From positions 2,728,001-2,792,000 of the forward strand of contig NC_018025.1 of assembly GCF_000266945.1 (NCBI RefSeq): a stretch of DNA of 64,000 nt, in the 5' to 3' direction. Shown here in pieces: positions 1 to 64,000 of this stretch. The translations under genes and the position numbers were made by a program. The stretch comes from Desulfomonile tiedjei DSM 6799. GTDB lineage: Bacteria; Desulfobacterota; Desulfomonilia; Desulfomonilales; Desulfomonilaceae. Numbering within the stretch: position 1 is the stretch's first letter; every line of letters starts with the position of its first letter. The notes beneath the pieces are model-generated. The model made no database searches. It saw only the letters and a program-made list of their open reading frames with translations, and was not told the origin of the DNA.

Positions 1-381
1 TATAATATCGATATCTCTGGAGTATGGATCGGGAGGAATCCATTGGTAGCCGTCGGCGCTCACTGAGCTGACATTAACTCTTCTCATAATCGTATTGATT
101 TCCGGTGTAGGAATCAATGAGTTAAATTCTACGGGAACCCGTGAGTCTTGCTGATAAATCCAGACTAATCGTTCGAATTCCGTCCGATGATCCTGGAAAT
201 TTGCAATCATCTCTTCATCACTGGGAAGAGGTCTGAACAATAGCGGCAAGTCTGCAAAGGAATAGAAAGCGAGAAAGAATAACAAATAGCATGCCGTAAA
301 CAGCAAAAAGATGCTAAGTCCCAAACAAAGGAGTACTTTCAACCAAGTAAGTCTCTGTTTTGCATGCGCATCTTGACTCAT
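1..381 (-). CDS. Partial membrane-anchored hypothetical protein (5' part only)
   Basis: A minus-strand reading frame opens with ATG at 381-379 and runs off the left edge without a stop (127 codons visible). Residues about 13-42 form a strongly hydrophobic segment (LKVLLCLGLSIFLLFTACYL), so this is an N-terminal membrane anchor or uncleaved signal. The following region is soluble and polar (ADLPLLFRPLPSDEEM, then a stretch rich in Asp, Glu and aromatic residues). I do not recognise the family. It lies left of the first tRNA-Ala att copy, so it is probably cargo of a further integrated element, or host DNA. The frame is clear but the function is unknown. Confidence 0.6.
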   Translation of the reverse strand, partial: MSQDAHAKQRLTWLKVLLCLGLSIFLLFTACYLLFFLAFYSFADLPLLFRPLPSDEEMIANFQDHRTEFERLVWIYQQDSRVPVEFNSLIPTPEINTIMRRVNVSSVSADGYQWIPPDPYSRDIDII

Positions 382-466
382 ATCACTATCTTTGATGCAT
401 TTGACGAAGCCTGAGGGTATATCCCGTTTTGATTTGTTAACTTGCCGGAGACCCCACAAAAACCTA

Positions 467-485
467 GTTAGCTATTTGCTAGCTA
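467..485. repeat. Paired GTTAGCTA-type repeat, putative integrase arm site left of att copy 1
   Basis: GTTAGCTA at 467-474 is followed one helical turn later by GCTAGCTA at 478-485. The pair ends 56 bp before the 48-bp tRNA-derived repeat at 541. The same arrangement occurs 57 bp before att copy 2 and, with a different sequence, 59 bp before att copy 3. This suggests the right end of a third integrated element that continues off the left edge. The role as an arm-type integrase site is inferred. Confidence 0.5.
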
Positions 486-540
486 GAACGAAAAAAGCAG
501 GACACTTCCGAAATGGATATCCCGCTAAGTAGTGATCTTG

Positions 541-588
541 TGGTGGAGATGAAGGGATTTGAACCCTCGACCCCCGCGTTGCGAACGC
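541..588 (-). repeat. attachment-site copy 1 (3' fragment of tRNA-Ala)
   Basis: This 48-bp block is identical to nucleotides 28-75 of the intact tRNA-Ala gene at 21726-21800, covering the anticodon stem-loop, variable loop, T arm, acceptor 3' strand and CCA. The 5' half of the tRNA is missing and the sequence diverges right after GCGAACGC. It is therefore a tRNA fragment left by integration (att), not a functional tRNA. It is the left boundary of the integrase-less 3-kb element. Confidence 0.9.
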
Positions 589-918
589 ATTTCAGGGGGC
601 AGCAGTATCAGCTACTTGTGGCAAATCCCTATAAGTGTCAACCACTGTCGTCACGTTTGGTTACGTTTCGTGACACGTCGTTTCGAAATTTGTTAGCTAA
701 TGTTAGCTGAAATTCTGACCGCCGACAAGCTAATTGGATTAGACTACCCTTACACAGACCCCTTTGATGGAACCTTGAAAGAGAGAATATAAGCTCTCCG
801 GCGCGCACCCTCTTGTGTCCACCGCGCCAGACACGTTCGATGGACCCAGTAAATTCCCGGAATGAAGAATACGCATAGGCTATATCGGGAATGCTTATGT
901 CTCCCACCACGAATTGAC
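589..918. other. Gene-free left end of the 3-kb element, with paired GTTAGCT repeat
   Basis: No convincing gene is seen; the short open frames here have no ribosome-binding site and no recognisable product. The notable content is the pair GTTAGCTA (692-699) and GTTAGCTG (702-709), 10 bp apart and about 104 bp inside att copy 1. It mirrors the pair at the other end of the element (3450-3468) and is a candidate arm-type integrase binding site. Confidence 0.5.
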
Positions 919-947
919 TTGACAACAGCAAGCATAACCCCTAATAC
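919..947 (+). promoter_or_regulatory. sigma70-type promoter of the abiE operon
   Basis: TTGACA (919-924), a 17-bp spacer and TAATAC (942-947) form a near-consensus sigma70 promoter just upstream of the AbiE antitoxin gene. The -10 box lies inside the palindrome at 938-956, so a bound repressor would block RNA polymerase. Confidence 0.7.
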
Positions 948-956
948 GTTTAGGGG
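938..956. promoter_or_regulatory. Palindromic operator overlapping the abiE promoter
   Basis: CCCCTAA-N4/5-TTAGGGG forms an inverted repeat that covers the -10 box of the abiE promoter. AbiEi antitoxins are known autorepressors that bind inverted repeats in their own promoter through an N-terminal winged helix. This palindrome is the obvious candidate site here; binding is inferred. Confidence 0.6.
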
Positions 957-958
957 TA

Positions 959-1789
959 TTGGTTAAATATGTCAAATCAGCCGTGACCATGAAACTCTTG
1001 GATTTCTTCGCCCGCCGACCGATATTCACCTACGAGGAGTTCGCTGCGTCCCTCGATGCCGATGGACCTCGAAGCATAAAGACCCGTGACTCGCTCCTTG
1101 CTCATCACATGAAAACCGGGCGCATACTCCGTGTCAAGCGGGGGTTATATGCCTCGGTTCCCTTTGGAGCCTCTCCTGATACCTTCCCTGTGGATACATT
1201 TCTCCTCGCTGGAAAAATGGCGGACGATGCCGTGATTGCCTACCACACGGCTCTTGAGTTCCACGGTAAGGCTCACTCAGTTCGGGAAGAACTCCTCTTC
1301 CTCACCGGGAAGGCGATACGTCCCTTGAGTTTCCGAGGTTACGAGTTCCGCGCGGTGCGCTTTCCCAGTGCCCTGGTGGAAGAGAAACAAGAGTCCTTTG
1401 CCGTTGATACGGCTGAAAGGGCGGGGCTTGCGGTCAGAGTCACGAGCCTGGAACGTACCCTGGTAGATGTCCTGGATCGTCCCTCGCTCGGAGGAGGATG
1501 GGAAGAGATATGGAGGTCTCTGGAAAGCGTTGAATTCTTCAACGTGGATAGGGTTTTGGACTACGCGCTCCTTCTGGCGAATGCCTCCACAGCAGCCAAG
1601 GTTGGATTCTATTTGGAACAGCACCAGAAAGAATTGATGGTGGACGACGCTCATTTGGACCGTATCCGGCGACATGTCCCAAAACAGCCCACGTATATGG
1701 CGCGGAATGCCAAGGGGCGTCTGGTGAAGCAGTGGAACCTGGTGGTTCCCTCACAAGTCGTTGACCGGGCGTGGGAGGAAATCTCTTGA
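959..1789 (+). CDS. abiEi: AbiEi-type antitoxin / transcriptional autoregulator
   Basis: A 276-residue protein of the AbiEi antitoxin family, the type IV antitoxin half of the AbiE phage-abortive-infection system. The N-terminal 60 residues resemble the winged-helix DNA-binding domain (KLLDFFARRPIFTYEEFAAS, then a GRILRVKRGLYA wing). The C-terminal domain contains the typical VTSLERTLVDVLDRP segment. It would repress its own operon and neutralise the toxin. The first possible start is TTG 959; ATG 989 is an alternative and fits better with the promoter, whose expected transcription start is near 954. Neither start has a strong Shine-Dalgarno. The stop overlaps the toxin start (TTGA), so the two are translationally coupled. 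The partner toxin is frameshifted, so the antitoxin may now be orphaned. Confidence 0.85.
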   Translation: MVKYVKSAVTMKLLDFFARRPIFTYEEFAASLDADGPRSIKTRDSLLAHHMKTGRILRVKRGLYASVPFGASPDTFPVDTFLLAGKMADDAVIAYHTALEFHGKAHSVREELLFLTGKAIRPLSFRGYEFRAVRFPSALVEEKQESFAVDTAERAGLAVRVTSLERTLVDVLDRPSLGGGWEEIWRSLESVEFFNVDRVLDYALLLANASTAAKVGFYLEQHQKELMVDDAHLDRIRRHVPKQPTYMARNAKGRLVKQWNLVVPSQVVDRAWEEIS

Positions 1790-2752
1790 AATTTTCCAGA
1801 GAATTCCTCCTTGCCGAGTCAGAGTCCACAGGGTTCCGTCCAGAGATTCTGGAGAAGGTCATTCACCTTATCGGTCTTCTGAATGGCTTCAACGTCCATC
1901 CCTTCCTCAAAGAACGGCTGGCTCTCAAGGGAGGGACGGCTTTGAACCTGTTTCTTTTTGATCTTCCCCGACTTTCCGTGGACATTGACCTCAACTACGT
2001 CGGCTCTCCCGATAAAGAGACGATGCTGTTCGACCGTCCCACAATAGAGGAGGCGATCAGGGCAGTATCGAGCAGGGAAGGCTTGAGTGTCCGCCGTGCA
2101 GCGAGCGAACACGCAGCCATCACCTTTTTTCTTCGCTACGACAGTGTTCTTGGTCAAGGCGGTGATCTGAAGGTTGACCTGAATTTCATGTTCCGGATTC
2201 CCCTTTGGCCCTTGGTCAAGATGGACTCGCTGCGGATCGGACCCTATGAGGCAGGAGGTTGTTCCTGTCCTGGACATCCACGAACTTGCCGGAGGCAAAC
2301 TGGCAGCGCTGCTCGCACGAAGGGCAAGTCGCGACTTGTTCGATGTCCATGCACTTCTGACAGGGAGCGGCCTGCATCCACACCGTCTGCGTTTGGCTTT
2401 CGTTGTCTATGGAGCCATAAACCGGAAGGATTGGAGAACCGTTCAATTATCCGACGTGGATTTCACCGAGAGTGAGTTGAAGAGAGTACTGATGCCTCTA
2501 TTGAGAAAAGATGCCGAGGGGTTGGAGCCCATCACTCGTTGGGCTGAACGTCTCGTGGAAGAGACGAAGAACGCTCTGGAATCGTTGCTCCCATTCACAG
2601 AGCCAGAGAAAGAATTTCTGGACAGGCTTCTGGATTATGGTGAAATCAAGCCAGCCTTGCTCACTGAGGACGAGGGTCTCGTGGAGCGGATCAGACAGCA
2701 CCCCGGTCTTGAGTGGAAAGCCCTCAATGTCCGTGAGTTCAAGAGAAGGTAG
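1786..2752 (+). pseudogene. abiEii: AbiEii-type nucleotidyltransferase toxin, frameshifted
   Basis: This is the toxin partner of AbiE, a nucleotidyltransferase-fold protein. The first frame carries the family motif (LALKGGTALNLF, then SVDIDLNY) with the Gly-Gly-Thr and Asp-x-Asp catalytic elements. After about residue 155 (TAT GAG at 2245-2250) the family-like sequence jumps to another frame (QEVVPVLDIHELAGGKLAAL, then SRDLFDVHALL) and continues to the stop at 2752. Dropping one base at about 2251 joins the two frames. No long homopolymer lies at the junction, so a simple slippage error is not favoured. The start is TTG 1786, seven bases after GGAGG and overlapping the antitoxin stop. The N-terminal piece would still be made, but the C-terminal half would be lost. 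A sequencing error or a programmed shift is possible but less likely. Confidence 0.8.
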
Positions 2753-2853
2753 TCGTCGACGATGTGCGGAAGCCAATGGTTATCATGAATAAGTGTGAAT
2801 GGTAGGATCGCGACCTGGGAGTTTTTTTAAGATGAGCTAAAGGACGTTGCGAG

Positions 2854-3276
2854 ATGGCAGAAGAGCAAGGATCAGAGTGCAAGATTCGGAAGGCCGAATC
2901 GAGAGATTTGGAGGGGATTGCGGAATTGTTGACTGTCGCTGGCTTATGCCGACGAGAAGGCCTGATCCCTCGTTTGGAATACATGTTGCGCAATAGCCCC
3001 GGCTTGTGTTTGGTTGCGGAACGGCACGACAAAGTAATCGGAACGATTCTAGGCAGCTACAACGGTTTTCATGTTCTACTAAGCCACGTAGCATCTGACA
3101 ATTCCGGGTCTCGCGCCGGGATCGGAGGAAAGCTGCATCACGCTTTCGCTCAACAAGCCAGTGCGTTGGGAGCTGTGGGGATTATCGCGGACTCGTGGCT
3201 AACCGCAGCGGGATTCTTCTACAAGCTTGGCTACAGGATACCAGGGGCAGTTTTTCTAATAAAAGACCTGGCTTGA
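2854..3276 (+). CDS. GNAT-family N-acetyltransferase
   Basis: A 140-residue single-domain protein with the GNAT fold: strand/helix KIRKAESRDLEGIAELL, central strands LCLVAERHDKVIGTILGSY, an acetyl-CoA loop of the R-x-x-G-x-G type (SRAGIGGKL) and the C-terminal FFYKLGYRI segment. The pyrophosphate-binding loop is close to consensus, so it may be active. The substrate is unknown. It is the last gene of the small element, 100 bp after the AbiE remnant, and may act as a separate cargo gene. A purine-rich AAAGGACG precedes the ATG. GNAT proteins can also serve as toxins, but no antitoxin-like RHH partner is adjacent, so this is not claimed. Confidence 0.75.
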   Translation: MAEEQGSECKIRKAESRDLEGIAELLTVAGLCRREGLIPRLEYMLRNSPGLCLVAERHDKVIGTILGSYNGFHVLLSHVASDNSGSRAGIGGKLHHAFAQQASALGAVGIIADSWLTAAGFFYKLGYRIPGAVFLIKDLA

Positions 3277-3449
3277 TGATATCCAGAAAAGAATCCTTTT
3301 CCCGACGCAAGGTCGGAACGTAATTCTTGCAGCGGGCGCCGGGGAGGGCGCTGAGGGTCGCCTGGTCTTCTCCGGTTTCATTTCGTGGGTCATTGTGTGT
3401 ATGAACTCGGTGGCGTTGAAACCGAAGACACAGATCGTTTCGAAACCTG

Positions 3450-3468
3450 TGAGCTATTTTGTTAGCTA
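3450..3468. repeat. Paired TGAGCTA/GTTAGCTA repeat, putative arm site left of att copy 2
   Basis: TGAGCTA (3450-3456) and GTTAGCTA (3461-3468) are 11 bp apart and lie 57 bp before att copy 2. The pair matches the pairs at 467-485 and 692-709 in sequence and phasing. It probably marks the right end of the 3-kb element. Confidence 0.55.
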
Positions 3469-3479
3469 TACACGAAAAA

Positions 3480-3507
3480 CAGGATATTCAACGTCGAGAA
3501 TATCCTG
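3480..3507. terminator. Perfect 10-bp hairpin before att copy 2
   Basis: CAGGATATTC (3480-3489) and GAATATCCTG (3498-3507) form a perfect inverted repeat with an 8-base loop. A hairpin also precedes att copy 3 (21688-21707) at a similar distance. It may end transcription toward the att site or shape the recombination site. There is no clear T tract, so calling it a terminator is tentative. Confidence 0.4.
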
Positions 3508-3524
3508 CTAAGTAGGTGATTTTA

Positions 3525-3573
3525 TGGTGGAGATGAAGGGATTTGAACCCTCGACCCCCGCGTTGCGAACGCG
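3525..3573 (-). repeat. attachment-site copy 2 (3' fragment of tRNA-Ala)
   Basis: This is the second 48-49 bp direct copy of the tRNA-Ala 3' end, identical to 541-588 and to 21726-21773. The 5' half of the tRNA is absent. It separates the 3-kb element from the 18-kb satellite-like element and is the distal att site of the latter. Confidence 0.9.
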
Positions 3574-3624
3574 CTAAGTTGTAAAATGATTTCAACGCCT
3601 TAAACGCTTTTCCTTAGTGATTCC

Positions 3625-3706
3625 AGTTACCTTTTGTCTCGATTCGTCCTGTTTGGTCTTGATAAAACTGGATAGTTTCGACCAAAATGGTAACTAGATG
3701 GCAACT
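3625..3706. repeat. Putative integrase arm sites at the left end of the 18-kb element
   Basis: GGTAACT-N3-TGGCAACT at 3689-3706 matches the sequence at 21650-21667 in 16 of 18 positions. An inverted single copy, AGTTACC, lies at 3625-3631. The pair is about 116 bp inside att copy 2. Matching sites near both att ends are expected for arm-type binding by the element's tyrosine integrase; this role is inferred. Confidence 0.6.
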
Positions 3707-3848
3707 AATCTATGTGACACATTTTGGTCTCTTGTCACTTTAAAAAGGCGTCCTTTTTCCCCTTTTCTCCTTCCCTCGTTTCCCCGTATATGTTAGTAAA
3801 CCTATTTAGTTAAGCGGCTGAAACCAGCCTCCGGCACTCATTTTTTCA

Positions 3849-4538
3849 ATGATACAAAGACGACACGGCACACAGAAATTGATAGGACAGGCTACATACA
3901 TGATAGCAGACCAGACGACAGGCGCGCAGTCTCTCACACCCACTAACACACCATCACACACACCATCTCTTCACGACCAGTTTTACGGAACAGACGTTTC
4001 CGAAAATGACCGGCTCTCATTCAGTCTACTACTTGAAAAAGTGTGCGATGGGCTCGGCCATTGGTATCTAGGGATTGACAGCGAATTCCAGAAAGACATA
4101 TTGGCAGGTAGCAAGTTGTTTTGGGAGCGGCAAAGCAAACAGGCCGATGTGAAGGGTGAAACGGATAGCCGCACGACGGACACGAACGACCAGACAGCCG
4201 CTACCGTCAAAATCCAATGTGCAACAGAGCAGGTATGGACCGATCCGACACCTAATCATTTTGAAAAAATGGATGCTGGACCAGAGAAGCCGCGTTCGCG
4301 TAGACGGTCCAAAACAACGCAGAATCTCACACCGACAAGACTCAAACGTCTTCGCGAACAGATGGGTATTTCACAGTATCAGTTGGCGAATATGGCAGGG
4401 TGCATGCAACCCAGCATTTACAGGTTTGAGTATGGTCAAGTGAAAAACATTCGGAAAATAGAACCATCGGTTAGAGAGAAAATTGAACAGATTTTCAACA
4501 CTCCATTTGCAGAATTGATGCAACCGTGTTCGGAATAA
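3849..4538 (+). CDS. Cro/CI-type helix-turn-helix protein with a long N-terminal region
   Basis: A 229-residue protein. Residues about 158-215 form a Cro/CI helix-turn-helix: LKRLREQMGISQYQLANMAG, then PSIYRFEYG and a terminal REKIEQIF helix. The first 150 residues are polar and low-complexity with no family I recognise, including a Lys/Arg-rich linker before the HTH. It sits 18 bp upstream of the tape measure gene and probably shares its transcript, so it may regulate that gene. The start at 3849 has no obvious Shine-Dalgarno. ATG 3900, with AGGAC upstream, is an alternative that would remove 17 residues. The DNA-binding call is confident; the target is unknown. Confidence 0.7.
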   Translation: MIQRRHGTQKLIGQATYMIADQTTGAQSLTPTNTPSHTPSLHDQFYGTDVSENDRLSFSLLLEKVCDGLGHWYLGIDSEFQKDILAGSKLFWERQSKQADVKGETDSRTTDTNDQTAATVKIQCATEQVWTDPTPNHFEKMDAGPEKPRSRRRSKTTQNLTPTRLKRLREQMGISQYQLANMAGCMQPSIYRFEYGQVKNIRKIEPSVREKIEQIFNTPFAELMQPCSE

Positions 4539-4556
4539 CGGGAGGGAATTAGTATT

Positions 4557-7500
4557 ATGGCAGATAACAATATTGGTATCAGTCTCATCATTAAAGCGGT
4601 TGACGCGGGAAGTCCTATACTTGAGAAGATCTCGGGTGCATTGGACAAGATCGGACTGAGTTCGACCAATGCGGGACAAAAAGCGGGCACGGCTGGCAAT
4701 CAAATCAAGAATGCGTTTTCAGCGATCCCCGATCACCTGGACAAAATGAACAAAGCGGTTGAGAGCTTTTCAAACAAACTGGCCAGTATGGGCGCATCAT
4801 TGACCGCCCTTGGCGCATCAATCACCGCGCCAATGGGTCTTGCAGTCAAAACCGCTGCTGATTTTGAAAACGAGATGAACAAGTTGCAGGCGTTTGGTGA
4901 GATTGATGTCAAGACGGACGCGGGACAGAAGGCGTTCAAGGCGTTATCTGATAAGGCGAGAGAATTAGGCGCGGCGACGCAGTTCACTGCTGCCGAAGTT
5001 GCGGCAGGTATGGGTGAGCTTGCAAAGGCGGGTTATTCTACAGAGCAGATTATCGCGTCGATAGGGCCGGCGCTCAATCTCGCATTTACTGAAGGGCGGT
5101 CCATGAAGGACACGGCCGAAGATTTGGTGAAGGTCTTGGCGTCTTTCGGTATGGGGGCGGATCAAGCGGGACGGGCTACGGATGTGTTGTCAAAGACGTC
5201 GCTTGCTACTACCACATCAATGTCAGGTCTGGTTGAAGGTCTCAAATACGTGGCATCCATGGCCAACAATGTTGGCATGAACATCGAGGAGACATCGGCG
5301 TACCTCGGCATATTCGCGCAAAACGGTGTTGATGCGTCTATGGCAGGAACCGGACTCCGGCGCATCCTGGGAGATCTATCAAACCCGACAAAAGAGGCGC
5401 GGGGCGCATTAGCAAACCTGGGAGTAGAGATCGCCAAGAATTCGGACGGGTCCGTCAATCTGACTAAGACGTTTGAACGGCTTGCAAAGAGCGGATTATC
5501 CACCGCGGACGCATTCAAAATCTTCGGCGACCAGGGCGGAAACGTTGCGATCACGGCAAGCAAGAATATCGATGCGATTAAGAAACTGACCGTTGAAAAC
5601 GAAAATGCCAAGGGCAGTCTCGATAAGGTTGTCGGTATCATAAACAAAGGACTCGGCCCGGCCTGGAAGAATTTTTTGTCGGCGCTTCAAGAGGTAGCAA
5701 TCGCATTGGCGGGCCCGTTTTTGGAGGCCTTAAAAGGAGCGCTTGATCAGGTATCCGCGTTTCTCAGGGGCGTGAGCGAATTTTCAAAGGCCCATCCAAT
5801 CATAACACAGGCGATTACTGCCATAGTTGCGTCGTTTGGTCTGTTTGCCGCGGCTGCAGGAACTATCAGCCTGTCAATTGCTGGTGTCGGTTATGCTCTG
5901 GGTGGTCTGGGCACGGTGTTTGCGGGTAGCGGAATCTTGTCGATAGGATCCACTGTTGCATCCCTTATTCCCTCATGGGCGGGGCTTACCGCTGCAATCG
6001 GATCGTTTGTTTCAGCGCTCGGGACGGCAGGCACAGCAATCGCGGCATTCGCAAGCGGTCCTGTTGCCATTATAGCCGCGGCTGTTGCTGCGATTGTTGG
6101 TGCGGTTGCGGGCGGATATAAAATACTAAGTGACCGAGCAGAAGCAGCGGCAATCCAGGCGGAAACACTGAAGAAATCACAGGACGATTTACAACGTGCT
6201 ATTGATGAAGGATTCGACCCCAAGGCTGCTATTAAAAGAGTTTCCGGAGCAGATCTGCAAAATGATCCGTATGTGGATTTAGTGGCAAAACGCAAACAGG
6301 CTGTTGCGGAATTCGTTGGTATTGGCGAACAGCTCACGCAAGCCAGAGAAAAAGACGCTCAAAGCTGGTTGCCCGGGAAATCTTCGGACACAAAGGCGGC
6401 TGAGAGAAACTTTGTCTTGGCGCGCCAAAACCTGGACGCGATTCAGGCGGAAATTAACGGGCGGATCGATCAGAAAGCGGCGGTTGAGGGGTTGGTGGTC
6501 GCTCACGAGAAGCTCGTCAATGCCCAAAAGCAAGAAGTTAAGACAAGCGAGGAACTCTTACAGCTTACCAAAAACCGATCTGAGGTTGAGTTAAAGCTCA
6601 TTGGTGATTCTTTTAAGGACAAAGAGAACGCTTTCAAGTTGGAATTGGACCAGCGCAAAGTCGCTATTGAAGAGAGCACGAAGAGCACCGTTTTAACAGA
6701 ACAACAGATCAATAATCTCATCACTTCAAGCTCACAGCAAAGAATACGGATTGCTGAAGCCGAGTATGCGGCAACACGTGCTGCGCGCGAGAAGAGCTTT
6801 AGCGAACAGCGTAGCATCTACGAAAACATGTTGAAAAGCGGCGAAGATGTCGCAAGTGCGAAAAAAGGCTTAGCGGAACTTGAAAAAGCGCAAACAGAAG
6901 CGCAGATTGCCGACCAGCGGCGACTCTCTGAAGCTGTGATGCAAGAAGCCCACACTCAACTCAATGCAAAATCGGACGCTATCAAAAAAATCAAGGATCT
7001 TGAAAAAGAATTGCAGTCCGAACAAGACTCCACTCAAGAAGCCCTGAAGGGGATTAGTGGAGCGTATCTCAATGAATACGGCAAAATAGAAACTAAACTT
7101 TTTGACATTAATGAAAAATTCAAACAAGCCACCAAATTAATTCCAACCATGCCTGAAAAGGCACTCGAGCTATTTAAACAAGTGAAGAGCGAAAGTGCCG
7201 GAATGGTCAATAATCTCGAGCAGTTCAATGATAAACTGCAAAAAGTCGCAAACAATACTCAGGATGCCTTGCGCCGCGTGAATCGATTTGGGGAGGAAGG
7301 GGCTGATAAATATAAACAGGCGGCCGGAGATGCCCGGTGGTTGGCAGAGCGGGCAAATCAAGCGATTGCCGGAGGAAAATTTCAGACGGCTGAGGGTTTA
7401 TTCAACACACTTATGGCTACAGCAGAATCCCTACCTAGTGCCGTTAAGAAGACTGGGGATGCTGAAGTTGACAAAAGAAATCTTGAGGACGCAAAGCAAA

Positions 7501-8495
7501 CCGCACGCGATTACATAGCCCTAGCAAGTGGCGGTTTAACAGATGTCATTAACCTTCAGAAATTACAAGCAGAAAAGACAAATGAGCAAGCGAAAAAGAA
7601 CCTTGAGGCGGCTCAGAAACAAATCGAAGATCTGATTAAATCGCAAATTCAGAGTTCAAAAAACTTAATCACTGCGCTGAATGAAAATACCGCGGCACTG
7701 CGCGGGACGTCTGGAAACAACCAACAAGGCGGACAAGATGGTCCCGGGCAGGGGGGCGAGTCTGATTTACCCCCCAATTATACGCCGAGCGATTACACTC
7801 CACGTTATGACACCGGCTCGACAAACCTGGGGTACGATTACGGTTTTGGCGGCAGCTTGGGCGGCGGCTTGGGCGGTTATGATGGTTCCATGTCCGGGAT
7901 GACCAAATATGCAGTGAACTCCCCCGAAGTTGGACGGTTGCTTGCTCAAACCGACAAGCTACTTGCAAAATCTCATGCGGAGAGTCAAACCATGGCAGCG
8001 CGTATGGATGCGCTAAGATACCTGGAAAGCGCCGCGAAAAATCTCGATTACAAAGAAAGAATGGGTTATTTCGGGACGTTAGGTCCGCAAGATGCGGCTG
8101 ACCCTGAATTTGGTATGGGAGATAAAGACATCTCCGATGCGTTATATAGAATTTTGGGACGCGACACTTTCGATTTTGACGCAATGCGTGGGAATATAGA
8201 TCGCATGTTGGGAGGCGCGTACGAGCGGGCAAAAACAACCGTTGACGGGGCGAAGGAAGCCCTTGACCCCCAAACCCAATTGAATAATCAAATCGGAGAC
8301 ATGACCCAAAGACTGGAAACCGTTTTTGACAATTTTAGCAACAAGTTTGAGTCAGTTATGGATGACGCTGGGGGCAGATTCGCAAGTACCACTGAACGTT
8401 CAATCGAAGACGCCTTTGGCAAGGGCATGCTCATGGAAGTCAACTTGAGCAATGACGACGGCGCCTCTCTCGGCAGTGTCCGGAGGATTATATAG
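4557..8495 (+). CDS. Phage tail tape measure protein (TP901-type core), 1312 residues
   Basis: In phages this protein forms the rod inside the tail tube and sets tail length. Residues about 100-300 match the TP901 core (AADFENEMNKL, then ELGAATQFTAAEVAAGMGEL, FAQNGVDASMAGTGLRRIL and GDQGGNVAI). Residues about 410-530 contain several Ala/Gly-rich hydrophobic helices, as usual for tape measure proteins that enter membranes. A long coiled-coil region rich in Lys, Glu and Gln spans about 540-1060. A Gly/Tyr/Pro-rich linker follows near 1070-1130, then a helical C-terminus. It starts at ATG 4557 after GGGAGG. The frame is intact over 3.9 kb, which implies selection. What is odd is that no other tail, capsid or packaging gene is recognisable in the element. 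Confidence 0.9.
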   Translation: MADNNIGISLIIKAVDAGSPILEKISGALDKIGLSSTNAGQKAGTAGNQIKNAFSAIPDHLDKMNKAVESFSNKLASMGASLTALGASITAPMGLAVKTAADFENEMNKLQAFGEIDVKTDAGQKAFKALSDKARELGAATQFTAAEVAAGMGELAKAGYSTEQIIASIGPALNLAFTEGRSMKDTAEDLVKVLASFGMGADQAGRATDVLSKTSLATTTSMSGLVEGLKYVASMANNVGMNIEETSAYLGIFAQNGVDASMAGTGLRRILGDLSNPTKEARGALANLGVEIAKNSDGSVNLTKTFERLAKSGLSTADAFKIFGDQGGNVAITASKNIDAIKKLTVENENAKGSLDKVVGIINKGLGPAWKNFLSALQEVAIALAGPFLEALKGALDQVSAFLRGVSEFSKAHPIITQAITAIVASFGLFAAAAGTISLSIAGVGYALGGLGTVFAGSGILSIGSTVASLIPSWAGLTAAIGSFVSALGTAGTAIAAFASGPVAIIAAAVAAIVGAVAGGYKILSDRAEAAAIQAETLKKSQDDLQRAIDEGFDPKAAIKRVSGADLQNDPYVDLVAKRKQAVAEFVGIGEQLTQAREKDAQSWLPGKSSDTKAAERNFVLARQNLDAIQAEINGRIDQKAAVEGLVVAHEKLVNAQKQEVKTSEELLQLTKNRSEVELKLIGDSFKDKENAFKLELDQRKVAIEESTKSTVLTEQQINNLITSSSQQRIRIAEAEYAATRAAREKSFSEQRSIYENMLKSGEDVASAKKGLAELEKAQTEAQIADQRRLSEAVMQEAHTQLNAKSDAIKKIKDLEKELQSEQDSTQEALKGISGAYLNEYGKIETKLFDINEKFKQATKLIPTMPEKALELFKQVKSESAGMVNNLEQFNDKLQKVANNTQDALRRVNRFGEEGADKYKQAAGDARWLAERANQAIAGGKFQTAEGLFNTLMATAESLPSAVKKTGDAEVDKRNLEDAKQTARDYIALASGGLTDVINLQKLQAEKTNEQAKKNLEAAQKQIEDLIKSQIQSSKNLITALNENTAALRGTSGNNQQGGQDGPGQGGESDLPPNYTPSDYTPRYDTGSTNLGYDYGFGGSLGGGLGGYDGSMSGMTKYAVNSPEVGRLLAQTDKLLAKSHAESQTMAARMDALRYLESAAKNLDYKERMGYFGTLGPQDAADPEFGMGDKDISDALYRILGRDTFDFDAMRGNIDRMLGGAYERAKTTVDGAKEALDPQTQLNNQIGDMTQRLETVFDNFSNKFESVMDDAGGRFASTTERSIEDAFGKGMLMEVNLSNDDGASLGSVRRII

Positions 8496-8497
8496 GG

Positions 8498-8665
8498 TTA
8501 ACTGAGTGTTATATCGTCTTTTACCGACTCTTTCGCTGTGTCTAACCACGCGTCAATCGTTTCAAAAAGCTCGGCGGTTTTCTGCAGCGCTTCAACCATT
8601 GTGGAGAATCCAGCGGCCATATTACGGACCAGCTCTTGCATTGCGGTAATCTCTTCGATCTTCAT
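8498..8665 (-). CDS. Small helical protein of unknown function (55 aa)
   Basis: The start is taken as ATG 8665, which follows GGAG at seven bases (GGAGTATTTTTATG); an upstream in-frame codon at 8704 has no such site. The product is acidic and probably all helix (KIEEITAMQELVRNMAAGF, then ALQKTAELFETIDAWLDTAKE). It is convergent with the tape measure gene: the two stops are two bases apart. It is the last gene of a leftward set of four (10145 to 8498). No family is recognised. It could bind the tape measure coiled coil or be regulatory; this is speculation from position only. Confidence 0.6.
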   Translation of the reverse strand: MKIEEITAMQELVRNMAAGFSTMVEALQKTAELFETIDAWLDTAKESVKDDITLS

Positions 8666-8730
8666 AAAAATACTCCGATAAGGATAATGGGGAGCGCGAA
8701 ACACTCCCCTTGTTCATTTTCAACCCCACA

Positions 8731-9123
8731 CTACCAAGCTCCGGTGAAGGTCCCGACAGGTGCATCAAATTTCTTCACGGGCTCGGATTCGGGAGAAACG
8801 TCAACACTGATTGAGCCACTCGTGAACAGACCATCAAATTTGCCCGCGATTTTCTGGAAATCGTAAGATGCTTGCTCGGATTTCGTGGTGTAAGCTGTCT
8901 CGCGGGGCGGTTCCGGTTCGGCCTGCTTCACTTCCGGCTTGACTTCCGGGAACATTGAGCTGATTCGAGTCTCAATCAACCCCAAGTCTTTACGCAGTGT
9001 CAACAATTCCGGACTCGGAAGAGGGGCGTTGCCACTCTTTTGCTTCAATTCCCGAATGCTGTCTCTTACACTCTGCATATTCTTTACTGCTGCAGACAAA
9101 GCGGTCATTATCGGGCCTTCCAT
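8731..9123 (-). CDS. Hypothetical element protein (130 aa)
   Basis: ATG 9123 is preceded by AGGAG at seven bases and is preferred over an upstream in-frame codon at 9171 that overlaps the previous gene. The N-terminal half is helical (ALSAAVKNMQSVRDSIRELK, then LTLRKDLGLIETRISSMF). A Pro/Glu-rich linker follows (PEVKPEVKQAEPEPP), and the C-terminal half has a possible small fold ending FDAPVGTFTGAW. No known domain is recognised. It lies in the leftward operon after the 238-residue HTH-like protein, 48 bp downstream of it. The open frame, ribosome-binding site and spacing support a real gene. Confidence 0.6.
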   Translation of the reverse strand: MEGPIMTALSAAVKNMQSVRDSIRELKQKSGNAPLPSPELLTLRKDLGLIETRISSMFPEVKPEVKQAEPEPPRETAYTTKSEQASYDFQKIAGKFDGLFTSGSISVDVSPESEPVKKFDAPVGTFTGAW

Positions 9124-9170
9124 GTGTATTCTCCTATCGTTTTTTACTATTTGAAAAAGACGCTGACGCA

Positions 9171-9887
9171 CTATGCCACGTCAGCCACTAACGCTTGTTC
9201 TGTCCCGTCCACGGATGGGGAGAGGGGAGAATCAAGCGCATCATTAGCGGCGCGTTTCTCTTTGTTCCTTTTTTTTTCGGTCTCGGGTAGCCGATGTTTG
9301 CGAGGGTCCCGATTGCCGGTAATCTCGCACATCAAGTCTTCCCAAGATAGCTTCACACCACATCGATCTGTGAAAAATCTCTCGAAGACCTCGACAAATC
9401 CGCTTTTCCGACTTTCGCGGTGCGGTCGGGTGCGTTCGATTAGTTGAATATCATCAGCGCCAATGTTCCGAATGTTCGGCTGCGGATGGTCGCGTTCCCA
9501 CTGTTCCAGGGATCTCACATTGAGATTGTTCATTTTCCACATTTTGAAGTCAGACGGGCGTAACATTGAAGCTGCAAAACGCTCGCGCTCAGAGCGCCAC
9601 TCGACAGTCTGTTTGGAAACATCCAGCCGATGGAACTTGGAGACCTCCGCGGCAAGTTCGGCCTGGGACAACCCAAGTTCCGACCGTATTTTCTGCCAGA
9701 GACAAGGGGCCTTGGCCGTCTTTTGCGTGCAACGATGATACTGCAGACTAAAGCACGTCCCGATAACCTGTTCCAATATGGCGGGCTCCATGGCGTCACA
9801 TGCGGCAAGTGCTTTGTGGAATCCCTTGTCTAATAACGCACATCGCAGCTCGTGTCTGTCTCTCGTGTATGCCAAAATACTTTCCAT
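9171..9887 (-). CDS. Hypothetical protein with an HTH-like segment (238 aa)
   Basis: A 238-residue, charge-rich protein preceded by GAGAGGAAA nine bases before ATG 9887. Residues about 63-90 (LWQKIRSELGLSQAELAAEV) look like the first helices of a Cro/CI helix-turn-helix, but the rest does not follow a known repressor architecture. The C-terminus is strongly basic (EKKRNKEKRA), then acidic. It is the second gene of the leftward set, downstream of the ribbon-helix-helix protein. A role in DNA binding is plausible; the family is unknown. It contains several Cys residues but no clear metal motif. Confidence 0.6.
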   Translation of the reverse strand: MESILAYTRDRHELRCALLDKGFHKALAACDAMEPAILEQVIGTCFSLQYHRCTQKTAKAPCLWQKIRSELGLSQAELAAEVSKFHRLDVSKQTVEWRSERERFAASMLRPSDFKMWKMNNLNVRSLEQWERDHPQPNIRNIGADDIQLIERTRPHRESRKSGFVEVFERFFTDRCGVKLSWEDLMCEITGNRDPRKHRLPETEKKRNKEKRAANDALDSPLSPSVDGTEQALVADVA

Positions 9888-9944
9888 GTGAAATATTTCC
9901 TCTCTTACTATTGCAAAAGTGTCGTCAAGATCGTTTTCAAGTGA

Positions 9945-10145
9945 CTACCATCCACGCAACGGGCGCCTGCGTTGTATGGCTGGCCTGTCTTGTCGATCTC
10001 CGGTAGACCGCAATCCTGCATCGATCAAATTGCGGATATACGCAGAGACTGTAATACCCCTCTGGGCGGCCAGATTGGCCAAAAGATCAGCAATGCTATT
10101 GCTCACCTTAACTGCAATGGTCTGATTGAATCCTTCGCGCTCCAT
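9945..10145 (-). CDS. Ribbon-helix-helix DNA-binding protein (CopG/Arc-like, 66 aa)
   Basis: The first 47 residues match a ribbon-helix-helix fold: a short strand (NQTIAVKVS), helix A (SIADLLANLAAQRG) and, after ITVSAYI, helix B (RNLIDAGLRST). The tail is basic (RQDRPAIQRRRPLRGW). Such proteins dimerise and bind short repeated operators through the paired strands. AAGGAC precedes ATG 10145. It is the first gene of the leftward operon and faces the 700-bp repeat-rich region at 10146-10872, whose multiple CACATT/AATGTG motifs are natural candidate sites for it. That binding is inferred. Confidence 0.75.
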   Translation of the reverse strand: MEREGFNQTIAVKVSNSIADLLANLAAQRGITVSAYIRNLIDAGLRSTGDRQDRPAIQRRRPLRGW

Positions 10146-10872
10146 AACATTTTGTCCTTGTGTGTTCGGCCTGTTTTGTAAGCAATTTGCCGGTCATCAG
10201 ATATTTGAAATTGTGTCGTACCAAGCTCCCCATATATTGGGGTTCAATTCGAGAAAAGGTTTACCAAACTACGGACGGTTTGCAAACAAAAATATGCAGA
10301 ATATGAGCGGATCCACGTAAGATTCCACATTCCATGATGCGCGCACAAAATCACATTGCCACACATCCACCGTTTCTTATACCCCAAAATGCCGCCAAAA
10401 TGTGACAATTTACGTCAACCACTATCAACAAAGTTTACAGAACCACACGTCAAAATGTGTAAGCATAAATAGAACATATGCACCATGTGACAATAAATGT
10501 CATACTGCTGACGTCAAATGTCATTAATTGTGCCAAAGAGTGTCATAATACACATTGAGCACACATTAAACGCACAGTGAAATGTGGCCTGATACATTCT
10601 ACTTAACTCTAACAACATTCATATCACACTTACCACACATTTTGGCATATCTTTTGCTCTATAAAACGACAACAGCGACACACAAATGGAAAAGGGAAGG
10701 ATAGAAACAGACAAACAGAACGCAGCCAAACAGAGCAAAAAAGGACAGCGAAAGGCAGTAAGAGGCTGCCGACCCCGAAACACCGGAGAGGGAACAAAAT
10801 CCCCTGGACACGGCGAGGAGAAGGGGGAAAGAGAAAACCGGACAACAATAAAAATCAGAAAGGATCTTCACC
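10146..10872. other. Gene-free regulatory/replication-like region with repeated CACATT/AATGTG motifs
   Basis: Over 700 bp with no convincing gene; a 68-codon frame at 10686 has no ribosome-binding site. Eight exact CACATT or AATGTG copies lie between 10326 and 10641 (10326, 10352, 10399, 10454, 10551, 10562, 10581, 10636). Related words also occur (ATGTGACAAT at 10399 and, with one flank change, 10485; AATGTCAT twice near 10497-10523). The tract is AT-rich and separates divergent genes. It could be a divergent operator array or an origin-like iteron region. Confidence 0.5.
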
Positions 10873-11061
10873 ATGCGCCACACATACCATAGAGCATGGC
10901 ACCTCACCGCCCCATGGAAACGAATCTCAAAGGAACACCTAACAACAGCACTGAGACAACTGTTTCCACCTCACGAAGTGCCCCACATGATAGACAAGAT
11001 TGACCGCGGAGACATCCTCGAGACGCAGCACGCTTTTTATAAATGCGAAATGTGCAGATAA
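10873..11061 (+). CDS. Small hypothetical protein (62 aa)
   Basis: ATG 10873 follows AAAGGAT at about eight bases. The 62-residue product (starts MRHTYHRAWHLTAPWKRISK, ends FYKCEMCR) is rich in His, and its C-terminal CEMC pair could bind metal, though a full finger is not present. It is the first rightward gene after the repeat-rich region and is followed by a GC-rich hairpin at 11079-11102, then by the next small gene. No family is recognised. Confidence 0.5.
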   Translation: MRHTYHRAWHLTAPWKRISKEHLTTALRQLFPPHEVPHMIDKIDRGDILETQHAFYKCEMCR

Positions 11062-11078
11062 TCACCAACACTCTATAC

Positions 11079-11102
11079 CGGGGGGACTTCTCATACCCCC
11101 CG
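11079..11102 (+). terminator. GC-rich hairpin between two small genes
   Basis: CGGGGGG (11079-11085) and CCCCCCG (11096-11102) form a 7-bp stem with a 10-base loop, followed by TTTA. It lies between small genes and could be a weak terminator or attenuator. The missing long T tract lowers confidence. Confidence 0.4.
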
Positions 11103-11133
11103 TTTACCCAACACATCCAAGGGAGACACACCC

Positions 11134-11355
11134 ATGCCACACACGTTATACGCTGCAGACACCTACCGGGCCGCGCTAATGATGGACGATATACAGAACA
11201 TCGTTGACTTGCTCGGCAAGGAACAAATCGACCTCGCGCGCCTGAAGTGCACCTACCACCTACGCGCAAACCTCCGGACCAATGAGCAAGATAAATACCG
11301 CAATATTGCCGCTGCAATTTGGAGCCGGGGTTATATGTGGCGGATAGCAGATTGA
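11134..11355 (+). CDS. Small hypothetical protein (73 aa)
   Basis: ATG 11134 follows AGGGAG at eight bases. The product is helical (YRAALMMDDIQNIVDLLGKE, then DKYRNIAAAIWSRGYMW) with no recognisable domain. It follows the 62-residue gene on the same strand, separated by a hairpin, and both lie in the early-region position of the element, next to regulators. A regulatory or anti-host function is possible but nothing in the sequence shows it. Confidence 0.5.
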   Translation: MPHTLYAADTYRAALMMDDIQNIVDLLGKEQIDLARLKCTYHLRANLRTNEQDKYRNIAAAIWSRGYMWRIAD

Positions 11356-11576
11356 CGGGAGAACGCGGCGCGCAAGCGCGTATGCCTGGGCATTTGAAAA
11401 GGATGGGAGAGGGGAGAGACGACAAGATCGCGCGACGTTATTCCGACTTCATAACGACTTCATAACGACTAGAGAGAAAGCTAGTCGCGCGAAATGCTTA
11501 CGCTTTCAGAACGCGCCAATAAAACGAAAAGCCGGACTGGTGCTAAAAAAGCACTATGTTGGGCTTACTTATTTTT

Positions 11577-11628
11577 TGTCAAATCCGCTAAATTTAGTTT
11601 GACAGTGAGAACGCGCAAGAGTTACCAT
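11577..11628 (+). promoter_or_regulatory. Inverted repeat with embedded -35 box (operator/promoter)
   Basis: TGTCAAA (11577-11583) and TTTGACA (11598-11604) form an inverted repeat around a central palindrome, CTAAATTTAG (11588-11597). The right arm contains a consensus -35 box TTGACA (11599-11604). An 18-bp spacer leads to TACCAT (11623-11628), a weak -10. A repressor bound at the dyad would cover the promoter. The HTH protein encoded at 12381 is a candidate regulator. Confidence 0.45.
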
Positions 11629-11651
11629 TTCATTAACCCCAAAACGGAATC

Positions 11652-11686
11652 GGGTGACTAAAAGACTGGTACTCTTTCAGTCACCC
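11652..11686 (+). promoter_or_regulatory. Long hairpin in the leader of the 11721 gene
   Basis: GGGTGACTAAAAGA (11652-11665) pairs with TCTTTCAGTCACCC (11673-11686), giving a 14-bp stem with one mismatch and a 7-base loop. It lies 20 bp before the AAGGAGG ribosome-binding site of the next gene. It could be an RNA control element or a protein-binding dyad; there is no T tract, so it is not a clear terminator. Confidence 0.5.
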
Positions 11687-11720
11687 TAAGCCGCAAAACC
11701 TAACAAGGAGGCATTGCAGC

Positions 11721-12374
11721 ATGGCCAAATCTTATTCTGCCCAAGACAAGAAATCAACAAGCGAAACAACTTATCAACAGGGGACGGGTCAGCCCGCTAC
11801 CCTCGCGGAAACGTCCCCACTCACCGACCAGCTATCAACAGACGATGATATCGAGATCACGTTTGCCGACGAAACAAACCCCTCTCTTGATGATCCCACG
11901 TGCTCCGATTCTGTTTCCCTCACCATGGACACTGACAAACCCCTCACCCTGGACGATCCCGACGACGACATAACCACCCTGGACCACGAACCCCGAGATG
12001 TTCCCGACGACGAAAACGATCCCGACATCTCCATCGAATGGAACGATGAATCTTTCCCTTGGCCTACAGCCAAACCACTATCCGAACTCGAGCTTGCTGT
12101 CTGGAAAACATACCACATCCCGCTCCCCATCCTACCCGAAACAGGACTCCCCCCGTTGAACCATCTAATCGCCCCCCTCACTGAATGGGCTGGACCCGTT
12201 AAGGCCCTGATTGCGACTGCTACAGATTTGAATCTCGAAAGTATCGATTCAGACGATCTTGAAGCAGGAAAACGGGCTGAACGAGCCTTTTGCACTCTCA
12301 AAGCTGTGGAGCGGTTGTTTTCGGACCTGGACGTTTTGTTCGACGTATGGGGGAAGGCGCTGCACAAGAGGTAA
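11721..12374 (+). CDS. Highly acidic hypothetical protein (217 aa)
   Basis: ATG 11721 follows AAGGAGG at about eight bases. Residues about 35-115 are extremely rich in Asp and Glu (stretches such as DDDIEITFADE, DDPDDDITTLDHEPRDVPDD and PDISIEWNDESF). The C-terminal half is a probable helical domain (LSELELAVWKTYHIPL, then AERAFCTLKAVERLFSDLD). No family is recognised. Acidic early proteins of phages and mobile elements are often DNA mimics that block restriction or repressors, so this is a possible role, not shown. It lies 6 bp upstream of a Cro/CI-type regulator and probably shares its transcript. Confidence 0.6.
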   Translation: MAKSYSAQDKKSTSETTYQQGTGQPATLAETSPLTDQLSTDDDIEITFADETNPSLDDPTCSDSVSLTMDTDKPLTLDDPDDDITTLDHEPRDVPDDENDPDISIEWNDESFPWPTAKPLSELELAVWKTYHIPLPILPETGLPPLNHLIAPLTEWAGPVKALIATATDLNLESIDSDDLEAGKRAERAFCTLKAVERLFSDLDVLFDVWGKALHKR

Positions 12375-12380
12375 TCTATT

Positions 12381-12767
12381 ATGACTGACGACGCTGCCCA
12401 TGACCCCAAATATTCCACGTTCGTCAAGCGACTCGTCTCGTTTAAGAAGCGCAAGACGAACGGACAGAAAGCTGAGACTGACGAACAATTCTGCGACCGC
12501 CTGGGAATATCCATTTCCCGGTTCAGGTCTTGGCTTTACAAAGGCACTGAACCAGATATCCCAAGTCTACTGCATCTCTCGGAAACTCTCGACGTGTCTC
12601 CCGATTGGCTCTACCTAGGACGCGGCCACTCCGTCGAATATCTGAGAGACGAAGGGCTGAGAGTCACACGGATCCCAAGAGAACCGCTCGAGATTGTCGA
12701 AGAAATCGAAGCGGAAGAAGCGGCAAGAGAGACAGAGCCCCACAAAAAGAGGCGAAAAATTTCGTAG
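12381..12767 (+). CDS. Cro/CI-like regulator (128 aa)
   Basis: GAGGTAATCTATT precedes ATG 12381. The protein has a helix-turn-helix of the phage repressor type at residues about 30-75 (DEQFCDRLGISISRFRSWLY, then PSLLHLSETLDVSPDWLYLG). That last pattern is typical of XRE/CI-type domains. The C-terminal tail is a charged helix (EIVEEIEAEEAARETE, then HKKRRK) instead of a peptidase domain, so it is not a LexA-type self-cleaving repressor. It lies between the acidic protein and the serine recombinase. It probably controls the element's lysogenic/excisive switch or the promoter at 11577-11628. Confidence 0.75.
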   Translation: MTDDAAHDPKYSTFVKRLVSFKKRKTNGQKAETDEQFCDRLGISISRFRSWLYKGTEPDIPSLLHLSETLDVSPDWLYLGRGHSVEYLRDEGLRVTRIPREPLEIVEEIEAEEAARETEPHKKRRKIS

Positions 12768-12900
12768 AAATTGGTGACAGGTACCCAACCACCCCATAGG
12801 GGCAACACTTTTCAAAAAAAAATGAAGCTGAACCCGGGGGGGGGTGACCATAGAAGGTCCGCTCCCCTCGGGCTTTCCACTCGAAAGGATGTGCGACAAT

Positions 12901-13671
12901 ATGAAGCGAGCTGCCATATATACTCGAGTCAGCACAGAAGATCAGGCTGAGAACGGAGTCAGTCTCGAGAACCAATCCGAGAGGATTCGGGAATATTGCT
13001 CATATAAGAATCTCGAGATTGTGGTTGAAATCGAAGATGCTGGTGTGTCTGGCGGTCTGAACAAAAGCCGTGAAGGATTCATGAAACTCCTGGATCTTGC
13101 AGAGAACGGTCAAATCGATTGCATCGTCTTCTATTCCCTGGAAAGACTCTCGAGAGACATGTTGACCATGCTTACCCTCGAGCGCCTGTTTGAAGATCAT
13201 AATGTAGAGCTACATACCGTTGATGGACAGGTTGATACATCCACTCCGGACGGATTCATGCAGTTCGCAATGAAGAGTTTTCTCGGGGAAATGGAGCGCA
13301 GGCAAATCAAATACCGGACCAAGAAAGCCATGCAGCACAAGAAACAGAATGGACACGTAACAGGCGCCGTATGCTACGGTTACACTGAGAAGATCGTCAG
13401 TATCAATGGACGTGAGAAGCCGCTGAGAGTTTTACAACTGTATGAACCAGAACAGGAAATCATCCGGTCCGTCAACACGATGTATCAGACCGGGAAACGT
13501 CTGTCTCAGATCGTATGCTCATTGAACAGCAATGGAATCACGACTCGAGAAGGAAAAGGCTGGACACCACAACAGGTCAAGCGGCTCATACCTGGATATG
13601 AGAACTGCTTCAAGAAATCCAAGACACGGATTTCCGTTGCCGCTCGAGCCTTCATCGAAGCTATAGCATGA
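12901..13671 (+). CDS. Serine recombinase (resolvase-type catalytic domain plus recombinase domain, 257 aa)
   Basis: The N-terminal domain begins RAAIYTRVSTEDQ, with the nucleophilic Ser in VST, followed by the catalytic Arg region YSLERLSRDMLT. The E-helix region (FLGEMERRQIKYRTKKAM) leads into a Recombinase-type domain (HVTGAVCYGY, then GITTREGKGWTPQQVKRLI). At 257 residues it is longer than simple resolvases (about 185) but much shorter than large serine integrases (450 or more), and it lacks the zinc-ribbon and coiled-coil parts. The chosen start is ATG 12901; ATG 12889 and GTG 12844 are in-frame alternatives. A strong terminator follows. It co-occurs with a tyrosine integrase in the same element and may resolve multimers, drive inversion or be a remnant of another insertion. 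Confidence 0.85.
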   Translation: MKRAAIYTRVSTEDQAENGVSLENQSERIREYCSYKNLEIVVEIEDAGVSGGLNKSREGFMKLLDLAENGQIDCIVFYSLERLSRDMLTMLTLERLFEDHNVELHTVDGQVDTSTPDGFMQFAMKSFLGEMERRQIKYRTKKAMQHKKQNGHVTGAVCYGYTEKIVSINGREKPLRVLQLYEPEQEIIRSVNTMYQTGKRLSQIVCSLNSNGITTREGKGWTPQQVKRLIPGYENCFKKSKTRISVAARAFIEAIA

Positions 13672-13682
13672 TCGAAAAATAA

Positions 13683-13708
13683 CACGGGGTGCGCCTCGTT
13701 ATTTTTTT
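13683..13708 (+). terminator. Rho-independent terminator after the serine recombinase
   Basis: ACGGGG-TGCG-CCTCGT forms a 6-bp stem (one G-U pair) followed by TATTTTTTT, 14 bp after the recombinase stop. This is a standard intrinsic terminator for the rightward transcript. Confidence 0.75.
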
Positions 13709-13736
13709 GAGACATCATGTCGAATTCCAAACAAAG

Positions 13737-13762
13737 AAAACCCCGTGGAGAGCGGGGTTTTT
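13737..13762. terminator. Second, probably bidirectional terminator
   Basis: AAAACCCCG (13737-13745) pairs with CGGGGTTTTT (13753-13762), with a T run on one side and an A run on the other, so it can work in both directions. With the one at 13683 it isolates the rightward genes from the leftward replication genes. Confidence 0.75.
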
Positions 13763-14104
13763 CCCATTAAGGGGAAACAAATATGGAAAGAAACTGACAT
13801 CTTTCTTATCCGCTTTTCCGGTATTTTGCCAACAAATAATGAGTAATCGTGAAGAAATTCCCGCTGTTCCTGCACTCTCTCACCCGGGTCTATGCCAGGT
13901 TGTCACCCGTCTTTTACCCGACAGTCACCTGACGATCACTCCAATGCTACCCATGCCGCACTCACGTCTCACCTACCAGACACCCAAGGTCCAACAGGGG
14001 AGGTGTCACAGCAATTGGTGAGCGGGTGTCACTGTGTTACATTTACGCCAATTGCGCCACATTCACAAATAAGAATCATTACTATTTAGATATTTGTGGC
14101 ACTT
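13763..14104. other. Gene-free spacer between convergent gene groups
   Basis: No gene is seen. GTGTCAC occurs twice (near 14004 and 14026). The last 70 bp are AT-rich and contain GGCAC, CACATT and AATGTG words like those in 10146-10872. Function unknown. Confidence 0.4.
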
Positions 14105-14806
14105 TTAATTAATGTGTGCCATTTCAACAGAATCGCCTTGATGATCGAACCGCCACCAAGGATCGGGTTGTTTGTTCCAATCGAATCCGTTGAGACTGAG
14201 TATTCGGAATCGATTTCTTTGGCTCAATCTCACCCATCCAGGACCGGATTGACGTTTCCACCTCGTGAAGGTGGACTCTGTGACACCGATAGGTTGTCTC
14301 CGTGAGTCATCACACACAGAATGTCGTTTCGTAACACTCACAAGGAATCGTGCCAAGTGTTCGTCTGTGAAGCACTCAATGGATTCAACACAGAGCCAGT
14401 TGGCGTTTAGTGGATCATCTCCGCACATCCACGACTCTTTTTGTGCCAGGTGAGCCATGCGAAAGACGAGATTGTTATAGATGTGTGGAGCAGGATCAAT
14501 GATTGTGCGGGACGTGGACAGGTCACAGATCACAGTGCTCCACCGGTTGCGTGCCATGACACAGATGAAGGGGATTTGGTTGTCTGTGCAATACTGATAA
14601 TACGTGGAGATTTCTGGAATGTCTCGGGACGTTCGATGTCCAACAATCGAATAGAGATAATCATTGTGGGTAATCGCACGTTCGATTGTTCGGCGTCCAC
14701 GATAGTCCAGGTGAGTGAAGCGAGGGTCCGAATCTGCCCATCTATGAACAGGTTCGTTGCGGGCATTCAAGGGGATAGCATTCGACAAAGCCGCGTAAGT
14801 TTTCAT
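14105..14806 (-). CDS. Hypothetical protein (233 aa)
   Basis: AGGAG lies seven bases before ATG 14806. The 233-residue protein is rich in Arg, Trp and Cys (for example YRGRRTIERAITHNDYLYS, NRWSTVICDLSTSR and ARFLVSVTKRHSVCDDSRR). It has no membrane segment and no motif that I recognise. It is the most downstream gene of the leftward replication set, 75 bp after the 169-residue Cys protein. Its high Arg content is consistent with nucleic-acid binding, but that is only a guess. The strong ribosome-binding site and operon position support a real gene. Confidence 0.6.
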   Translation of the reverse strand: MKTYAALSNAIPLNARNEPVHRWADSDPRFTHLDYRGRRTIERAITHNDYLYSIVGHRTSRDIPEISTYYQYCTDNQIPFICVMARNRWSTVICDLSTSRTIIDPAPHIYNNLVFRMAHLAQKESWMCGDDPLNANWLCVESIECFTDEHLARFLVSVTKRHSVCDDSRRQPIGVTESTFTRWKRQSGPGWVRLSQRNRFRILSLNGFDWNKQPDPWWRFDHQGDSVEMAHIN

Positions 14807-14881
14807 AGTGACTCCTGGTAATAATTACGTTCAAATCCTCGAAATTCGAGGTAAGGCAATTCAAGTAATAAATTTGAAAAG

Positions 14882-15391
14882 TTAGCTGTTCCCTTTCTCT
14901 TCTTTGTTTTCACATCCGTTGAGCCACTCGAGCCGTTCGGGTTTGCCGGACTTCATGCAAAAATTGCCGGTCGGGACCTGGGGAGTGCGTAAGTGTGTGC
15001 AGTAGAGGCATGATGTTTGCGGGGCGTCGGGAAAGGGATTGATTCCGAGTTTTTCCATGAGCGTGAAATAGTCAATAAAGCCGAGTCTACATTTTTTTAA
15101 AAGTCCTTCTAATTCTGGTTGTTCCTCGATTCTTCGCCTTACCTCTTCCCGCCGATCTTCCGGGATAAGGAAGAGGGCGGAAGCTGGGGTTGTTTTGTGT
15201 GCGTTAATTTGGGTTGTTTTTGGATTGGGATGCTGTTGTTCTTGCTCGTTTTGGTCTGGTTTTTCTGTTTCTGTTTCCGATTCTGTCTCTATTTTTGTTT
15301 CATTTGGCACAAATTCATGTTTTGTGGCACGACCATTAGGTGCTGATTGCATGCTGCTTTTGTCTTTGAATAACTCGAATACGTTGACCAT
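14882..15391 (-). CDS. Hypothetical protein with a C-terminal four-Cys motif (169 aa)
   Basis: ATG 15391 follows GAGGTCTAAA. Residues 1-65 are a hydrophilic Glu/Gln/Asn-rich tail (for example ETKIETESETETEKPDQNEQ). Residues about 70-115 form helices (PEDRREEVRRRIEEQPELEG, then LKKCRLGFIDYFTLMEKLG). The end holds CLYCTH-N9-FC and a last Cys in LNGCENK, a spacing that fits a small zinc or iron-sulfur site. Its start is 22 bp from the first iteron at 15413, downstream of the primase-helicase pair, so an accessory role in replication initiation is plausible. Family unknown. Confidence 0.6.
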   Translation of the reverse strand: MVNVFELFKDKSSMQSAPNGRATKHEFVPNETKIETESETETEKPDQNEQEQQHPNPKTTQINAHKTTPASALFLIPEDRREEVRRRIEEQPELEGLLKKCRLGFIDYFTLMEKLGINPFPDAPQTSCLYCTHLRTPQVPTGNFCMKSGKPERLEWLNGCENKEEKGNS

Positions 15392-15412
15392 TTTAGACCT
15401 CGTTTTGGCTCG

Positions 15413-15688
15413 TTTCTACATTTCTACATTGAATCTACATAAGTTCCTACATGTATAAGTTACTGTAATTCCGTTGCAATTCGCTTTTTATGTAGAAATG
15501 TAGAAACACTTCTAGTTTTAAATAGGGGGGGGGTAGTTATTATTTTTGTCTCAAAAAAAAATCCGTAAAAAGAAAACTGGCATCCTTTCTACATTTCTAC
15601 ATAATGTCCGAATTGTGGTGTCATTGTGGTTGTTTAGGCATGTCGGAAGCCATGTAGAAAGAAAATCTCGTTCTACATTTCTACATAA
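15413..15688. repeat. Iteron-like repeats next to the primase-helicase gene (candidate replication origin)
   Basis: Four copies of a TTTCTACATTTCTACAT(A/T)(A/T) unit occur at 15413-15430, 15488-15506 (inverted), 15586-15604 and 15671-15688, each itself a tandem of TTTCTACAT. Extra half-sites lie near 15435, 15446 and 15651. The tract lies in the 310-bp gap between the helicase stop and the next gene and contains A/T-rich runs. Satellites of the P4 type keep the origin near the primase gene and use direct repeats bound by it, so an origin is the natural reading. The first copy could also act as an operator for the 15391 gene. Confidence 0.6.
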
Positions 15689-15701
15689 ACCCGCTTCTGG
15701 A

Positions 15702-17264
15702 CTAGGCGGCAAACTTAACTCCTTTAAAAAACACGCCAAATTGGTCACGGTCTTTAACAAAGGGGCCTTTGTTGTTTTTAAGGGACTCCAGATGCTTCGA
15801 CAGTGTTCGTTTTTTCACGGGGAACTTGATCCCGTTGTCTTTGCTCCAAGCCTGATAGTCGGAGTATATACTTGTTAGGCTTAGGTGTGCTCCTTCACAG
15901 TAGGATAAACGGTCTCTAGCATAAGCGGCAATGGGGTTGATGTCTTCAAGGTAATCGTCAAGTTTCTCTTGAGATGAGGCTGGTTCGGTAAATTTTTTTT
16001 GGGCTTGGAGCTTCATGAATCCTTGGATTGCCCAATTAAAGACCCCACTGAGTTCATTTTGGATTATATCCCGGTTGATGCCGATAATCTTAGGCTTCTC
16101 GTATGGGTTGTCAGGGTCCACTGAATCGGGGTCTTTAAATTTCACGCGGAAGTTTATAATGCAGAGGCGCCGGGCGAATCCGTATGAAGTGTCATTTGTT
16201 CGGGGGAGAGTGTTACAAGCAACGATCATCTTCACGAAGAGCCGGACCTTCTGGGGGTCCTTCCCTTTGCGCTCAATGACTTGGGGTTCTCCTGACACGA
16301 TGTTTTTAAATTTGCCGTTTGACAGCAGGCGCCTTCCATCGTTGTCGTACGTGATATTGACCAGTTTCCCTTGAAGCTGTTCAAGGCGGAATCGCTCCGA
16401 GAGATCATCAAGGGAAAGAGCGGAGCAATTGTCCGGTCCAAGCATGTGTTCAATTATCTCGAGAATAGTGCTTTTCCCGTTTGCGCCGTCTCCGGTGAGA
16501 ATTAAGCATTTTTCATAAACTGGTTTAGTGCAAAGCAGGTACCCGATGAATTCTTGCAACAACAGTCTTTGATCATTCTCGGGCAATGCTGTAGTAAGCA
16601 GTTGTAACCATTTCGGACACTCTGCGTTTGGGTCAAACCGGACATTCGCCATGATTGTGGAATAGTTCTTAGGCGAGTGTTGTTCGGTGAAATCGCCCGT
16701 TTCGAGGTTCAAGACGCCATTTTGCAGCGTAATCAGTCCAGGCTTATTCACCTTTTCGGGACGCACAAAACGGTCGATTGCCAAGAGCTTCCGGACCTCC
16801 GACACCTGGGAGAGATAGACCTCTGTGTTGAAATCCTTTTGTAACTCGGTAATGATCAGCTTATCAACTTCCTGATCGTAAAGGTGTTGATATATTTTCC
16901 CATCCCACTGATAGAATTGTTGTCCGTGGTTAATAAAAAAACCTTTGGATGTGATACGGGCAACGAATTCGAGCGGATGATACGGCGGTTTTTCGTCCCG
17001 TTTCCGGGATTCTTTCGCCTTAGCAATGGCTTGTTCAATTTTGTTTGCGGGTGGAATTTTGAATCCGAGGTTGTACCTCAAGGCCTTATCGTAAAGGACT
17101 TGAGAAAGGGTTCCCCAAGAGGAGCCTTTTCGGCGGGATATCAAATCAATGATCTTGTCGTGAAACGCTTCCTCACGCTTTGAAATGGATTCGATTGTGA
17201 GCAATTCGTTGAGCAGGGCGTCAAAAATATGCTGTCTGGGTAGTTTATCGAAAAACGGTATCAT
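15702..17264 (-). CDS. P4/D5-type replicative helicase (primase C-terminal family), 520 aa
   Basis: An SF3-type helicase of the phage/plasmid primase P4-family C-terminal group. It has Walker A (LILTGDGANGKSTILEII), a Walker B-like/sensor region (KLVNITYDNDGRRLLSNGKF) and the family's FVKMIVACNTLPRTNDTSYG followed by FARRLCIINF. The N-terminal part resembles the D5_N region (KNYSTIMANVRFDPNAECPK). It would unwind the element's origin with the primase encoded just upstream; the two reading frames overlap as TAATG, so translation is coupled. The iterons at 15413-15688 follow its stop. Length and motifs are complete. Confidence 0.9.
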   Translation of the reverse strand: MIPFFDKLPRQHIFDALLNELLTIESISKREEAFHDKIIDLISRRKGSSWGTLSQVLYDKALRYNLGFKIPPANKIEQAIAKAKESRKRDEKPPYHPLEFVARITSKGFFINHGQQFYQWDGKIYQHLYDQEVDKLIITELQKDFNTEVYLSQVSEVRKLLAIDRFVRPEKVNKPGLITLQNGVLNLETGDFTEQHSPKNYSTIMANVRFDPNAECPKWLQLLTTALPENDQRLLLQEFIGYLLCTKPVYEKCLILTGDGANGKSTILEIIEHMLGPDNCSALSLDDLSERFRLEQLQGKLVNITYDNDGRRLLSNGKFKNIVSGEPQVIERKGKDPQKVRLFVKMIVACNTLPRTNDTSYGFARRLCIINFRVKFKDPDSVDPDNPYEKPKIIGINRDIIQNELSGVFNWAIQGFMKLQAQKKFTEPASSQEKLDDYLEDINPIAAYARDRLSYCEGAHLSLTSIYSDYQAWSKDNGIKFPVKKRTLSKHLESLKNNKGPFVKDRDQFGVFFKGVKFAA

Positions 17265-18247
17265 TACAGGTTCCTCTGAAAAAAGCTGTTAATATCGACC
17301 TTATCTTCATCGTCTAGTAATGGCAGCGTAATAATTTCGACATCGAATCCGGCCGCGAACAAAGCTTTTCCCTTGTCCAGGGCGGCGGCTTGTCCGGATC
17401 CACTTTGCCGGTCGGTATCCATGGCCATGATGATTTTTTCGGCCTTGGTTTTCTTGAGTTCTTTTATTCTTGCGGGCGTCAAGCCTTGCGTTCCGAATGT
17501 GGAGACGGCAGGATATCCATGTGCTTCAAGTGTCCACTTGTCTGTCACCCCCTCGACCAAATAGACCTCTGATTCGTTCCGGACGTCATCTAATCCATAA
17601 AGGGTTTGGGGCATCTCGGGATCTGTTGCGGCTGTACACATGTATTTGGGGTTAACATCGGGATTTGTGGTTCGGCCAAGGATGGAAACGATTTGATCAC
17701 CGCGGACAATCGGTATTATGATGCGGCCTTTGAAAAGGAAGAATGTGTCGTTTTTATTAATCAGTCCGGCATTGCGCGACTCGTCCCAATTCGAGGGATC
17801 AGAGCCGGACGTGATATACCCCACCTTTCCTTTGATGACCGATTCGGGAATGCCACGGCCGGCGAAATACTTATGCGCTATATCTGCGTTTTTCAATGAT
17901 GACCGAAACAAAAATTGATATTCTTTAGAGATTCGTTCCTGTTTGGCGACAATCTCCATTTTTGCAGGGTCCATGTTAAACTCGGGCAAGCTAAACAGTG
18001 CTGTGAATTTTTTGAGCGCTTCGGACCGGCTACATTTCAGAATTTTTTGGATAACGTCTAATTTACCGATCCACTCTCCGGGGCCATAGTCATAACAGAA
18101 GTGTTGATTAACGTGGACAGAGGGCTCTGTTTCTTCACGGTCGAATGCTGCGGTTTTATTCCCGCGAATCTGTTTTCCGAGTTTTTCCAGTAATTCAGGC
18201 ATAGAGACTTCATCTAGATAGTCTATCAATTCCTTGCTTTTCGACAT
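17264..18247 (-). CDS. DnaG-like primase with Toprim domain and degenerate zinc domain (327 aa)
   Basis: The C-terminal half is a Toprim primase core: acidic motif EVYLVEGVTDKWTLEAHGYP and the DxD motif IIMAMDTDRQSGSGQ, which bind the catalytic metals. The N-terminal 60 residues align in position with the CHC2 zinc domain (EETEPSVHVNQHFCYDYGPG) but keep only one Cys, so the zinc site appears lost. ATG 18247 follows GAGGAATAGCCA. It is coupled to the helicase by a one-base overlap. Together they make a two-gene version of the primase-helicase that satellites like P4 carry as one fusion. RNA-primer synthesis on the element is the likely role. Confidence 0.85.
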   Translation of the reverse strand: MSKSKELIDYLDEVSMPELLEKLGKQIRGNKTAAFDREETEPSVHVNQHFCYDYGPGEWIGKLDVIQKILKCSRSEALKKFTALFSLPEFNMDPAKMEIVAKQERISKEYQFLFRSSLKNADIAHKYFAGRGIPESVIKGKVGYITSGSDPSNWDESRNAGLINKNDTFFLFKGRIIIPIVRGDQIVSILGRTTNPDVNPKYMCTAATDPEMPQTLYGLDDVRNESEVYLVEGVTDKWTLEAHGYPAVSTFGTQGLTPARIKELKKTKAEKIIMAMDTDRQSGSGQAAALDKGKALFAAGFDVEIITLPLLDDEDKVDINSFFQRNL

Positions 18248-18445
18248 TGGCTATTCCTCGTATACGGCAATGCTCCGCGCAACGCTGCACGGGCAGAAAA
18301 AAATTCTCTGACTAGGGGGAAATGTAAAAAAATTCGCTTGATTTTGGGGATTGGAAAGGCTAATCATTAGACACCCTTTAAAAATTTACCACTTACCCGT
18401 TCAAAGCTTGAGGCTGACACCTCAAGTTTTGCTTTGTTGGGCCTA

Positions 18446-18679
18446 TTACGCGACGAGTTTCAGCAATTTCTCGTGGTCCACTCCGGCCAGCAATTTCTTG
18501 ATGGGCACTCCGAAAAACTCTTCCAAGCGTCGGACTGTCTCCCGTGTCAAAAATCGGTTCTCTCCGATCACCGGATTGCGTTCAACATGGCAGATGACGG
18601 CCGGGTCCAGGTCAATGAGTTTTGCAAGTTGACGTTGGTTCAAGCCCTTCGACACTCTAAGAACCCTCATGAGAATCAT
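18446..18679 (-). CDS. Cro/CI-type HTH regulator (77 aa)
   Basis: A compact XRE-family DNA-binding protein. Its helix-turn-helix is MRVLRVSKGLNQRQLAKLID, then PAVICHVERNP, followed by helix ETVRRLEEFFGVPIKKLL. There is no second domain. GAGAGGTAACAACA precedes ATG 18679. It lies 200 bp upstream of the primase gene on the same strand and probably controls replication genes or competes with the 128-residue regulator. A rare feature is the turn after the recognition helix, which has Asn-Pro and Gly-Glu insertions. Confidence 0.75.
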   Translation of the reverse strand: MILMRVLRVSKGLNQRQLAKLIDLDPAVICHVERNPVIGENRFLTRETVRRLEEFFGVPIKKLLAGVDHEKLLKLVA

Positions 18680-19356
18680 TGTTGTTACCTCTCTAACATG
18701 TGCTCTATTGTTGTGGTGTTCGTTTGGGTTGCTCTCATAAATACCTATTTTGATATACTAATCTATTCAATAATGTCTCTTTGGGGGGTAAGCCCCCCGT
18801 AATTGATGTTTCAGTATCACATCAAAAATTGCGTTTCAAGGAAAATGACGATATTGATGAAAATAGTTTAGAAATGGTCTGTGTGTGGCTCTGGTAGCTC
18901 TTGCACCCTCTCTTGTCGTCCGACAAAAAGTAGGCTGTAGGCTACACCCTATTTTTCTGGTTGAATTTTACAACCGTAATGTGAGTTTAAAATGACAGTC
19001 TGAGAGGCACAATATTTAAGTCTGTTGATGTCTTTTACGCGTCTGTTGGTGACAATGTGAGGTTGTTCATACATTTGGAGGGGAGTGAATATCGGCACAG
19101 CATGTGTGGACAGATTAGCGAACCTGTGGATAACTTTGCCGGGCGGCTGTGGAAGCTGGTTTGAGATTTTTTAAAGTGTGGCTTGGGTGGTTTGTATAAC
19201 ACATCCCTTTTGCCATACGTACGACAACAAACCCATGCAAAACTTGTGCTGAAATAAAAATACGGGCTGAACGGAAAGCGGGCGAGATGTTGGAGGTAAT
19301 GGATAGACAAGGACCAACACGTCCAAAAGAAAAAGTGTCGCACGATGAAACACTTT
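18680..19356. other. Gene-free region with a DnaA-box match
   Basis: No gene is supported; a 102-codon frame at 19343-19035 has no recognisable product. The stretch is AT-rich and low in coding signals. It contains a perfect DnaA-box sequence TGTGGATAA (19125-19133), with a near copy TGTGGACAG about 20 bp upstream. TCTGTTG(A/G)TG is repeated near 19021 and 19041. It may contain the promoter for the leftward HTH gene and possibly host-DnaA contacts. Confidence 0.4.
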
Positions 19357-19782
19357 TTACTCCAAAACTTTCAGACTTCGGAATCTCTCGCTCTTCTTCC
19401 TCCCGCTGGCAATCGGTGGCGGCGATTCCGGAAGAACGTGCAGATATTCCCCATTATCGGTCAGGTACGGGCACTCGTTTTCATCATCATCTGCGTCGGC
19501 CGTTCCGGTATAGTGGGGGCACGTGGACGGGTTGCGGGGGCAGACAGACGATGCATCTTCACTTCTTCCTGATTTCGGGAAAAGGTTGTCGTTAAGATCG
19601 TTGCGTGTTCCTTGTTGCTCTTTTGCCACTTCCCGCACAATCTCTTCGAGTTTGAGAGCCAGTTCGGCCCTTTGGAATGCCTGTAAGTTCCTTCTCCCAA
19701 ACTGGTTATTGATGATCCATATTTTGGCTTCATTGCGGGTCTTGAAGCTGACCGTTGTCGTGTCGAACGGTATGTTACGGCC
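19357..19782 (-). pseudogene. Remnant of a ParB-like/replication-associated protein, N-terminus missing
   Basis: The frame from 19782 to 19357 reads IGRNIPFDTTTVSFKTRNEA, then KIWIINNQFGRRNLQAFQRA and ELALKLEEIVREVAKEQQ. It ends with a Cys-containing Asp/Glu-rich tail. The IWIIxNQxGRRNLxxFQRxELALKLE pattern is typical of the segment after the ParB/sulfiredoxin-like nuclease domain in phage and plasmid DNA-binding proteins. The N-terminal ParB-like domain is absent: an in-frame TGA lies just upstream and no ATG or GTG precedes the conserved part. GTG 19638 could start only the last third. It is therefore probably a truncated gene. Three palindromes lie directly upstream. Confidence 0.5.
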
Positions 19783-19895
19783 AATTCAGGAACTGGTTCC
19801 TGAATTATGTAAAATCAGCACCTTAACTTCCGAAAACAGTTTCGGAAGTTGAAAAAAGGTAATGATTTGTCAAATGAGGTTCCGGAACCTCATTT
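19783..19895. repeat. Three consecutive near-perfect palindromes, 43-46 bp apart
   Basis: P1 (19783-19806) has arms AATTCAGGAAC and GTTCCTGAATT around TG. P2 (19825-19850) has arms AACTTCCGAAA and TTTCGGAAGTT around ACAG. P3 (19872-19895) is a perfect 24-bp palindrome centred on GGTTCC/GGAACC. Centres are near 19794.5, 19837.5 and 19883.5, about four helical turns apart. They lie between the ParB-like remnant and the excisionase-like gene. They may be dimer-binding operators or a centromere-like (parS) array; transcription terminators are less likely because no T tracts follow. Confidence 0.65.
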
Positions 19896-20049
19896 AAACC
19901 CATGCCGGCAAGAAACAGTTGACACCGTGTGCACGCCTTTGATACTGAACGATCAATCCCCGGCAGATTAGGTGCTTTGCACGCTACCGACAAAATGAGG
20001 AGAAGAAAATCATGTGGATCTCTGACACGTGATGTAATTCGAGGGCTAA

Positions 20050-20481
20050 ATGCCTCGAAAAAATGGTGCTGGTCGCGATGACCGCGACTTGAGAAGAGAA
20101 GACGAACGTAATCAGTCCACCACCTCACCATCCACACAACCATTCCAGCTCTTAACGCCCGCGCAAGTTGCGGGAATGCTGCAGATCCCCGTCAAATCTG
20201 TACACGCTCTGTGTAGAGCGGGGAAGCTGGGCTATATTCGGATAGACGGCAAATCCCGGCGCTTCACCCTGGAAGATGTTGAGACATTCCTGAATGAGCG
20301 GCGAGTTTCCGGCCAATCTGCGCGAGTAACAGCAAAAAGCGGTCTCTCTTCCCATGTACGCAATCATCCTGTTGACAGATCTCCAAAACCATCCGTAGTA
20401 TCCAGCAAAGGGGGCAAACAACAGGAATCAGGAAAAGCGTTTAGGGCATCTCTTCGGCGGGAGATGCAAGCATGGGAGTAG
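20050..20481 (+). CDS. Excisionase-type helix-turn-helix protein (143 aa)
   Basis: A central domain (residues about 33-85) matches the MerR-like winged HTH of excisionases: LLTPAQVAGMLQIPVKSVHA, then RAGKLGYIRIDGKSRRFTLE and DVETFLNERR. The flanks are basic and probably disordered. It precedes the integrase with a 10-bp overlap, so the two are translated as a unit. It would bend DNA at the att region and favour excision, or regulate int. GAGGG precedes ATG 20050. The triple palindrome at 19783-19895 lies just upstream and may be its regulatory or binding region. Confidence 0.8.
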   Translation: MPRKNGAGRDDRDLRREDERNQSTTSPSTQPFQLLTPAQVAGMLQIPVKSVHALCRAGKLGYIRIDGKSRRFTLEDVETFLNERRVSGQSARVTAKSGLSSHVRNHPVDRSPKPSVVSSKGGKQQESGKAFRASLRREMQAWE

Positions 20482-21629
20482 TCAAACGGAATGGATCGTT
20501 CTTTGTCTATTTCAGGCCGTTCAGGAAAGAAAAGATCGGCTTAAAACTTGATTTCTGCGATTCAAAGCGGGATGCGGAACACGTTGAGACTTTGCTGGTT
20601 CGCGCATGTCGGACGGGAGAATATGGGATATTGGACCCTGTTACAAAAGAAGTTGCTATACGGATGTTTGAAAATAGGGGCTGGCAACTTCCACCAGGCT
20701 TATGTCCACCACAAACGCCCGAAAACGATGTGACTCTCTGGGAAGCTGTTGAGATCTTCCTGAAATACCCAGAGATACGGCGGCGCTCATGCAAAGATCG
20801 TTATAAGATGTGCATTACGCATCTTGTCGAATTTTTCGGGAAGAGTCGGCCAATGAAGTCAATTCGTGTTCCTGATATAAGGCGTTATCAACTTGAGAGG
20901 ACTGATGCCAAAGCTTCACCTTCAACGGTGAACTGGGAAAAAGGCACGCTCTCAAAGATTTTTCAAGCCTTATGTGAACTCGAATACGTGGAAATCAACC
21001 CTGTGAGACAGGTCAAGAATCTGTCTCAGAAGAGTGAAGAGAGGCGAGTGTATCTCTCTTATCAGGATGTGATTCGGATATCGGACGCAACGCCCGTATG
21101 GTTTAGGTCTATGATCATTGTGAGCTATTATTCTGGTTTGCGTCGCGGTGAAATCATGAATCTGTCCAGGAAACAGGTTCATCTTGCAGACCGGATGATT
21201 TATCTCGGGCCTAAAGATACTAAAGAGTTCGGGTGGAAACGTGTGCCGATCAGGCAAGAACTTGTACCTGTCTTTGAAGAGGCGCTAAAGGTCACGGCTA
21301 TAAAGTCCGACCAGGTGTTTCTCTTAAAAGACAAGAGCGGAACACGTTCACTGAACCTGGAAGCAACAAAGAATCCTTGGGGGCGAGCTATCCAATCATT
21401 GGCTTTTCAAAAACCTTGGCCTCGTTTCCACGATCTGCGGCATACATGGCGAGCAAACGCCCGACGGTCTGGCATGGACCCTGCTTTGGCTGAATCTATC
21501 CTCGGGCACTGGCAACGGGGTAGAAATGTCAATGAACGATACGGGTATGTGTCTGATGAAGAACTTTTGCGGGCCGTGGATTCAATGACGTTCGACAACG
21601 GACAGACAAACATCCTTATAGCAAAGTGA
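20472..21629 (+). CDS. int: Tyrosine recombinase (integrase of the 18-kb element)
   Basis: A 385-residue phage-type integrase that inserts the element into the 3' end of tRNA-Ala. The SAM-like core-binding domain spans about 90-190. The catalytic domain keeps Arg in YYSGLRRGEIMNL, the HxLRH box in PRFHDLRHTWRANARRSG, the His in ESILGHWQRG and the nucleophilic Tyr in NERYGYV. The N-terminal 80 residues are an arm-type binding domain by position. GGGAG lies eight bases before ATG 20472. The stop is 97 bp from the att copy in tRNA-Ala, the usual int-att arrangement. Arm-type repeats follow at 21650-21667. Confidence 0.93.
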   Translation: MGVVKRNGSFFVYFRPFRKEKIGLKLDFCDSKRDAEHVETLLVRACRTGEYGILDPVTKEVAIRMFENRGWQLPPGLCPPQTPENDVTLWEAVEIFLKYPEIRRRSCKDRYKMCITHLVEFFGKSRPMKSIRVPDIRRYQLERTDAKASPSTVNWEKGTLSKIFQALCELEYVEINPVRQVKNLSQKSEERRVYLSYQDVIRISDATPVWFRSMIIVSYYSGLRRGEIMNLSRKQVHLADRMIYLGPKDTKEFGWKRVPIRQELVPVFEEALKVTAIKSDQVFLLKDKSGTRSLNLEATKNPWGRAIQSLAFQKPWPRFHDLRHTWRANARRSGMDPALAESILGHWQRGRNVNERYGYVSDEELLRAVDSMTFDNGQTNILIAK

Positions 21630-21649
21630 AAAAGAATGGCTCTTTTGTG

Positions 21650-21667
21650 GGTAACTGAATGGCAACT
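21650..21667. repeat. Putative integrase arm site next to att copy 3
   Basis: GGTAACT-GAA-TGGCAACT matches the site at 3689-3706 in 16 of 18 positions. It ends 59 bp before the tRNA-Ala copy, nearly the same distance as the GTTAGCTA pairs before att copies 1 and 2. This is consistent with the P' arm site of the integrase. Confidence 0.6.
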
Positions 21668-21687
21668 GGAAGCGGCGCAACAAAAAA

Positions 21688-21707
21688 ACCATGTCTTGCA
21701 ACATGGT
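21688..21707. terminator. Hairpin between int and tRNA-Ala
   Basis: ACCATGT (21688-21694) and ACATGGT (21701-21707) form a 7-bp stem with a 6-base loop. It lies between the integrase stop and the 3' end of the tRNA gene. It could separate int transcription from the converging tRNA gene. Confidence 0.45.
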
Positions 21708-21725
21708 CTAAGTTATTGTTTTCTT

Positions 21726-21800
21726 TGGTGGAGATGAAGGGATTTGAACCCTCGACCCCCGCGTTGCGAACGCGGTGCTCTCCCGCTGAGCTACATCCCC
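21726..21800 (-). tRNA. tRNA-Ala (anticodon CGC), also att copy 3
   Basis: The complement folds into a complete 75-nt cloverleaf: acceptor GGGGATG/CATCTCC with the alanine identity pair G3-U70, D arm GCTC/GAGC, anticodon arm CCGCG-TTCGCAA-CGCGG, T arm GAGGG-TTCAAAT-CCCTT, and an encoded CCA end at 21726-21728. The anticodon CGC (21766-21768 on the plus strand) reads GCG codons. Nucleotides 28-75 are duplicated at 541-588 and 3525-3572. The intact gene therefore survived integration because the incoming att restored its 3' half. Confidence 0.95.
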
Positions 21801-21887
21801 ATCCGGGGCACATTAGCACCCGTGTTACGGTCTGTCAAGGTTACAAACCACCGGGTTCGGCCCGAACGCTGAATCCGGAAAGACAGA

Positions 21888-22388
21888 TTATTTGCTGTCC
21901 AGAATCTTGTTCCATGAGTCGAGATCACTCTTGGTCTTTGCAAACAGGTCGGTCGTATCTCCTTCGATGATCACGGATTCAATTTTGTCGCCTTGTCGTA
22001 TACTATCCACTACGGCTTGATCCTGTTCGCTTACCACTTCACCGAAAACCGAATGCTTTCCGTCAAGCCAGGGAGTCGGAACGTGTGTGATGAAGAATTG
22101 ACTGCCATTAGTGTTTGGCCCGGCATTGGCCATGGAAAGAATTCCCGGTTTGCTGTGCTTTAGCTGTGAAGCAAACTCGTCCCGAAATTTGTATCCAGGC
22201 CCGCCAGTGCCTGTACCAAAAGGACATCCGCCTTGTATCATGAATTCCGCGATAACTCGGTGGAATTTGAGTCCATTGTAGTAGCCCCTCTTGGCTAGAT
22301 TTACAAAATTGGCCACCGTGACAGGTACGAGTTCATCAAAGAGCGTTAAATTGATGGGGCCTTTGTTGGTGTTGATCGTTGCTTTCAT
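21888..22388 (-). CDS. ppiB: Cyclophilin-type peptidyl-prolyl cis-trans isomerase
   Basis: A 166-residue single-domain cyclophilin that speeds proline isomerisation during protein folding. Family motifs are present: [20 protein letters not shown] with the catalytic Arg, [20 protein letters not shown] and [20 protein letters not shown], followed by [11 protein letters not shown]. There is no signal peptide, so it is cytoplasmic. GGGAG precedes ATG 22388 at eight bases. It is the first normal chromosomal gene after the tRNA-Ala insertion site and is divergent from the metallophosphoesterase gene. The C-terminal 20 residues are a short extension. Confidence 0.93.
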
Positions 22389-22619
22389 TGTGCGTTCTCC
22401 CGGAAAATCTTTTCACGTTTCACAAAACTAGTGATATCAGAAAATCGGGAGAGAATCGAGAGATCGGTTTGCATTGTCCGGTTTGGACGATTCCATGCAA
22501 CAGTAAATTCTGTACATCGATTTGAGAACCAACCCCATCCGATTCTTTCAGTGCTGTAGCATTTTCCGCTATAATGCGAGTGCGATTTAGCCATAGCGTT
22601 TTCGGAGTCTCAGTTAAAC

Positions 22620-24044
22620 ATGAGTAAAACTTTCTTGTTTTTTGTAGCGATTTGCACATTTGCGATGCTCTGCCAATGGTTCGTTTTCAGCAGAACACGC
22701 CAGTATCTTTTTTCCAGGTATTCTCCGGTCACAAGAAAAGTAGCCTATGGAGTGCTCTTAGGGTTCGCCATCGCAAATCTGATGGGAGTGACATTCGGTC
22801 TGGATCCGGAACTGTTACCAGGAGCATTTGCACAACAGTTCGCTGTTGTCGGCTATTTTTCGTATCTCGGGATTATTCTCGGGCTCTGCATTGTTTTCCT
22901 TCTCATAGGGCTGGTTTCCACGGCACTCGATTTGCCTGCATTGCTCGTGCGAACTGCCGGGAACATGAAGCAACGCGTCATGAACTTTGGTCGAGACGAA
23001 ACGGGATGCGTGCATTCCCCTTTGAAACAAGGCCTCAGAGAGTCTTCGTCGTCATCACCAACCAACGACTCTCAAGAACAGAATGCAACCACTGAAAAGG
23101 GAATGCCCCGGGGCGACTCAGACGGCCCTTCTTTGGGCAGGAGGACGTTTCTCAAGTGGTCTTCTGCCACGGGTTTTTGTCTGATTGGAGCAGGTGCGAC
23201 TCACGGGATTGTGGAAGCCTATGAGGAACCTACCATAGAAGCTTTTGACGTGCTGCATCCGAAACTCGACGGCCTGTCCCAACCAATAACTGTCCTGCAG
23301 GTAACTGATTTCCATTTTGGATTGTTTCTCAACGATTCGGAACTCGAGTATCTTGTAGAAAGGCTCAATACGTTGAATGGCGATGCTGTCCTTCTCACCG
23401 GCGATCTATTCCATTCGCCTTTGACTCCGGTAAGTGTTGCCGCACCGATTCTGAGAAAATTAAAGCCCAGAAGCATAGGGAATTTCGCAGTTCTGGGAAA
23501 TCATGACTTTTATGCCGGAATTTCGCGTTCGCTGGAATGCATTCATCAGAGCGGGATTACTCTCCTCCGGAATGAATGGATTACCTTTAAGAGCGGGAAT
23601 GGTTTTCTTCATCTGGGGGGCATCGACGATCCGCTCGGCAACTGGATGTGGGGAACCGAATTTCCCAAGTTCAATGAACTCACAGAACAGACGCCTGACA
23701 TTCCCGGATTCAAGCTCTTGCTTTCTCACAGGCCCACAGTCATGCCCTATGCTGCAGAAGGTTTTGCCGATATGGTCCTGGCGGGCCACGTTCATGGAGG
23801 TCAGATCGTTTTTCCGGCAGGAGGGCAGGGCAGAGGTGTCAGTATTGCTCGAGTCGCCTACGAATACACCCACGGATGGTACAAAAAGAACGACGTCTCC
23901 ATGTATGTGAATCGAGGTGTCGGGCTGACTTTTCTCCCGTGGCGAATTAATTGCTCGCCGGAAATATTGGTACTGCATCTGAAACCATCACAAGACGGAG
24001 AATCAAAGATCGTAGATTCCAGGAATAGGGTTATTAAGATGTAA
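22620..24044 (+). CDS. Membrane-anchored metallophosphoesterase (YkuE-like), 474 aa
   Basis: The N-terminal 110 residues contain three or four hydrophobic helices (FLFFVAICTFAMLCQWFVFS, then VAYGVLLGFAIANLMGVTFG and YFSYLGIILGLCIVFLLIGL). Residues about 220-440 form a calcineurin-like phosphoesterase with all metal motifs: VLQVTDFHFG, LLTGDLFHSP, AVLGNHDFYAG and VLAGHVHGGQ. An internal Tat-like motif R174-R175-TFLK followed by a hydrophobic stretch (ATGFCLIGAGATHGIV) precedes the enzyme domain, so the catalytic part probably faces the periplasm. YkuE-type relatives act on lipids such as UDP-diacylglucosamine or cell-envelope phosphoesters; the substrate here is unknown. It is divergent from the cyclophilin gene. 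Confidence 0.88.
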   Translation: MSKTFLFFVAICTFAMLCQWFVFSRTRQYLFSRYSPVTRKVAYGVLLGFAIANLMGVTFGLDPELLPGAFAQQFAVVGYFSYLGIILGLCIVFLLIGLVSTALDLPALLVRTAGNMKQRVMNFGRDETGCVHSPLKQGLRESSSSSPTNDSQEQNATTEKGMPRGDSDGPSLGRRTFLKWSSATGFCLIGAGATHGIVEAYEEPTIEAFDVLHPKLDGLSQPITVLQVTDFHFGLFLNDSELEYLVERLNTLNGDAVLLTGDLFHSPLTPVSVAAPILRKLKPRSIGNFAVLGNHDFYAGISRSLECIHQSGITLLRNEWITFKSGNGFLHLGGIDDPLGNWMWGTEFPKFNELTEQTPDIPGFKLLLSHRPTVMPYAAEGFADMVLAGHVHGGQIVFPAGGQGRGVSIARVAYEYTHGWYKKNDVSMYVNRGVGLTFLPWRINCSPEILVLHLKPSQDGESKIVDSRNRVIKM

Positions 24045-24198
24045 TACCTATTCGCTTTTATGAACCCAATTTTGGCCGGCACGGAGGCACGGCCACTACT
24101 GGCTGATGCTAGGGTCCGGCGTCTCTGCCGGACCTCTCGGTTTTATTAAATTTATCGGGGGTTGGTATAAGGCGGAGACAGACTCGACTGGAGACAAA

Positions 24199-24468
24199 AT
24201 GGACGCGAAGTCCATGAAAGAACTTCGAAAGAAACTCGCTGATGAAGGCTGGATCAGGAGATTCACAGCAGAAGAGCCGCGTCTCTCCGAAATGAAAGAA
24301 TTGTACGAATCACTCGGATTCGAGGTTCGCGTAGAGGCCGCTTTGCCTGAAGAAAGTCAAGATTGCCGGAGTTGCTTCGATGCGGGCGAATTCAGTGGCA
24401 AGTACAAAACCATTTTCACCCGAGGAGAATCCTTTCACGACAACAAAGACGACGATCTGTACGAATAA
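24199..24468 (+). CDS. Small conserved-type hypothetical protein (89 aa)
   Basis: The start is taken at ATG 24199, six bases after CTGGAGAC; an upstream in-frame codon (24106) would give a low-complexity extension without such a site. The product is helical at the start (SMKELRKKLADEGWIRRF), with the pattern EPRLSEMKELYESLGFEVRV and then CRSCF, which could hold a metal or redox pair. The C-terminus is acidic. I do not recognise the family. It lies between the phosphoesterase and the convergent fdhE gene, so a link to formate dehydrogenase maturation is possible only by position. Confidence 0.6.
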   Translation: MDAKSMKELRKKLADEGWIRRFTAEEPRLSEMKELYESLGFEVRVEAALPEESQDCRSCFDAGEFSGKYKTIFTRGESFHDNKDDDLYE

Positions 24469-24521
24469 GGGGCTGTGCGGTCGTTCGAAACCAACTTATT
24501 GCGGAAGCAGGCGGCAGCCGC

Positions 24522-25415
24522 TCATCCGGAAGCTAAGAGCGTGGCGGACATGGAAGCAGGGGAGAATCCTTTTTCCTGGGCCAATATATCAAGGTACACG
24601 AGTCCGAGCGATGCCACTTCCCTGACCACGTCATCAGCGAGATCTCGCAAATCGATGCTCACCAGGTATCTCATGCATTGATAGCAGAGCTCGGCGCGTT
24701 CATGTGACCGTTCCTCGGAAAAATAGAGCTCCATTTTTTCATGATCGTCAGTCTCGCAAAAAGGACATTTTGTTCTCATGAAAGTCCATTCATGGCTGCA
24801 GAATGAACACCGGAGCCATCTTCGCCCTTCCTTGCCTTCCAGAAATCCCAGCTCGGGCCAGGAACCGCAGACCGGGCAGTATCCTTTTTGCCAGCTCAGT
24901 GCATCCAGACTGACTGCGGCCATTTCCGCCTGTTTTGCGGCAAAAGGTTTTACCAATTGCAGCATGGTAAACTTGAGGATGCCGGAATCCATTTGCAGTC
25001 TCGCAGCCAGTGTTTCCAGTTCAGTATCGGTCCCTACAGGCATGACAGCCAAAGACTTCAGCAGAAAAGAGTCATTTCGACGTAGAGCCTTGTCGAGAAG
25101 CTCTAATTGCTGCTGGATTGAAGGAAACCCTTTTATCATGGCCGGTATCATCCGATCGGCAGCTTGTCGCAAGTAACTGAAATCGACCGTGAAATCTTCT
25201 TTTCTCAACAGAGGCAAACCATCCCGAAACTGTCCCGGATCTATTACGTATTCCTTCTCATTGTTATTCGGCAATATTGTCCTGAATGCTTCCTGCTCCG
25301 CGGAAAGATCCTCGAAAGCATCAAAAATCTCGGACAATTGGGGCAATTCTTTTCTCATACGGTCAATAGCGCGTCTGATACGAGTAGCCTGATCGGAAGA
25401 AGTGGAACCGGTCAT
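24522..25415 (-). CDS. fdhE: Formate dehydrogenase accessory protein FdhE
   Basis: FdhE is a cytoplasmic rubredoxin-like protein needed for assembly of Tat-exported formate dehydrogenases. The 297-residue product shows its four CxxC pairs in order: GYCPVCGSWPE, LRCSFCSHEW, KCPFCETDDHE and ELCYQCMRYL, in the usual C-terminal half. The N-terminal half is helical (RRAIDRMRKELPQLSEIFDA). AGGAG precedes ATG 25415. It follows the fdhA-fdhB genes on the same strand but is separated from them by a strong terminator-like hairpin (25498-25525). Expression may therefore be partly independent. It probably keeps the selenoenzyme competent before export. Confidence 0.92.
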   Translation of the reverse strand: MTGSTSSDQATRIRRAIDRMRKELPQLSEIFDAFEDLSAEQEAFRTILPNNNEKEYVIDPGQFRDGLPLLRKEDFTVDFSYLRQAADRMIPAMIKGFPSIQQQLELLDKALRRNDSFLLKSLAVMPVGTDTELETLAARLQMDSGILKFTMLQLVKPFAAKQAEMAAVSLDALSWQKGYCPVCGSWPELGFLEGKEGRRWLRCSFCSHEWTFMRTKCPFCETDDHEKMELYFSEERSHERAELCYQCMRYLVSIDLRDLADDVVREVASLGLVYLDILAQEKGFSPASMSATLLASG

Positions 25416-25497
25416 TCATTTTCTCCTGTAAGTTCCTGCATGATTGTCTGGCATCATCGCATCTTAGTGAGAATTTTTCCAGTGGTTCGAAACGAAA

Positions 25498-25525
25498 GAC
25501 CGCCCCGAAAAAAATCGGGACGGTC
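25498..25525 (-). terminator. Intrinsic terminator after fdhB
   Basis: On the minus strand GACCGTCCCG-A-TTTTTTT-CGGGGCGGTC forms a 10-bp GC-rich stem (one mismatch), followed by a T-rich tail, 27 bp after the fdhB stop. It separates fdhAB from fdhE; read-through would still allow co-expression. Confidence 0.75.
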
Positions 25526-25551
25526 TCTGTTAGATCCTCGCAAGAGAAGGT

Positions 25552-26199
25552 TTACTTTGGAGTAGCGTATTTGAAATACTTCTTTGGATCGTCCGTGACA
25601 ATATAGATTACGCGCACATCGTCGGCATTCAGAGCCTCTGCTTTGGGATAAGACTTCTTGAGCTCGTCAACCCGCGCTTTGGCCGCTGTCAGTATTTTGT
25701 CACGTTCACCGAACGCAAGGGCTCCTGTCGGACATGTCGTCACGCAGGACGGCTGCTTACCGTTCGTAATGCGGTCAAAACACATGGTACATTTGGCCAT
25801 TTCTTTCGTCTTCGGATTTTGACGTGGCACGTTGTACGGACAACCTTCGAGAGTCTCTTTGAAATTCAAATCCTTTGTCTTTGGCGTGAAGAGCACTGCT
25901 CCGGTCTTTTCGTCCTGAACAATCTCTTCCTTTTCAACGGCAGCCATACAGCCGGGAGACAAGCAATGACGGCACTGCTCGCTAAAGAAATACCAGTATG
26001 GCTTTCCGTCACCGTTCTTGCCTTCCGAGAATCGCACGACCTTATACGTGTCGAACGACAGATCCGGTGGATTCTCATGTGAGCCCGAGTTCTTGGTCTC
26101 GGTCCCCGGCAGTTGATTCCACTGCTTGCATGCTACCTGACACCCCCGGCAAGCGGTGCACTTGGAGGTGTCCATAATTATTGAATATCCGTCAGCCAT
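25552..26199 (-). CDS. fdhB: Formate dehydrogenase beta (iron-sulfur) subunit
   Basis: A 215-residue ferredoxin-like electron-transfer subunit that passes electrons from the alpha subunit. It has four cysteine clusters suited to [4Fe-4S] centres: SKCTACRGCQVACKQ, QCRHCLSPGCMAAV, KCTMCFDRITNGK and PSCVTTCPTGAL. There is no transmembrane helix at the C-terminus, unlike E. coli FdnH, and no cytochrome b subunit gene follows. This is therefore a soluble two-subunit enzyme, probably delivering electrons to periplasmic cytochromes c. It has no signal peptide and would be co-exported with the alpha subunit. It starts 10 bp after fdhA with GGAGG. Confidence 0.92.
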   Translation of the reverse strand: MADGYSIIMDTSKCTACRGCQVACKQWNQLPGTETKNSGSHENPPDLSFDTYKVVRFSEGKNGDGKPYWYFFSEQCRHCLSPGCMAAVEKEEIVQDEKTGAVLFTPKTKDLNFKETLEGCPYNVPRQNPKTKEMAKCTMCFDRITNGKQPSCVTTCPTGALAFGERDKILTAAKARVDELKKSYPKAEALNADDVRVIYIVTDDPKKYFKYATPK

Positions 26200-26209
26200 G
26201 TCGCACCTC

Positions 26210-29200
26210 CTATGCCTTCACGACGTTCACCATGAACGCCTTGGATTCAGGGATCATGGTATTGGGATCCCCCACGGTCGGGGTGAGAAGATTTGCATTA
26301 TCGCCACCGTTTTTCGGAGCAACCCATCCGAAGCACCAGGGCATTCCCACCTGATGAACTGTTGTGTTCCCTATTTTGAAAGGCCGGAATCTGGTGGTTA
26401 CCATGGCAACACACTCCACCTCTCCTCGGGTTGACGATACTTTGACTTTTTCACCGTTCTTGATTCCCCGTAGTTCAGCAAGCTCCTCGCTCATTTCGAC
26501 GAACATCTGGGGCTCCGCTTCCACCAGCCAGGGCTGCCACCGTGTCATACACCCGGTCTGCCAGTGCTCGGTGACACGATACGTTGTACCCACAAAGGGG
26601 AACCTGGGATCGCAGGTGAGATGCTTATCCATCTCGCCTTTGAATATCTTGATCGTAGGGTTAATGTACTGTCCCGACATCAAATTATTGGGAAGAGGAC
26701 ACTCGAGCGGTTCATAATGCTCCGGGAACGGACCGTCGTTGAGCCCGGGGCCAAAAAGCCTGCCGAATCCTTCAGCGGTCATGATAAAGGGGTGCTTCCC
26801 TTTTTCGTCGCCGAACGGTGGGGCAGGACCATCAGGAATATCACCGACCCACTTGCCGTCTTTCCACGTAAGGAGGGCCCGCTTGGCATTGAAGGGTTGT
26901 CCGTTCTTGTCAACTGAAGCCCTGTTATAGAGAATACGTCTGTTTACAGGCCAGGCCCAGGCCCATTTGGGATAGAGGCCGAGCCCTGTCGCGTCTTCCT
27001 TTTCTCTGCGAGCCATCATATTGCCTGCGTTCGTATAGCTCGCGCTGTAAATCCAGTTACCGCAAGACGTGCTTCCGTCTGCCTGGAGCATCGGGAAAGC
27101 CGGGACAAGGTCGCCTTTCTTGAACTCTTTGTCACCGACTTTGGTATCTTTAAGGAAATACCCGTTGATCTCTTTTGCCACTTTATGCGGATCGAAATGG
27201 CCTTTTGCGTCCGTGTAGTCCCATTTGAGCTTCAGGATCGGTTCAGGGAATTTCCCGCCTTTCTTGTAAAGGCCGCGAATCTTGTCCATAAGCTCAACTG
27301 CTATATCGCCGTCAGGCTTTGCATCTCCCGGCGGATTTGCAGCTTTGTAGCGCCACTGAGCCCATCGACCGCTATTCGTGATACTCCCTTCTTTTTCAAC
27401 CGAAGCGGCGCAGGGCAGCATGAATACTTCGGTCTTGATCTTCTTTGGGTCCATGCCCGGACCTTTCCAGAACGATCCTGTTTCATTGTCGAAAATATTC
27501 ACGTTTACAAGCCAGTTCAGTTTTGTCAGAGCCTGTCTGGTCTTGTTCGAATTTGCGCCACTGCAGGCAGGATTCTGTCCCCAGGCAAAGAAGCCCTTGA
27601 TCTTTCCGTCGTACATGGCGTCAAACAGGTTCAACCAGGAGCAGTTCTGACCTGGATCGAGTTTGGGCAGCCAGTGAAAACCGAAGTCGTTTTCAGGTGT
27701 AGCCGCATCGCCCCAGAAGGATTTTAGCAAGCTCGTTGAATACTTCGGATAGTTCGACCACCAGTTCACGGATCGAGGATCGTTCGTTTTGGGAGCCAGA
27801 TCATTGTACTCTTTGAGGCTTTTCTGTCCTGCAGCCGGTGCTCTGAGGTAGCCGGGAAGCAAGTGGAACAGAAGAGCCTGGTCTGTCGACCCTTGAACGT
27901 TAGATTCACCGCGTAGAGCATTGACTCCGCCACCCGGGATACCGATATTCCCCAGGAGTAGCTGAATAATAGACATAGCACGAATGTTCTGAACTCCGAC
28001 CGTATGTTGCGTCCATCCCATCGCGTACATGATGGTTCCGGCTTTGTCTTTCGCTCCGGTTGCAGAATACATTTCGTACACTTTGAGCAGGTCCGGGACA
28101 GGGGTTCCGGTGATCTCGGAAACCTTTTCCGGCGTGTAGCGAGAGTAATGCTTCTTGAGTTGCTGGAAAACACACTTCGGATTTTCAAGTGTCGGGTCTT
28201 TTTCGATTGCGCCCTTGTCGTCTTTCTTGTAAGCCCAAGCACTCTTGTCGTACGCTCTCTTTTCCTTGTCGTACCCGGCAAACAGGCCGTCTGCAAAGTC
28301 GAATTTGTCACCGATAATAAAAGAGGCGTTCGTGTAATCGACAACGTAGTCCTTGAAAATCTTGTTGTTATCGATGATGTACTTGATCATTCCGCCCAGG
28401 AAGGCGATATCAGTGCCGGATCTGAGAGGAGCATAAAGATCCGCTTTAGAGGAGGTCTGAGTGAAACGGGGATCGACGGAGATAAGCTTCCCTCCGTTAT
28501 CCTTGGCTTTTTGTACCCATTTCATGGATATGGGATGGTTCGATGCAGCATTGCTGCCCATCACGAGAATGCAGTCACTGTTTCTGAGGTCGATCCAGTG
28601 ATTCGTCATAGCACCGCGCCCGAACGACTCTGCCAGAGCCGCAACAGTGGCGCTGTGTCATATTCGGGCCTGATGTTCGATATAAACCAGACCCAAAGCT
28701 CTCATCATAGCCTGAAGAGGCCAGAGTTCCTCGTTATCCAGAGCAGCGCTTCCAATGTGGGCAATTGACTCCAGGCGGTTTACGGTATCGCCCTTTGCAT
28801 TCTTTTCCATGAAATCGGCATCTCTGACTGCCTTGACGCGCTTCGCGATCTCGGACAAAGCCCAATCCCAGGACTTCTCCTGCCATTTGTCGCTGTTTGG
28901 AGCCCTATACAGCACTTTTTTCAGTCGATTGGGATTATTGCCGCTGGTTTGAAACAAAGAGGCGCCCTTAGCACATAATGCGCCTTCATTGACGGGATGA
29001 TCGGGATCTCCTTCGATATTGATGATCTTACCCGCTTTGGTGTCCGTGCTGCAGATGAGACCGCACCCAACTGCACAATATGAGCAGATAGTTGTGGACT
29101 GCTTGGCTGTCTTCATCTTGTCAGCTTTTAATTCCGCGGCATATGCCCGGGTCGGGCCCATATCCACGCCCAAGGATGACAAAGCCAACCCTGCACCGAG

Positions 29201-29242
29201 GGCACCCGAGATCACGAAAAATTCTCGGCGTGTCACACTCAT
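26210..29242 (-). CDS. fdhA: Formate dehydrogenase alpha subunit, selenocysteine-containing, Tat-exported
   Basis: The catalytic molybdenum/tungsten subunit, oxidising formate to CO2 in the periplasm. It is 1010 residues when the in-frame TGA at 28660-28658 is read as selenocysteine (residue 195, in HQAR-I-Sec-HSATVAALAES, the normal catalytic position). The two frames on either side, 28661-29242 and 26210-28657, are otherwise continuous. The N-terminus has a Tat signal, T-R5-R6-EFF, and ends near AYAAE. C53, C56, C60 and C90 bind the proximal [4Fe-4S] cluster. The molybdopterin domain motifs and the C-terminal dinucleotide-binding region are present. Strong AAAGGAG precedes ATG 29242. It is followed by fdhB. 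A SECIS-like hairpin lies just after the TGA. Confidence 0.95.
28625..28660 (-). promoter_or_regulatory. Selenocysteine UGA codon and SECIS-like hairpin of fdhA
   Basis: The UGA codon occupies 28660-28658. After a 16-nt spacer, CGGCTCT-GGC-AGAGTCG (28641-28625) folds into a 7-bp stem with one G-U pair and a 3-nt loop. Bacterial SECIS hairpins sit in just this position and recruit SelB. The reading HQARI-Sec-HS matches the family consensus around the catalytic selenocysteine. Confidence 0.85.
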
Positions 29243-29740
29243 GACGCTTGCTCCTTTCTTAGATTAATGAGAGGTGTTTCCTAGCGACGAACAAAGAGAC
29301 TCAAATCCAGTTCTGAAGAACAAAAGAAAAAACACCTATTTCAGGACCTTGCTCTCCATCTTGGATAGGTAGCGTTACCCGAATAGGGGTTTTAAATCCG
29401 GATATTATGTTCGTACTAGATCAGGAATAGGTTCAGCCGTCAATGACGATTTAATTTGTAGGAAATATAGGTGCTGGGTGTTATTACGTATAATTGCAAT
29501 GAGGAATCGGATGCACCCATGTCAAACGAGACATAACGAGAAAATATTGTCGTATGTTATGCTGGGAAAGACAGTGCGACTCTTCCGATTAAGTCCTACT
29601 GTAGAACAGTAGATTGACTCCGGGTGATCAATGGCATTGGAAAATCATTCAAGTCAATCGAGATCTCGACAATACAACCAGGGACGGAGTGTACATACGA
29701 ATGCTGGCCGGATTTCTCCGTCCCCGGATAGATTACGTCT
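29243..29740. other. Gene-free region upstream of fdhA
   Basis: No gene is seen in about 500 bp. A 7-bp hairpin CTACTGT-AGA-ACAGTAG lies at 29596-29612. The leftward promoter of fdhA must lie here, but no clear sigma70 or sigma54 boxes stand out. Confidence 0.4.
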
Positions 29741-30322
29741 TTAGGCGAGCACGCTCCAGTCCCATGGCTCGAGGTATCCTACGTAATCATACGAAGATAG
29801 ATTGAATGAAGCGTATCCCCAGTTTTGAGAGTTGTCTTCAACCAGGTATCCATCATAGACCCCGGAGTAATAGTAAGTGAACGTTCCACTTTGCCAGATC
29901 CAGATATCCGGCCCAAATGTGGTATCTCCGACGTAGTACCATTCACCGACAGGCGCCCAGACTCCGGTATTGTCATCCCACTGCCATGTAGCCGCATTGA
30001 TCAAGTAGATCAGCGGATCACCTCCATTATTTTCTTGCCATTCGACATAATACCAGAGTTGTTCCCCAAACCAGTCTTGATACCACCACTGGGTATCTTG
30101 ATTATACCACCAGTCGGAATCCCAATCGTACCACCAACCGTTGCCGATAAACTGCCAATTTGTCAGCGGATCTACGGTGGCACCCGCTTCTGCTTGCGCA
30201 TTATTTGCTGCCTCTTCAGCTAATGGCGCACCATCCAGGACGATCCTTTGCTCGAGTTCTTCGCAGAGAAAGCTTCTGTCGAAGGACCTGCCGGCGTCCA
30301 TAGTTGTAGAAAGTGCATTCAT
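29741..30322 (-). CDS. Trp/Tyr-rich protein with LEPR-XLL-like N-terminal motif (193 aa)
   Basis: The start is ATG 30322, preceded by GGGGGGAG; an upstream in-frame codon at 30385 lacks a good site. Residues about 18-30 read FLCEELEQRIVLDGAP, which resembles the LEPR-XLL motif found at the N-terminus of large surface or secreted proteins. The rest is very unusual: 20 Trp and many Tyr residues in about 140 positions, in short variants such as GWWYDWDSDWWY and TQWWYQDW. There is no membrane segment, and no classical signal peptide. It may be a surface-exposed adhesive or matrix protein; function unknown. It is divergent from the Spy-like gene at 30643. Confidence 0.65.
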   Translation of the reverse strand: MNALSTTMDAGRSFDRSFLCEELEQRIVLDGAPLAEEAANNAQAEAGATVDPLTNWQFIGNGWWYDWDSDWWYNQDTQWWYQDWFGEQLWYYVEWQENNGGDPLIYLINAATWQWDDNTGVWAPVGEWYYVGDTTFGPDIWIWQSGTFTYYYSGVYDGYLVEDNSQNWGYASFNLSSYDYVGYLEPWDWSVLA

Positions 30323-30642
30323 ATGCTCCCCCCTTTTCTTTTGTGGCCAGCAAACACCATTGACGCTGTAGACCGGCCACATCATTTTTTTGTTCCAAAA
30401 GGTAAGTCTCTTCTTTCAAGAGCAGCTCAGAATGAAGGTTTTTGCACATCAATTCTTCTAAGTAGAAGCGAGAAAAATTGTTAAGTTTTCGAAGCATCTA
30501 CATTCAATGGATGGCTCGCACTATCCTTGGAAAAAATCTTCTGCAAGGTGTAACCGGGGAGTCTCTGCAAACACTTTCTGTTTAAAGAGGCAGATACGAT
30601 CGATCGAGCCTGTCCTGGTTCACATGATTACTGGAGGCAAAA

Positions 30643-31143
30643 ATGGTCAGAAAAACAATTCTTATCGCAGCAATGATGTTTTTTGCGGCAGGTCTCATGT
30701 CCATTCCGGCGCAAGCAGCCGATACACAAACGCATTCTGAGACAATCGGTGCATCTCCCCTAGGCAAGCTTATTATGGGAAAGATCGGGCGCCTACTGGT
30801 GCTCCGGTCGGAACTGAACATTACCGGCGATCAGCGCAAACAAATTGCAGCTCACCTAAAGAAGCACGCGAATGAAATCAGACCTGTTGCCAAAGATGTC
30901 TTCGACAAACGCGTGGCATTGCGAGAAACCGTCCTGAACAAGCCCGGAGATGAGCGAGCGATCATGGCTGCTGCGAATGATCTGGGGACAGCCATAGGGA
31001 AAGCCGCTGTGCTTGCATCCACAATCGTAGCGGATATCAAGCCGGTGCTGACACCTGAACAGCAGGAACACATCAAGAATTTCAAAATAGGCTCCGATCA
31101 AGCAGTTTCACAGTGGATCGACCAGATCGGCAGTCGAAAATAG
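30643..31143 (+). CDS. Periplasmic CpxP/Spy-like LTXXQ protein (166 aa)
   Basis: A signal peptide (RKTILIAAMMFFAAGLMSIP, cleavage near AQAAD) precedes a helical periplasmic domain. It contains LNITGDQRKQIAAHLKKHAN and a second copy-like motif, VLTPEQQEHIKNF, matching the LTxxQ family. CpxP/Spy/ZraP proteins are ATP-independent chaperones or metal sensors in envelope stress. TGGAGG precedes ATG 30643. It lies upstream of an ECF sigma operon that encodes another Spy-like protein (32308), so both probably belong to one stress response. The exact ligand is unknown. Confidence 0.8.
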   Translation: MVRKTILIAAMMFFAAGLMSIPAQAADTQTHSETIGASPLGKLIMGKIGRLLVLRSELNITGDQRKQIAAHLKKHANEIRPVAKDVFDKRVALRETVLNKPGDERAIMAAANDLGTAIGKAAVLASTIVADIKPVLTPEQQEHIKNFKIGSDQAVSQWIDQIGSRK

Positions 31144-31153
31144 ATTCACGTAC

Positions 31154-31186
31154 GTCCGAGACTTCCCCTTATGAGCAGTCTCGGAC
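31154..31186 (+). terminator. Hairpin after the Spy-like gene
   Basis: GTCCGAGACT (31154-31163) and AGTCTCGGAC (31177-31186) form a perfect 10-bp stem with a 13-base loop, 11 bp after the stop codon. The following sequence has only a modest T content, so its efficiency is uncertain. Confidence 0.55.
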
Positions 31187-31565
31187 ATCGGTTCGTTTCT
31201 TCCTGGTGAGTTGAGGAATAGACAACTTCTTGAGGGTCTACTAGGATAACGACAGATTCCGACGAGAGCATGCATGCAACGGCAGAATCTCAGAGTCAGA
31301 GGAACAGGTTCCACGGAACGGAGGGAATCGACTTTCGAGGCGAAGAGCTTCGCGTCTCCCAAAATAGCCGTGTGAAGACAGTGTATTAAGACAATGTATG
31401 ATGAATAATGTGTGTCCCATCGGTATTGAAGAACGCTTGATCACGGATGCCGCATTACAGTAGACGGGAATCGGGGAAGACGATATCCGGCGGAGAGAGA
31501 GCACATCCCGAGATCTTGAAGACATCCGGCAGACCCTGGCTGGTGACGGCACTGCGTACGCCAGA
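31187..31565. other. Intergenic region with an in-frame 5' extension of the sigma gene
   Basis: No separate gene is seen. The sigma-factor frame is open from 31464 to 31565 and encodes a plausible N-terminus (DDIRRRESTSRDLEDIRQTL, then AGDGTAYAR), but it has no ATG or GTG. It is closed upstream by TAG 31461-31463. Before that TAG the same frame is open from ATG 31401. The promoter of the sigma operon should be here. Confidence 0.45.
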
Positions 31566-32051
31566 TTGGTCGAACGGCATCAGGAGAAGGTTGCAGCCCG
31601 CATGTGGCGCTTCACCCGAAATACATCCGTGCACAAAGAATTGGTCCAGGACGTGTTCGTCGAAACATTCACGAGCCTGCGAACGTACAAAGCGAAAGCT
31701 CCGTTCGAACACTGGCTCGCCAAAATTTCAACAGCAGTAGGATATCGTTACTGGCGGAAGAAAAGCCGGGAACGTGTCAACCCTACGATTCCCATCGAAG
31801 ACTGGGATCAGGTCCTCGCTGTGGAACCTGATTCTCTTGATCCGGAAAAGGCGGCCGGGATTTTGCACACGCTCATGGAGCAACTTCCGCCTCGGGACAG
31901 ACTGGTCCTTATGCTGCGATACATCGAGGACCGAAGTGTCGAAGAAACTGCCGAACTTACCGGATGGACTCAAACTATGGTCAAAGTTCAAGCCTGGCGG
32001 GCCAGGAGCAAGCTGAAACGGCTGTTCGAGACTTCAGGTTTGGAGGTGTAA
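31566..32051 (+). CDS. ECF-type RNA polymerase sigma factor
   Basis: Sigma region 2 is recognisable (ELVQDVFVETFTSLRTYKAK, then PFEHWLAKISTAVGYRYWRK). Region 4 follows (LMEQLPPRDRLVLMLRYIED, then SVEETAELTGWTQTMVKVQA and WRARSKLKRLF). TTG 31566 is the first start codon after the upstream TAG and has no Shine-Dalgarno. Typical family members begin about 20-30 residues earlier, and the preceding codons 31464-31565 encode matching sequence, so translation may really start further up at a rare codon, or the TAG is a mutation. The gene is 2 bp upstream of a small membrane protein and a Spy-like protein, an arrangement like CnrH-CnrY-CnrX. Confidence 0.85.
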   Translation: MVERHQEKVAARMWRFTRNTSVHKELVQDVFVETFTSLRTYKAKAPFEHWLAKISTAVGYRYWRKKSRERVNPTIPIEDWDQVLAVEPDSLDPEKAAGILHTLMEQLPPRDRLVLMLRYIEDRSVEETAELTGWTQTMVKVQAWRARSKLKRLFETSGLEV

Positions 32052-32053
32052 GC

Positions 32054-32311
32054 ATGAAACATATCGAAATCCTCCAAAAACTTGCCAAATCCGCGAGCAG
32101 AGAAGAATATCCGCAGGTAGATGTCTCACGGACAGTGATGGCGGCCATCCTGCAAACGGAAGAGCCTGACATGAAACCTTTGCTGTGGATTGCAGGTGTA
32201 GCATCTGCATGTGCGTTGACTGCATGTGTGTTGGGAGTCCAGGCATGGGATCCCTGGGTCGATCCCTCACTGATCAACCCCTTTTCTCTTGTCGCGTGGG
32301 TGATACTATGA
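32054..32311 (+). CDS. Small membrane protein, putative anti-sigma factor (85 aa)
   Basis: GGAGG precedes ATG 32054 by eight bases, two bases after the sigma stop. Residues 1-40 are cytoplasmic and charged (KHIEILQKLAKSASREEYPQ). One transmembrane helix follows (LLWIAGVASACALTACVLGV), then a short periplasmic tail (QAWDPWVDPSLINPFSLVAW) with a second hydrophobic patch. Size, topology and position between a sigma gene and a Spy-like gene resemble CnrY-type anti-sigma factors. There is no zinc-binding HxxxCxxC motif, as in CnrY. The next gene starts with an ATGA overlap, so the three are translationally coupled. Confidence 0.65.
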   Translation: MKHIEILQKLAKSASREEYPQVDVSRTVMAAILQTEEPDMKPLLWIAGVASACALTACVLGVQAWDPWVDPSLINPFSLVAWVIL

Positions 32312-32787
32312 ATGATACGATGTCCAAAGAACCTGATATCACGTCGGATGTCGAATCTCCCGGACTTCCGCCGAAAAGAAGACGCTGGCGAGTAGTTCTG
32401 TTAGGAATTATTATCCTGGTGTGCGGAGTAGCCATTGGTGCCGGTGGTACTGTTGTTATCATGAGACATACGGTTCTCCATGCAATTCAGCATCCGGAAG
32501 AAGCGCCCCAGCGTATTGCAGATCGCGTTCGAAAGAAGTTGGGCATTTCCGACGAGAAAGCTGTCAGGATAGAAGAAATTCTTTCGGAGCGGCAAAAAAA
32601 GATTCAGGCATTACGACGTCAAGTACAACCTCAAATCGACGACGAGTTAAACCAAGCGCGGGAAGAGGTAGCCGCTCTCCTCAATCCCGAACAGGCCGCA
32701 AAATGGCGGGAACGATTTGATAAGCTGAGGATGTGGTTTCCAGCGCTTCCCATGGAATCCAATTCTGGCAAGACGAAAAAGAACTGA
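32308..32787 (+). CDS. Membrane-anchored Spy/CnrX-like periplasmic sensor (159 aa)
   Basis: ATG 32308 overlaps the previous stop (ATGA). A basic N-terminus (PKRRRW) precedes one transmembrane segment (VVLLGIIILVCGVAIGAGGT), so the protein is anchored with a periplasmic helical domain. That domain has the pattern of the heavy-metal-resistance/Spy family: PQRIADRVRKKLGISDEKAV, IEEILSERQKKIQAL and a terminal LNPEQAAKWRERFDKL resembling LTxxQ. In the Cnr system such a protein senses metal and frees the sigma factor from the membrane anti-sigma. The same logic is likely here. The signal is unknown: no Cys- or His-rich site stands out. Confidence 0.75.
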   Translation: MNDTMSKEPDITSDVESPGLPPKRRRWRVVLLGIIILVCGVAIGAGGTVVIMRHTVLHAIQHPEEAPQRIADRVRKKLGISDEKAVRIEEILSERQKKIQALRRQVQPQIDDELNQAREEVAALLNPEQAAKWRERFDKLRMWFPALPMESNSGKTKKN

Positions 32788-32797
32788 TGGTTGCGCC

Positions 32798-33442
32798 ATG
32801 CTTCAGAGAATTATCGTTTTCGCCCGCTATCCCGAGCCCGGTAAAACAAAGACTCGCTTGATTCCAGCTATCGGACCGGAAAAAGCTGCAGCTCTGCAAC
32901 GATTTCTCGCGGAGCACGTATTATCGGTGATTAAGACATGGGGTGCTCGGCGGTCCGTTTCCGTCGAGGTCCGCTATGAAGGGACGGATGAGACCTGCAT
33001 GACGGAATGGTTAGGCTCCGGATTCGTGTACAACGTACAGCGAGGAGCCGACATCGGTGAAAAAATGCATAATGCCTTTGAAGATGCATTCAATGAACAA
33101 TTCGATCGTGTCGTCATTGTCGGCACCGATCTCCCTTTCCTCGATTCGGAAATCCTGGAATCGGCTCTTAACCTTTTGATTACACATGATTTGGTTCTTG
33201 GCCCGGCCAATGATGGTGGTTACTACCTAGTGGGTCTCAAAGCACCTGAGCCGGAGCTGTTCCGGAATGTAGCCTGGGGAACCGATCTGGTGCTCGATCA
33301 GACGGTGCATGCCGCTTCATCTCTTGGTATGACTCCCGGGTTTGTGCGGGCTCTCGATGACGTGGATCGACCGGAAGACCTGCAAAAATTAAAGTCTCTC
33401 TCCGAATTCGTGAGGAACCCTGCGTTTCAGGGTCTGTTGTGA
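32798..33442 (+). CDS. rSAM/selenodomain-associated transferase 1 (DUF2064), 214 aa
   Basis: A nucleotidyltransferase/GT-A-like protein of the family that accompanies radical-SAM/selenodomain proteins. Motifs: RIIVFARYPEPGKTKTRLIP at the N-terminus, QRGADIGEKM, RVVIVGTDLPFLD with the metal-binding Asp, and LGPANDGGYYLVGLK. It resembles CofC-type guanylyltransferases in fold. It is directly upstream of the type 2 transferase (spacing 4 bp) and an epimerase gene, so the three may build a modified sugar or sugar-like cofactor. The radical-SAM partner gene is not in the window. The substrate is unknown. Confidence 0.82.
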   Translation: MLQRIIVFARYPEPGKTKTRLIPAIGPEKAAALQRFLAEHVLSVIKTWGARRSVSVEVRYEGTDETCMTEWLGSGFVYNVQRGADIGEKMHNAFEDAFNEQFDRVVIVGTDLPFLDSEILESALNLLITHDLVLGPANDGGYYLVGLKAPEPELFRNVAWGTDLVLDQTVHAASSLGMTPGFVRALDDVDRPEDLQKLKSLSEFVRNPAFQGLL

Positions 33443-33446
33443 CGTC

Positions 33447-34124
33447 TTGACTATCTCAGTGATAATTCCCACCTTGAACGAAGCGGAATATCTGCCGCGT
33501 ACCCTGGAAAGACTCGCCAATAAGGAGGATCTCGACATCATTGTCGCTGACGGGGGAAGCACCGATGGAACCAGAGAAATTGCTCGGAGTTTTACGGTGA
33601 CTTTCATGGAATGTCCGAAGGGCAGGGCGCTCCAAATGAACAGTGCTGTACGATCTGCTTCGGGAACTGTCTTGCTCTTTCTTCACGCTGATACTCTTTT
33701 GCCCGACAATTGGGAAAAGGAAGTCTGTAACGTTCTTTCCCACAATACCGTCTGTGGAGGTGCATTTTCGCTGAGAATCCGGGGAAACGGCATAGGTTTA
33801 CGCATAGTAGAGGCTCTTGCCGATTTCCGATCTAAAGCTTTTTCTCTTCCGTACGGCGATCAGGCGATTTTCGTAAAGAGAGAGATCTTTGACGATTTGG
33901 GAGGCTTCGCTGAAATACCCATCATGGAGGATTTCGAGTTCATGCGCCGATTGCGCATGAGAGGGAAAATTCGTATTCTGCCGGACAGTGTTATTACGTC
34001 GGGTCGTCGTTGGGAGAAACTCGGGGTACTGCAGACTACCATGATCAACCAGATGATGATTATGGGGTATTACCTGGGAGTGGCTCCGGAGAGCCTCGAG
34101 AAATTCTATCGGAAGCCTCGATAA
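33447..34124 (+). CDS. rSAM/selenodomain-associated glycosyltransferase 2, 225 aa
   Basis: A family-2 (GT-A) glycosyltransferase of the TIGR04283 type. The nucleotide-binding start is TISVIIPTLNEAEYLPRTLE. DIIVADGGSTDGTREIARSF carries the first acidic site and LLFLHADTLLPDNWE the metal-binding DxD-like site. PYGDQAIFVKREIFDDLGGF and MEDFEFMRRLRMRGKI hold the acceptor/catalytic region. The start is TTG 33447, four bases after the previous gene, with no strong Shine-Dalgarno, so coupling is likely. With the upstream transferase it matches the gene pair usually found near radical-SAM/selenodomain proteins such as those in arsenosugar synthesis. Substrate not established. Confidence 0.85.
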   Translation: MTISVIIPTLNEAEYLPRTLERLANKEDLDIIVADGGSTDGTREIARSFTVTFMECPKGRALQMNSAVRSASGTVLLFLHADTLLPDNWEKEVCNVLSHNTVCGGAFSLRIRGNGIGLRIVEALADFRSKAFSLPYGDQAIFVKREIFDDLGGFAEIPIMEDFEFMRRLRMRGKIRILPDSVITSGRRWEKLGVLQTTMINQMMIMGYYLGVAPESLEKFYRKPR

Positions 34125-34156
34125 GGGCTTCTTCCGAAAAGTGCAAGGTTTGAGCA

Positions 34157-35140
34157 ATGAGATTCCTGGTCACAGGAGGAACCGGATTCATCGGCAGCCA
34201 CATGGTGGAATTTCTGGCCGGCCGCGGTCACGAGGTGGTGTGTCCGGTTCGAGATGTCACAAAACTGCGGCATTTGAAGGGTCTTCCCGCACGAATAGTC
34301 CTCTTCAGTGAACTTGAAAAGGAAGTTGGAAGCAGTGACGGAATTGATCATGTGATACATCTAGCAGGCGCAACCAGGGCCAAAGATTTGGCTGCTTACC
34401 GATCGGCGAACGTGGAACGCACACGGGACCTCTTGATGATGTTTTCCAGTGGGTTGTGCAGGGATCGTATCAAAAAGTTCGTGCTCGTGGGATCACAGGC
34501 AGCCGCAGGCCCATCCTTGGATGGGATCACACCGACACGGGAATCCGACGTTCCCCGTCCGGTGTCTGATTATGGCCGTTCCAAGCTGGAAGCCGAGCAG
34601 TTAGTGCTGCAATTTCAGGACGTATTACCGGTTTCTGTTATCAGGCCTCCCACAGTGTTTGGCCCCAGAGATGCAGATGTCTTGGACGTATTCAGGTTGG
34701 CCAAGTACAGGATTGCGCCGTGTCTTGCCGGGCCTGACCGCTATGTGAGCATCGTATACGTAGAGGATCTGGTGGAAGGTATTTACGCTGCCTGCGTATC
34801 GCCTCGGTCCTGCTCAAATGTCTATTTCATCTGTAATGCGGAACCGGTTATCTGGAAACGCTTCGCAGTGGATGTTGCGCGAATATGCGGATATTCTGCC
34901 GTTTCTTTTCCGGTGCCGTTGCTCCTCATGAAGGTAGTGGCTGCTGCAGGAGATCTGAGAAGCAAACTTACCGGTTCCGTGCCGCTGCTCAGATCGGAAA
35001 AACTTGACGAAATGCAGCAGACAGCATGGATCTGTTCACCGGAAAAAGCATACTCGGAACTCGGCTGGCAACCGAGGACTTCTCTCGACAAAGCAATCGA
35101 GAAAACTGCCATATGGTATGCCGAGAACGGTTGGATATGA
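34157..35140 (+). CDS. NAD-dependent epimerase/dehydratase (SDR family), 327 aa
   Basis: An extended short-chain dehydrogenase. The N-terminus has the nucleotide-binding motif VTGGTGFIGSHMVEFLAGRG. The catalytic Tyr-Lys lies in PVSDYGRSKLEAEQLV (Y-x-x-x-K). The substrate domain follows with VIRPPTVFGPRDADVLDVF. AAGGTTTGAGCA precedes ATG 34157. It is 32 bp after the glycosyltransferase and ends just before the convergent lutB gene. It probably acts on a nucleotide-sugar or an isoprenoid-type sugar substrate in the same pathway as the two transferases. The particular reaction cannot be read from the sequence. Confidence 0.85.
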   Translation: MRFLVTGGTGFIGSHMVEFLAGRGHEVVCPVRDVTKLRHLKGLPARIVLFSELEKEVGSSDGIDHVIHLAGATRAKDLAAYRSANVERTRDLLMMFSSGLCRDRIKKFVLVGSQAAAGPSLDGITPTRESDVPRPVSDYGRSKLEAEQLVLQFQDVLPVSVIRPPTVFGPRDADVLDVFRLAKYRIAPCLAGPDRYVSIVYVEDLVEGIYAACVSPRSCSNVYFICNAEPVIWKRFAVDVARICGYSAVSFPVPLLLMKVVAAAGDLRSKLTGSVPLLRSEKLDEMQQTAWICSPEKAYSELGWQPRTSLDKAIEKTAIWYAENGWI

Positions 35141-35155
35141 TTGTCGTCCCTACCC

Positions 35156-36517
35156 CTACGGATTCATCTTACTTCGAAACGTCCGAATTGCCGGTTTGGG
35201 CAGCCGCTGGACAGCTCCTTTGACAAAGCGTTGGATCAAAGGCCACGAAACCCGGGCCGCAGCTTGCCCGAGTGAAAAGAGTGCAGGACTTCTCACCGCA
35301 AGGCCGTACGCTTTCATGGCCACTTGCTCTTCCTGCGGTGTAAATCCTTCGCGAACACGGCGTTCCCTCAGCTTGTAGAGTATGTCCCGAAGCGGTACTC
35401 GCACGGGGCAGACTTCATTGCATGCCCCACACAAAGTCGTTCCGTCGAGCAGCGGGTATGAGTTTTCCATTCCTTCCAGCAGCACTGTCAGAATTATCCC
35501 CATAGGTCCGGGATATACCGAACCGTATGCATGACCTCCAATGACCCTGTACACAGGACATACATTCAAACAAGCGCTGCATCTGATGCATTTCAGGATT
35601 TCACGATATTCGCTCTGATTGATCTGAGTGCGACCGTTATCGAGGAGCACAAGATGATGCTCCCGGGCTCCGGTGTTTTCTCCTTCTTTTCTCGTACCCG
35701 TAATCACCGACAAGTAGCTCGAAAGCCCCTGGCCCGTAGCCGAGCGAGGAAGCAGCCTAATGAAGGTCGGAAGATCCGCGAAGGAAGGGATGATCTTTTC
35801 CAGAGTGAATACCGATATATTGAGCGGAGGCAACGTCGTAACCATCCGGCCGTTACCTTCATTCGTGAACATGCAGATGCTGCCGGATTTCGCCAGCGCG
35901 AAATTGGCGCCGGTAATGCCCGCGTCTGCTCGGAGAAACTCTTCCCTGAGAGCGGCTCGTGCAATCTTCGTCAGGACGGTGGGATCGTCCGAATATTGGA
36001 CCTTGAGCTTTTCAGCGAATAATCGTCCAATCTGGAATCGATCCTTGTGAATGGCTGGAGCCAGTATATGAGATGGAGTCTCCCCTGCCAATTGTACGAT
36101 GTACTCGCCCAAATCGGTCTCGACAACTCGCATTCCCCGCTGTTCGAGATACGGATTGAGATGAATCTCCTCTGTGACCATGGACTTTGCTTTGACAATA
36201 TTCTTGACCTTGTGGTCTCGGAGTATTCCGTGCACGATGTCCCTAGCGGCCTGGGCGTCATGAGCACGATGGACCGTTGCACCTGCAGCTTCCGCATTTC
36301 TCACGAACAAATCCACATAATCACTGAGATGATCCAGCACTTCCAAGCGGATTTTCGATGCCCGATCGCGCCATTCGTCCATAGGAACCGAGGCAACACC
36401 GATCGCACGTTTCGTCGTGAACGTATCGGTGGAGGTCTTTATGGCTCCTCGGAGTTGTCTATCGCGTACCGCTTCTGCGGTGTTTTCCCGAAAATGTAAA
36501 CGTGATTTGCCGCTCAT
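35156..36517 (-). CDS. lutB: LutB-type iron-sulfur protein (lactate oxidation), 453 aa
   Basis: A member of the LutB/YkgF group, part of the LutABC iron-sulfur complex that oxidises L-lactate to pyruvate. The N-terminal DUF162-type region (residues about 40-290) includes KAKSMVTEEIHLNPYLEQRG and GITGANFALAKSGSICMFTN. The C-terminal part has two [4Fe-4S] motifs, KCIRCSACLNVCPVYRVIGG and TTLCGACNEVCPVRVPLRD, followed by a helical tail. It overlaps lutA by four bases (ATGA), so the two are translated together. No lutC is found nearby; lactate use would then need a LutC elsewhere or another partner. The name is by family; other substrates are possible. Confidence 0.87.
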   Translation of the reverse strand: MSGKSRLHFRENTAEAVRDRQLRGAIKTSTDTFTTKRAIGVASVPMDEWRDRASKIRLEVLDHLSDYVDLFVRNAEAAGATVHRAHDAQAARDIVHGILRDHKVKNIVKAKSMVTEEIHLNPYLEQRGMRVVETDLGEYIVQLAGETPSHILAPAIHKDRFQIGRLFAEKLKVQYSDDPTVLTKIARAALREEFLRADAGITGANFALAKSGSICMFTNEGNGRMVTTLPPLNISVFTLEKIIPSFADLPTFIRLLPRSATGQGLSSYLSVITGTRKEGENTGAREHHLVLLDNGRTQINQSEYREILKCIRCSACLNVCPVYRVIGGHAYGSVYPGPMGIILTVLLEGMENSYPLLDGTTLCGACNEVCPVRVPLRDILYKLRERRVREGFTPQEEQVAMKAYGLAVRSPALFSLGQAAARVSWPLIQRFVKGAVQRLPKPAIRTFRSKMNP

Positions 36518-37236
36518 AAACCCTCCGCAAGCACTTGTGCAAGGTGCTTCACTTTGACCTCGCTACCGGCTCTCGTGAGTGCATCCTTGATATTCATGAG
36601 GCATCCCATGTCGCACCCGGTCACGACATCAGCTTTCGTATCGATAATGTTCTGCGCTTTCTCTTCTGCAACCGCCAAAGAGACCTCGGGTAATTTGCCC
36701 ATGAAAGTACCGCCGAAACCGCAGCATCGGTCGGCGTGTGGGAGATGGACGAATTCCGCTCCGCGTAATGATTCCAGAAGAAGCAGCGGCTCCTCTTTTA
36801 CTCCCAATTCGCGGGTTAGCTGGCAAGACGCGTGATAGGTTATCCGGCCCGAGGCTTCCAATCCTGCTTCGTGAACCTTCAGCACGTGAACCAGAAACTG
36901 GCTGAGCTCATAAGTTCTTGCCGCCACTTTCTGGGCTTTTGCTTTCATCTCGGGTTCATTCTCGAAAAGAGCCGGATAGTGCGTTTTGACCATCGAAGCA
37001 CATGATCCCGAAGGTATCACTATCGGATCGTCAGCCTTGAACACGGAAAGAAAACGACGTGCCGCGTGCCTGCTCTCCTCTACGTATCCTGCGCTGTTGG
37101 GAGGTTTTCCGCAGCAGGTTTGGCCTCTCGGAAAGACGATTTCGACTCCAAAATGTCGCAAGAGTTTTACGACTGCCTCACCAGCCTCAGGGAAGAAAGT
37201 GTCAACGAGGCATGTACCGAATAATTGAACTCTCAT
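36514..37236 (-). CDS. lutA: LutA-type Fe-S oxidoreductase with two CCG domains, 240 aa
   Basis: It carries two cysteine-rich CCG domains typical of LutA, GlpC and HdrB-like proteins: FPRGQTCCGKPPNSAGYV (first) and ADRCCGFGGTFMGKLPEVS (second). Extra Cys lie in FGTCLVDTFFPEAG, PSGSCASMVKTHYP and CDMGCLMNIK. These bind noncubane iron-sulfur centres that pass electrons during lactate or glycolate oxidation. It precedes lutB with a 4-bp overlap, in the order lutA-lutB seen in many bacteria. The Shine-Dalgarno is weak (AAGGTCAC). Confidence 0.87.
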   Translation of the reverse strand: MRVQLFGTCLVDTFFPEAGEAVVKLLRHFGVEIVFPRGQTCCGKPPNSAGYVEESRHAARRFLSVFKADDPIVIPSGSCASMVKTHYPALFENEPEMKAKAQKVAARTYELSQFLVHVLKVHEAGLEASGRITYHASCQLTRELGVKEEPLLLLESLRGAEFVHLPHADRCCGFGGTFMGKLPEVSLAVAEEKAQNIIDTKADVVTGCDMGCLMNIKDALTRAGSEVKVKHLAQVLAEGL

Positions 37237-37253
37237 ATGGATATGTGACCTTC

Positions 37254-37679
37254 TTATTGCAGAGCGTCTTTAATTTTGGACGCGTTTTGGGAAATCTCGT
37301 TCTTGTCTCCCGGAACCGGTTCCCACGCACAGATCGTCAGCCCGTCCTCATTCCATCGAGGCACAAGATGCATGTGAACATGTGGAACCACCTGATTGCC
37401 GGCTTTACCGTTCAGTTGCAGGATGTTCAAACCGTCCGGTTTGAGACTTCGGTTGGTAGCCTTAGCAAGTATGCATACGGTCGATGCCAGCCTTCCAAAG
37501 AGCTGGGGGTCCATATCGGCTATGGTTTCAAAATGCTCTTTGGGAACGACCAAAAGATGCCCAGGGGTCAAAGGACTTATGTCCATGAACGCTAGAACGG
37601 AATCGTCTTCGAAAACTTTTGTGCTGGGAATCTCGCCGGCAACAATCCTGCAAAAAATACAGTTCTTGTCGGATCTCAT
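37254..37679 (-). CDS. HIT-family hydrolase (Hint-like), 141 aa
   Basis: A purine-nucleotide phosphoramidase/hydrolase of the histidine-triad family. The catalytic triad motif is HVHMHLVPRWNED (HxHxH) and the start is CIFCRIVAGEIPSTKVFEDD, with a possible zinc-binding Cys pair C-x-x-C. ATG 37679 follows GGAGG at seven bases; GTG 37685 is an alternative. It lies between lutA and cysK, same strand, but nothing ties it to their pathway. A general housekeeping role in cleaving AMP-lysine or similar adducts is likely. Confidence 0.9.
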   Translation of the reverse strand: MRSDKNCIFCRIVAGEIPSTKVFEDDSVLAFMDISPLTPGHLLVVPKEHFETIADMDPQLFGRLASTVCILAKATNRSLKPDGLNILQLNGKAGNQVVPHVHMHLVPRWNEDGLTICAWEPVPGDKNEISQNASKIKDALQ

Positions 37680-37757
37680 CGACACACCTCCCTGGCTGTA
37701 TTACTTCCGCTCGGGTATAGTAATATACCTTACCGCTTCTTCCAAACAACCCAACGA

Positions 37758-38717
37758 TCAAGTCTGGATTCCTTCAAAAAGAGCCGAACTAAGGTAACGC
37801 TCCGCGGCACTGGGAAGCACCACCACAATAGTCTTACCTTGAAATTCCTCACGCTTCGCAAGTCTGACCGCCGCAGCTACAGCAGCTCCCGAAGAGATAC
37901 CCCCGAGAATTCCTTCTTCTCTTGGCAGACGGCGCGCAAACTCCAGTGCTTCATCGCTGTGTACCTGCTGAACTTCGTCAATCAACTCCAGATCGAGAAT
38001 CTCAGGAATGAAGCCTGCGCCGATTCCCTGAATTTTGTGAGGCCCGGGCATGAGTTCCTGACCCTGGAGCTTTTGGCTTATCACAGGGCTTTCTGCAGGT
38101 TCCACGGCCACAGAATACAATGACTTTCCCCTCACTGCTTCAAAATAGCGGGAGACTCCTGTAATAGTCCCGCCTGTTCCTACTCCGGATACGAGAACAT
38201 CGACATTGCCATCGGTATCGTTCCAAATTTCAGGTCCGGTGGTCGATTCATGTATTTTAACATTCGCGGGATTTTGGAACTGCTGGGGCATGTAGAATTT
38301 GCCAGAGTTTTCCTCTACCATCTCTTCAGCTTTCTGCACCGCTCCCTTCATTCCCTTCGATCCTTCGGTGAGAATCAGGCGGGCACCGAGCATCTTCAGG
38401 ATTTTCCGGCGCTCAAGACTCATAGTTTCAGGCATGGTTAGCGTGAGAGGATATCCGCGTAATGCGCATACATAGGCCAAAGCAATACCGGTATTACCAC
38501 TCGTGGGTTCGATAATTTCAATTCCCTCATGAATCAGCCCCTGTGCTTCGCCTGCCTTTATCATCGATACCCCAATCCGGTCTTTTACCGAAAACGCAGG
38601 GTTTCTCGCTTCCATTTTGGCAAGCACCAGTGCTCGAGCATGATCGACTATCTTATTGAGCCTCACGAGCGGTGTTCGACCAACTGCTTCGATGCTGTCG
38701 GAAAAATAAGCTGTCAT
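37758..38717 (-). CDS. cysK: Cysteine synthase A (O-acetylserine sulfhydrylase)
   Basis: It makes cysteine from O-acetylserine and sulfide using pyridoxal phosphate. The PLP lysine lies in [19 protein letters not shown], the substrate loop in [14 protein letters not shown] and the phosphate loop in [13 protein letters not shown]. Its length (319 residues) is normal. ATG 38717 has GGAGG five bases upstream and is preferred over an upstream in-frame codon (38732). In a sulfate reducer abundant sulfide makes this the direct entry point of sulfur into amino acids. The flanking 228 bp up to the PBP gene contain no gene. Confidence 0.93.
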
Positions 38718-38945
38718 GCTATCCTCCCTCACAAAAATAACGTCTCACCTTTGAAAGGTAATTACCCGTGGAACCATTCGGAATGAGGTACTCTGACACT
38801 TCCCTTGGAAGATAGGAATCTGTGTACCACAAAAATGAATCAAAGAATCGAATTTTATCGTAAAGCCCGTTTTGTAGCCGTCAACTGAAACGCTGAATTT
38901 CTCGATGAATTCGTTCCATTCTATGCGATTGCGCGCTCGACGAGT

Positions 38946-41630
38946 TCAATAAGGCTCTTTGACAGACTTGCTCTGATTGGAAAAAAACGGGTCTGAAAAA
39001 GGATCTTCAGCAAACGATCGCCCGGACGCGGGAGGTTTCTCCATTGCCATTGGTACGGAAAATCCCGGATTGAAACTAAAACGATCCGCCTCTTCCGTGC
39101 CGTAGGAGGCTAGAGCCGCATGTTCATTCTCCTCGAGTTGCGGTTCTTCGCCTTTTCGAGCAAGATCCGGACCGGCTTCAAGGAGGTCTACTGCCGCGAT
39201 CTCATGCTTTGAGTAGAATCTCTCGCGAAAAACAATCCCCTCCGGAACAGGATAAGGACTTTGAGGCTCCTGGGACAGAGTGTTCTTCATGAAGTCCATC
39301 CAAATGGGGAGAGCTGCTCTGGCTCCATATTCATTCGATCCGAGAGATACTTTCGTATCCATGCCCACCCATACTCCGGTTGAATACTTGGAGTTGAATC
39401 CGACGAACCAGGCATCTGCCGCACCATCCGTGGTCCCTGTTTTTCCGCATAGATCTTTTCTTTTCAGCTTCGTGACTGCCGAAGCAGTACCCCGTGTGCA
39501 GGTTTCGTGCATCATGCTGACCATCAGGTAGGATGTTTGAGGACTCAGGACTCGAATGGGATCGGCTCGCCGCTGTATTGCCGGCACGTACCGTTTTGTG
39601 AAACGTATTTCATCTCTGCTTATTCGGTAAAGTGCTGCTTTTTTCGCTTCGGGGGCGTGCAATTGTGCTGATGAGCCGGAAATTCCATAGTCCGCCACCA
39701 CCCGTGAGATGTCGACAGGGTCGAGGGTATTGTCTTCCAACACATTGCCGTAACGATCCGTAATCTTCTTTACCAGAACAGGTTGGATCTTAAGGCCACC
39801 GTTGGGAAAGACCGAGTATGCTCCGGTCAGATCGAACAATGTTACCTCGGACGCGCCGAGAGCGAGAGACGGGCTTTTGACGAGAGGGGTTCCGATTCCC
39901 ATTTTGCCGGCCAATTCTGTCACCGGTTCATAGCCTACATCCAAGAGCAGTTTCACGGCTACCGCATTCCTGGAGGCTGCAAGTGCAGTGCGCAAAATCA
40001 TGGATCCGTAAAATCCTCCACCTGCCGGAGACCACCATTCCGAAGAGTCGCCTAACCAGACGGAAACCGGTCCATCGTCCACGTACGAATAGGGTGAGTA
40101 CCGGCCGGTCTCCAATGCAGCGGCGTATACGAAGGGCTTGAATGCACTACCGGGCTGCCGTTGCGCTTGAACGGCGCGATTAAACGGAGAACGTTCAAAA
40201 TCGGTACCTCCGATAAGCGCACGAACGTATCCTGTGTTGTTCTCCATACACACGAGAGCTCCCTGGACAGCCGGGGCATCGATGTGCTTCAGTTCAATCC
40301 GATCCTTCGACCGAGCATTGACGATCTGAAATTCCAATACGTCCCGAACCTGGTACCTGTATTCCGACGGTAATTGCGTGCGAACCTGAATATTTCCGGC
40401 TAGAGCCACCGTATATTCCTGTGTACCCGGTAATTTCGCATTCTTGGTTTGACCGTGAACCTTGGTGATCATTGCATGGATAAAATCGCCTTTTTTCAGA
40501 GCGGCTGGACTCTTTTTCTTGAAGAAAGCGGCGGATTCGGAAGACGACAACTGTTTCACCAGACCGGGCGACCGTTTGTGACGCGATTCCCACGCGCGTA
40601 ATCCCCTCATAAGAGCTCCCGAAGCGTACTCCTGGAGCTTCAGATCGCATGTAGTCCAGACATGGAGTCCCTCGGTGTAAAGCTTTTCTTCTCCGTATTT
40701 TTGCAAAACGTATTGACGAACGGTCTCGGCAAAATATGGCGCTATTTCGTACGTATTCGGCAGAGATTCCCTGAACACGAGTTTTTCGGCTACTGCCATG
40801 CGATAATTCCGCGAATCGATAAATCCGTGCCGAGCCATTCGATCGAGAACAGCATCACGCCGGGACCGGGCAGTCGTTAATTCCGAGGCTTTAGAGAGCC
40901 TCGATGGATTGGATACCAGTGCGGCCAGGAAAGCACCCTCCCCAAGAGTCAGCTCGGATGCTCGTTTTCCGAAATACGTTCGAGCCGCTGCCTCGACCCC
41001 GTACGCGCCCTTGCCGAGATAGATCTCATTCAGGTAGATGTCGAGAATTTGCTCCTTCCGAAGGCCTTTTTCTATGCGAAAGGCCAGGAGTGCTTCTCGA
41101 ATCTTTCGTGAGACCTTTTTCTCTCGGCTGAGGAGCAAATTGCGCGTAACCTGCTGAGTTATCGTACTGCCTCCCTGGTTGAAATCTCCAGCCTGCGCAT
41201 TCTTCAGAAATGCTCTGAATATTCCGAATGCATCCACACCGTGATGCAGAAAGAATCGTACGTCTTCAGCCGCAATAAAGGCGTAAATCACGTGAACGGG
41301 AATTTCTTCAATTTTGATAGGGAAGCGTTTTTCTTTACAGAACATTCCAATAACTGTGCCGTCCTCAGCGTAAAAGAGAGATGCTGCTTTCGGGCGATAT
41401 TTCAGCAGATCCGGCACTTGTGGAAGATCGACGGAAAAATACGAAACACTTCCCGCCAGGATACCTGCAGTTCCAAATAGGATGCCGCAGGCGACCAGTA
41501 TCGGAATCCCGACAACGAGCCAGAGAATTGCCTTTGCAGTCTCAGAGGCCCATCCAATAATTGAACCAGCAAGTTTTTTGTTTGGGTTTAATGCATTTTT
41601 TCGAACAGAATCAATTTTCCCTGTATACAA
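38946..41630 (-). CDS. mrcA: Class A penicillin-binding protein 1A (bifunctional), 894 aa
   Basis: A peptidoglycan synthase with an N-terminal transmembrane helix (AILWLVVGIPILVACGILFG). The glycosyltransferase domain has AFIAAEDVRFFLHHGVDAFG with catalytic Glu, and FNQGGSTITQQVTRNLLLSR. An OB-like insert follows. The transpeptidase domain has the SxxK nucleophile in AQRQPGSAFKPFVYAAAL, an SRN-type triad in ALAASRNAVAVKL and the KTG box in KDLCGKTGTTDGAADAW. All key residues are present, so it should be active. The start is TTG 41630, preceded by GGAGGGG at eight bases. The C-terminal tail is Glu/Phe/Pro-rich and not part of the catalytic core. Confidence 0.94.
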   Translation of the reverse strand: MYTGKIDSVRKNALNPNKKLAGSIIGWASETAKAILWLVVGIPILVACGILFGTAGILAGSVSYFSVDLPQVPDLLKYRPKAASLFYAEDGTVIGMFCKEKRFPIKIEEIPVHVIYAFIAAEDVRFFLHHGVDAFGIFRAFLKNAQAGDFNQGGSTITQQVTRNLLLSREKKVSRKIREALLAFRIEKGLRKEQILDIYLNEIYLGKGAYGVEAAARTYFGKRASELTLGEGAFLAALVSNPSRLSKASELTTARSRRDAVLDRMARHGFIDSRNYRMAVAEKLVFRESLPNTYEIAPYFAETVRQYVLQKYGEEKLYTEGLHVWTTCDLKLQEYASGALMRGLRAWESRHKRSPGLVKQLSSSESAAFFKKKSPAALKKGDFIHAMITKVHGQTKNAKLPGTQEYTVALAGNIQVRTQLPSEYRYQVRDVLEFQIVNARSKDRIELKHIDAPAVQGALVCMENNTGYVRALIGGTDFERSPFNRAVQAQRQPGSAFKPFVYAAALETGRYSPYSYVDDGPVSVWLGDSSEWWSPAGGGFYGSMILRTALAASRNAVAVKLLLDVGYEPVTELAGKMGIGTPLVKSPSLALGASEVTLFDLTGAYSVFPNGGLKIQPVLVKKITDRYGNVLEDNTLDPVDISRVVADYGISGSSAQLHAPEAKKAALYRISRDEIRFTKRYVPAIQRRADPIRVLSPQTSYLMVSMMHETCTRGTASAVTKLKRKDLCGKTGTTDGAADAWFVGFNSKYSTGVWVGMDTKVSLGSNEYGARAALPIWMDFMKNTLSQEPQSPYPVPEGIVFRERFYSKHEIAAVDLLEAGPDLARKGEEPQLEENEHAALASYGTEEADRFSFNPGFSVPMAMEKPPASGRSFAEDPFSDPFFSNQSKSVKEPY

Positions 41631-41701
41631 AAAAAGTCCCCTCCGCCGCGAATCGATATCAATTGAAACAACGCATAATAGATGCTGTCATTGAGTAATG
41701 A

Positions 41702-41725
41702 GGCACACCCGAAGAAGGGTGTGCC
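41702..41725. terminator. Perfect 9-bp hairpin after the 42391 gene
   Basis: GGCACACCC (41702-41710) and GGGTGTGCC (41717-41725) pair with a 6-base loop, 7 bp after the leftward stop at 41732. It can end the leftward secreted-protein transcript before the PBP gene. There is no long T tract. Confidence 0.55.
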
Positions 41726-41731
41726 CCCTTG

Positions 41732-42391
41732 TTATCTCCTCCCAAGGGCCAAGGGGAGCGGAGACATGAAAATCGGAGCAGGCATCGGAGGTACCGTTAC
41801 TATCGGAACGGATCTCGGTACGACATTCATTGGTAAGGATGGAAACGATGTTGCGATGGAACTCGGCAAGGTCACTGTAGGAGAAAGAGGGATAGGGCTC
41901 AGTGGTCCGGACGAGGAAAGAACGAAGCTGGAAAGCTCCGAATAGGCCGGCGTAGCAGGATACGTTTCGGCCATCACCCCCGCGGCCGCAAGGCGATCTG
42001 TCAAATCCGCAAACGGCACCGAGCTCAAAGGGGAAACAGGAACGTACGACGGCCTTCCCTGAGCCTGAACCGAACGAGTCCTGTTGGCTTGCGTTTCCAG
42101 TGATTTTCCCACCGTAAGCGGCAGAGTCTCTTTCGCTAAACGGTTGTTCCCTGCTTGTAGGGGCAAACTACCGGTCTGCCCAAGTTGGAGCAAATCGTTG
42201 AATGCGGACTGAGCCACTGAAATGCTCGAGTACGGTCCCGCAAGAACGCGTGCGTCGTATGTCGGCCTGCCGCTGACAATGGCCAGACTCCCTGACGGTT
42301 GTTCAATGACGAAGTACGGGACCGCAAAAGCCGTATTCGATAGACTCATTCCAGTTAGAAGCATAATTGTAAGAAAGACTAGTGTTTTCAT
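41732..42391 (-). CDS. Exported hypothetical protein, Ser/Pro-rich (219 aa)
   Basis: A signal peptide (KTLVFLTIMLLTGMSLSNTA, cleavage near AFA-VPY) is followed by a polar protein rich in Ser, Pro and Val. The mature region begins with YFVIEQPSGSLAIVSGRP and GPYSSISVAQSAFNDL, which has a SPOR-like feel but no clear match. The C-terminus is a low-complexity Pro/Ser repeat (SPIPLSPTVTLPSS, then PMPAPIFMSP). AAGGAT precedes ATG 42391. No family recognised. It is transcribed toward the PBP gene but a hairpin intervenes, so it is likely a single unit. Confidence 0.7.
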   Translation of the reverse strand: MKTLVFLTIMLLTGMSLSNTAFAVPYFVIEQPSGSLAIVSGRPTYDARVLAGPYSSISVAQSAFNDLLQLGQTGSLPLQAGNNRLAKETLPLTVGKSLETQANRTRSVQAQGRPSYVPVSPLSSVPFADLTDRLAAAGVMAETYPATPAYSELSSFVLSSSGPLSPIPLSPTVTLPSSIATSFPSLPMNVVPRSVPIVTVPPMPAPIFMSPLPLALGRR

Positions 42392-42676
42392 GCGCTGAAT
42401 CCTTGCAAGGGTTACAAATTAGGAAGTTGTTCAGCTTGTCCGGTCTCACTCTAAATCTAATTCAGAATTGATTTCCGGCAATTCTTCCAGAGTCCAATTC
42501 TCTGACATTCACTCCTTATGGACAGGTATGTGCCTGCTGTTGTTCCCCGGGGGAATGCTGACCCTCCTCGATCCCTCTTTCTTTTTTATCCACAAATCAC
42601 AGATGCGCCCTAACCAAGTTTGCTGCAGTTTATCGGGTGATTAATCTAGGAAAGGAATCAGGAAGGAGCGTAAATC

Positions 42677-42952
42677 ATGAGAATCATGATAATAGGGATG
42701 CTAATAGTAGGATTCGTTTTTACCGGTATGTTTGTTCCCATGGTGAGTGCTTTGGATGGAACTCCAGGTACCGATCAACTTCAAATCAAGCCGGATAAAC
42801 AGATCCCACCGAATCAAGATTCCACTCCAAAACCTAGTGACAGTACTCTGCAACCTGCCTGTCTCCTTGATTCGAGCCTATTTGACGGCCAAGAGCCGCA
42901 ACCTGCGAAACCGAACGAGCCGACTTTCGGAAGTTTTGATTGCCGAACATAA
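42677..42952 (+). CDS. Small exported proline-rich protein (91 aa)
   Basis: AAGGAG precedes ATG 42677 by about eight bases. A signal peptide (RIMIIGMLIVGFVFTGMFVP, cleavage near VSA-LDG) is followed by a short Pro/Gln/Lys-rich mature part (QIPPNQDSTPKPSDSTLQP) with two Cys residues. Family unknown. Divergent from the 42391 gene. Confidence 0.65.
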   Translation: MRIMIIGMLIVGFVFTGMFVPMVSALDGTPGTDQLQIKPDKQIPPNQDSTPKPSDSTLQPACLLDSSLFDGQEPQPAKPNEPTFGSFDCRT

Positions 42953-43348
42953 ACGATAGTCTTCGACGCGAGAGGTATTCACGAATGTCTCTCGCGTTGC
43001 TTCTCGTGCGTTCCCCCGTGTAAAAGGGTAGATTAGCAAACCAAAAATACCTGATCTTTACCCGTTGATGATTCCGCCCGGGACATCCAGGTTTTCTCAT
43101 CCTGTCAAAAAATCGCACACGGAGGAAGAAAGAATGGCACCTTAGGCACGCGAGCCAAAACTGGTGAAAAATGTCCGGAATCAGGAATCTGGAAGGTTGT
43201 AGGAAATCCTTCGACCACTGCGCCAATAGCAAAGGGCAACATCATGCCGCCCTACAATATCAAGCAGTGACGTGGAAACTGATTCAGTATGCCTGAAAAC
43301 TGTAATTACTCAGAAACGGCTTGGAAGTTGCTCTGAATATTTCATGAA
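42953..43348. other. Gene-free stretch
   Basis: About 400 bp with no gene; a leftward open frame spanning 43232-42834 has no ribosome-binding site and no plausible product. I see no repeat or RNA structure of note here. Confidence 0.4.
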
Positions 43349-43888
43349 CTAAATCGAAGCGCTCTCCATGAGCCGTTTTTCTCCATTCATCCCCTTGGTC
43401 AAAAACGTTTCTGCGCGGGTGAGTATGGCATCGGTAAGATCTGCTCCGGTAAAATCGGCTCGAGTAAGAAATGCTGCTTTGAGATTGGCGCCTGTGAGCC
43501 GCGCATCGGTCAGGTTCGCTCCAATAAGATCTGCGCTCGCAAGGTTTGCTCGAGAGAGGTCTGCACCGATCAGCAATGCTCGATGCAAATTCGCTGACAG
43601 GAGATTGCTCCCTGCGAGTTTTGCATTCGTGAGATTTGCCTTTGACATCTTTGCGTCCGAGAGGTCTGCATCAGTCAAGAAAGCGCCGCTGAGATCGGCC
43701 CCGTATAAGTAGGCCCTGGCAAGCTTAGCATTGCGCAGATCCGCTCCGACCAAATCGGCTCTCATCAAATTTGCCTCGGAAAGATCGACCCCAGCTCGAA
43801 TGGCACGCTCGACCACTTCACGCAAAGACTTGGCTTCACCTTCAAAGATGTGTTCGTACGTGAACCTGTTTATAATATCAAACCACAT
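43349..43888 (-). CDS. Pentapeptide-repeat protein (179 aa)
   Basis: The start is ATG 43888, five bases after GAGGTGAAA; an upstream in-frame codon at 43918 is less likely. After a leader (WFDIINRFTYEHIFEGEAKS, then LREVVERAIRAGVDLSEANL) come about 22 pentapeptide repeats of the A(D/N)LxX type, for example ADLVGADLRNAKLARAYLYG. These form a right-handed beta-helix. Similar proteins act as DNA mimics (Qnr/MfpA) or structural scaffolds; the role here is not known. A second, related gene lies at 46360. Confidence 0.85.
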   Translation of the reverse strand: MWFDIINRFTYEHIFEGEAKSLREVVERAIRAGVDLSEANLMRADLVGADLRNAKLARAYLYGADLSGAFLTDADLSDAKMSKANLTNAKLAGSNLLSANLHRALLIGADLSRANLASADLIGANLTDARLTGANLKAAFLTRADFTGADLTDAILTRAETFLTKGMNGEKRLMESASI

Positions 43889-44184
43889 TTTCACCTCACC
43901 ATGTGCTGAAGAGTGCATTTTTCGGTTTCAATTAAATGCGGACGAAGCACCGCAGCAATTCAAACGTCTCAATAGTATAGCACATTCAGAGTACTTGTTT
44001 CAAAAGTTTAATTTCATATGTGGACGTCAGATTATAATTTACTACATTAACGGTAATATTCTGATTATCAACTTGGTCAAAACTGTCCGCCGGCAGTGGC
44101 TCGGCTGAAGGTGCTTTACTGAAAAGCGTTGAGTGGTGCATATTACAAGAAAAGAGAAAAGACTATCTCAAAGCGGGAAGTAGG

Positions 44185-45018
44185 ATGCACTACATGGATG
44201 CAATAAAGATTCAAAGATTTCTGGACGTCTTGGGCCTGACAGAACAACCTTTTGCAGTTCTCTACACCGACAATCCCCCTAGGGATGGCATTTCTCCGAA
44301 AGCGGGAACGCTCCCCTCTATCGAAGCCGAAGCTGAGGGCCGCGTGGACTGGCAGTCCCTCAATGCGAATTTTTCATGTGTCATCAGTCTTCTCTGGAGA
44401 GCCAGAAAGAAGGGAACATCGGCATTTTTCGATCGAGAGCATTTCGGGTGCCTGGGCGGAGCTTTTTATCTGGGCTTCCTGAAACCTCAACTGAACGGCA
44501 TTGTTTATTACGTATCCAGTGGAATTCCAGGACAAATGGAAGGCGAACATTACCTGGAATCTCCCGAGGTTACCAGAAGATTTTTTGATGAAATCGATCC
44601 GAGACCTGCTCCTGCCCGGTATTGTGTGTTCAAGCCTTTGAATCTCCTCGCACCGGAAGACAATCCCGAGTTGATTGTGGTTTTCGCTCGAGCCGAAGTG
44701 ATATCGGGTCTCAATCAACTGGCCTCGTTTGTTACGAATGATTTCGATGTTGTCCGCTCCCCTTTCGGAGCAGGCTGTTCCGGTATAGTCACATGGCCTT
44801 TGACATACATGGCACGGAGAGAATTCAAGGCAGTTGTAGGTGGATGGGATCCCTCGGATCGCGTGTATATGAAACCGGACGAATTAACGTTTTCCATGCC
44901 GACACAGATGTTTCAAAAAATGGTGGACAGGTGGCAGGAATCGTTCCTGACAACAAGAACCTGGGCTCAAGTGAGAAAGAGAATTGAAAGAAGCAAGAAA
45001 GCCTGGGGTGAAGCATAG
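44185..45018 (+). CDS. DUF169 family protein (277 aa)
   Basis: Matches the DUF169 family: an N-terminal LDVLGLTEQPFAVLYTDNPP, then NFSCVISLLWRARKKGTSAF, REHFGCLGGAFYLGFL, and a C-terminal VRSPFGAGCSGIVTWPLTYM with a conserved Cys. The function is unknown in the literature I know; family members are common in anaerobes. The start may be ATG 44185 or ATG 44194. It is 23 bp upstream of a HAD phosphatase gene and probably shares its transcript. The conserved Cys and His residues could bind metal or an iron-sulfur centre, but this is not shown. Confidence 0.8.
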   Translation: MHYMDAIKIQRFLDVLGLTEQPFAVLYTDNPPRDGISPKAGTLPSIEAEAEGRVDWQSLNANFSCVISLLWRARKKGTSAFFDREHFGCLGGAFYLGFLKPQLNGIVYYVSSGIPGQMEGEHYLESPEVTRRFFDEIDPRPAPARYCVFKPLNLLAPEDNPELIVVFARAEVISGLNQLASFVTNDFDVVRSPFGAGCSGIVTWPLTYMARREFKAVVGGWDPSDRVYMKPDELTFSMPTQMFQKMVDRWQESFLTTRTWAQVRKRIERSKKAWGEA

Positions 45019-45041
45019 TTGCTCGGCCTTTGAAGGTAACC

Positions 45042-45746
45042 ATGAAGAAACTTATTCTTTTCGATATAGACGGAACGTTGATGGATTCTGGAGGCGCAGG
45101 AATTGCAGCCCTCAATTTGGCATTACAGGATTTGACAGGCATACGGGAAGGATTTCGCGGAATTGACTGCGCCGGCAAAACGGATATTCAAATAGTTCTT
45201 GAAGCATATGCCAAATGGGGGGTCGTATCCGGAGACGGCATGGTGCGGGCGTTCGTGGACCGATATCTTCACCATCTGCCGGAACAGGTGACCATGCGGA
45301 ATGGCGGGAATGTCAAGAAGGGAGTGCACGATTTGCTCGCAGCGCTCAGCCGAGTCTCAGATTATGCGCTCGGCCTTTTGACCGGGAATGTGGAGAAAGG
45401 GGCACGAGTGAAACTCGCTCCCCATCGTCTGAACGACTATTTTCCTCTTGGTGCTTTCGGTGACGATAGTGCCGACAGAAATGAGCTTCTCCCCATTGCG
45501 CTACGACGATTCGGCCGAGTCAATGCTCGTCCGGTAGATGCGAAGGCGTGTCTTGTAATAGGAGATACGCCGAGAGATGTGGAATGTGCGCATGTTCACA
45601 GCGCTCCATGTCTCGCAGTTGCAACCGGAAGATATTCGACTCCGGAACTTGTTGCCGCAGGGGCCGATCTTGCCTTGGACGATCTCTCCGACACGACGCG
45701 CATACTCGACTGGATTGATGGGCTGGGGACTACCCGCACCCCCTAG
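45042..45746 (+). CDS. HAD-superfamily phosphatase (phosphoglycolate phosphatase-like), 234 aa
   Basis: Motif I is LILFDIDGTLMDSGGAG, with nucleophile D and general acid D. Motif II is in LGLLTGNVEKGARVKLAPHR and motif IV in ACLVIGDTPRDVECAHVHSA. A Gph-like cap domain lies between motifs I and II (GMVRAFVDRYLHHLPEQV). ATG 45042 is preceded by AAGGTAACC; a TTG at 45030 is an alternative start. Likely a small-molecule phosphatase, such as for 2-phosphoglycolate; substrate not certain. It follows the DUF169 gene closely. Confidence 0.87.
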   Translation: MKKLILFDIDGTLMDSGGAGIAALNLALQDLTGIREGFRGIDCAGKTDIQIVLEAYAKWGVVSGDGMVRAFVDRYLHHLPEQVTMRNGGNVKKGVHDLLAALSRVSDYALGLLTGNVEKGARVKLAPHRLNDYFPLGAFGDDSADRNELLPIALRRFGRVNARPVDAKACLVIGDTPRDVECAHVHSAPCLAVATGRYSTPELVAAGADLALDDLSDTTRILDWIDGLGTTRTP

Positions 45747-45952
45747 TAAGAAAATCAACCGTAAAACTTGCCGATCGTGAAGATCGATATTGGCGTAAAT
45801 GGTTTGTTCGCCGGGAGCGGTTCGCATCCCCTCTCCCGGACAAAGCGCGGCTCTATTCATTCTCTACAATGTGAAAGGACTCATTTGCATTCGGGAGTAG
45901 CAGAGGTATTGAAGCCTGTACGCTCCGGAAATATTCCAGGAATCTCGGTCGG

Positions 45953-46258
45953 CTACTCTTTCTCGAGATCTCTTATTTTTCTGTCATATTCTTTCCAGAA
46001 CCTTCTGTCGCAATCTTCCATGCACTGAGCCAAAACGTAGTAGCCTCCCCGATAGCCGCGACCGCCTCGATAGTAGGGCGATGCTCCATATAAAGAACGG
46101 CACCGAAGCTCGCATTGCTGCTTGTCGAAACCGTCCTGAAAAAGGCTCTCGGTATCGGAACGTTCCGGCAAGAACTCCCGCGACAAGACCGAATCAGAAC
46201 CGGCCAGCCCGGAAGTCAACAAAATCAAAACAGCCGACAGGATCATTATTGTTTTCAT
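45953..46258 (-). CDS. Small exported Cys-containing protein (101 aa)
   Basis: ATG 46258 follows GGAGGTACACA. A signal peptide (KTIMILSAVLILLTSGLAGS) leads into a short basic mature domain with CELRCRSLYGASPYYRGGRG and VLAQCMEDCDRRFWKE. The two CxxxC pairs could form disulfides or bind heme or metal, although no CxxCH heme motif is present. Family unknown. It is the last leftward gene before convergence with the HAD phosphatase. Confidence 0.65.
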   Translation of the reverse strand: MKTIMILSAVLILLTSGLAGSDSVLSREFLPERSDTESLFQDGFDKQQCELRCRSLYGASPYYRGGRGYRGGYYVLAQCMEDCDRRFWKEYDRKIRDLEKE

Positions 46259-46359
46259 TGTGTACCTCCACATTCAATTTTCACTGAATGTAGATTCATC
46301 TTCTCCGGTTGAGATTCGGATCGAACGCAAAGAAGATGGAGGGTCTCTCTGCTCCGCCA

Positions 46360-47049
46360 TCATTCTTCACATTCTACATCGTTGCGGAGCACATCGTCCA
46401 GTTTGGCTCCTTCCATCAGGGCATCCGTAAGGTCTGCGCCAACCATCCTGGATTCGGTCAGGTCGGCGTTGCGAAAGTTAGCCTTTTGAAGACGGGCATT
46501 GTCAAGGTTTGTCTGGAATAGACGAGCTCGCGAAAAATTCGATCTCCGAGCATCTGTTTGCGAAAGATTTGCGTTTGATAGATCCGCACCTGTTAGGACT
46601 GCATTGGCAAGGCTCGCTTCGGACAATTCCGCTCCGACCAAAATGGCTTCCGACAAATCGGCTCCGTTGAAGTTCGCACGGAAGAGCATTGCTCCGGATA
46701 GATTGCTTCGCGTACCGCGTAAGCCGGCGAGATTTGCAGAAGTCAATTCAGCCTCCGAGAGATCCACACCGTCAGTTATGGCCGTCTCGACCAAGTCTTT
46801 AATGGTCGCGGCCCTGGCAGAAAAGATAATGCTGTCGGTGAACTGGTTCTTTATGACCAAATGAGAATCGATTGAAGGAATTTTGCCACCCAGTTCCGCC
46901 GGTCCGATAGCTCCGGAAGCAATCATCTTGTCGAACAGACTTATGAGTCCTTTCATGGAGAGATTATACTTACGCATAATCTGTGAATAGTCCATTCCTG
47001 AAATTATGTCGTTTCGAGCTTCCTTCGCGTCAATGCTCTTCGTGTACAC
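46360..47049 (-). CDS. Pentapeptide-repeat protein with HTH-like N-terminus (229 aa)
   Basis: The first 55 residues read DAKEARNDIISGMDYSQIMR and KYNLSMKGLISLFDKMIASG, a small helical domain resembling a helix-turn-helix. A leader (RAATIKDLVETAITDGVDLS) similar to that of the 43888 protein follows, then about 22 A(D/N)LxX repeats (for example VLTGADLSNANLSQTDARRS) forming a beta-helix. Architecture and shared leader suggest paralogy with the 43349 gene. A DNA-mimicking or scaffold role is possible; nothing shows the target. The start is taken as 47049. Confidence 0.85.
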   Translation of the reverse strand: MYTKSIDAKEARNDIISGMDYSQIMRKYNLSMKGLISLFDKMIASGAIGPAELGGKIPSIDSHLVIKNQFTDSIIFSARAATIKDLVETAITDGVDLSEAELTSANLAGLRGTRSNLSGAMLFRANFNGADLSEAILVGAELSEASLANAVLTGADLSNANLSQTDARRSNFSRARLFQTNLDNARLQKANFRNADLTESRMVGADLTDALMEGAKLDDVLRNDVECEE

Positions 47050-47384
47050 TGTCTGATCACTCCAATTCAGCTCGGTTTAGCAATGCATCTTGTGCAATCG
47101 ATGGGAAACGGATGTTTTCCATTGATCGGAATATCACAGAAGTCTCCCGGTATCTACACAGTCGCCGAGGTCGAATGCGGTCTGCCTGCCCGATCTCGGT
47201 CCGGTTGATTTCGCAGGCTTGCCAACAGAATATCAAATCTTCTATTCAGTGAGCAAACCGAGTCCAATTTTTAGATCGGAGCGGAGTCTGTATGGTGACA
47301 GGACTGGAGCGCGGGACCACACTCCTCGAGCGACTCGCCTGCATATTGCCGAGGCTGTTGAGTTATGCGGAAATGGGAGAAAAG
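47050..47384. other. Gene-free stretch
   Basis: No gene is supported between the pentapeptide gene and the ActP terminator. The leftward promoter of the 47049 gene must lie here, but I see no clear boxes. Confidence 0.4.
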
Positions 47385-47420
47385 GGGGAGGCCGTTCCCT
47401 GAGGGTGAGACAACCTCCCC
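47385..47420 (-). terminator. Terminator after the acetate permease gene
   Basis: On the minus strand GGGGAGG and CCTCCCC (47420-47414 and 47391-47385) form a 7-bp GC stem around a 22-base loop, followed by CTTTTCT. It lies 10 bp after the ActP stop codon. Confidence 0.6.
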
Positions 47421-47429
47421 ACGTTAAGA

Positions 47430-49370
47430 TTAATGGCCGATTGCCTGTGCTATGCCAACTCCAGTGTTTTGACGAACATAGAGTTCGTCAAATGCATCCT
47501 CCTCGCGTTTACTCGGAAATAGCAGCGAAAAGATAATCGCTGCCAGGAATCCTGCAGGTATCGAGAAAATACCGGGGTTCTTAAGTGGGAACAGCGGCTT
47601 GTCCAAACCAAAGATGAATGACGATCCGTCCTTGTTCTTTTCGTAAATCGCTTTGGCTTTTGTCAATTCTGTTTTTTCCTGATCGGATAGAACAGCTCCA
47701 GTGGCTTGTTTCTTTTCCAGAGTGTCGACAATCTTCTGCTGACCCGCTGCGATCATTTTGGGGTACTGCATATTGGGCGATACGAGCACAAGTAATATAG
47801 AGACCGAAGTCCCGATTACCAGACCGCCCACTATGCCGGCGGTACTCATCTTACGCCAGAAGAGTGAAAGCACCACCGTAGGAAGGTTGCCCGCGGAAGC
47901 CACCGCAAAGGCCAAAGCCACGAGATGCGCAACGTTCTGGCCTTCGGCGAGAATTCCGATGATGACTGCAACCGCTCCCACGCATATGGAAGCGACTCTG
48001 GCGGCAATAACCTGCTCTCTCTGATCCGCTCTGCCGGCCTTGATAACGCTCACGTAAATATCGTGCGAGATAGCCGCTGCCGACGCAAGCACGAGGCCGG
48101 AAACAACCGCGAGGATCGTTGCAAAAGCGACCGCGCACAGGAATGCCAGAAGAATGTCACCCATCAGAGGATAAATGTCATTTCCCAACATTTGCGCAAG
48201 TAGCATGTTTGACATGTTACCGCCCTTGTCAACTCCGTATGAGACCTGCGGAGTGACATGGATCGCTGAGCCGAAACCGAGAAGAGTGGTCAAAATGTAG
48301 AATGTTCCGATGATGAACATAGCGATGATGACTGATTTTCTTGCTGCTTGGGCAGTCGGAACCGTGAAAAACCGCATGAGAATGTGCGGCATTCCGGCAG
48401 TTCCCAACACGAGTGCCATGCCCAAAGAAATCTGATCCCAGACATCTTTCAGGAGCAACCCCGGCTCAAGGAATCTCTGGCCGTAATCGAAACCTTCCTT
48501 GGGAATAGCGTCTTTGAGGAGCTGTATCCTTGTCCAGTCCTGAATCTGAGGATTCGATGCCACATCATGGAAGAATGTGACAGGATTAAATCCGGACTGA
48601 TTGGCTACCAGGATGCAGAGAATTGCTGCGCCCGTCATGAGCAGTCCGGCTTTTATGATCTGAACCCAGGTCGTCGCAATCATACCACCCAAAGTGACGT
48701 ACACGATCATGAGAAGACCGACGCCCGTGATCGCGTATCGGAACGGTATTCCCAGAAGGAGTTCCATCAATTTACCGGCACCGACCATCTGAGCTGTCAA
48801 ATAGAAGATCGAAACGAGCACGGTAGAAAATGCTGCAGCCGCCCTGACCGGTCTGGGAGATGAGCGGAATGCCAAGACATCTCCCATCGTGTACTTCCCG
48901 GCATTACGACACGGTTCGGCAACGATGAGCAACACGGTCACGTACGCGACGAGCCACCCCACCGAGTACATGAAACCGTCATACCCGTAGAGGCAGATAA
49001 GCCCCGCAATTCCCAGAAATGAGGCAGCGGACATGTAGTCTCCCGCAATTGCCCATCCGTTCTGGGCACCGGTAATAGCTCCCCGCGCCGCATAGAAGTC
49101 TGCAGTAGTCTTGGTTCGCTGCGCAGCCCAATACACGATGTACATGGTTATCAAAACAATGATGATAAACATGGTTATGGTGATAGTCTTGTTCGCTTCG
49201 ACTTTGGTTGGGGCTGGAGTCCTTTCGCCGACTTTCCCCTTTGCCGTCTGCGCCACCATAGCGTTAGCAATTATCGTATCCTGGCCTGCAAGTGCATTGC
49301 TGTGGCCCATAAAGCCTGATCCCAAGCCCAAAGTAAGGGCCAAGGCAAAGATTATCGCAACTTTCTTCAT
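47430..49370 (-). CDS. actP: Sodium:solute symporter, acetate permease (ActP-like), 646 aa
   Basis: A membrane transporter of the SSS family with about 13 helices. ActP features include NGWAIAGDYMSAASFLGIAG, AEPCRNAGKYTMGDVLAFR and LVSIFYLTAQMVGAGKLMEL. The N-terminus has a signal-like segment (KVAIIFALALTLGLGSGFMG) as in E. coli ActP. A large soluble insert near 545-580 (QKIVDTLEKKQATGAVLSDQ) is an addition. It is co-transcribed with the DUF485 partner (13 bp upstream), the usual YjcH-ActP pair, and should import acetate or other short-chain carboxylates for the acyl-CoA ligases encoded to the right. Confidence 0.9.
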   Translation of the reverse strand: MKKVAIIFALALTLGLGSGFMGHSNALAGQDTIIANAMVAQTAKGKVGERTPAPTKVEANKTITITMFIIIVLITMYIVYWAAQRTKTTADFYAARGAITGAQNGWAIAGDYMSAASFLGIAGLICLYGYDGFMYSVGWLVAYVTVLLIVAEPCRNAGKYTMGDVLAFRSSPRPVRAAAAFSTVLVSIFYLTAQMVGAGKLMELLLGIPFRYAITGVGLLMIVYVTLGGMIATTWVQIIKAGLLMTGAAILCILVANQSGFNPVTFFHDVASNPQIQDWTRIQLLKDAIPKEGFDYGQRFLEPGLLLKDVWDQISLGMALVLGTAGMPHILMRFFTVPTAQAARKSVIIAMFIIGTFYILTTLLGFGSAIHVTPQVSYGVDKGGNMSNMLLAQMLGNDIYPLMGDILLAFLCAVAFATILAVVSGLVLASAAAISHDIYVSVIKAGRADQREQVIAARVASICVGAVAVIIGILAEGQNVAHLVALAFAVASAGNLPTVVLSLFWRKMSTAGIVGGLVIGTSVSILLVLVSPNMQYPKMIAAGQQKIVDTLEKKQATGAVLSDQEKTELTKAKAIYEKNKDGSSFIFGLDKPLFPLKNPGIFSIPAGFLAAIIFSLLFPSKREEDAFDELYVRQNTGVGIAQAIGH

Positions 49371-49383
49371 TACCCCGCTCCTC

Positions 49384-49734
49384 CTACTTGAGATTCAGCT
49401 CATCGAGCAGTTCTTTGGTGAGTCGATCGGAAACTTTGTTTGCCCATGATGCATAGTACATGGCAATTCCCCAGGATACGAAAAACTGGGACAAGGCAAA
49501 GAGATACCCGATATTGATGTTTCCGATTACTTTCACACTGAAGAATCCCGGAGCAGACCCAGCTCCGATAGGGAGGAGAAAGTAGTAAATGGTTGAGAAT
49601 ATCCACCATCCAAAGAGAAAAACTGTCTTTCTTCTATGCAGCTCTATAAATTTAGGGTTTCTAGCAATAGCCGCCCACGCTTCCGGTTTCGGAGTTTTGG
49701 CCACTTCGGGGGCCTTCTGAGATTGTTGCGCCAC
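49384..49734 (-). CDS. DUF485 membrane protein (YjcH-like, partner of ActP), 116 aa
   Basis: It has two transmembrane helices (VFLFGWWIFSTIYYFLLPIG and IGYLFALSQFFVSWGIAMYY) and the conserved cytoplasmic end ASWANKVSDRLTKELLDEL, as in YjcH. The start is GTG 49734 with AAGGAG eight bases upstream; the longer frame from 49830 adds an unlikely 32 residues. DUF485 proteins are encoded with ActP in many bacteria and probably assist it. It has a short N-terminal extension (QQSQKAPEVAKTPKPEAW). Confidence 0.85.
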   Translation of the reverse strand: MAQQSQKAPEVAKTPKPEAWAAIARNPKFIELHRRKTVFLFGWWIFSTIYYFLLPIGAGSAPGFFSVKVIGNINIGYLFALSQFFVSWGIAMYYASWANKVSDRLTKELLDELNLK

Positions 49735-49916
49735 GTTGGTCACTCCTTCCGTGTCGATGCTGAGAGCCCGCGCATAGGTATCGGGTTCTCGGGCAATCAC
49801 CTGAGACGCGAATGCCGTCAAGCCTGCCAAGAGGGGGAGTACAGGTTTTCCAGCACTTCACATCACTAAGTTGTAAGTTCTGCTCGTGTTCAGGTTAGGT
49901 CGACTGAGCGATCTCT

Positions 49917-50408
49917 TCAGGATCGCAACTGGTAGATCGAGACGGTCAGTGCGGGAGGCGAACGGCCTACGGCAACAACGAAAAAGACGATTCTTCCGGG
50001 AAGCTCCGGAGAATGCGCTTTTGAATAACGGCGTCGCAGCCCTCGTCCGCTGTCGCGTATCAGGTCTACGAGGCCACTGTAGAGGTATTTCAGCAAAGCT
50101 CGGCTTCTTAATGCCGCAATCAGGGGACTGGTGAGTTCAGAAGATCGTATGGACGGAATGAGAATCGACGTGAGAAGAAGTAACCTGAGATCCGGAGAGA
50201 TTTCTATTGGATTGGAAGTCCCTGGAGGGAATGTAAGCCGATTCCTGGCAATATCTGAATCGTAAAAACAAAGAGCATCGTGGAATTGCCACAGACCGGA
50301 AGGATCCTCGTAACCAGGTGACATTGCCACCTGCGGTCTTCCCCTGGCCTTGACAGAGCTGTGCCTTTTGCGAGAGGGCTTTATTCTTCTTTTCTTCTTA
50401 CTTTGCAT
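49917..50408 (-). CDS. Hypothetical basic protein (163 aa), possible gene
   Basis: ATG 50408 follows GGGGA at five bases. The N-terminus is very basic (KKKRRIKPSRKRHSSVKARG). The centre has a mixed region (SGLWQFHDALCFYDSDIARN, then EISPDLRLLLLTSILIPS), and the C-terminus is again basic. No family is recognised and composition is not strongly gene-like, so this could be a spurious frame. The lack of any competing gene on the other strand keeps it in the list. Confidence 0.35.
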   Translation of the reverse strand: MQSKKKRRIKPSRKRHSSVKARGRPQVAMSPGYEDPSGLWQFHDALCFYDSDIARNRLTFPPGTSNPIEISPDLRLLLLTSILIPSIRSSELTSPLIAALRSRALLKYLYSGLVDLIRDSGRGLRRRYSKAHSPELPGRIVFFVVAVGRSPPALTVSIYQLRS

Positions 50409-51020
50409 CAAATCCCCGTCTTCGTGCTCCCCTTCCGATTAAATAACCTAACAAATGGGAGCTGATAGGAGATCTGCAACGCGTCGGCGGGAATCTTGAG
50501 TAAACACCGCCAAGATCAAGTCTGGATGCCTGAGACCCGCAATCAACAAAGCGTGGTCTCGGATGATGATATATACAGACTCATTGTATCGCGTGTCAAC
50601 CCAAAAGTCACAAAAAAATTGCGTAATGGCTGCAGAAGCTGTTCTGAGGCAATTCCTCCTACAATTGTCGGTTTCTGAGGTGTTGCAAAATGCAGCAATT
50701 CCCCAGACGCTGAAACAGTACTTGCGAACGATCATGAAAACTGTCATCATAGAATTTCTTTTCAGCAAAGCTCGTCCTGTCAACCGAGTGGCCATGAAGC
50801 AGAAGACTTCTTGTCAATTACGTTGTTCAGTCACCTATACCGGATATCTCGTTCCCGAAAGAGTTCTTTTTTGTACGAACGAACTTTGATCGTTTTTTGA
50901 GAATTCGGACTATATCTTGAAAACCGCAAATAATGTCGAGTGTCGATCGTTTGATTACCATTCTCCGACAACACGGTGGCGGCTTTATTCCACCAAAGAT
51001 ACAAAACCTGGGGGTTGACT
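50409..51020. other. Gene-free stretch upstream of the propionyl-CoA synthetase gene
   Basis: About 600 bp without a supported gene (one leftward frame at 50795-50448 has no ribosome-binding site or recognisable product). It should contain the rightward promoter of the 51021 gene. No clear promoter boxes or RNA element seen. Confidence 0.4.
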
Positions 51021-52922
51021 ATGAAGTATCAGGAAGCGTACCGAGAATCTCTAGAAAATCCGGAATCCTTCTGGGGAAGAGCTGCTGAAGAGCTCGTGTG
51101 GGACCGAAAATGGGATAAGGTGCTGGAATTCTCGAATCCCCCTTTTTATAAGTGGTTTAAAGGCGGCATGCTGAATACCTGTTTCAATGCAGTCGACTAC
51201 CACGTTCAACAGGGCCGCGGAGATCAGGTGGCGGTCATTTACGATAGCCCGGTAACTAACACCATTCAGAAAATCACTTACTCGCAGTTGCAGGACAGGG
51301 TGGCTCGTATTGCGGGTTTCTTGCAGAAATTAGGTGTTGCCAAAGGGCATACGGTTCTCATCTACATGCCCATGATCCCCGAAGCTCTCATGTCCATGCT
51401 GGCATGCGCGCGGCTCGGCGCCATTCATTCGGTCGTTTTCGGCGGATTTGCCTCCAGAGAATTGGCTATCAGAATCGACGATGCCAAGCCGAAGGTAATC
51501 TTGTCTGCGTCCTGCGGTATTGAAGTGCAGCGCGTCATCCCTTACAAGCCGCTTCTTGACGAAGCAATAGATATTGCGGACCACAAGCCCGAAACATGCG
51601 TCATCCTGCAAAGGCCGCAAGCGAAAGCAGAGTTGAAACAAACGAGAGACCTTGAGTGGGCCGATCTGGAAGGAAAAGCAGAACCTGTGGGATGCGTTTC
51701 CGTAGAAGCGACCGATCCTTTGTACATTCTTTATACTTCCGGAACCACAGGGAAGCCGAAAGGAGTCGTTCGGGACAACGGCGGACATGCAGTCGCACTG
51801 AAGTGGAGCATGAAACACATCTACGGCATCGAACCGGGAGATGTGTACTGGGCCGCTTCAGACGTGGGGTGGGTTGTGGGGCATTCTTACATCGTGTACG
51901 GTCCGTTGCTCATGGGAGCCACTACCATAGTATACGAAGGGAAGCCCGTGGGAACTCCCGATCCGGGTGCGTTCTGGCGACTTATATCTCAGCATGGTGT
52001 CAAAGCTTTGTTCACTGCCCCTACCGCAATCCGAGCCATTAAACGAGAGGACCCCAAAGGCGAGTACCTCAGGAAATATGACATATCATCGTTCGATACC
52101 CTTTTCCTTGCAGGAGAAAGACTTGACCCTGACACTTATTATTGGGCTTCCGAGCTCTTGCAGGTTCCTGTCATCGACCACTGGTGGCAAACTGAAACCG
52201 GGTGGGCGATTGCAGGCAACTTTAGAGGTCTGGAGCTATTTCCCACGAAAGCCGGCTCAGCTACCAAACCCATGCCCGGATATAATGTGAAGATCCTCGA
52301 CGGAGGAACCGCCGAAGAACTGGGACCCAATCAAAACGGTGTGATTGTGGTGAAACTGCCTTTACCCCCCTGCAATCTACCAACGCTCTGGCAGGACGAT
52401 CGGCGATTTGTAGAATCGTACATGAGCCCGTTTCCCGGATATTATCTTACCGGTGACGGTGGATATATCGATGAAGACGGTTACGTCTTCGTCATGGGTC
52501 GTATTGACGACGTCATAAATGTGGCAGGACACCGGCTATCTACCGGAGGCATGGAAGAAGTTCTGGCGACTCATCCGAATGTCGCTGAATGTGCGGTAGT
52601 AGGTGCTGCCGACAGCCTCAAAGGGCAGGTCCCGGTAGGATTTGTAGTACTCAAAGCCGGAGTGAGCAGGCCTCATGACGAGATAGTCGGCGAGCTTGTC
52701 CAAATGGTGCGGAAGGAAATCGGACCCATCGCCGCGTTCAAACAGGCCGCTGTCGTGAACCGTCTTCCCAAAACGCGCTCCGGAAAAGTGCTCAGGGGAA
52801 CCATGCGCAAGATTGCAGACGGTGAAAGCTACAAAGTTCCCTCTACCATTGACGATCCGGCGATTCTTGAGGAAATCGGTTCCGCTGTCCTGACGATTGG
52901 ATACGGAAAAAAAGCGAACTGA
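51021..52922 (+). CDS. prpE: Propionyl-CoA synthetase-like acyl-CoA ligase (PrpE/ACSS3 type), 633 aa
   Basis: An AMP-forming ligase that activates propionate or acetate with ATP and CoA. The P-loop is ILYTSGTTGKPKGVVRDNGG. PrpE-type signatures include YWAASDVGWVVGHSYIVYGP and TIVYEGKPVGTPDPGAFWRL. The A5 motif is DHWWQTETGWAIAG, the A8 hinge GRIDDVINVAGHRLSTGGME, and the C-terminal acetylatable lysine lies in LPKTRSGKVLRG. ATG 51021 has GGGGG seven bases upstream. All catalytic residues are intact. Substrate preference for propionate follows family assignment, not experiment. Confidence 0.9.
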   Translation: MKYQEAYRESLENPESFWGRAAEELVWDRKWDKVLEFSNPPFYKWFKGGMLNTCFNAVDYHVQQGRGDQVAVIYDSPVTNTIQKITYSQLQDRVARIAGFLQKLGVAKGHTVLIYMPMIPEALMSMLACARLGAIHSVVFGGFASRELAIRIDDAKPKVILSASCGIEVQRVIPYKPLLDEAIDIADHKPETCVILQRPQAKAELKQTRDLEWADLEGKAEPVGCVSVEATDPLYILYTSGTTGKPKGVVRDNGGHAVALKWSMKHIYGIEPGDVYWAASDVGWVVGHSYIVYGPLLMGATTIVYEGKPVGTPDPGAFWRLISQHGVKALFTAPTAIRAIKREDPKGEYLRKYDISSFDTLFLAGERLDPDTYYWASELLQVPVIDHWWQTETGWAIAGNFRGLELFPTKAGSATKPMPGYNVKILDGGTAEELGPNQNGVIVVKLPLPPCNLPTLWQDDRRFVESYMSPFPGYYLTGDGGYIDEDGYVFVMGRIDDVINVAGHRLSTGGMEEVLATHPNVAECAVVGAADSLKGQVPVGFVVLKAGVSRPHDEIVGELVQMVRKEIGPIAAFKQAAVVNRLPKTRSGKVLRGTMRKIADGESYKVPSTIDDPAILEEIGSAVLTIGYGKKAN

Positions 52923-53161
52923 CCGGAACTGCTTCCAGGCGGGAAACCAAAGTGTTTCCCGTCTGAAAGACCCATTTTCGGTCAACGCGGACACTTCAGG
53001 TCTCTACAAAATACTCCTTTTTATCAGTGAACTATTTGTCTTCTCAGGAGACGTGCTATAGAGAATATTTGTGCAGCGCCACATTGCCTGTGCCTGTAGT
53101 ATTGAGATTCGTGAATTAGCTTCATGTCGCTGACGAGCCTGGGATTAAAGGAGACTGCTTC

Positions 53162-55123
53162 ATGCATCATGCTTCACGCGTATATGAATCTCATTTAAGA
53201 AAATTCGCAAAAACTGCTCACGTGAAAGGTATGGAAGAGTACACGTCATTGTATCGACAGTCGATCGACAATCCCGAACTCTTCTGGTCGGAACAGGCTC
53301 GGAAACACCTACACTGGTTTAAAGACTGGGACTTTGTTGTGCGTTTCGATCCTGATGAGGCCAGGGCTGCATGGTTCGGAGGGGGAACACTGAATGCGGC
53401 GTATAATTGTCTGGACCGACATCTCGACACTCGGGGAGACAGTATTGCTATTTACTGGGAAGGTGTCGAATCGGAAGCCGACAGGACTTTGACATTCTCT
53501 CAGCTCAATGAGCTGGTGAACGCTTTTGCAGCGGTTTTTAAAGCGCGTGGACTGGGGAGGGGCGATCGAATAGCGATCCACATGCCCATGATTCCCGAAT
53601 TCGCTGCGGCAATATTGGCATGTGCCCGGATAGGGGCTGTGCATTGCTGCGTATGCCTGGGATTCGGCCGAGAATCGTTAGTGTCGAGAATCAACGATAC
53701 CGGAGCAAAAGTATTAGTGACAGCGGATGGATCTCGCGTGGAGGGAAATCCGATCGGCCTCAGCGGAAAAATGAGTAGATGTCTTGAAGCATGTCCCCAT
53801 CTCGAATCCGTGATCGTGGTGAATCACCTCGGGCTCGATTTGAACCTGAAATCCCCTCGAACAGTATGGTTTCATGAAGTCGCTTCGGATTTGTCTCAAT
53901 CGCATATAGTTCAGTCGGAGCACATGGATGCGGAAGACCCCCTGTTCGTCTTTTATACCAGTGCAGCCATCGGCAAACCGAGAGGCCTTGTTTACGCTCA
54001 TGGGGGTTATCTGCTCTGGGCTGCAATGAGCACACGGTTGATCCTGGATTTACAGGATACGGACAGATATTGGTGCACTGAAGATTTTGGCTGGATGCCG
54101 GGACTTACCCTCGGTCTTTATGGAGCATTGCTCAATGGGGTAGGGACAGTGATGTTTGAAGGAGCGCCCTGGGATTCGTCAGGCAAGAGATTTTGGGAGA
54201 TTATTGAAAAGCATCGGATTACCAAGTTATCTACCACTCCCACTCTTGTCCGGACCTTTGCCGCTTCCGGCTCTGCATCTTCATCGCATCCCGGGCATTC
54301 GTCACTCGAGGTGCTGAGCAATCTTTGGGAGCCCTTCTCTCCGGATACATGGGAATGGCTTTTCGAGAATGTGGGAAACGGCAACTGCCCTGTGATGAAC
54401 ATGTGGTGGCAAGCCGAATCCGGAGGTCCTATGATTTCTTCGTTTCCGGGAGTGACTCCGGTTAAACCGGGGTCGGTCTCTTTTCCTCTTTTCGGAGTGG
54501 AACCGATCATCTTGGACCTCGATACAGGAGAAGAGACCCGCTATCCGAATCAGGAAGGCGCTCTGCTCATTGGAAAACCCTGGCCCGGGATGGTTCGCAC
54601 GATATTCGCCAATCACGACGAATATCGGGACGCATATTACGCTCCTATTCCCGGACTCTTCATTACAAGTGATGGGGCCAAGATAGACGAAGACGGCTAT
54701 TATTGGATTACCGGAAGGATTGACGATGTCATTAAGGTCTCCGGCAGGTGTGTAGGTGCGTGGGAAATCGAGACTGCTCTTGGATCGCATCCTGCCGTGA
54801 GTGAGGCGACTGCCGTAGGGATTCCTCATCCGCTGAAAGGGCAGGGTATCTATCTCTTTGTTACCCTTAATCCCGGTTATGAACGGTCCGAAACTCTCAG
54901 AGAGGAATTGGCAAATCTACTCCTGGATAACATCGGTACGATGGCTCTTCCCGACATAGTCCAATGGGCAAAAGCACTTCCCAAGACTCGCAGCGGAAAA
55001 ATTCTGAGACGCTTACTCCAGAAGATTGCAGCCGGGCACGTAAACGATCTCGGCGATACTGCAACGGTGGCAGATCCGGCTGTTTTGGAGACTCTGATCA
55101 AGGAAAGATTGGGGTTTCTCTAA
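53162..55123 (+). CDS. Divergent acetyl-CoA synthetase paralogue with altered catalytic motifs, 653 aa
   Basis: It is full length and aligns end to end with the canonical Acs at 61021. Key motifs are changed: the P-loop SGSTGKPKG is SAAIGKPRG, GHSYTVYGP is GLTLGLYGA, VGEP is LWEP, WWQTETGG is WWQAESGG, the catalytic Thr-Gly-Asp-Gly is TSDGA, and VSGHRLGTAEVE is VSGRCVGAWEIE. The C-terminal PKTRSGKILRR lysine motif is kept. Such changes at the ATP-binding loop would weaken or abolish adenylation. It may be a pseudoenzyme with a regulatory role, or an enzyme of shifted specificity. AAAGGAG precedes ATG 53162. It lies between the PrpE-like gene and the exonuclease gene; its uninterrupted frame argues for selection. 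Confidence 0.85.
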   Translation: MHHASRVYESHLRKFAKTAHVKGMEEYTSLYRQSIDNPELFWSEQARKHLHWFKDWDFVVRFDPDEARAAWFGGGTLNAAYNCLDRHLDTRGDSIAIYWEGVESEADRTLTFSQLNELVNAFAAVFKARGLGRGDRIAIHMPMIPEFAAAILACARIGAVHCCVCLGFGRESLVSRINDTGAKVLVTADGSRVEGNPIGLSGKMSRCLEACPHLESVIVVNHLGLDLNLKSPRTVWFHEVASDLSQSHIVQSEHMDAEDPLFVFYTSAAIGKPRGLVYAHGGYLLWAAMSTRLILDLQDTDRYWCTEDFGWMPGLTLGLYGALLNGVGTVMFEGAPWDSSGKRFWEIIEKHRITKLSTTPTLVRTFAASGSASSSHPGHSSLEVLSNLWEPFSPDTWEWLFENVGNGNCPVMNMWWQAESGGPMISSFPGVTPVKPGSVSFPLFGVEPIILDLDTGEETRYPNQEGALLIGKPWPGMVRTIFANHDEYRDAYYAPIPGLFITSDGAKIDEDGYYWITGRIDDVIKVSGRCVGAWEIETALGSHPAVSEATAVGIPHPLKGQGIYLFVTLNPGYERSETLREELANLLLDNIGTMALPDIVQWAKALPKTRSGKILRRLLQKIAAGHVNDLGDTATVADPAVLETLIKERLGFL

Positions 55124-55294
55124 TACCGTTCTGCGTTCAAGATGCTTACTGCACTGACCTGTCTTCGCAGGTCCATGCTTCTGCCTCAGTAGGAACTATC
55201 TTGACTGCAAGTCCGCATAAAATTGTACAATTACGGTTTCGCCCTGCCCAATGTGCATAAGAACTGTGATGGATGTCTCTTTCCTGTGCTTTCA

Positions 55295-55999
55295 TCAGAA
55301 GTGGTGCGGCCCAAGCTTTCCGGCTGTGTAAAAATCTCTGAGTCGTAGATAGCCTGCCTCTTTTAAGTTCTTAACCAGAAACAGGAAGAGATAAGCTGTC
55401 TGGAGCGCATCTTCCAGCGCATCGTGTTGAGTGAACAGCGGCAGGCCGTATTCACGGGCAAGGACCGCAAGATTGTACGATTTGCCGAGACCGGTGATTT
55501 CGACATTCGATCTGGATCGGTGGTCCTGAAACACTTCGGCCAATTTCATGGAATCGACACAGGGATTGCTCATTGTGCCTCCGAGGTGCTTTCGGAGCGC
55601 TTTGTTGAGAAAGGCCATATCAATACCCACATAATGCCCTATCAGGAGAGCCTTACCGCAAAATGCGACGAATTCCGGCAGCACTTCCCCGATTCCGGGC
55701 GCATCTTCTATTTGCTGAGGAGATATTCCATGGATGAGCGTGCTGCTCTTGGGCAGGTTTCCGGTCGGTCGAACGTACGAAAAAAAACTCTCACCCAGAA
55801 CGATCCGCAGGTCCTTTATTCGGACCGCTCCTATTGAGACAATCTCATCCCGTTTCGGATTTAGTCCTGTCAGCTCGGTGTCAAATGCCACAAAATCGTA
55901 TGTCTCTATGGCGGAGGTCTGATCGAATTGTGAAAAACAGGACGCGTTTTCCTGCAGAATCGGGTGCTTGGGAACTCGTGTCCAGGGCCACAATTTCAC
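55295..55999 (-). CDS. 3'-5' exonuclease, DnaQ/DEDDh family (234 aa)
   Basis: It has the ExoI motif VAFDTELTGLNPKRDEIVSI (Asp-x-Glu), ExoII in ALLIGHYVGIDMAFLNKALR with Asp, and ExoIII in LFTQHDALEDALQTAYLF with His-x4-Asp (DEDDh). It is a stand-alone epsilon-like nuclease, not fused to a polymerase. Such nucleases are often found beside DUF294/CBS proteins and ActP-Acs genes in other bacteria, as here, but the reason is unknown. The gene is the first before the two DUF294 genes; a small repeat separates them. Confidence 0.88.
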   Translation of the reverse strand: MKLWPWTRVPKHPILQENASCFSQFDQTSAIETYDFVAFDTELTGLNPKRDEIVSIGAVRIKDLRIVLGESFFSYVRPTGNLPKSSTLIHGISPQQIEDAPGIGEVLPEFVAFCGKALLIGHYVGIDMAFLNKALRKHLGGTMSNPCVDSMKLAEVFQDHRSRSNVEITGLGKSYNLAVLAREYGLPLFTQHDALEDALQTAYLFLFLVKNLKEAGYLRLRDFYTAGKLGPHHF

Positions 56000-56064
56000 G
56001 TCGATTCACCTGTCCCGGCAATCTATTCTTGAACGTTCGCTTATCCATTCAGCTATGCGTGGGA

Positions 56065-56153
56065 AAAATCCCCCCTTCCCCCCTTTATAAAAGGGGGGGG
56101 AAAGAAGGCACCTGCCAATTCCCCCTTAATAAAGGGGAGTAAGGGGGGATTTT
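56065..56153. repeat. MITE/REP-like palindromic repeat (89 bp)
   Basis: A perfect 13-bp terminal inverted repeat, AAAATCCCCCCTT (56065-56077) and AAGGGGGGATTTT (56141-56153), encloses two internal hairpins (CCCCCCTTTATAAAAGGGGGG near 56079-56100, and CCCCCTTAATAAAGGGG near 56121-56137). It lies in the 217-bp gap between the exonuclease and DUF294 genes. C/G-rich dyads of this form are widespread intergenic repeats. It may work as a transcription terminator or be a non-autonomous transposable remnant. Confidence 0.7.
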
Positions 56154-56216
56154 GAAAGTCAGTGGTATCATGATCACAGGAGAAGATCTTCTCCACCCTT
56201 CGTAACTGAATGGTTA

Positions 56217-58148
56217 CTATTCGGCGACTCTGAACTCATCCTTCACATACGTCTGAATTCTACCGATTACAGCAAAGGATTCCTTGAGTGTCTGCTTTTC
56301 GAGATCCGACAACTCAGCCGGATCGATATGGTTGTGCGGTGCCTGCCCTATTTCCATCATACGCAGTTGATGAACAAGTCTGAGTTGCATTTGAAACTCG
56401 TACGCTTCTCGAGTCTCCACGTAAAGCTCCCGCGGAATATGACCGTTCTCTGAGAGCGTGTCGAGTCGATCCAGTGTATTGGTCTCCTTTACGCCATGCC
56501 TCAAGGCCATGAGACGGGCGAAATCGACGAAGGGCACCATGCCGCGAGTTTTTATGTCGAGACGGTTCTTGTATTTGCCGTCCTTTTCCACCATGAAGTT
56601 TCTGAAGAAAGTAAGTGGAGGTTTGCTCTGCAGACAATCTTTCGCGAGATGCATCAGGAAAATTCCCTTGGAAGGCGCCTGCAAAGCAAGATAATCCCTT
56701 AAACGCTCACCGAGACTTACCTGACCGTATCCAGGTCTGAAATCGAAGAAGATGGTCGCATTCAACACTTCTTCGGGTTCCGGTGCGGAAATCCATCTGT
56801 CGAAGTAACCTTTCCATACTGAATAGGGTTTGCGCCACCGAGGGTTGGAAGCCATCATTTCCCCTTTGCACAAGGGATATCCACAGGCTTCCAGGTGCTG
56901 TATCGCCCGATTCCCGAATCGGCGAAAGTACAATTTGGCAGTCTTTATCGCTTCCCAATCGTCTTCGGGAGTCTGATAGATAAGCGCATTATCCTGATCG
57001 GTCTTGAACGTTTGTTCCTTGCGTCCTTCGCTGCCGAACATTATCCAGCAGAACGGATTCGGTGCCGGTCCCATCTCTTCGTAAAGCAGAGTCAGCAGCC
57101 GGTGCACAATGTGGTCGTTTAGGACCGTAATCATACGGGTCACATTGTTGGCTTTGGCTCCTTCTTCCACAAGTGACCTGACAACGAGCGGCACCTTTTG
57201 AGACAGCGAGTACAATCCCTCGATCTGACGCTGGGCCACTATTTCACGGAAAAGGTAGAGTGGCGATGTCCCTTGGTGAACCATTATGTCGTGTGCCGTG
57301 ACTACTCCGATTATCTCATTGCCGCGTTCCACCGCGAGATGATGCACCTGCTCGTTCATCATCTGCAGAAGAGCGTCAAAACAAACCACATGGGATGGTA
57401 TAGTCTTCACCGGGCTTGACATGATCTCGGCAACTGGGGCATCGTAGCCCATTCCGGTGGCTACTACTTTGGTACGGAGATCTTTATCTGTGATTATCCC
57501 TGCAATTTCTCCTGCCTGGTCCTCGATGAGGAGCGAGCCTATAGCCAGTTCGGACATGTGCTTCGCTGCCTGCTGTATGCTCATGGACGCGTGGATAATC
57601 TCGGGAAGTCGCTTGATTACATCCTTGATCTCCAGACTGAACAGATAAAAAGCATCTTGAGACCGAGCTCTGAATTTTCTGCTGCGAAGCTCGTTGTATG
57701 CATTGTACACGACGTCTTCCGAAAAACGTTTCAGATAATATTGCGCAAACTTGGGATTGTTCTGGATAAGATCCAGAAAAGCTTCTTTTTCCAGAAGAAA
57801 GCAGAAGGTGTCCTCGACCGTTTCTACATTCAGATTGGCCTTCGATCCTCTGATGAGTCCAAGAGCACCGAAGTATCCTCCTTCTCCACGGAAATCTTTC
57901 AAGGTGACCGCCCCGTCGACATCCGTCAGGTACACCTTTACGCCGCCTCTGTAGATCAGGTACATGTGCGTGACTTCGCTGACGTCCTGTTGAAGCACCA
58001 GGGTATCTTTCGGAAAGAAGTCTACAGTGCAATGATTGGCAAGATCTCTTTGAGCATCGTCATCCAGCTCGTTGAATGGAATCGTTTTTCGAAGGAAATC
58101 CAGGACAACTTCCGGATCGGCCTCATGGAAAATTGATTGCTGATTCAT
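56217..58148 (-). CDS. cNMP-binding/CBS/DUF294 nucleotidyltransferase-type signalling protein 1 (643 aa)
   Basis: Order of domains: a cyclic-nucleotide-binding fold (about 10-125; LVLQQDVSEVTHMYLIYRGG, then GEGGYFGALGLIRGS), a pair of CBS domains (about 150-290; MSELAIGSLLIEDQAGEIAG, then IPSHVVCFDALLQMMNEQVH), a DUF294 nucleotidyltransferase domain with active-site motif GSEGRKEQTFKTDQDNAL, and a helical DUF294 C-terminal region. The GS-N9-DxD catalytic pattern is intact. ATG 58148 follows GGGAGG and is preferred over 58187. It probably senses adenine nucleotides through CBS and modifies a partner. Its paralogue follows upstream at 58262. Confidence 0.88.
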   Translation of the reverse strand: MNQQSIFHEADPEVVLDFLRKTIPFNELDDDAQRDLANHCTVDFFPKDTLVLQQDVSEVTHMYLIYRGGVKVYLTDVDGAVTLKDFRGEGGYFGALGLIRGSKANLNVETVEDTFCFLLEKEAFLDLIQNNPKFAQYYLKRFSEDVVYNAYNELRSRKFRARSQDAFYLFSLEIKDVIKRLPEIIHASMSIQQAAKHMSELAIGSLLIEDQAGEIAGIITDKDLRTKVVATGMGYDAPVAEIMSSPVKTIPSHVVCFDALLQMMNEQVHHLAVERGNEIIGVVTAHDIMVHQGTSPLYLFREIVAQRQIEGLYSLSQKVPLVVRSLVEEGAKANNVTRMITVLNDHIVHRLLTLLYEEMGPAPNPFCWIMFGSEGRKEQTFKTDQDNALIYQTPEDDWEAIKTAKLYFRRFGNRAIQHLEACGYPLCKGEMMASNPRWRKPYSVWKGYFDRWISAPEPEEVLNATIFFDFRPGYGQVSLGERLRDYLALQAPSKGIFLMHLAKDCLQSKPPLTFFRNFMVEKDGKYKNRLDIKTRGMVPFVDFARLMALRHGVKETNTLDRLDTLSENGHIPRELYVETREAYEFQMQLRLVHQLRMMEIGQAPHNHIDPAELSDLEKQTLKESFAVIGRIQTYVKDEFRVAE

Positions 58149-58261
58149 GCAACCTCCCACGGGATGGAGAGTGGTCAAATATAGCACGTGATGAACAAAG
58201 AATGCACGTACATCCTCTGTGGCCGATCATTCGCATACCCCTGCCTCTATGAGGCAAGGCA

Positions 58262-60190
58262 TCAGACAGCGATCGGAAACTGTTGTTTGACATGGACAAG
58301 CATCCGATTGATTACGGAAAATACCTCTTTCAGCATCTTTCTTTCCAATTCTGAAAGCTCGCCGGGGTCTATGAAATTTTCGGGCACCATACCGGATTCT
58401 ACCATTTCAAGTTGCCGGACCAGGAGGAGTTGCATGAGAAATTCATATGCCTCCCGAATGTCTACATGCAACTCTTCTGAAAAGCAGCCTCTATCCATAA
58501 GTAGCTGCAACCGCCGAATCGTATTGGTTTCCGGGATGCCCTGCCGCAAAGCGAGTAATCGGGCGAAATTGACAAAAGGTGCCAATCCCCTGGTCTTCAC
58601 ATCCAGACGATTGCGCTGCAGCCCGTCTTTTTCTACGACAAAGTGTCTGAAAAAAGAGAGTGGAGGCCAGTTCAAGAGACACTCGCCCGCCATGTGCATC
58701 ATGAATACGGTTTGACGTTCTGCCCAGGAGACGACCTGCTTCCGCAATTCCTGCCCAAGAGACACTGTTCCGGCATCAGGGCGAAAATCGAAAAATGTTA
58801 CGGCAAGAGAGACCTCCTGGGGATCCGGGGTACAAATCCAGTTATTAAAGTAGTTCCTCCACACGGATACCGGCTTTCGCCAGGAAGGATTTGAGGCCAT
58901 GAGACCACTCTTACATCGAGGATAACCGCAATCGAGCAGGCGATCCACCGTCAAGCGAGACAGAGTCTCAAAGTAGGCTTCGGCGGTTCGGCGCTCCCGA
59001 TCGTTTGCCGGATCTCCGTACATGAGAGCGTTGTCCTGGTCGGCTTTCAGAATTTGCTCTTTGCGCCCGTTACTACCCAGCGTTATCCAGCAAAACGGGA
59101 CTGGCGGCGGGCCTATTTCCTGCTGTAAGAGGTCCAGGATACCGCTCAAAATCCTGTCATTGAGAACCGTGATCATAGGAGTGATTTCGCTGGCTTTTGC
59201 CCCTTGCTCGAGTAGAGCGCGCACAAGATTCGGGATTCTCCGCGAAAGAGTGCAAAGTCCCTCGATACTCTTGGGGGCCACTGTTTCCCTGAGAAGATAC
59301 GTCGGTGAAACACCCTGAAAAACCATCATGTCGTGGGTCGTCACCATGCCGATAATCTCTTGCAAGTGCTCCACCGCCAGGTGATCTACTTGCTCCTGCA
59401 TCATCGTCAATAGTGCTTCGAAGCACGTTGCCTGAGCCGGGATGGTAAGTACGGGCGAAACCATAATGGACTCAAGAGTGGCATTACCGTCCAGAGCTTC
59501 AGCCACCACCTTGCTTCGCATATCTGTATCCGTGACAATGCCCGTTACCCTGTAAGAGTCGTCTCCAACCAGCAAGGACCCGATTCCCATGCGGGTCATA
59601 CGCAATGCAGCGTCCTGAATCGTTGTGGAACAAGGCACTACTTGGGGCTGATTCTTGACAATATCGCGCACTTGATAACTGAAAAGATGCACAGACTTCC
59701 GGCGCCCGGGATGCATATGTTCGTCACGTAATTCGGCGTATGCGGAAGACATGAGGTCTTCAGAGATAGGATCCAAATAGAAGCGCTCAAATCGGGGATA
59801 TTTCCTCACGAGATGAAGCAGATCATCCTTGGGCAGGAGAAAGCAAAACGTATCCTCCAACGTCTCGACATTGAAATCCGCTTTCCTGCCGCGAAGTATG
59901 GATGCCGCTCCAAATGTTTCTCCTTCGCAACTGTAATCCTTGAGAATCGTACCTGGACGCGATCCTGTCAGATAAGTCTTCACTGCTCCCTTTTGGATCA
60001 AATGGAGGTGCATGACATCCGTTACGCCTTCGCGCAAAATAAGAGTCCCCCGAGGAAAAAAGTCAATAATCCATTTGCGCGCGACATCTTCGAGAGTACG
60101 ATTTTCCAGCTCACTGAAAGGAAGCGTGTTTCGCAAGACCTCGAAAACAACGGCAGGCGTTACAGAATAGGATAGGAGTCTTCTATTCAC
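58262..60190 (-). CDS. cNMP-binding/CBS/DUF294 nucleotidyltransferase-type signalling protein 2 (642 aa)
   Basis: Same architecture as the 56217 gene: cNMP-binding (LILREGVTDVMHLHLIQKGA), CBS pair (LRMTRMGIGSLLVGDDSYRV, then IPAQATCFEALLTMMQEQVD), DUF294 domain with GSNGRKEQILKADQDNALMY and a helical C-terminus. The pair are about 40-50 percent alike by eye and probably arose by duplication. GTG 60190 has AGGAGG four to five bases upstream and is preferred over a longer TTG start. It sits directly left of the acs control region. Proteins of this type are frequent neighbours of acs/actP and may tune acetate activation to energy status. Partner and nucleotide unknown. Confidence 0.88.
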   Translation of the reverse strand: MNRRLLSYSVTPAVVFEVLRNTLPFSELENRTLEDVARKWIIDFFPRGTLILREGVTDVMHLHLIQKGAVKTYLTGSRPGTILKDYSCEGETFGAASILRGRKADFNVETLEDTFCFLLPKDDLLHLVRKYPRFERFYLDPISEDLMSSAYAELRDEHMHPGRRKSVHLFSYQVRDIVKNQPQVVPCSTTIQDAALRMTRMGIGSLLVGDDSYRVTGIVTDTDMRSKVVAEALDGNATLESIMVSPVLTIPAQATCFEALLTMMQEQVDHLAVEHLQEIIGMVTTHDMMVFQGVSPTYLLRETVAPKSIEGLCTLSRRIPNLVRALLEQGAKASEITPMITVLNDRILSGILDLLQQEIGPPPVPFCWITLGSNGRKEQILKADQDNALMYGDPANDRERRTAEAYFETLSRLTVDRLLDCGYPRCKSGLMASNPSWRKPVSVWRNYFNNWICTPDPQEVSLAVTFFDFRPDAGTVSLGQELRKQVVSWAERQTVFMMHMAGECLLNWPPLSFFRHFVVEKDGLQRNRLDVKTRGLAPFVNFARLLALRQGIPETNTIRRLQLLMDRGCFSEELHVDIREAYEFLMQLLLVRQLEMVESGMVPENFIDPGELSELERKMLKEVFSVINRMLVHVKQQFPIAV

Positions 60191-61020
60191 TGAGCCTCCT
60201 GGGCGAAATTCCGCGATCAATCGGAACTGGAACCCTGTATCAGTGATGGGTAATACGCTTTCTCGATACTGAAAATTCTAACACAGTTTACTCCAGAAAA
60301 TCTCCATGTAAGCTCAGAATTTGTTTCTAAATTACGCCTCGTGGACATCCATTGTGAAACGGCCCGTATGAAAGGACAACCGTGAATCCAAGTCGCAGGA
60401 AATGCCCCAAAACTCAAACCGAGATTTTAGAAACGTACTTGACAGAGGTCTTCTCTGAGGTGTAATTCTAACAATATATAATTTGTTTGTCAGGAATCTT
60501 GATGTTTTTCCCGGAGTGCTCCAAAATCTCGCCTGGAATGAATTCTGTTCACCGATTTTCGGGCAAGAGCCGCATTAGTGTCCTCGCATTTTCCAGTATA
60601 CTTTTGGCGCCGAATGGAACACTCATTATCGGGGATTCTCCTTCTGAAAAGAAGTTTTCTTCGAAGGAAGCTCATGGAGTTTGTTAACTCTCCGTTATCA
60701 CATATCGCCGGAGTCCTGATAAGAATCAGGCACAGCCATTCCACATTCTTTCCTTGTATGTATTCAGTGAATCCCGGGTCTGGTAGGATTTATTGAGGCC
60801 GCTCGGGAAACTTTCGATCCTGAGAGGCTTTGGACGCAGTCATCGTAAGAAACGGACGGTTCAGGCAATTAACACTGGAGTTTCAATCCGCAACAGTCGG
60901 CAAAAGACAAATGCGAGCGATAAGTCTCGGGGAATAGAAGGGAATCAATCAAGGGGGAGTACTTTCCTCGAATTCCGAGAGACTCTGTCCTAACAACACA
61001 GAACAAGGAGGTTTGAGGCT
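60191..61020. other. Gene-free control region upstream of acs
   Basis: 830 bp between divergent genes with no gene supported (several short frames lack ribosome-binding sites). It should hold promoters of both acs and the DUF294 gene and any regulator sites. No clear palindrome, sigma54 box or riboswitch is visible by eye. Confidence 0.4.
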
Positions 61021-62985
61021 ATGGAGAATACTCCAAAATGGTACGACGCTCATCTTCAAGACTATCGCAAGGTCGCTTACATCAAGAGCAAAGAGGAATA
61101 CGACGAGCTCTATAACCGATCTATTAATGATATCGACCGCTTCTGGAGCGAGCAAGCCGACAAATATCTCACCTTTGAGAAAAGATGGGATTCCGTTCTG
61201 AAGTATGATTTCAATACCGCCGACATCGAATGGTTCGGAGGCGGCATTCTCAACGCCTCTTACAATTGCCTGGATAAGCATGTTGATAAACTAAAGAATA
61301 AAGTCGCCTACTATTGGGAAGGCGACAATCCCGCAGAATCAAAAGTGGTTACCTATCTGGAACTCTATAATGAAGTCAACAAGTTTGCTGCCGTGCTCCT
61401 GGCCAACGGTGTGAAAAAAGGTGACCGTGTAATTATTTACCTCCCCATGATCGTCGAACTTCCGGTGGCGATGCTGGCGTGCGCCCGCATTGGAGCCGTG
61501 CACGGCGTGATCTTCGGAGGATTCAGCGCCGAGTCCATCGCGAGCCGTATCCAAGACTGCGGTGCAAAAATTGTCGTCACGGTGGACGGCGGCTTCAGGG
61601 CAGGTAAACCTCTGCCGCTCAAGAAGAATGTGGACGAGGCGCTCACCAGATGTCCCGAAGTCACGAAAGTGATCGTTTTCAAGCATGCCGGCATGGACCT
61701 GAAACTCGATCCCAGCAAAGAGATCTGGTGGCACGAAGCAATGGCGGACCCGAATCTGCCTTCGTACGTCAAGCCGGAGCCAATGTCATCGGAAGATCCC
61801 TTGTTCATTCTGTACACCAGTGGCAGCACCGGAAAACCCAAAGGGGTACTGCACACCCATGCCGGATACCTGCTTCACGCTGCCATGACGAATCGGCTTG
61901 TGTTCGATTTGAAGGATGATGAGACATTCTGGTGCACTGCAGACATCGGATGGATCACCGGCCATAGCTACACTGTGTACGGACCTTTGATCAATGGCTT
62001 CACAAGCGTGCTTTTCGAAGGAGTGCCCAATTACCCGGGATGGGACAGGTACTGGGAAATCGTGGCAAAACGTAAGGTAGACAAATTCTACACCGCACCG
62101 ACAGTAATCAGGTCTCTTGCGCGAGAAGGTGCCGGCTGGGTAGAGAAACACGACCTGAGTTCCCTCAAACTGCTTGGGACCGTGGGAGAGCCCATCAACC
62201 CCGAGGCCTGGAGATGGTATTATCACTACGTGGGACGCGATTGGTGCCCCATAGTCGACACTTGGTGGCAGACAGAGACCGGCGGCCAGATGATTACTCC
62301 GTTGCCTGCAGTCGCACCCATAAAACCGGGTTCGTGCAGTTTTCCGTTCTTCGGGATCGATCCGGTGATTTTGGACCCTGATACAGGTGAAGAAGTCAAG
62401 TACCCCGGACAGGAAGGAGCGCTCTTCATTCGTAAGCCGTGGCCGGGAATGGCCAGAACCGTTTTCGGCGATCATCAGAGGTTCATCGATACCTATTTCA
62501 GCCGTATTCCGGGAATGTACTTTACCGGTGACGGAGCGAAACAGGACGAAGATGGTTATTTCTGGATAGCCGGTCGTATAGACGACGTTATCAACGTGTC
62601 CGGTCACCGGCTGGGCACGGCGGAAGTCGAGTCCGCCCTTGTTCTTCATCCGGATGTCGCGGAAGCTGCAGTTGTCGGTTTTCCGCATCCCATCAAAGGC
62701 CAGGGCATTTACGCTTTCGTGACCTTAAACCAGGGGGTAGCCAAGACTGACGAACTGAGGAAAGGTCTGGTGAACCTCGTGCGTCAACAGATCGGGCCTA
62801 TCGCAACTCCGGATGCCATCCAGTGGGCTGATGCTTTGCCCAAAACGCGCAGCGGCAAGATCATGCGAAGGCTGCTGAGGAAGATAAGTGCCGGCCAGAT
62901 AGACGATCTGGGCGACACCACAACAATTGCCGATCCCTCCGTGGTGGATACACTCGTCAAGGGACGCGTAGTTCTCAACGCTTAA
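61021..62985 (+). CDS. acs: Acetyl-CoA synthetase (AMP-forming), 654 aa
   Basis: Canonical Acs: converts acetate, ATP and CoA to acetyl-CoA, AMP and PPi. P-loop FILYTSGSTGKPKGVLHTHA, WCTADIGWITGHSYTVYGPL, A4-like KLLGTVGEPINPEAWRW, A5 WWQTETGGQMITPL, A7 YFTGDGAKQDEDGYFWIAGR, hinge DDVINVSGHRLGTAEVESAL, and the regulatory lysine in ALPKTRSGKIMRRLLRK. That lysine is the usual acetylation site. AAGGAGG precedes ATG 61021. It is followed by a GNAT acetyltransferase and an AcuC-type deacetylase, consistent with control by reversible acetylation. It is cytoplasmic and works with the permease gene at 47430. Confidence 0.95.
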   Translation: MENTPKWYDAHLQDYRKVAYIKSKEEYDELYNRSINDIDRFWSEQADKYLTFEKRWDSVLKYDFNTADIEWFGGGILNASYNCLDKHVDKLKNKVAYYWEGDNPAESKVVTYLELYNEVNKFAAVLLANGVKKGDRVIIYLPMIVELPVAMLACARIGAVHGVIFGGFSAESIASRIQDCGAKIVVTVDGGFRAGKPLPLKKNVDEALTRCPEVTKVIVFKHAGMDLKLDPSKEIWWHEAMADPNLPSYVKPEPMSSEDPLFILYTSGSTGKPKGVLHTHAGYLLHAAMTNRLVFDLKDDETFWCTADIGWITGHSYTVYGPLINGFTSVLFEGVPNYPGWDRYWEIVAKRKVDKFYTAPTVIRSLAREGAGWVEKHDLSSLKLLGTVGEPINPEAWRWYYHYVGRDWCPIVDTWWQTETGGQMITPLPAVAPIKPGSCSFPFFGIDPVILDPDTGEEVKYPGQEGALFIRKPWPGMARTVFGDHQRFIDTYFSRIPGMYFTGDGAKQDEDGYFWIAGRIDDVINVSGHRLGTAEVESALVLHPDVAEAAVVGFPHPIKGQGIYAFVTLNQGVAKTDELRKGLVNLVRQQIGPIATPDAIQWADALPKTRSGKIMRRLLRKISAGQIDDLGDTTTIADPSVVDTLVKGRVVLNA

Positions 62986-63054
62986 TCACTACAAGACGGC
63001 ATCCGAGTCTTTCCAATCTTTTCGGGTGCCGTCATTGTCTCAAGACCCCTAAAT

Positions 63055-63543
63055 ATGGCTCAGGTACAGAGGCTGACGTACATCGACAAATTGGGTGATG
63101 CGTACGATATGGGACCCGCGCGGGACGAGGATCGGGCGCTGCTCATCCAAATGTACGAATGTTTCGTCCCGAAAGCTGTAACTCAGGGGCTACCTCCTGC
63201 CAACCCCGACACTCGCCTGGAATGGATCTTAGGTCTCTTGGCGGATGGAGAGAATTTCCTAGCGTGGCAGGAAGGCAAAGTAGTCGGTCACTGTTCGCTT
63301 ATTCTCGATGAATCTATGACGAATGGTGAATACCTGATCTTTGTAAGCAATACACATAGAAATCGAGGACTTGGAACCGGTTTGACGGCAATGGCTGTGG
63401 AAAGGGCGCGGGAACTGGGCCTGGACACCATCTGGCTCACAGTGGAAGCGCTGAATTTCAGAGCTATCAAGCTGTACAAGAAAATTGGTTTTGTCTTCTG
63501 CGACTCGGGAGAACGAGAGCGGATAATGATTCTGCGCTTGTGA
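63055..63543 (+). CDS. GNAT acetyltransferase, AcuA-like position downstream of acs (162 aa)
   Basis: A single GNAT domain: core strands EGKVVGHCSLILDESMTN and GEYLIFVSNTHRNRGLGTGL with a consensus acetyl-CoA loop (R-N-R-G-L-G-T-G), then AVERARELGLDTIWLTVEA and the C-terminal NFRAIKLYKKIGFVFCDSGE. Its placement between acs and a deacetylase parallels acuA in Bacillus, whose product acetylates and silences Acs. The sequence is a generic GNAT, so this is a context-based call. It begins 69 bp after acs; the Shine-Dalgarno is weak. Confidence 0.78.
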   Translation: MAQVQRLTYIDKLGDAYDMGPARDEDRALLIQMYECFVPKAVTQGLPPANPDTRLEWILGLLADGENFLAWQEGKVVGHCSLILDESMTNGEYLIFVSNTHRNRGLGTGLTAMAVERARELGLDTIWLTVEALNFRAIKLYKKIGFVFCDSGERERIMILRL

Positions 63544-63552
63544 GCCGGACCT

Positions 63553-64000
63553 ATGATTCTGAAAGTCGGCGTGGTTCGAGATGATCGGTATTTGCTGCAT
63601 CAGACAGGGTTGGATCATCCTGAACGGGCAGCACGTCTGAAGACCGTGTATCGCATGCTGGACAAAGAATTCGCCGACGCCTTGATCACTATCGAGCCTG
63701 AACCAGCTACTCTCGAACATCTCGAACTGGTACATACTCCGGCATTTATTCGGAAAATCCTCAAGACCTCGGAGCACGATTTCATCAATCTGGCTCCGGA
63801 CACTCCAGTGAGCTCGCAGTCGTATATCTCTGCCTGGCTTGCTGCAGGGGGATGTATTCGGGGACTTCAGGCATTGCTGTCCGGTCGATGCGATGCCGTA
63901 TTTTGTCTGGTCCGTCCGCCCGGACATCACGCAACGCCCGATAAAGCAGGTGGATATTGCATTTTCAACAATATCGGAATTGCGGCCAAATATGCCATAG
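63553..64000 (+). CDS. acuC: AcuC-type histone-deacetylase-family protein (5' part, cut by window end)
   Basis: The frame opens at ATG 63553, ten bases after the GNAT stop, and runs off the right edge (149 codons seen). It has the family start GLDHPERAARLKTVYRML and the active-site approach VRPPGHHATPDKAGGYCIFN, with the two His of the zinc-dependent deacetylase fold. AcuC removes acetyl groups from Acs and so turns it on. Position after acs and a GNAT gene supports that role. The zinc-binding Asp/His residues further on lie outside the window. The family call is firm; the substrate is inferred. Confidence 0.88.
   Translation, partial: MILKVGVVRDDRYLLHQTGLDHPERAARLKTVYRMLDKEFADALITIEPEPATLEHLELVHTPAFIRKILKTSEHDFINLAPDTPVSSQSYISAWLAAGGCIRGLQALLSGRCDAVFCLVRPPGHHATPDKAGGYCIFNNIGIAAKYAI

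Follow-up and report, generated by a model that had tools for sequence, protein, structure and literature searches.

A satellite-like element carrying a complete tape measure gene and a candidate scaffold-derived gene in Desulfomonile tiedjei

Why would an integrated element in which virion genes are nearly absent carry a complete gene for a phage tape measure protein (TMP)? This question is raised by a stretch of 64,000 nucleotides from Desulfomonile tiedjei DSM 6799 (hereafter, the window), in which positions 3525-21774 correspond to an integrated element, designated element A. A preliminary description of the window knew of no well-described satellite of this kind. That statement has been overtaken, as a report of March 2026 showed that the Vibrio cholerae PLEs are satellites that make a TMP of their own and form chimeric tails (PMC12987554). 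The same paper presents PLEs as the first known case of tail manipulation by satellites and suggests that it is broader. Among the work found in a search that covered few subscription papers, satellite TMPs were described only in PMC12987554. In the present study, we examined the gene content of element A, compared its TMP gene with those of related elements and phages, and considered how the satellite may use it.

Bounds and gene content of element A

Element A is bounded by two identical 49-bp copies of the tRNA-Ala 3' end in direct orientation, which begin at 3525 and 21726 (Table 1). For the profile scan, we picked 30 ORFs from a mechanical ORF list, that is, a subset of all ORFs in the element; 20 were compared with Pfam and PHROGs, and 10 with PHROGs only. 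The matches to Pfam, PHROGs, and TIGR01613, together with the tRNA repeats, bore out the satellite-like make-up that had been proposed (integrase, excisionase, primase-helicase, and regulators). Terminase or capsid genes had been named as the finding that would speak against a satellite; no terminase, portal, capsid, or tail family other than TMP was matched in the 30 scanned ORFs. Likewise, no capsid or portal match was observed in element A with profiles and 12 proteins of phage D (described below), and PADLOC, applied to 10 proteins, gave only weak or domain-level matches. Element A has the general traits of phage satellites, being integrated and having an integrase, regulators, and replication genes without a full set of virion genes. 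By its gene content and bounds, we regard it as a phage satellite, which would be mobilised by a helper phage.

Table 1. Features of element A (positions in the window)
Feature	Position	Strand	Evidence
Left attachment repeat, copy of tRNA-Ala 3' end, 49 bp	3525..3573		Identical to 21726-21774
HTH regulator, 229 aa, just upstream of TMP gene	3849..4538	+	PF01381 E 2e-6; 48% in element B
Tape measure protein, TP901 type, 1312 aa	4557..8495	+	TIGR01760; element B (83%); colinear with TMPs of phages D and E
55-aa gene, found in A and B only	8498..8665	-	67% identical in B
Putative scaffold-derived protein, 130 aa, beside TMP gene	8731..9123	-	Last 43 residues match C-terminus of phage D scaffold-position protein
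Satellite marker gene, 238 aa	9171..9887	-	Relatives adjoin scaffold-derived gene in B, F, H, K
Ribbon-helix-helix-like protein, 66 aa	9945..10145	-	NikA-like/RHH_1 weak, under cut-off; relatives in B, F, H
62-aa ORF common to element A and phage D	10873..11061	+	74% to phage D 63408-63614
73-aa ORF common to element A and phage D	11134..11355	+	61% to phage D 63155-63379; 81% to B
CI-like HTH regulator, 128 aa	12381..12767	+	Phage_CI_repr E 3e-4, slightly under cut-off; PHROG regulators
Serine recombinase, 275 aa	12844..13671	+	PF00239 E 1e-37
P4-family primase-helicase, 520 aa	15702..17264	-	TIGR01613 182 bits; PHROG primase E 1e-89
Toprim primase, 327 aa	17264..18247	-	Toprim + DNAG_N
HTH regulator, 77 aa	18446..18679	-	PF12844; 88% in element B
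Excisionase-like HTH protein, 143 aa	20050..20481	+	PF12728 E 2e-11; PHROG excisionase E 1e-8
Tyrosine integrase, 385 aa	20472..21629	+	PF00589 E 6e-16
tRNA-Ala (CGC), intact; 3' part 21726-21774 = right attachment repeat	21726..21800	-	ARAGORN, Rfam, repeat

The same genome contains three further related satellites. Element B (18.3 kb, at tRNA-Val) has the same layout as element A and also carries a TMP, and elements F and H have none, so that the TMP is present in two of the four. As F and H do without it, the TMP is not essential to the way of life of this satellite group.

The tape measure gene in satellites and phages

The TMP gene of element A starts with ATG, is preceded by GGGAGGG, and lies 18 bases past the neighboring HTH gene. 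Its product gave 191 bits against TIGR01760 (tape_meas_TP901; cut-off, 28.8), E 3e-41 against Pfam PF10145, and values down to E 7e-70 against PHROG tape measure families; thus, the initial reading of a full-length TP901-type TMP beside an HTH regulator was confirmed. The TMPs of A and B are 83% identical (dN 0.124, dS about 2, dN/dS about 0.06), and dN does not exceed 0.28 in any of nine windows along the gene. Judged by these comparisons, the satellite TMP is complete and under strong purifying selection.

These data bear on whether element A is the remnant of a decayed prophage or its TMP gene a functionless passenger, a reading to which the lack of most structural genes lends itself. However, element B has the same layout, none of the 11 A/B gene pairs compared has an internal stop, the genes for replication, integration, and regulation are intact, and the dN/dS of the TMP indicates selection, where the preliminary description had looked to its absence as counter-evidence. 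A decayed prophage is refuted as far as the sequence allows, and we consider this explanation highly improbable.

The two closest phages found, D and E, are the two contigs examined among 59 viral TMP loci. They represent a type with genomes of about 85-92 kb (92 kb in D) and a long tail. Phage D has a 79-bp end repeat, but this lies inside a repetitive stretch, so the sequence of D may be incomplete; phage E has no end repeat. Large genes of both were guessed to be terminases, but gave no PHROG match. The satellite TMP is colinear with both phage TMPs, with 56% identity to that of phage E over 1185 aa; with that of phage D, it shares 93-99% identity at residues 165-410 and the C-terminal LGSVRRI. 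Between element B and phage D, residues 165-410 are 99% identical in amino acids and 83% identical in nucleotides, and third positions agree in 61%. A recent exchange between B and D in this region was rejected on these nucleotide and third-position values, which indicate that the amino acid identity comes mostly from constraint. As B is slightly closer to D than to A here, an older exchange may have occurred.

The principal idea put forward earlier was that the satellite TMP alters tail length. Tail length is set by the length of the TMP, and in PLE11, where the TMP differs from the phage's by 95 residues, tails are shortened by about 10 nm (PMC12987554). With 1312 and 1306 aa, however, the satellite TMPs are close in length to those of phages D (1310 aa) and E (1279 aa), which stand in here for the helper. 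This near-equality disfavours a change of length, and the idea was not supported; we give it a small probability.

The central region of the TMP (residues 657-1066) is 80% identical between the two satellites, yet only 22% identical to phage D. As TMPs participate in DNA ejection (PMC11661146), the satellite's own TMP could serve DNA entry, for example by altering genome ejection into cells where the helper phage is already present. On the other hand, the corresponding part of phage E is related (52%), so the difference from D may simply mark another helper lineage, and we consider a role in DNA entry quite unlikely as the main explanation.

A further possibility is that the satellite TMP acts mainly by interference: in excess, it would tie up the chaperone, tail tip, or tube protein of the helper and reduce its yield, and would be dispensable in satellite virions. 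Other elements do target tail assembly, namely Tai (PMC11364771) and the TMP-acting Tab (PMC10884400). Consistent with interference, we did not find a chaperone or tail-tip gene of the satellite's own. Searched with the tail chaperones of phages D and E, elements A and B gave no match at E <= 0.05, although a diverged chaperone could escape such a search; the best match (E 0.088) lies beyond the element bounds. With phage D proteins as queries, neither A nor B showed a baseplate gene. Against interference, both ends and the full length of the TMP are kept, dN stays low in all nine windows, and the C-terminal motif is shared with phage D. A decoy would hardly require constraint over 1300 residues, and we regard interference as unlikely.

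The gene next to the tape measure gene and the search for a helper

The 43 C-terminal residues of the 130-aa protein are 49% identical to a phage D protein encoded between the protease and capsid genes (37.7 bits, against at most 24.3 in 2000 shuffles). From its gene position and sequence, this phage protein is probably the scaffold, although none of the Pfam and PHROG scaffold models match it. Thus, the proposal that the TMP is the only virion gene held for profile searches but not for this gene, which carries the C-terminus of the phage scaffold-position protein. Elements F and H carry a different piece of the same phage D gene, and K a third piece. When the 12 phage D proteins were compared with A, B, F, and H (E <= 0.01), only the TMP and the scaffold-position protein gave matches. 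The predicted model of the 130-aa protein consists of two helices at low confidence (pLDDT 59.8), and that of the 238-aa protein is poor (pLDDT 54.2). A tblastn search for the 55-aa gene (E <= 0.1) gave no match in either phage or in elements F, H, and K.

Alignments of the 130-aa protein and of the 238-aa protein (two and three sequences) gave no match in viral contigs, nor did TMP alignments in genome contigs or 8 kb of contig 2 in plasmids. The TMP is present in two of 60 relatives, the host genome and G004 (in the latter, inside a prophage), and the same two were the only ones among 395 genomes of a phylum sample (E <= 1e-40). The 238-aa gene occurs in two of the 60 genomes, with four copies in the host and one in G008, and in one of the 395 (E <= 1e-6).

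A prophage with a similar TMP in the host, for which the preliminary description had suggested a search, did not appear; PF10145 matches only the two satellite TMPs in this genome. The capsid gene of the D/E type is also absent from the host, being found in two of the 60 genomes (G004 and G009). With neither such a capsid gene nor a third PF10145 match, a resident helper prophage of the D/E type was rejected. The terminase family searched, PF20454 (GpA terminase nuclease), was not found in the host genome, nor was the phage D portal in a search run without a positive control; prophages of other kinds may be present. The attachment sequences that elements F and B have in tRNA genes recur in phages D and E, which is weak evidence for a common host because tRNA genes are conserved.

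Proposed mechanism and comparison with known satellites

The reading that we favour, by a modest degree, is that the satellite redirects the head assembly of its helper with the scaffold-derived protein and assembles chimeric tails in which the TMP is its own. In a cell with an active helper phage, putatively of the D/E type, the satellite would excise by its integrase and the excisionase-like protein and be replicated by the P4-family primase-helicase. It would then alter helper virion assembly at two points, head and tail. The C-terminal peptide of the 130-aa protein would bind the helper capsid protein, leading to heads of a small size suited to an 18-kb genome, and the satellite TMP would replace that of the helper, giving tails of similar length with the tube, tail tip, and chaperone of the helper and the ruler of the satellite. 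Its own TMP may protect the satellite from factors that target TMPs, favour the joining of tails to satellite heads, or alter DNA ejection.

More tentatively, the satellite group may alter the helper virion at these two points with genes from one phage group, namely pieces of the scaffold gene, which vary from satellite to satellite, for the head and, in A and B, a complete TMP of unchanged length for the tail. Given the conserved length and the lack of an accompanying tail chaperone, the TMP would be an identity or ejection module rather than a ruler: it may mark satellite tails for satellite heads, evade TMP-targeting factors, or alter entry into cells that are infected already.

As far as the genes alone indicate, this is about the same device as in PLEs, an own TMP plus a separate protein that redirects head assembly (PMC12987554; PMC10945586). 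In PLEs, loss of the TMP cuts transfer by 96% to 99.9% (PMC12987554). The details differ. A tail chaperone comes with the TMP in PLEs, and PLE11 also has a baseplate hub gene (PMC12987554), whereas element A has the TMP alone. The TMPs of PLE and helper share 20% identity and differ by 95 aa in length (PMC12987554); that of element A is of near-equal length and highly similar to phage TMPs. For the head, PLEs use TcaP, a scaffold of the external kind (PMC12987554; PMC10945586), whereas element A has a putative piece of a phage scaffold gene. Element A, in contrast to PLEs, has a tyrosine integrase.

The 130-aa protein resembles CpmB of SaPI1, a small satellite protein with a C-terminal motif common to the phage scaffold (PMC5644958), in that such a motif is present, given the probable scaffold role of the phage D protein. 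The two are unlike in sequence, and for element A we infer capsid binding and small heads. Genes annotated as putative tmp also occur in cf-PICIs (PMC12987554, Extended Data Fig. 10), but these encode their own capsid, whereas element A has no capsid match. With P4, element A shares a primase-helicase of the P4 family. The P4 scaffold, Sid, is external, and neither P4 nor SaPI1 is known to have a TMP.

Our finding points to a candidate second lineage of tail manipulation by satellites, outside Vibrio and the cf-PICIs. The D. tiedjei genome offers a natural comparison, as its related satellites differ in whether they have a TMP and in which piece of one phage scaffold gene they carry. The near-equal length of the TMPs raises a testable question, namely what benefit, other than tail length, a satellite may gain from its own TMP.

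Element A and its tape measure gene

Element A, the satellite-like element of the window (18.25 kb), is flanked by two exact 49-bp repeats; an intact tRNA-Ala (CGC) gene adjoining the integrase gene contributes the right one with its 3' part. Its G+C content is 0.478, compared with 0.505 in the remaining window. As the preliminary description had claimed, it encodes an integrase, an excisionase-like protein, a primase-helicase and regulators; the primase-helicase is of the P4 family and the regulators are of the HTH type. The other genes are those for a toprim primase and a serine recombinase and some whose function is unknown. Among the 30 ORFs scanned, only the TMP matched a family of terminase, portal, capsid or tail proteins. 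The earlier statement that the element has no other structural genes therefore stands for these families, but not for a scaffold-like fragment in the 130-aa protein encoded beside the TMP (tape measure protein).

Coordinates of the features
Feature	Located in	Position	Strand
Element A	window	3525-21774	
TMP gene	window	4557-8495	+
130-aa protein gene	window	8731-9123	-
238-aa protein gene	window	9171-9887	-
217-aa acidic protein gene	window	11721-12374	+
Toprim primase gene	window	17264-18247	-
Promoter-like stretch, possible hairpin and leader ORF	window	19940-20045	
Similar arrangement	element B	16569-16659	
Similar arrangement	phage D	6380-6560	
Island adjoining F	own genome (G000) C1 (L089)	about 2613003-2624684	
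104-aa ORF	G008 (L103)	9043-9357	-
D/E-type capsid gene	G009 C96 (L082/L092)	1200-2135	

The TMP gene is intact (1312 aa), has a ribosome-binding sequence and starts 18 bases past an HTH gene, and its product passes the TP901 model (191 bits), which confirms the full-length TP901-type TMP described next to an HTH regulator. A PF10145 search of the whole genome (6,527,027 bases, two contigs) found two TMPs. The second is in element B (18.3 kb, in tRNA-Val), which is likewise flanked by 49-bp repeats and has the same gene layout. The two TMPs are 83% identical across 1310 residues, the integrases 47% and the primases 23%. For the TMP pair, dN was 0.124 and dS near 2 (close to saturation), and dN was at most 0.28 in each of nine windows. 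None of the 11 A/B gene pairs compared contained internal stops, and only the 77-aa HTH gene had a dN below that of the TMP. We rejected a decayed prophage without selection on the TMP, the case that the preliminary description had named against itself, on the basis of B with its same layout and similar TMP, the dN relative to dS, and the absence of internal stops.

The toprim primase matched the PADLOC model 'RTasDnaG-like' (E 4e-19), which we take for a shared primase domain rather than a defence system. Fast divergence between A and B (33%) marks the 217-aa acidic protein, whose family is unknown; its counterpart in B is two related ORFs. The excisionase-like gene is preceded by a promoter-like stretch, a leader ORF of 5-6 codons and possibly a short hairpin; no Rfam family matched there, and B and phage D have similar arrangements.

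Phages with related tape measure proteins

Close TMPs were found on two viral contigs, D (92 kb) and E (85 kb), and head and tail genes surround the TMP gene on both. The D TMP (1310 aa) aligns end to end with the satellite TMPs: identity is 73-78% at residues 1-164, rises over residues 165-410 (93% to A, 99% to B), falls to 22% at residues 657-1066 and is 43% at residues 1067-1312, with LGSVRRI near the end common to both. The E TMP (1279 aa) is about 56% identical across 1185 residues; this alignment takes in the central part, at 52%. The tyrosine integrases of D and E are of the satellite type (40-53% identity to the A and B enzymes), and two small ORFs are common to D and A (74% and 61%). 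D and E contain the tRNA attachment sequences of F, a satellite described below, and of B (49-57 bp, 98-100%); those of A and of satellite H were not found in D or E. As tRNA genes are conserved, these matches point to hosts whose tRNA sequences are similar rather than to one shared host; apart from G000, 8 of 20 genomes contain a 23-base core of the F/D site. A D/E-type capsid gene lies on a 5.7-kb contig of a second genome of the family.

Scaffold-like fragments in related elements

In phage D, a 382-aa gene is flanked by the capsid gene and a gene for an XkdF-type protease (PF14550, E 1e-17); from its place and sequence, we take the product for a putative scaffold, although none of the scaffold models matched it. 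The C-terminus of this product is 49% identical to the last 43 residues of the 130-aa protein (37.7 bits, against 24.3 bits for the best of 2000 shuffles), and the B version of the 130-aa protein ends in APVGKFTGAW, as does the D protein. When 12 D proteins (several named by position only) were used as queries on elements A, B, F and H at E <= 0.01, only the TMP (two of the four elements) and the 382-aa protein (all four) matched.

F (11.2 kb, tRNA-Pro, at the D attachment sequence) and H (10.4 kb, tRNA-Glu), both in the same genome, were located through the neighbouring 238-aa satellite marker gene and the D attachment sequence. Neither contains a TMP. The N-termini of the F 172-aa and H 160-aa proteins correspond to the first 50-59 residues of the D protein (62% and 58%), and their C-termini are GKFWPW and GHFWPW, respectively. 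A fifth element, K, comes from another genus of the family (G008); its boundaries were not found. In K a relative of the 238-aa gene, 219 aa in length, adjoins a 220-aa gene whose product shares 29% identity with the D protein at D residues 156-307.

A second island (11.7 kb, with its own integrase) adjoins F at the same tRNA-Pro, and just past it is an integrase broken into three ORFs, 81-88% identical to the B integrase. In the G008 element, a 104-aa ORF matches the N-terminal half of the TMP-linked HTH protein of B (25%, E 1e-5), a hint that the half in question may be a domain of its own.

Possible remodeling of helper particles

Satellite TMPs were published in March 2026 for PLEs, and the same paper also describes putative TMPs in PLE-like elements and cf-PICIs (PMC12987554). 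As far as the literature searched extends, the new features are that the satellite TMP comes from another bacterial group, has no recognised chaperone or baseplate gene with it, nearly equals related phage TMPs in length, and is combined with a piece of a putative phage scaffold gene.

The small SaPI1 protein CpmB and the phage 80alpha scaffold have a C-terminal capsid-binding motif in common, and CpmB directs the formation of small heads (PMC5644958); TcaP of PLE favours T=4 heads (PMC10945586); and the PLE's own TMP takes the place of the phage TMP in virions, with efficient transfer depending on it (PMC12987554). Element A has sequence signs of both the CpmB and the TMP devices, and we thus propose that it combines them. 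Against the proposal we count the absence of a detected chaperone gene in the element, the lack of a TMP in F and H, the naming of the D scaffold by position, the lack of a helper, a poor predicted structure of the 130-aa protein, and a central TMP region unlike that of D; the helper, the head size and the incorporation of the TMP into particles are what we infer. The resemblance of both satellite TMP ends to D fits use in helper-built tails. The putatively scaffold-derived 130-aa protein would lead to small heads, and the satellite's own TMP would give chimeric tails.
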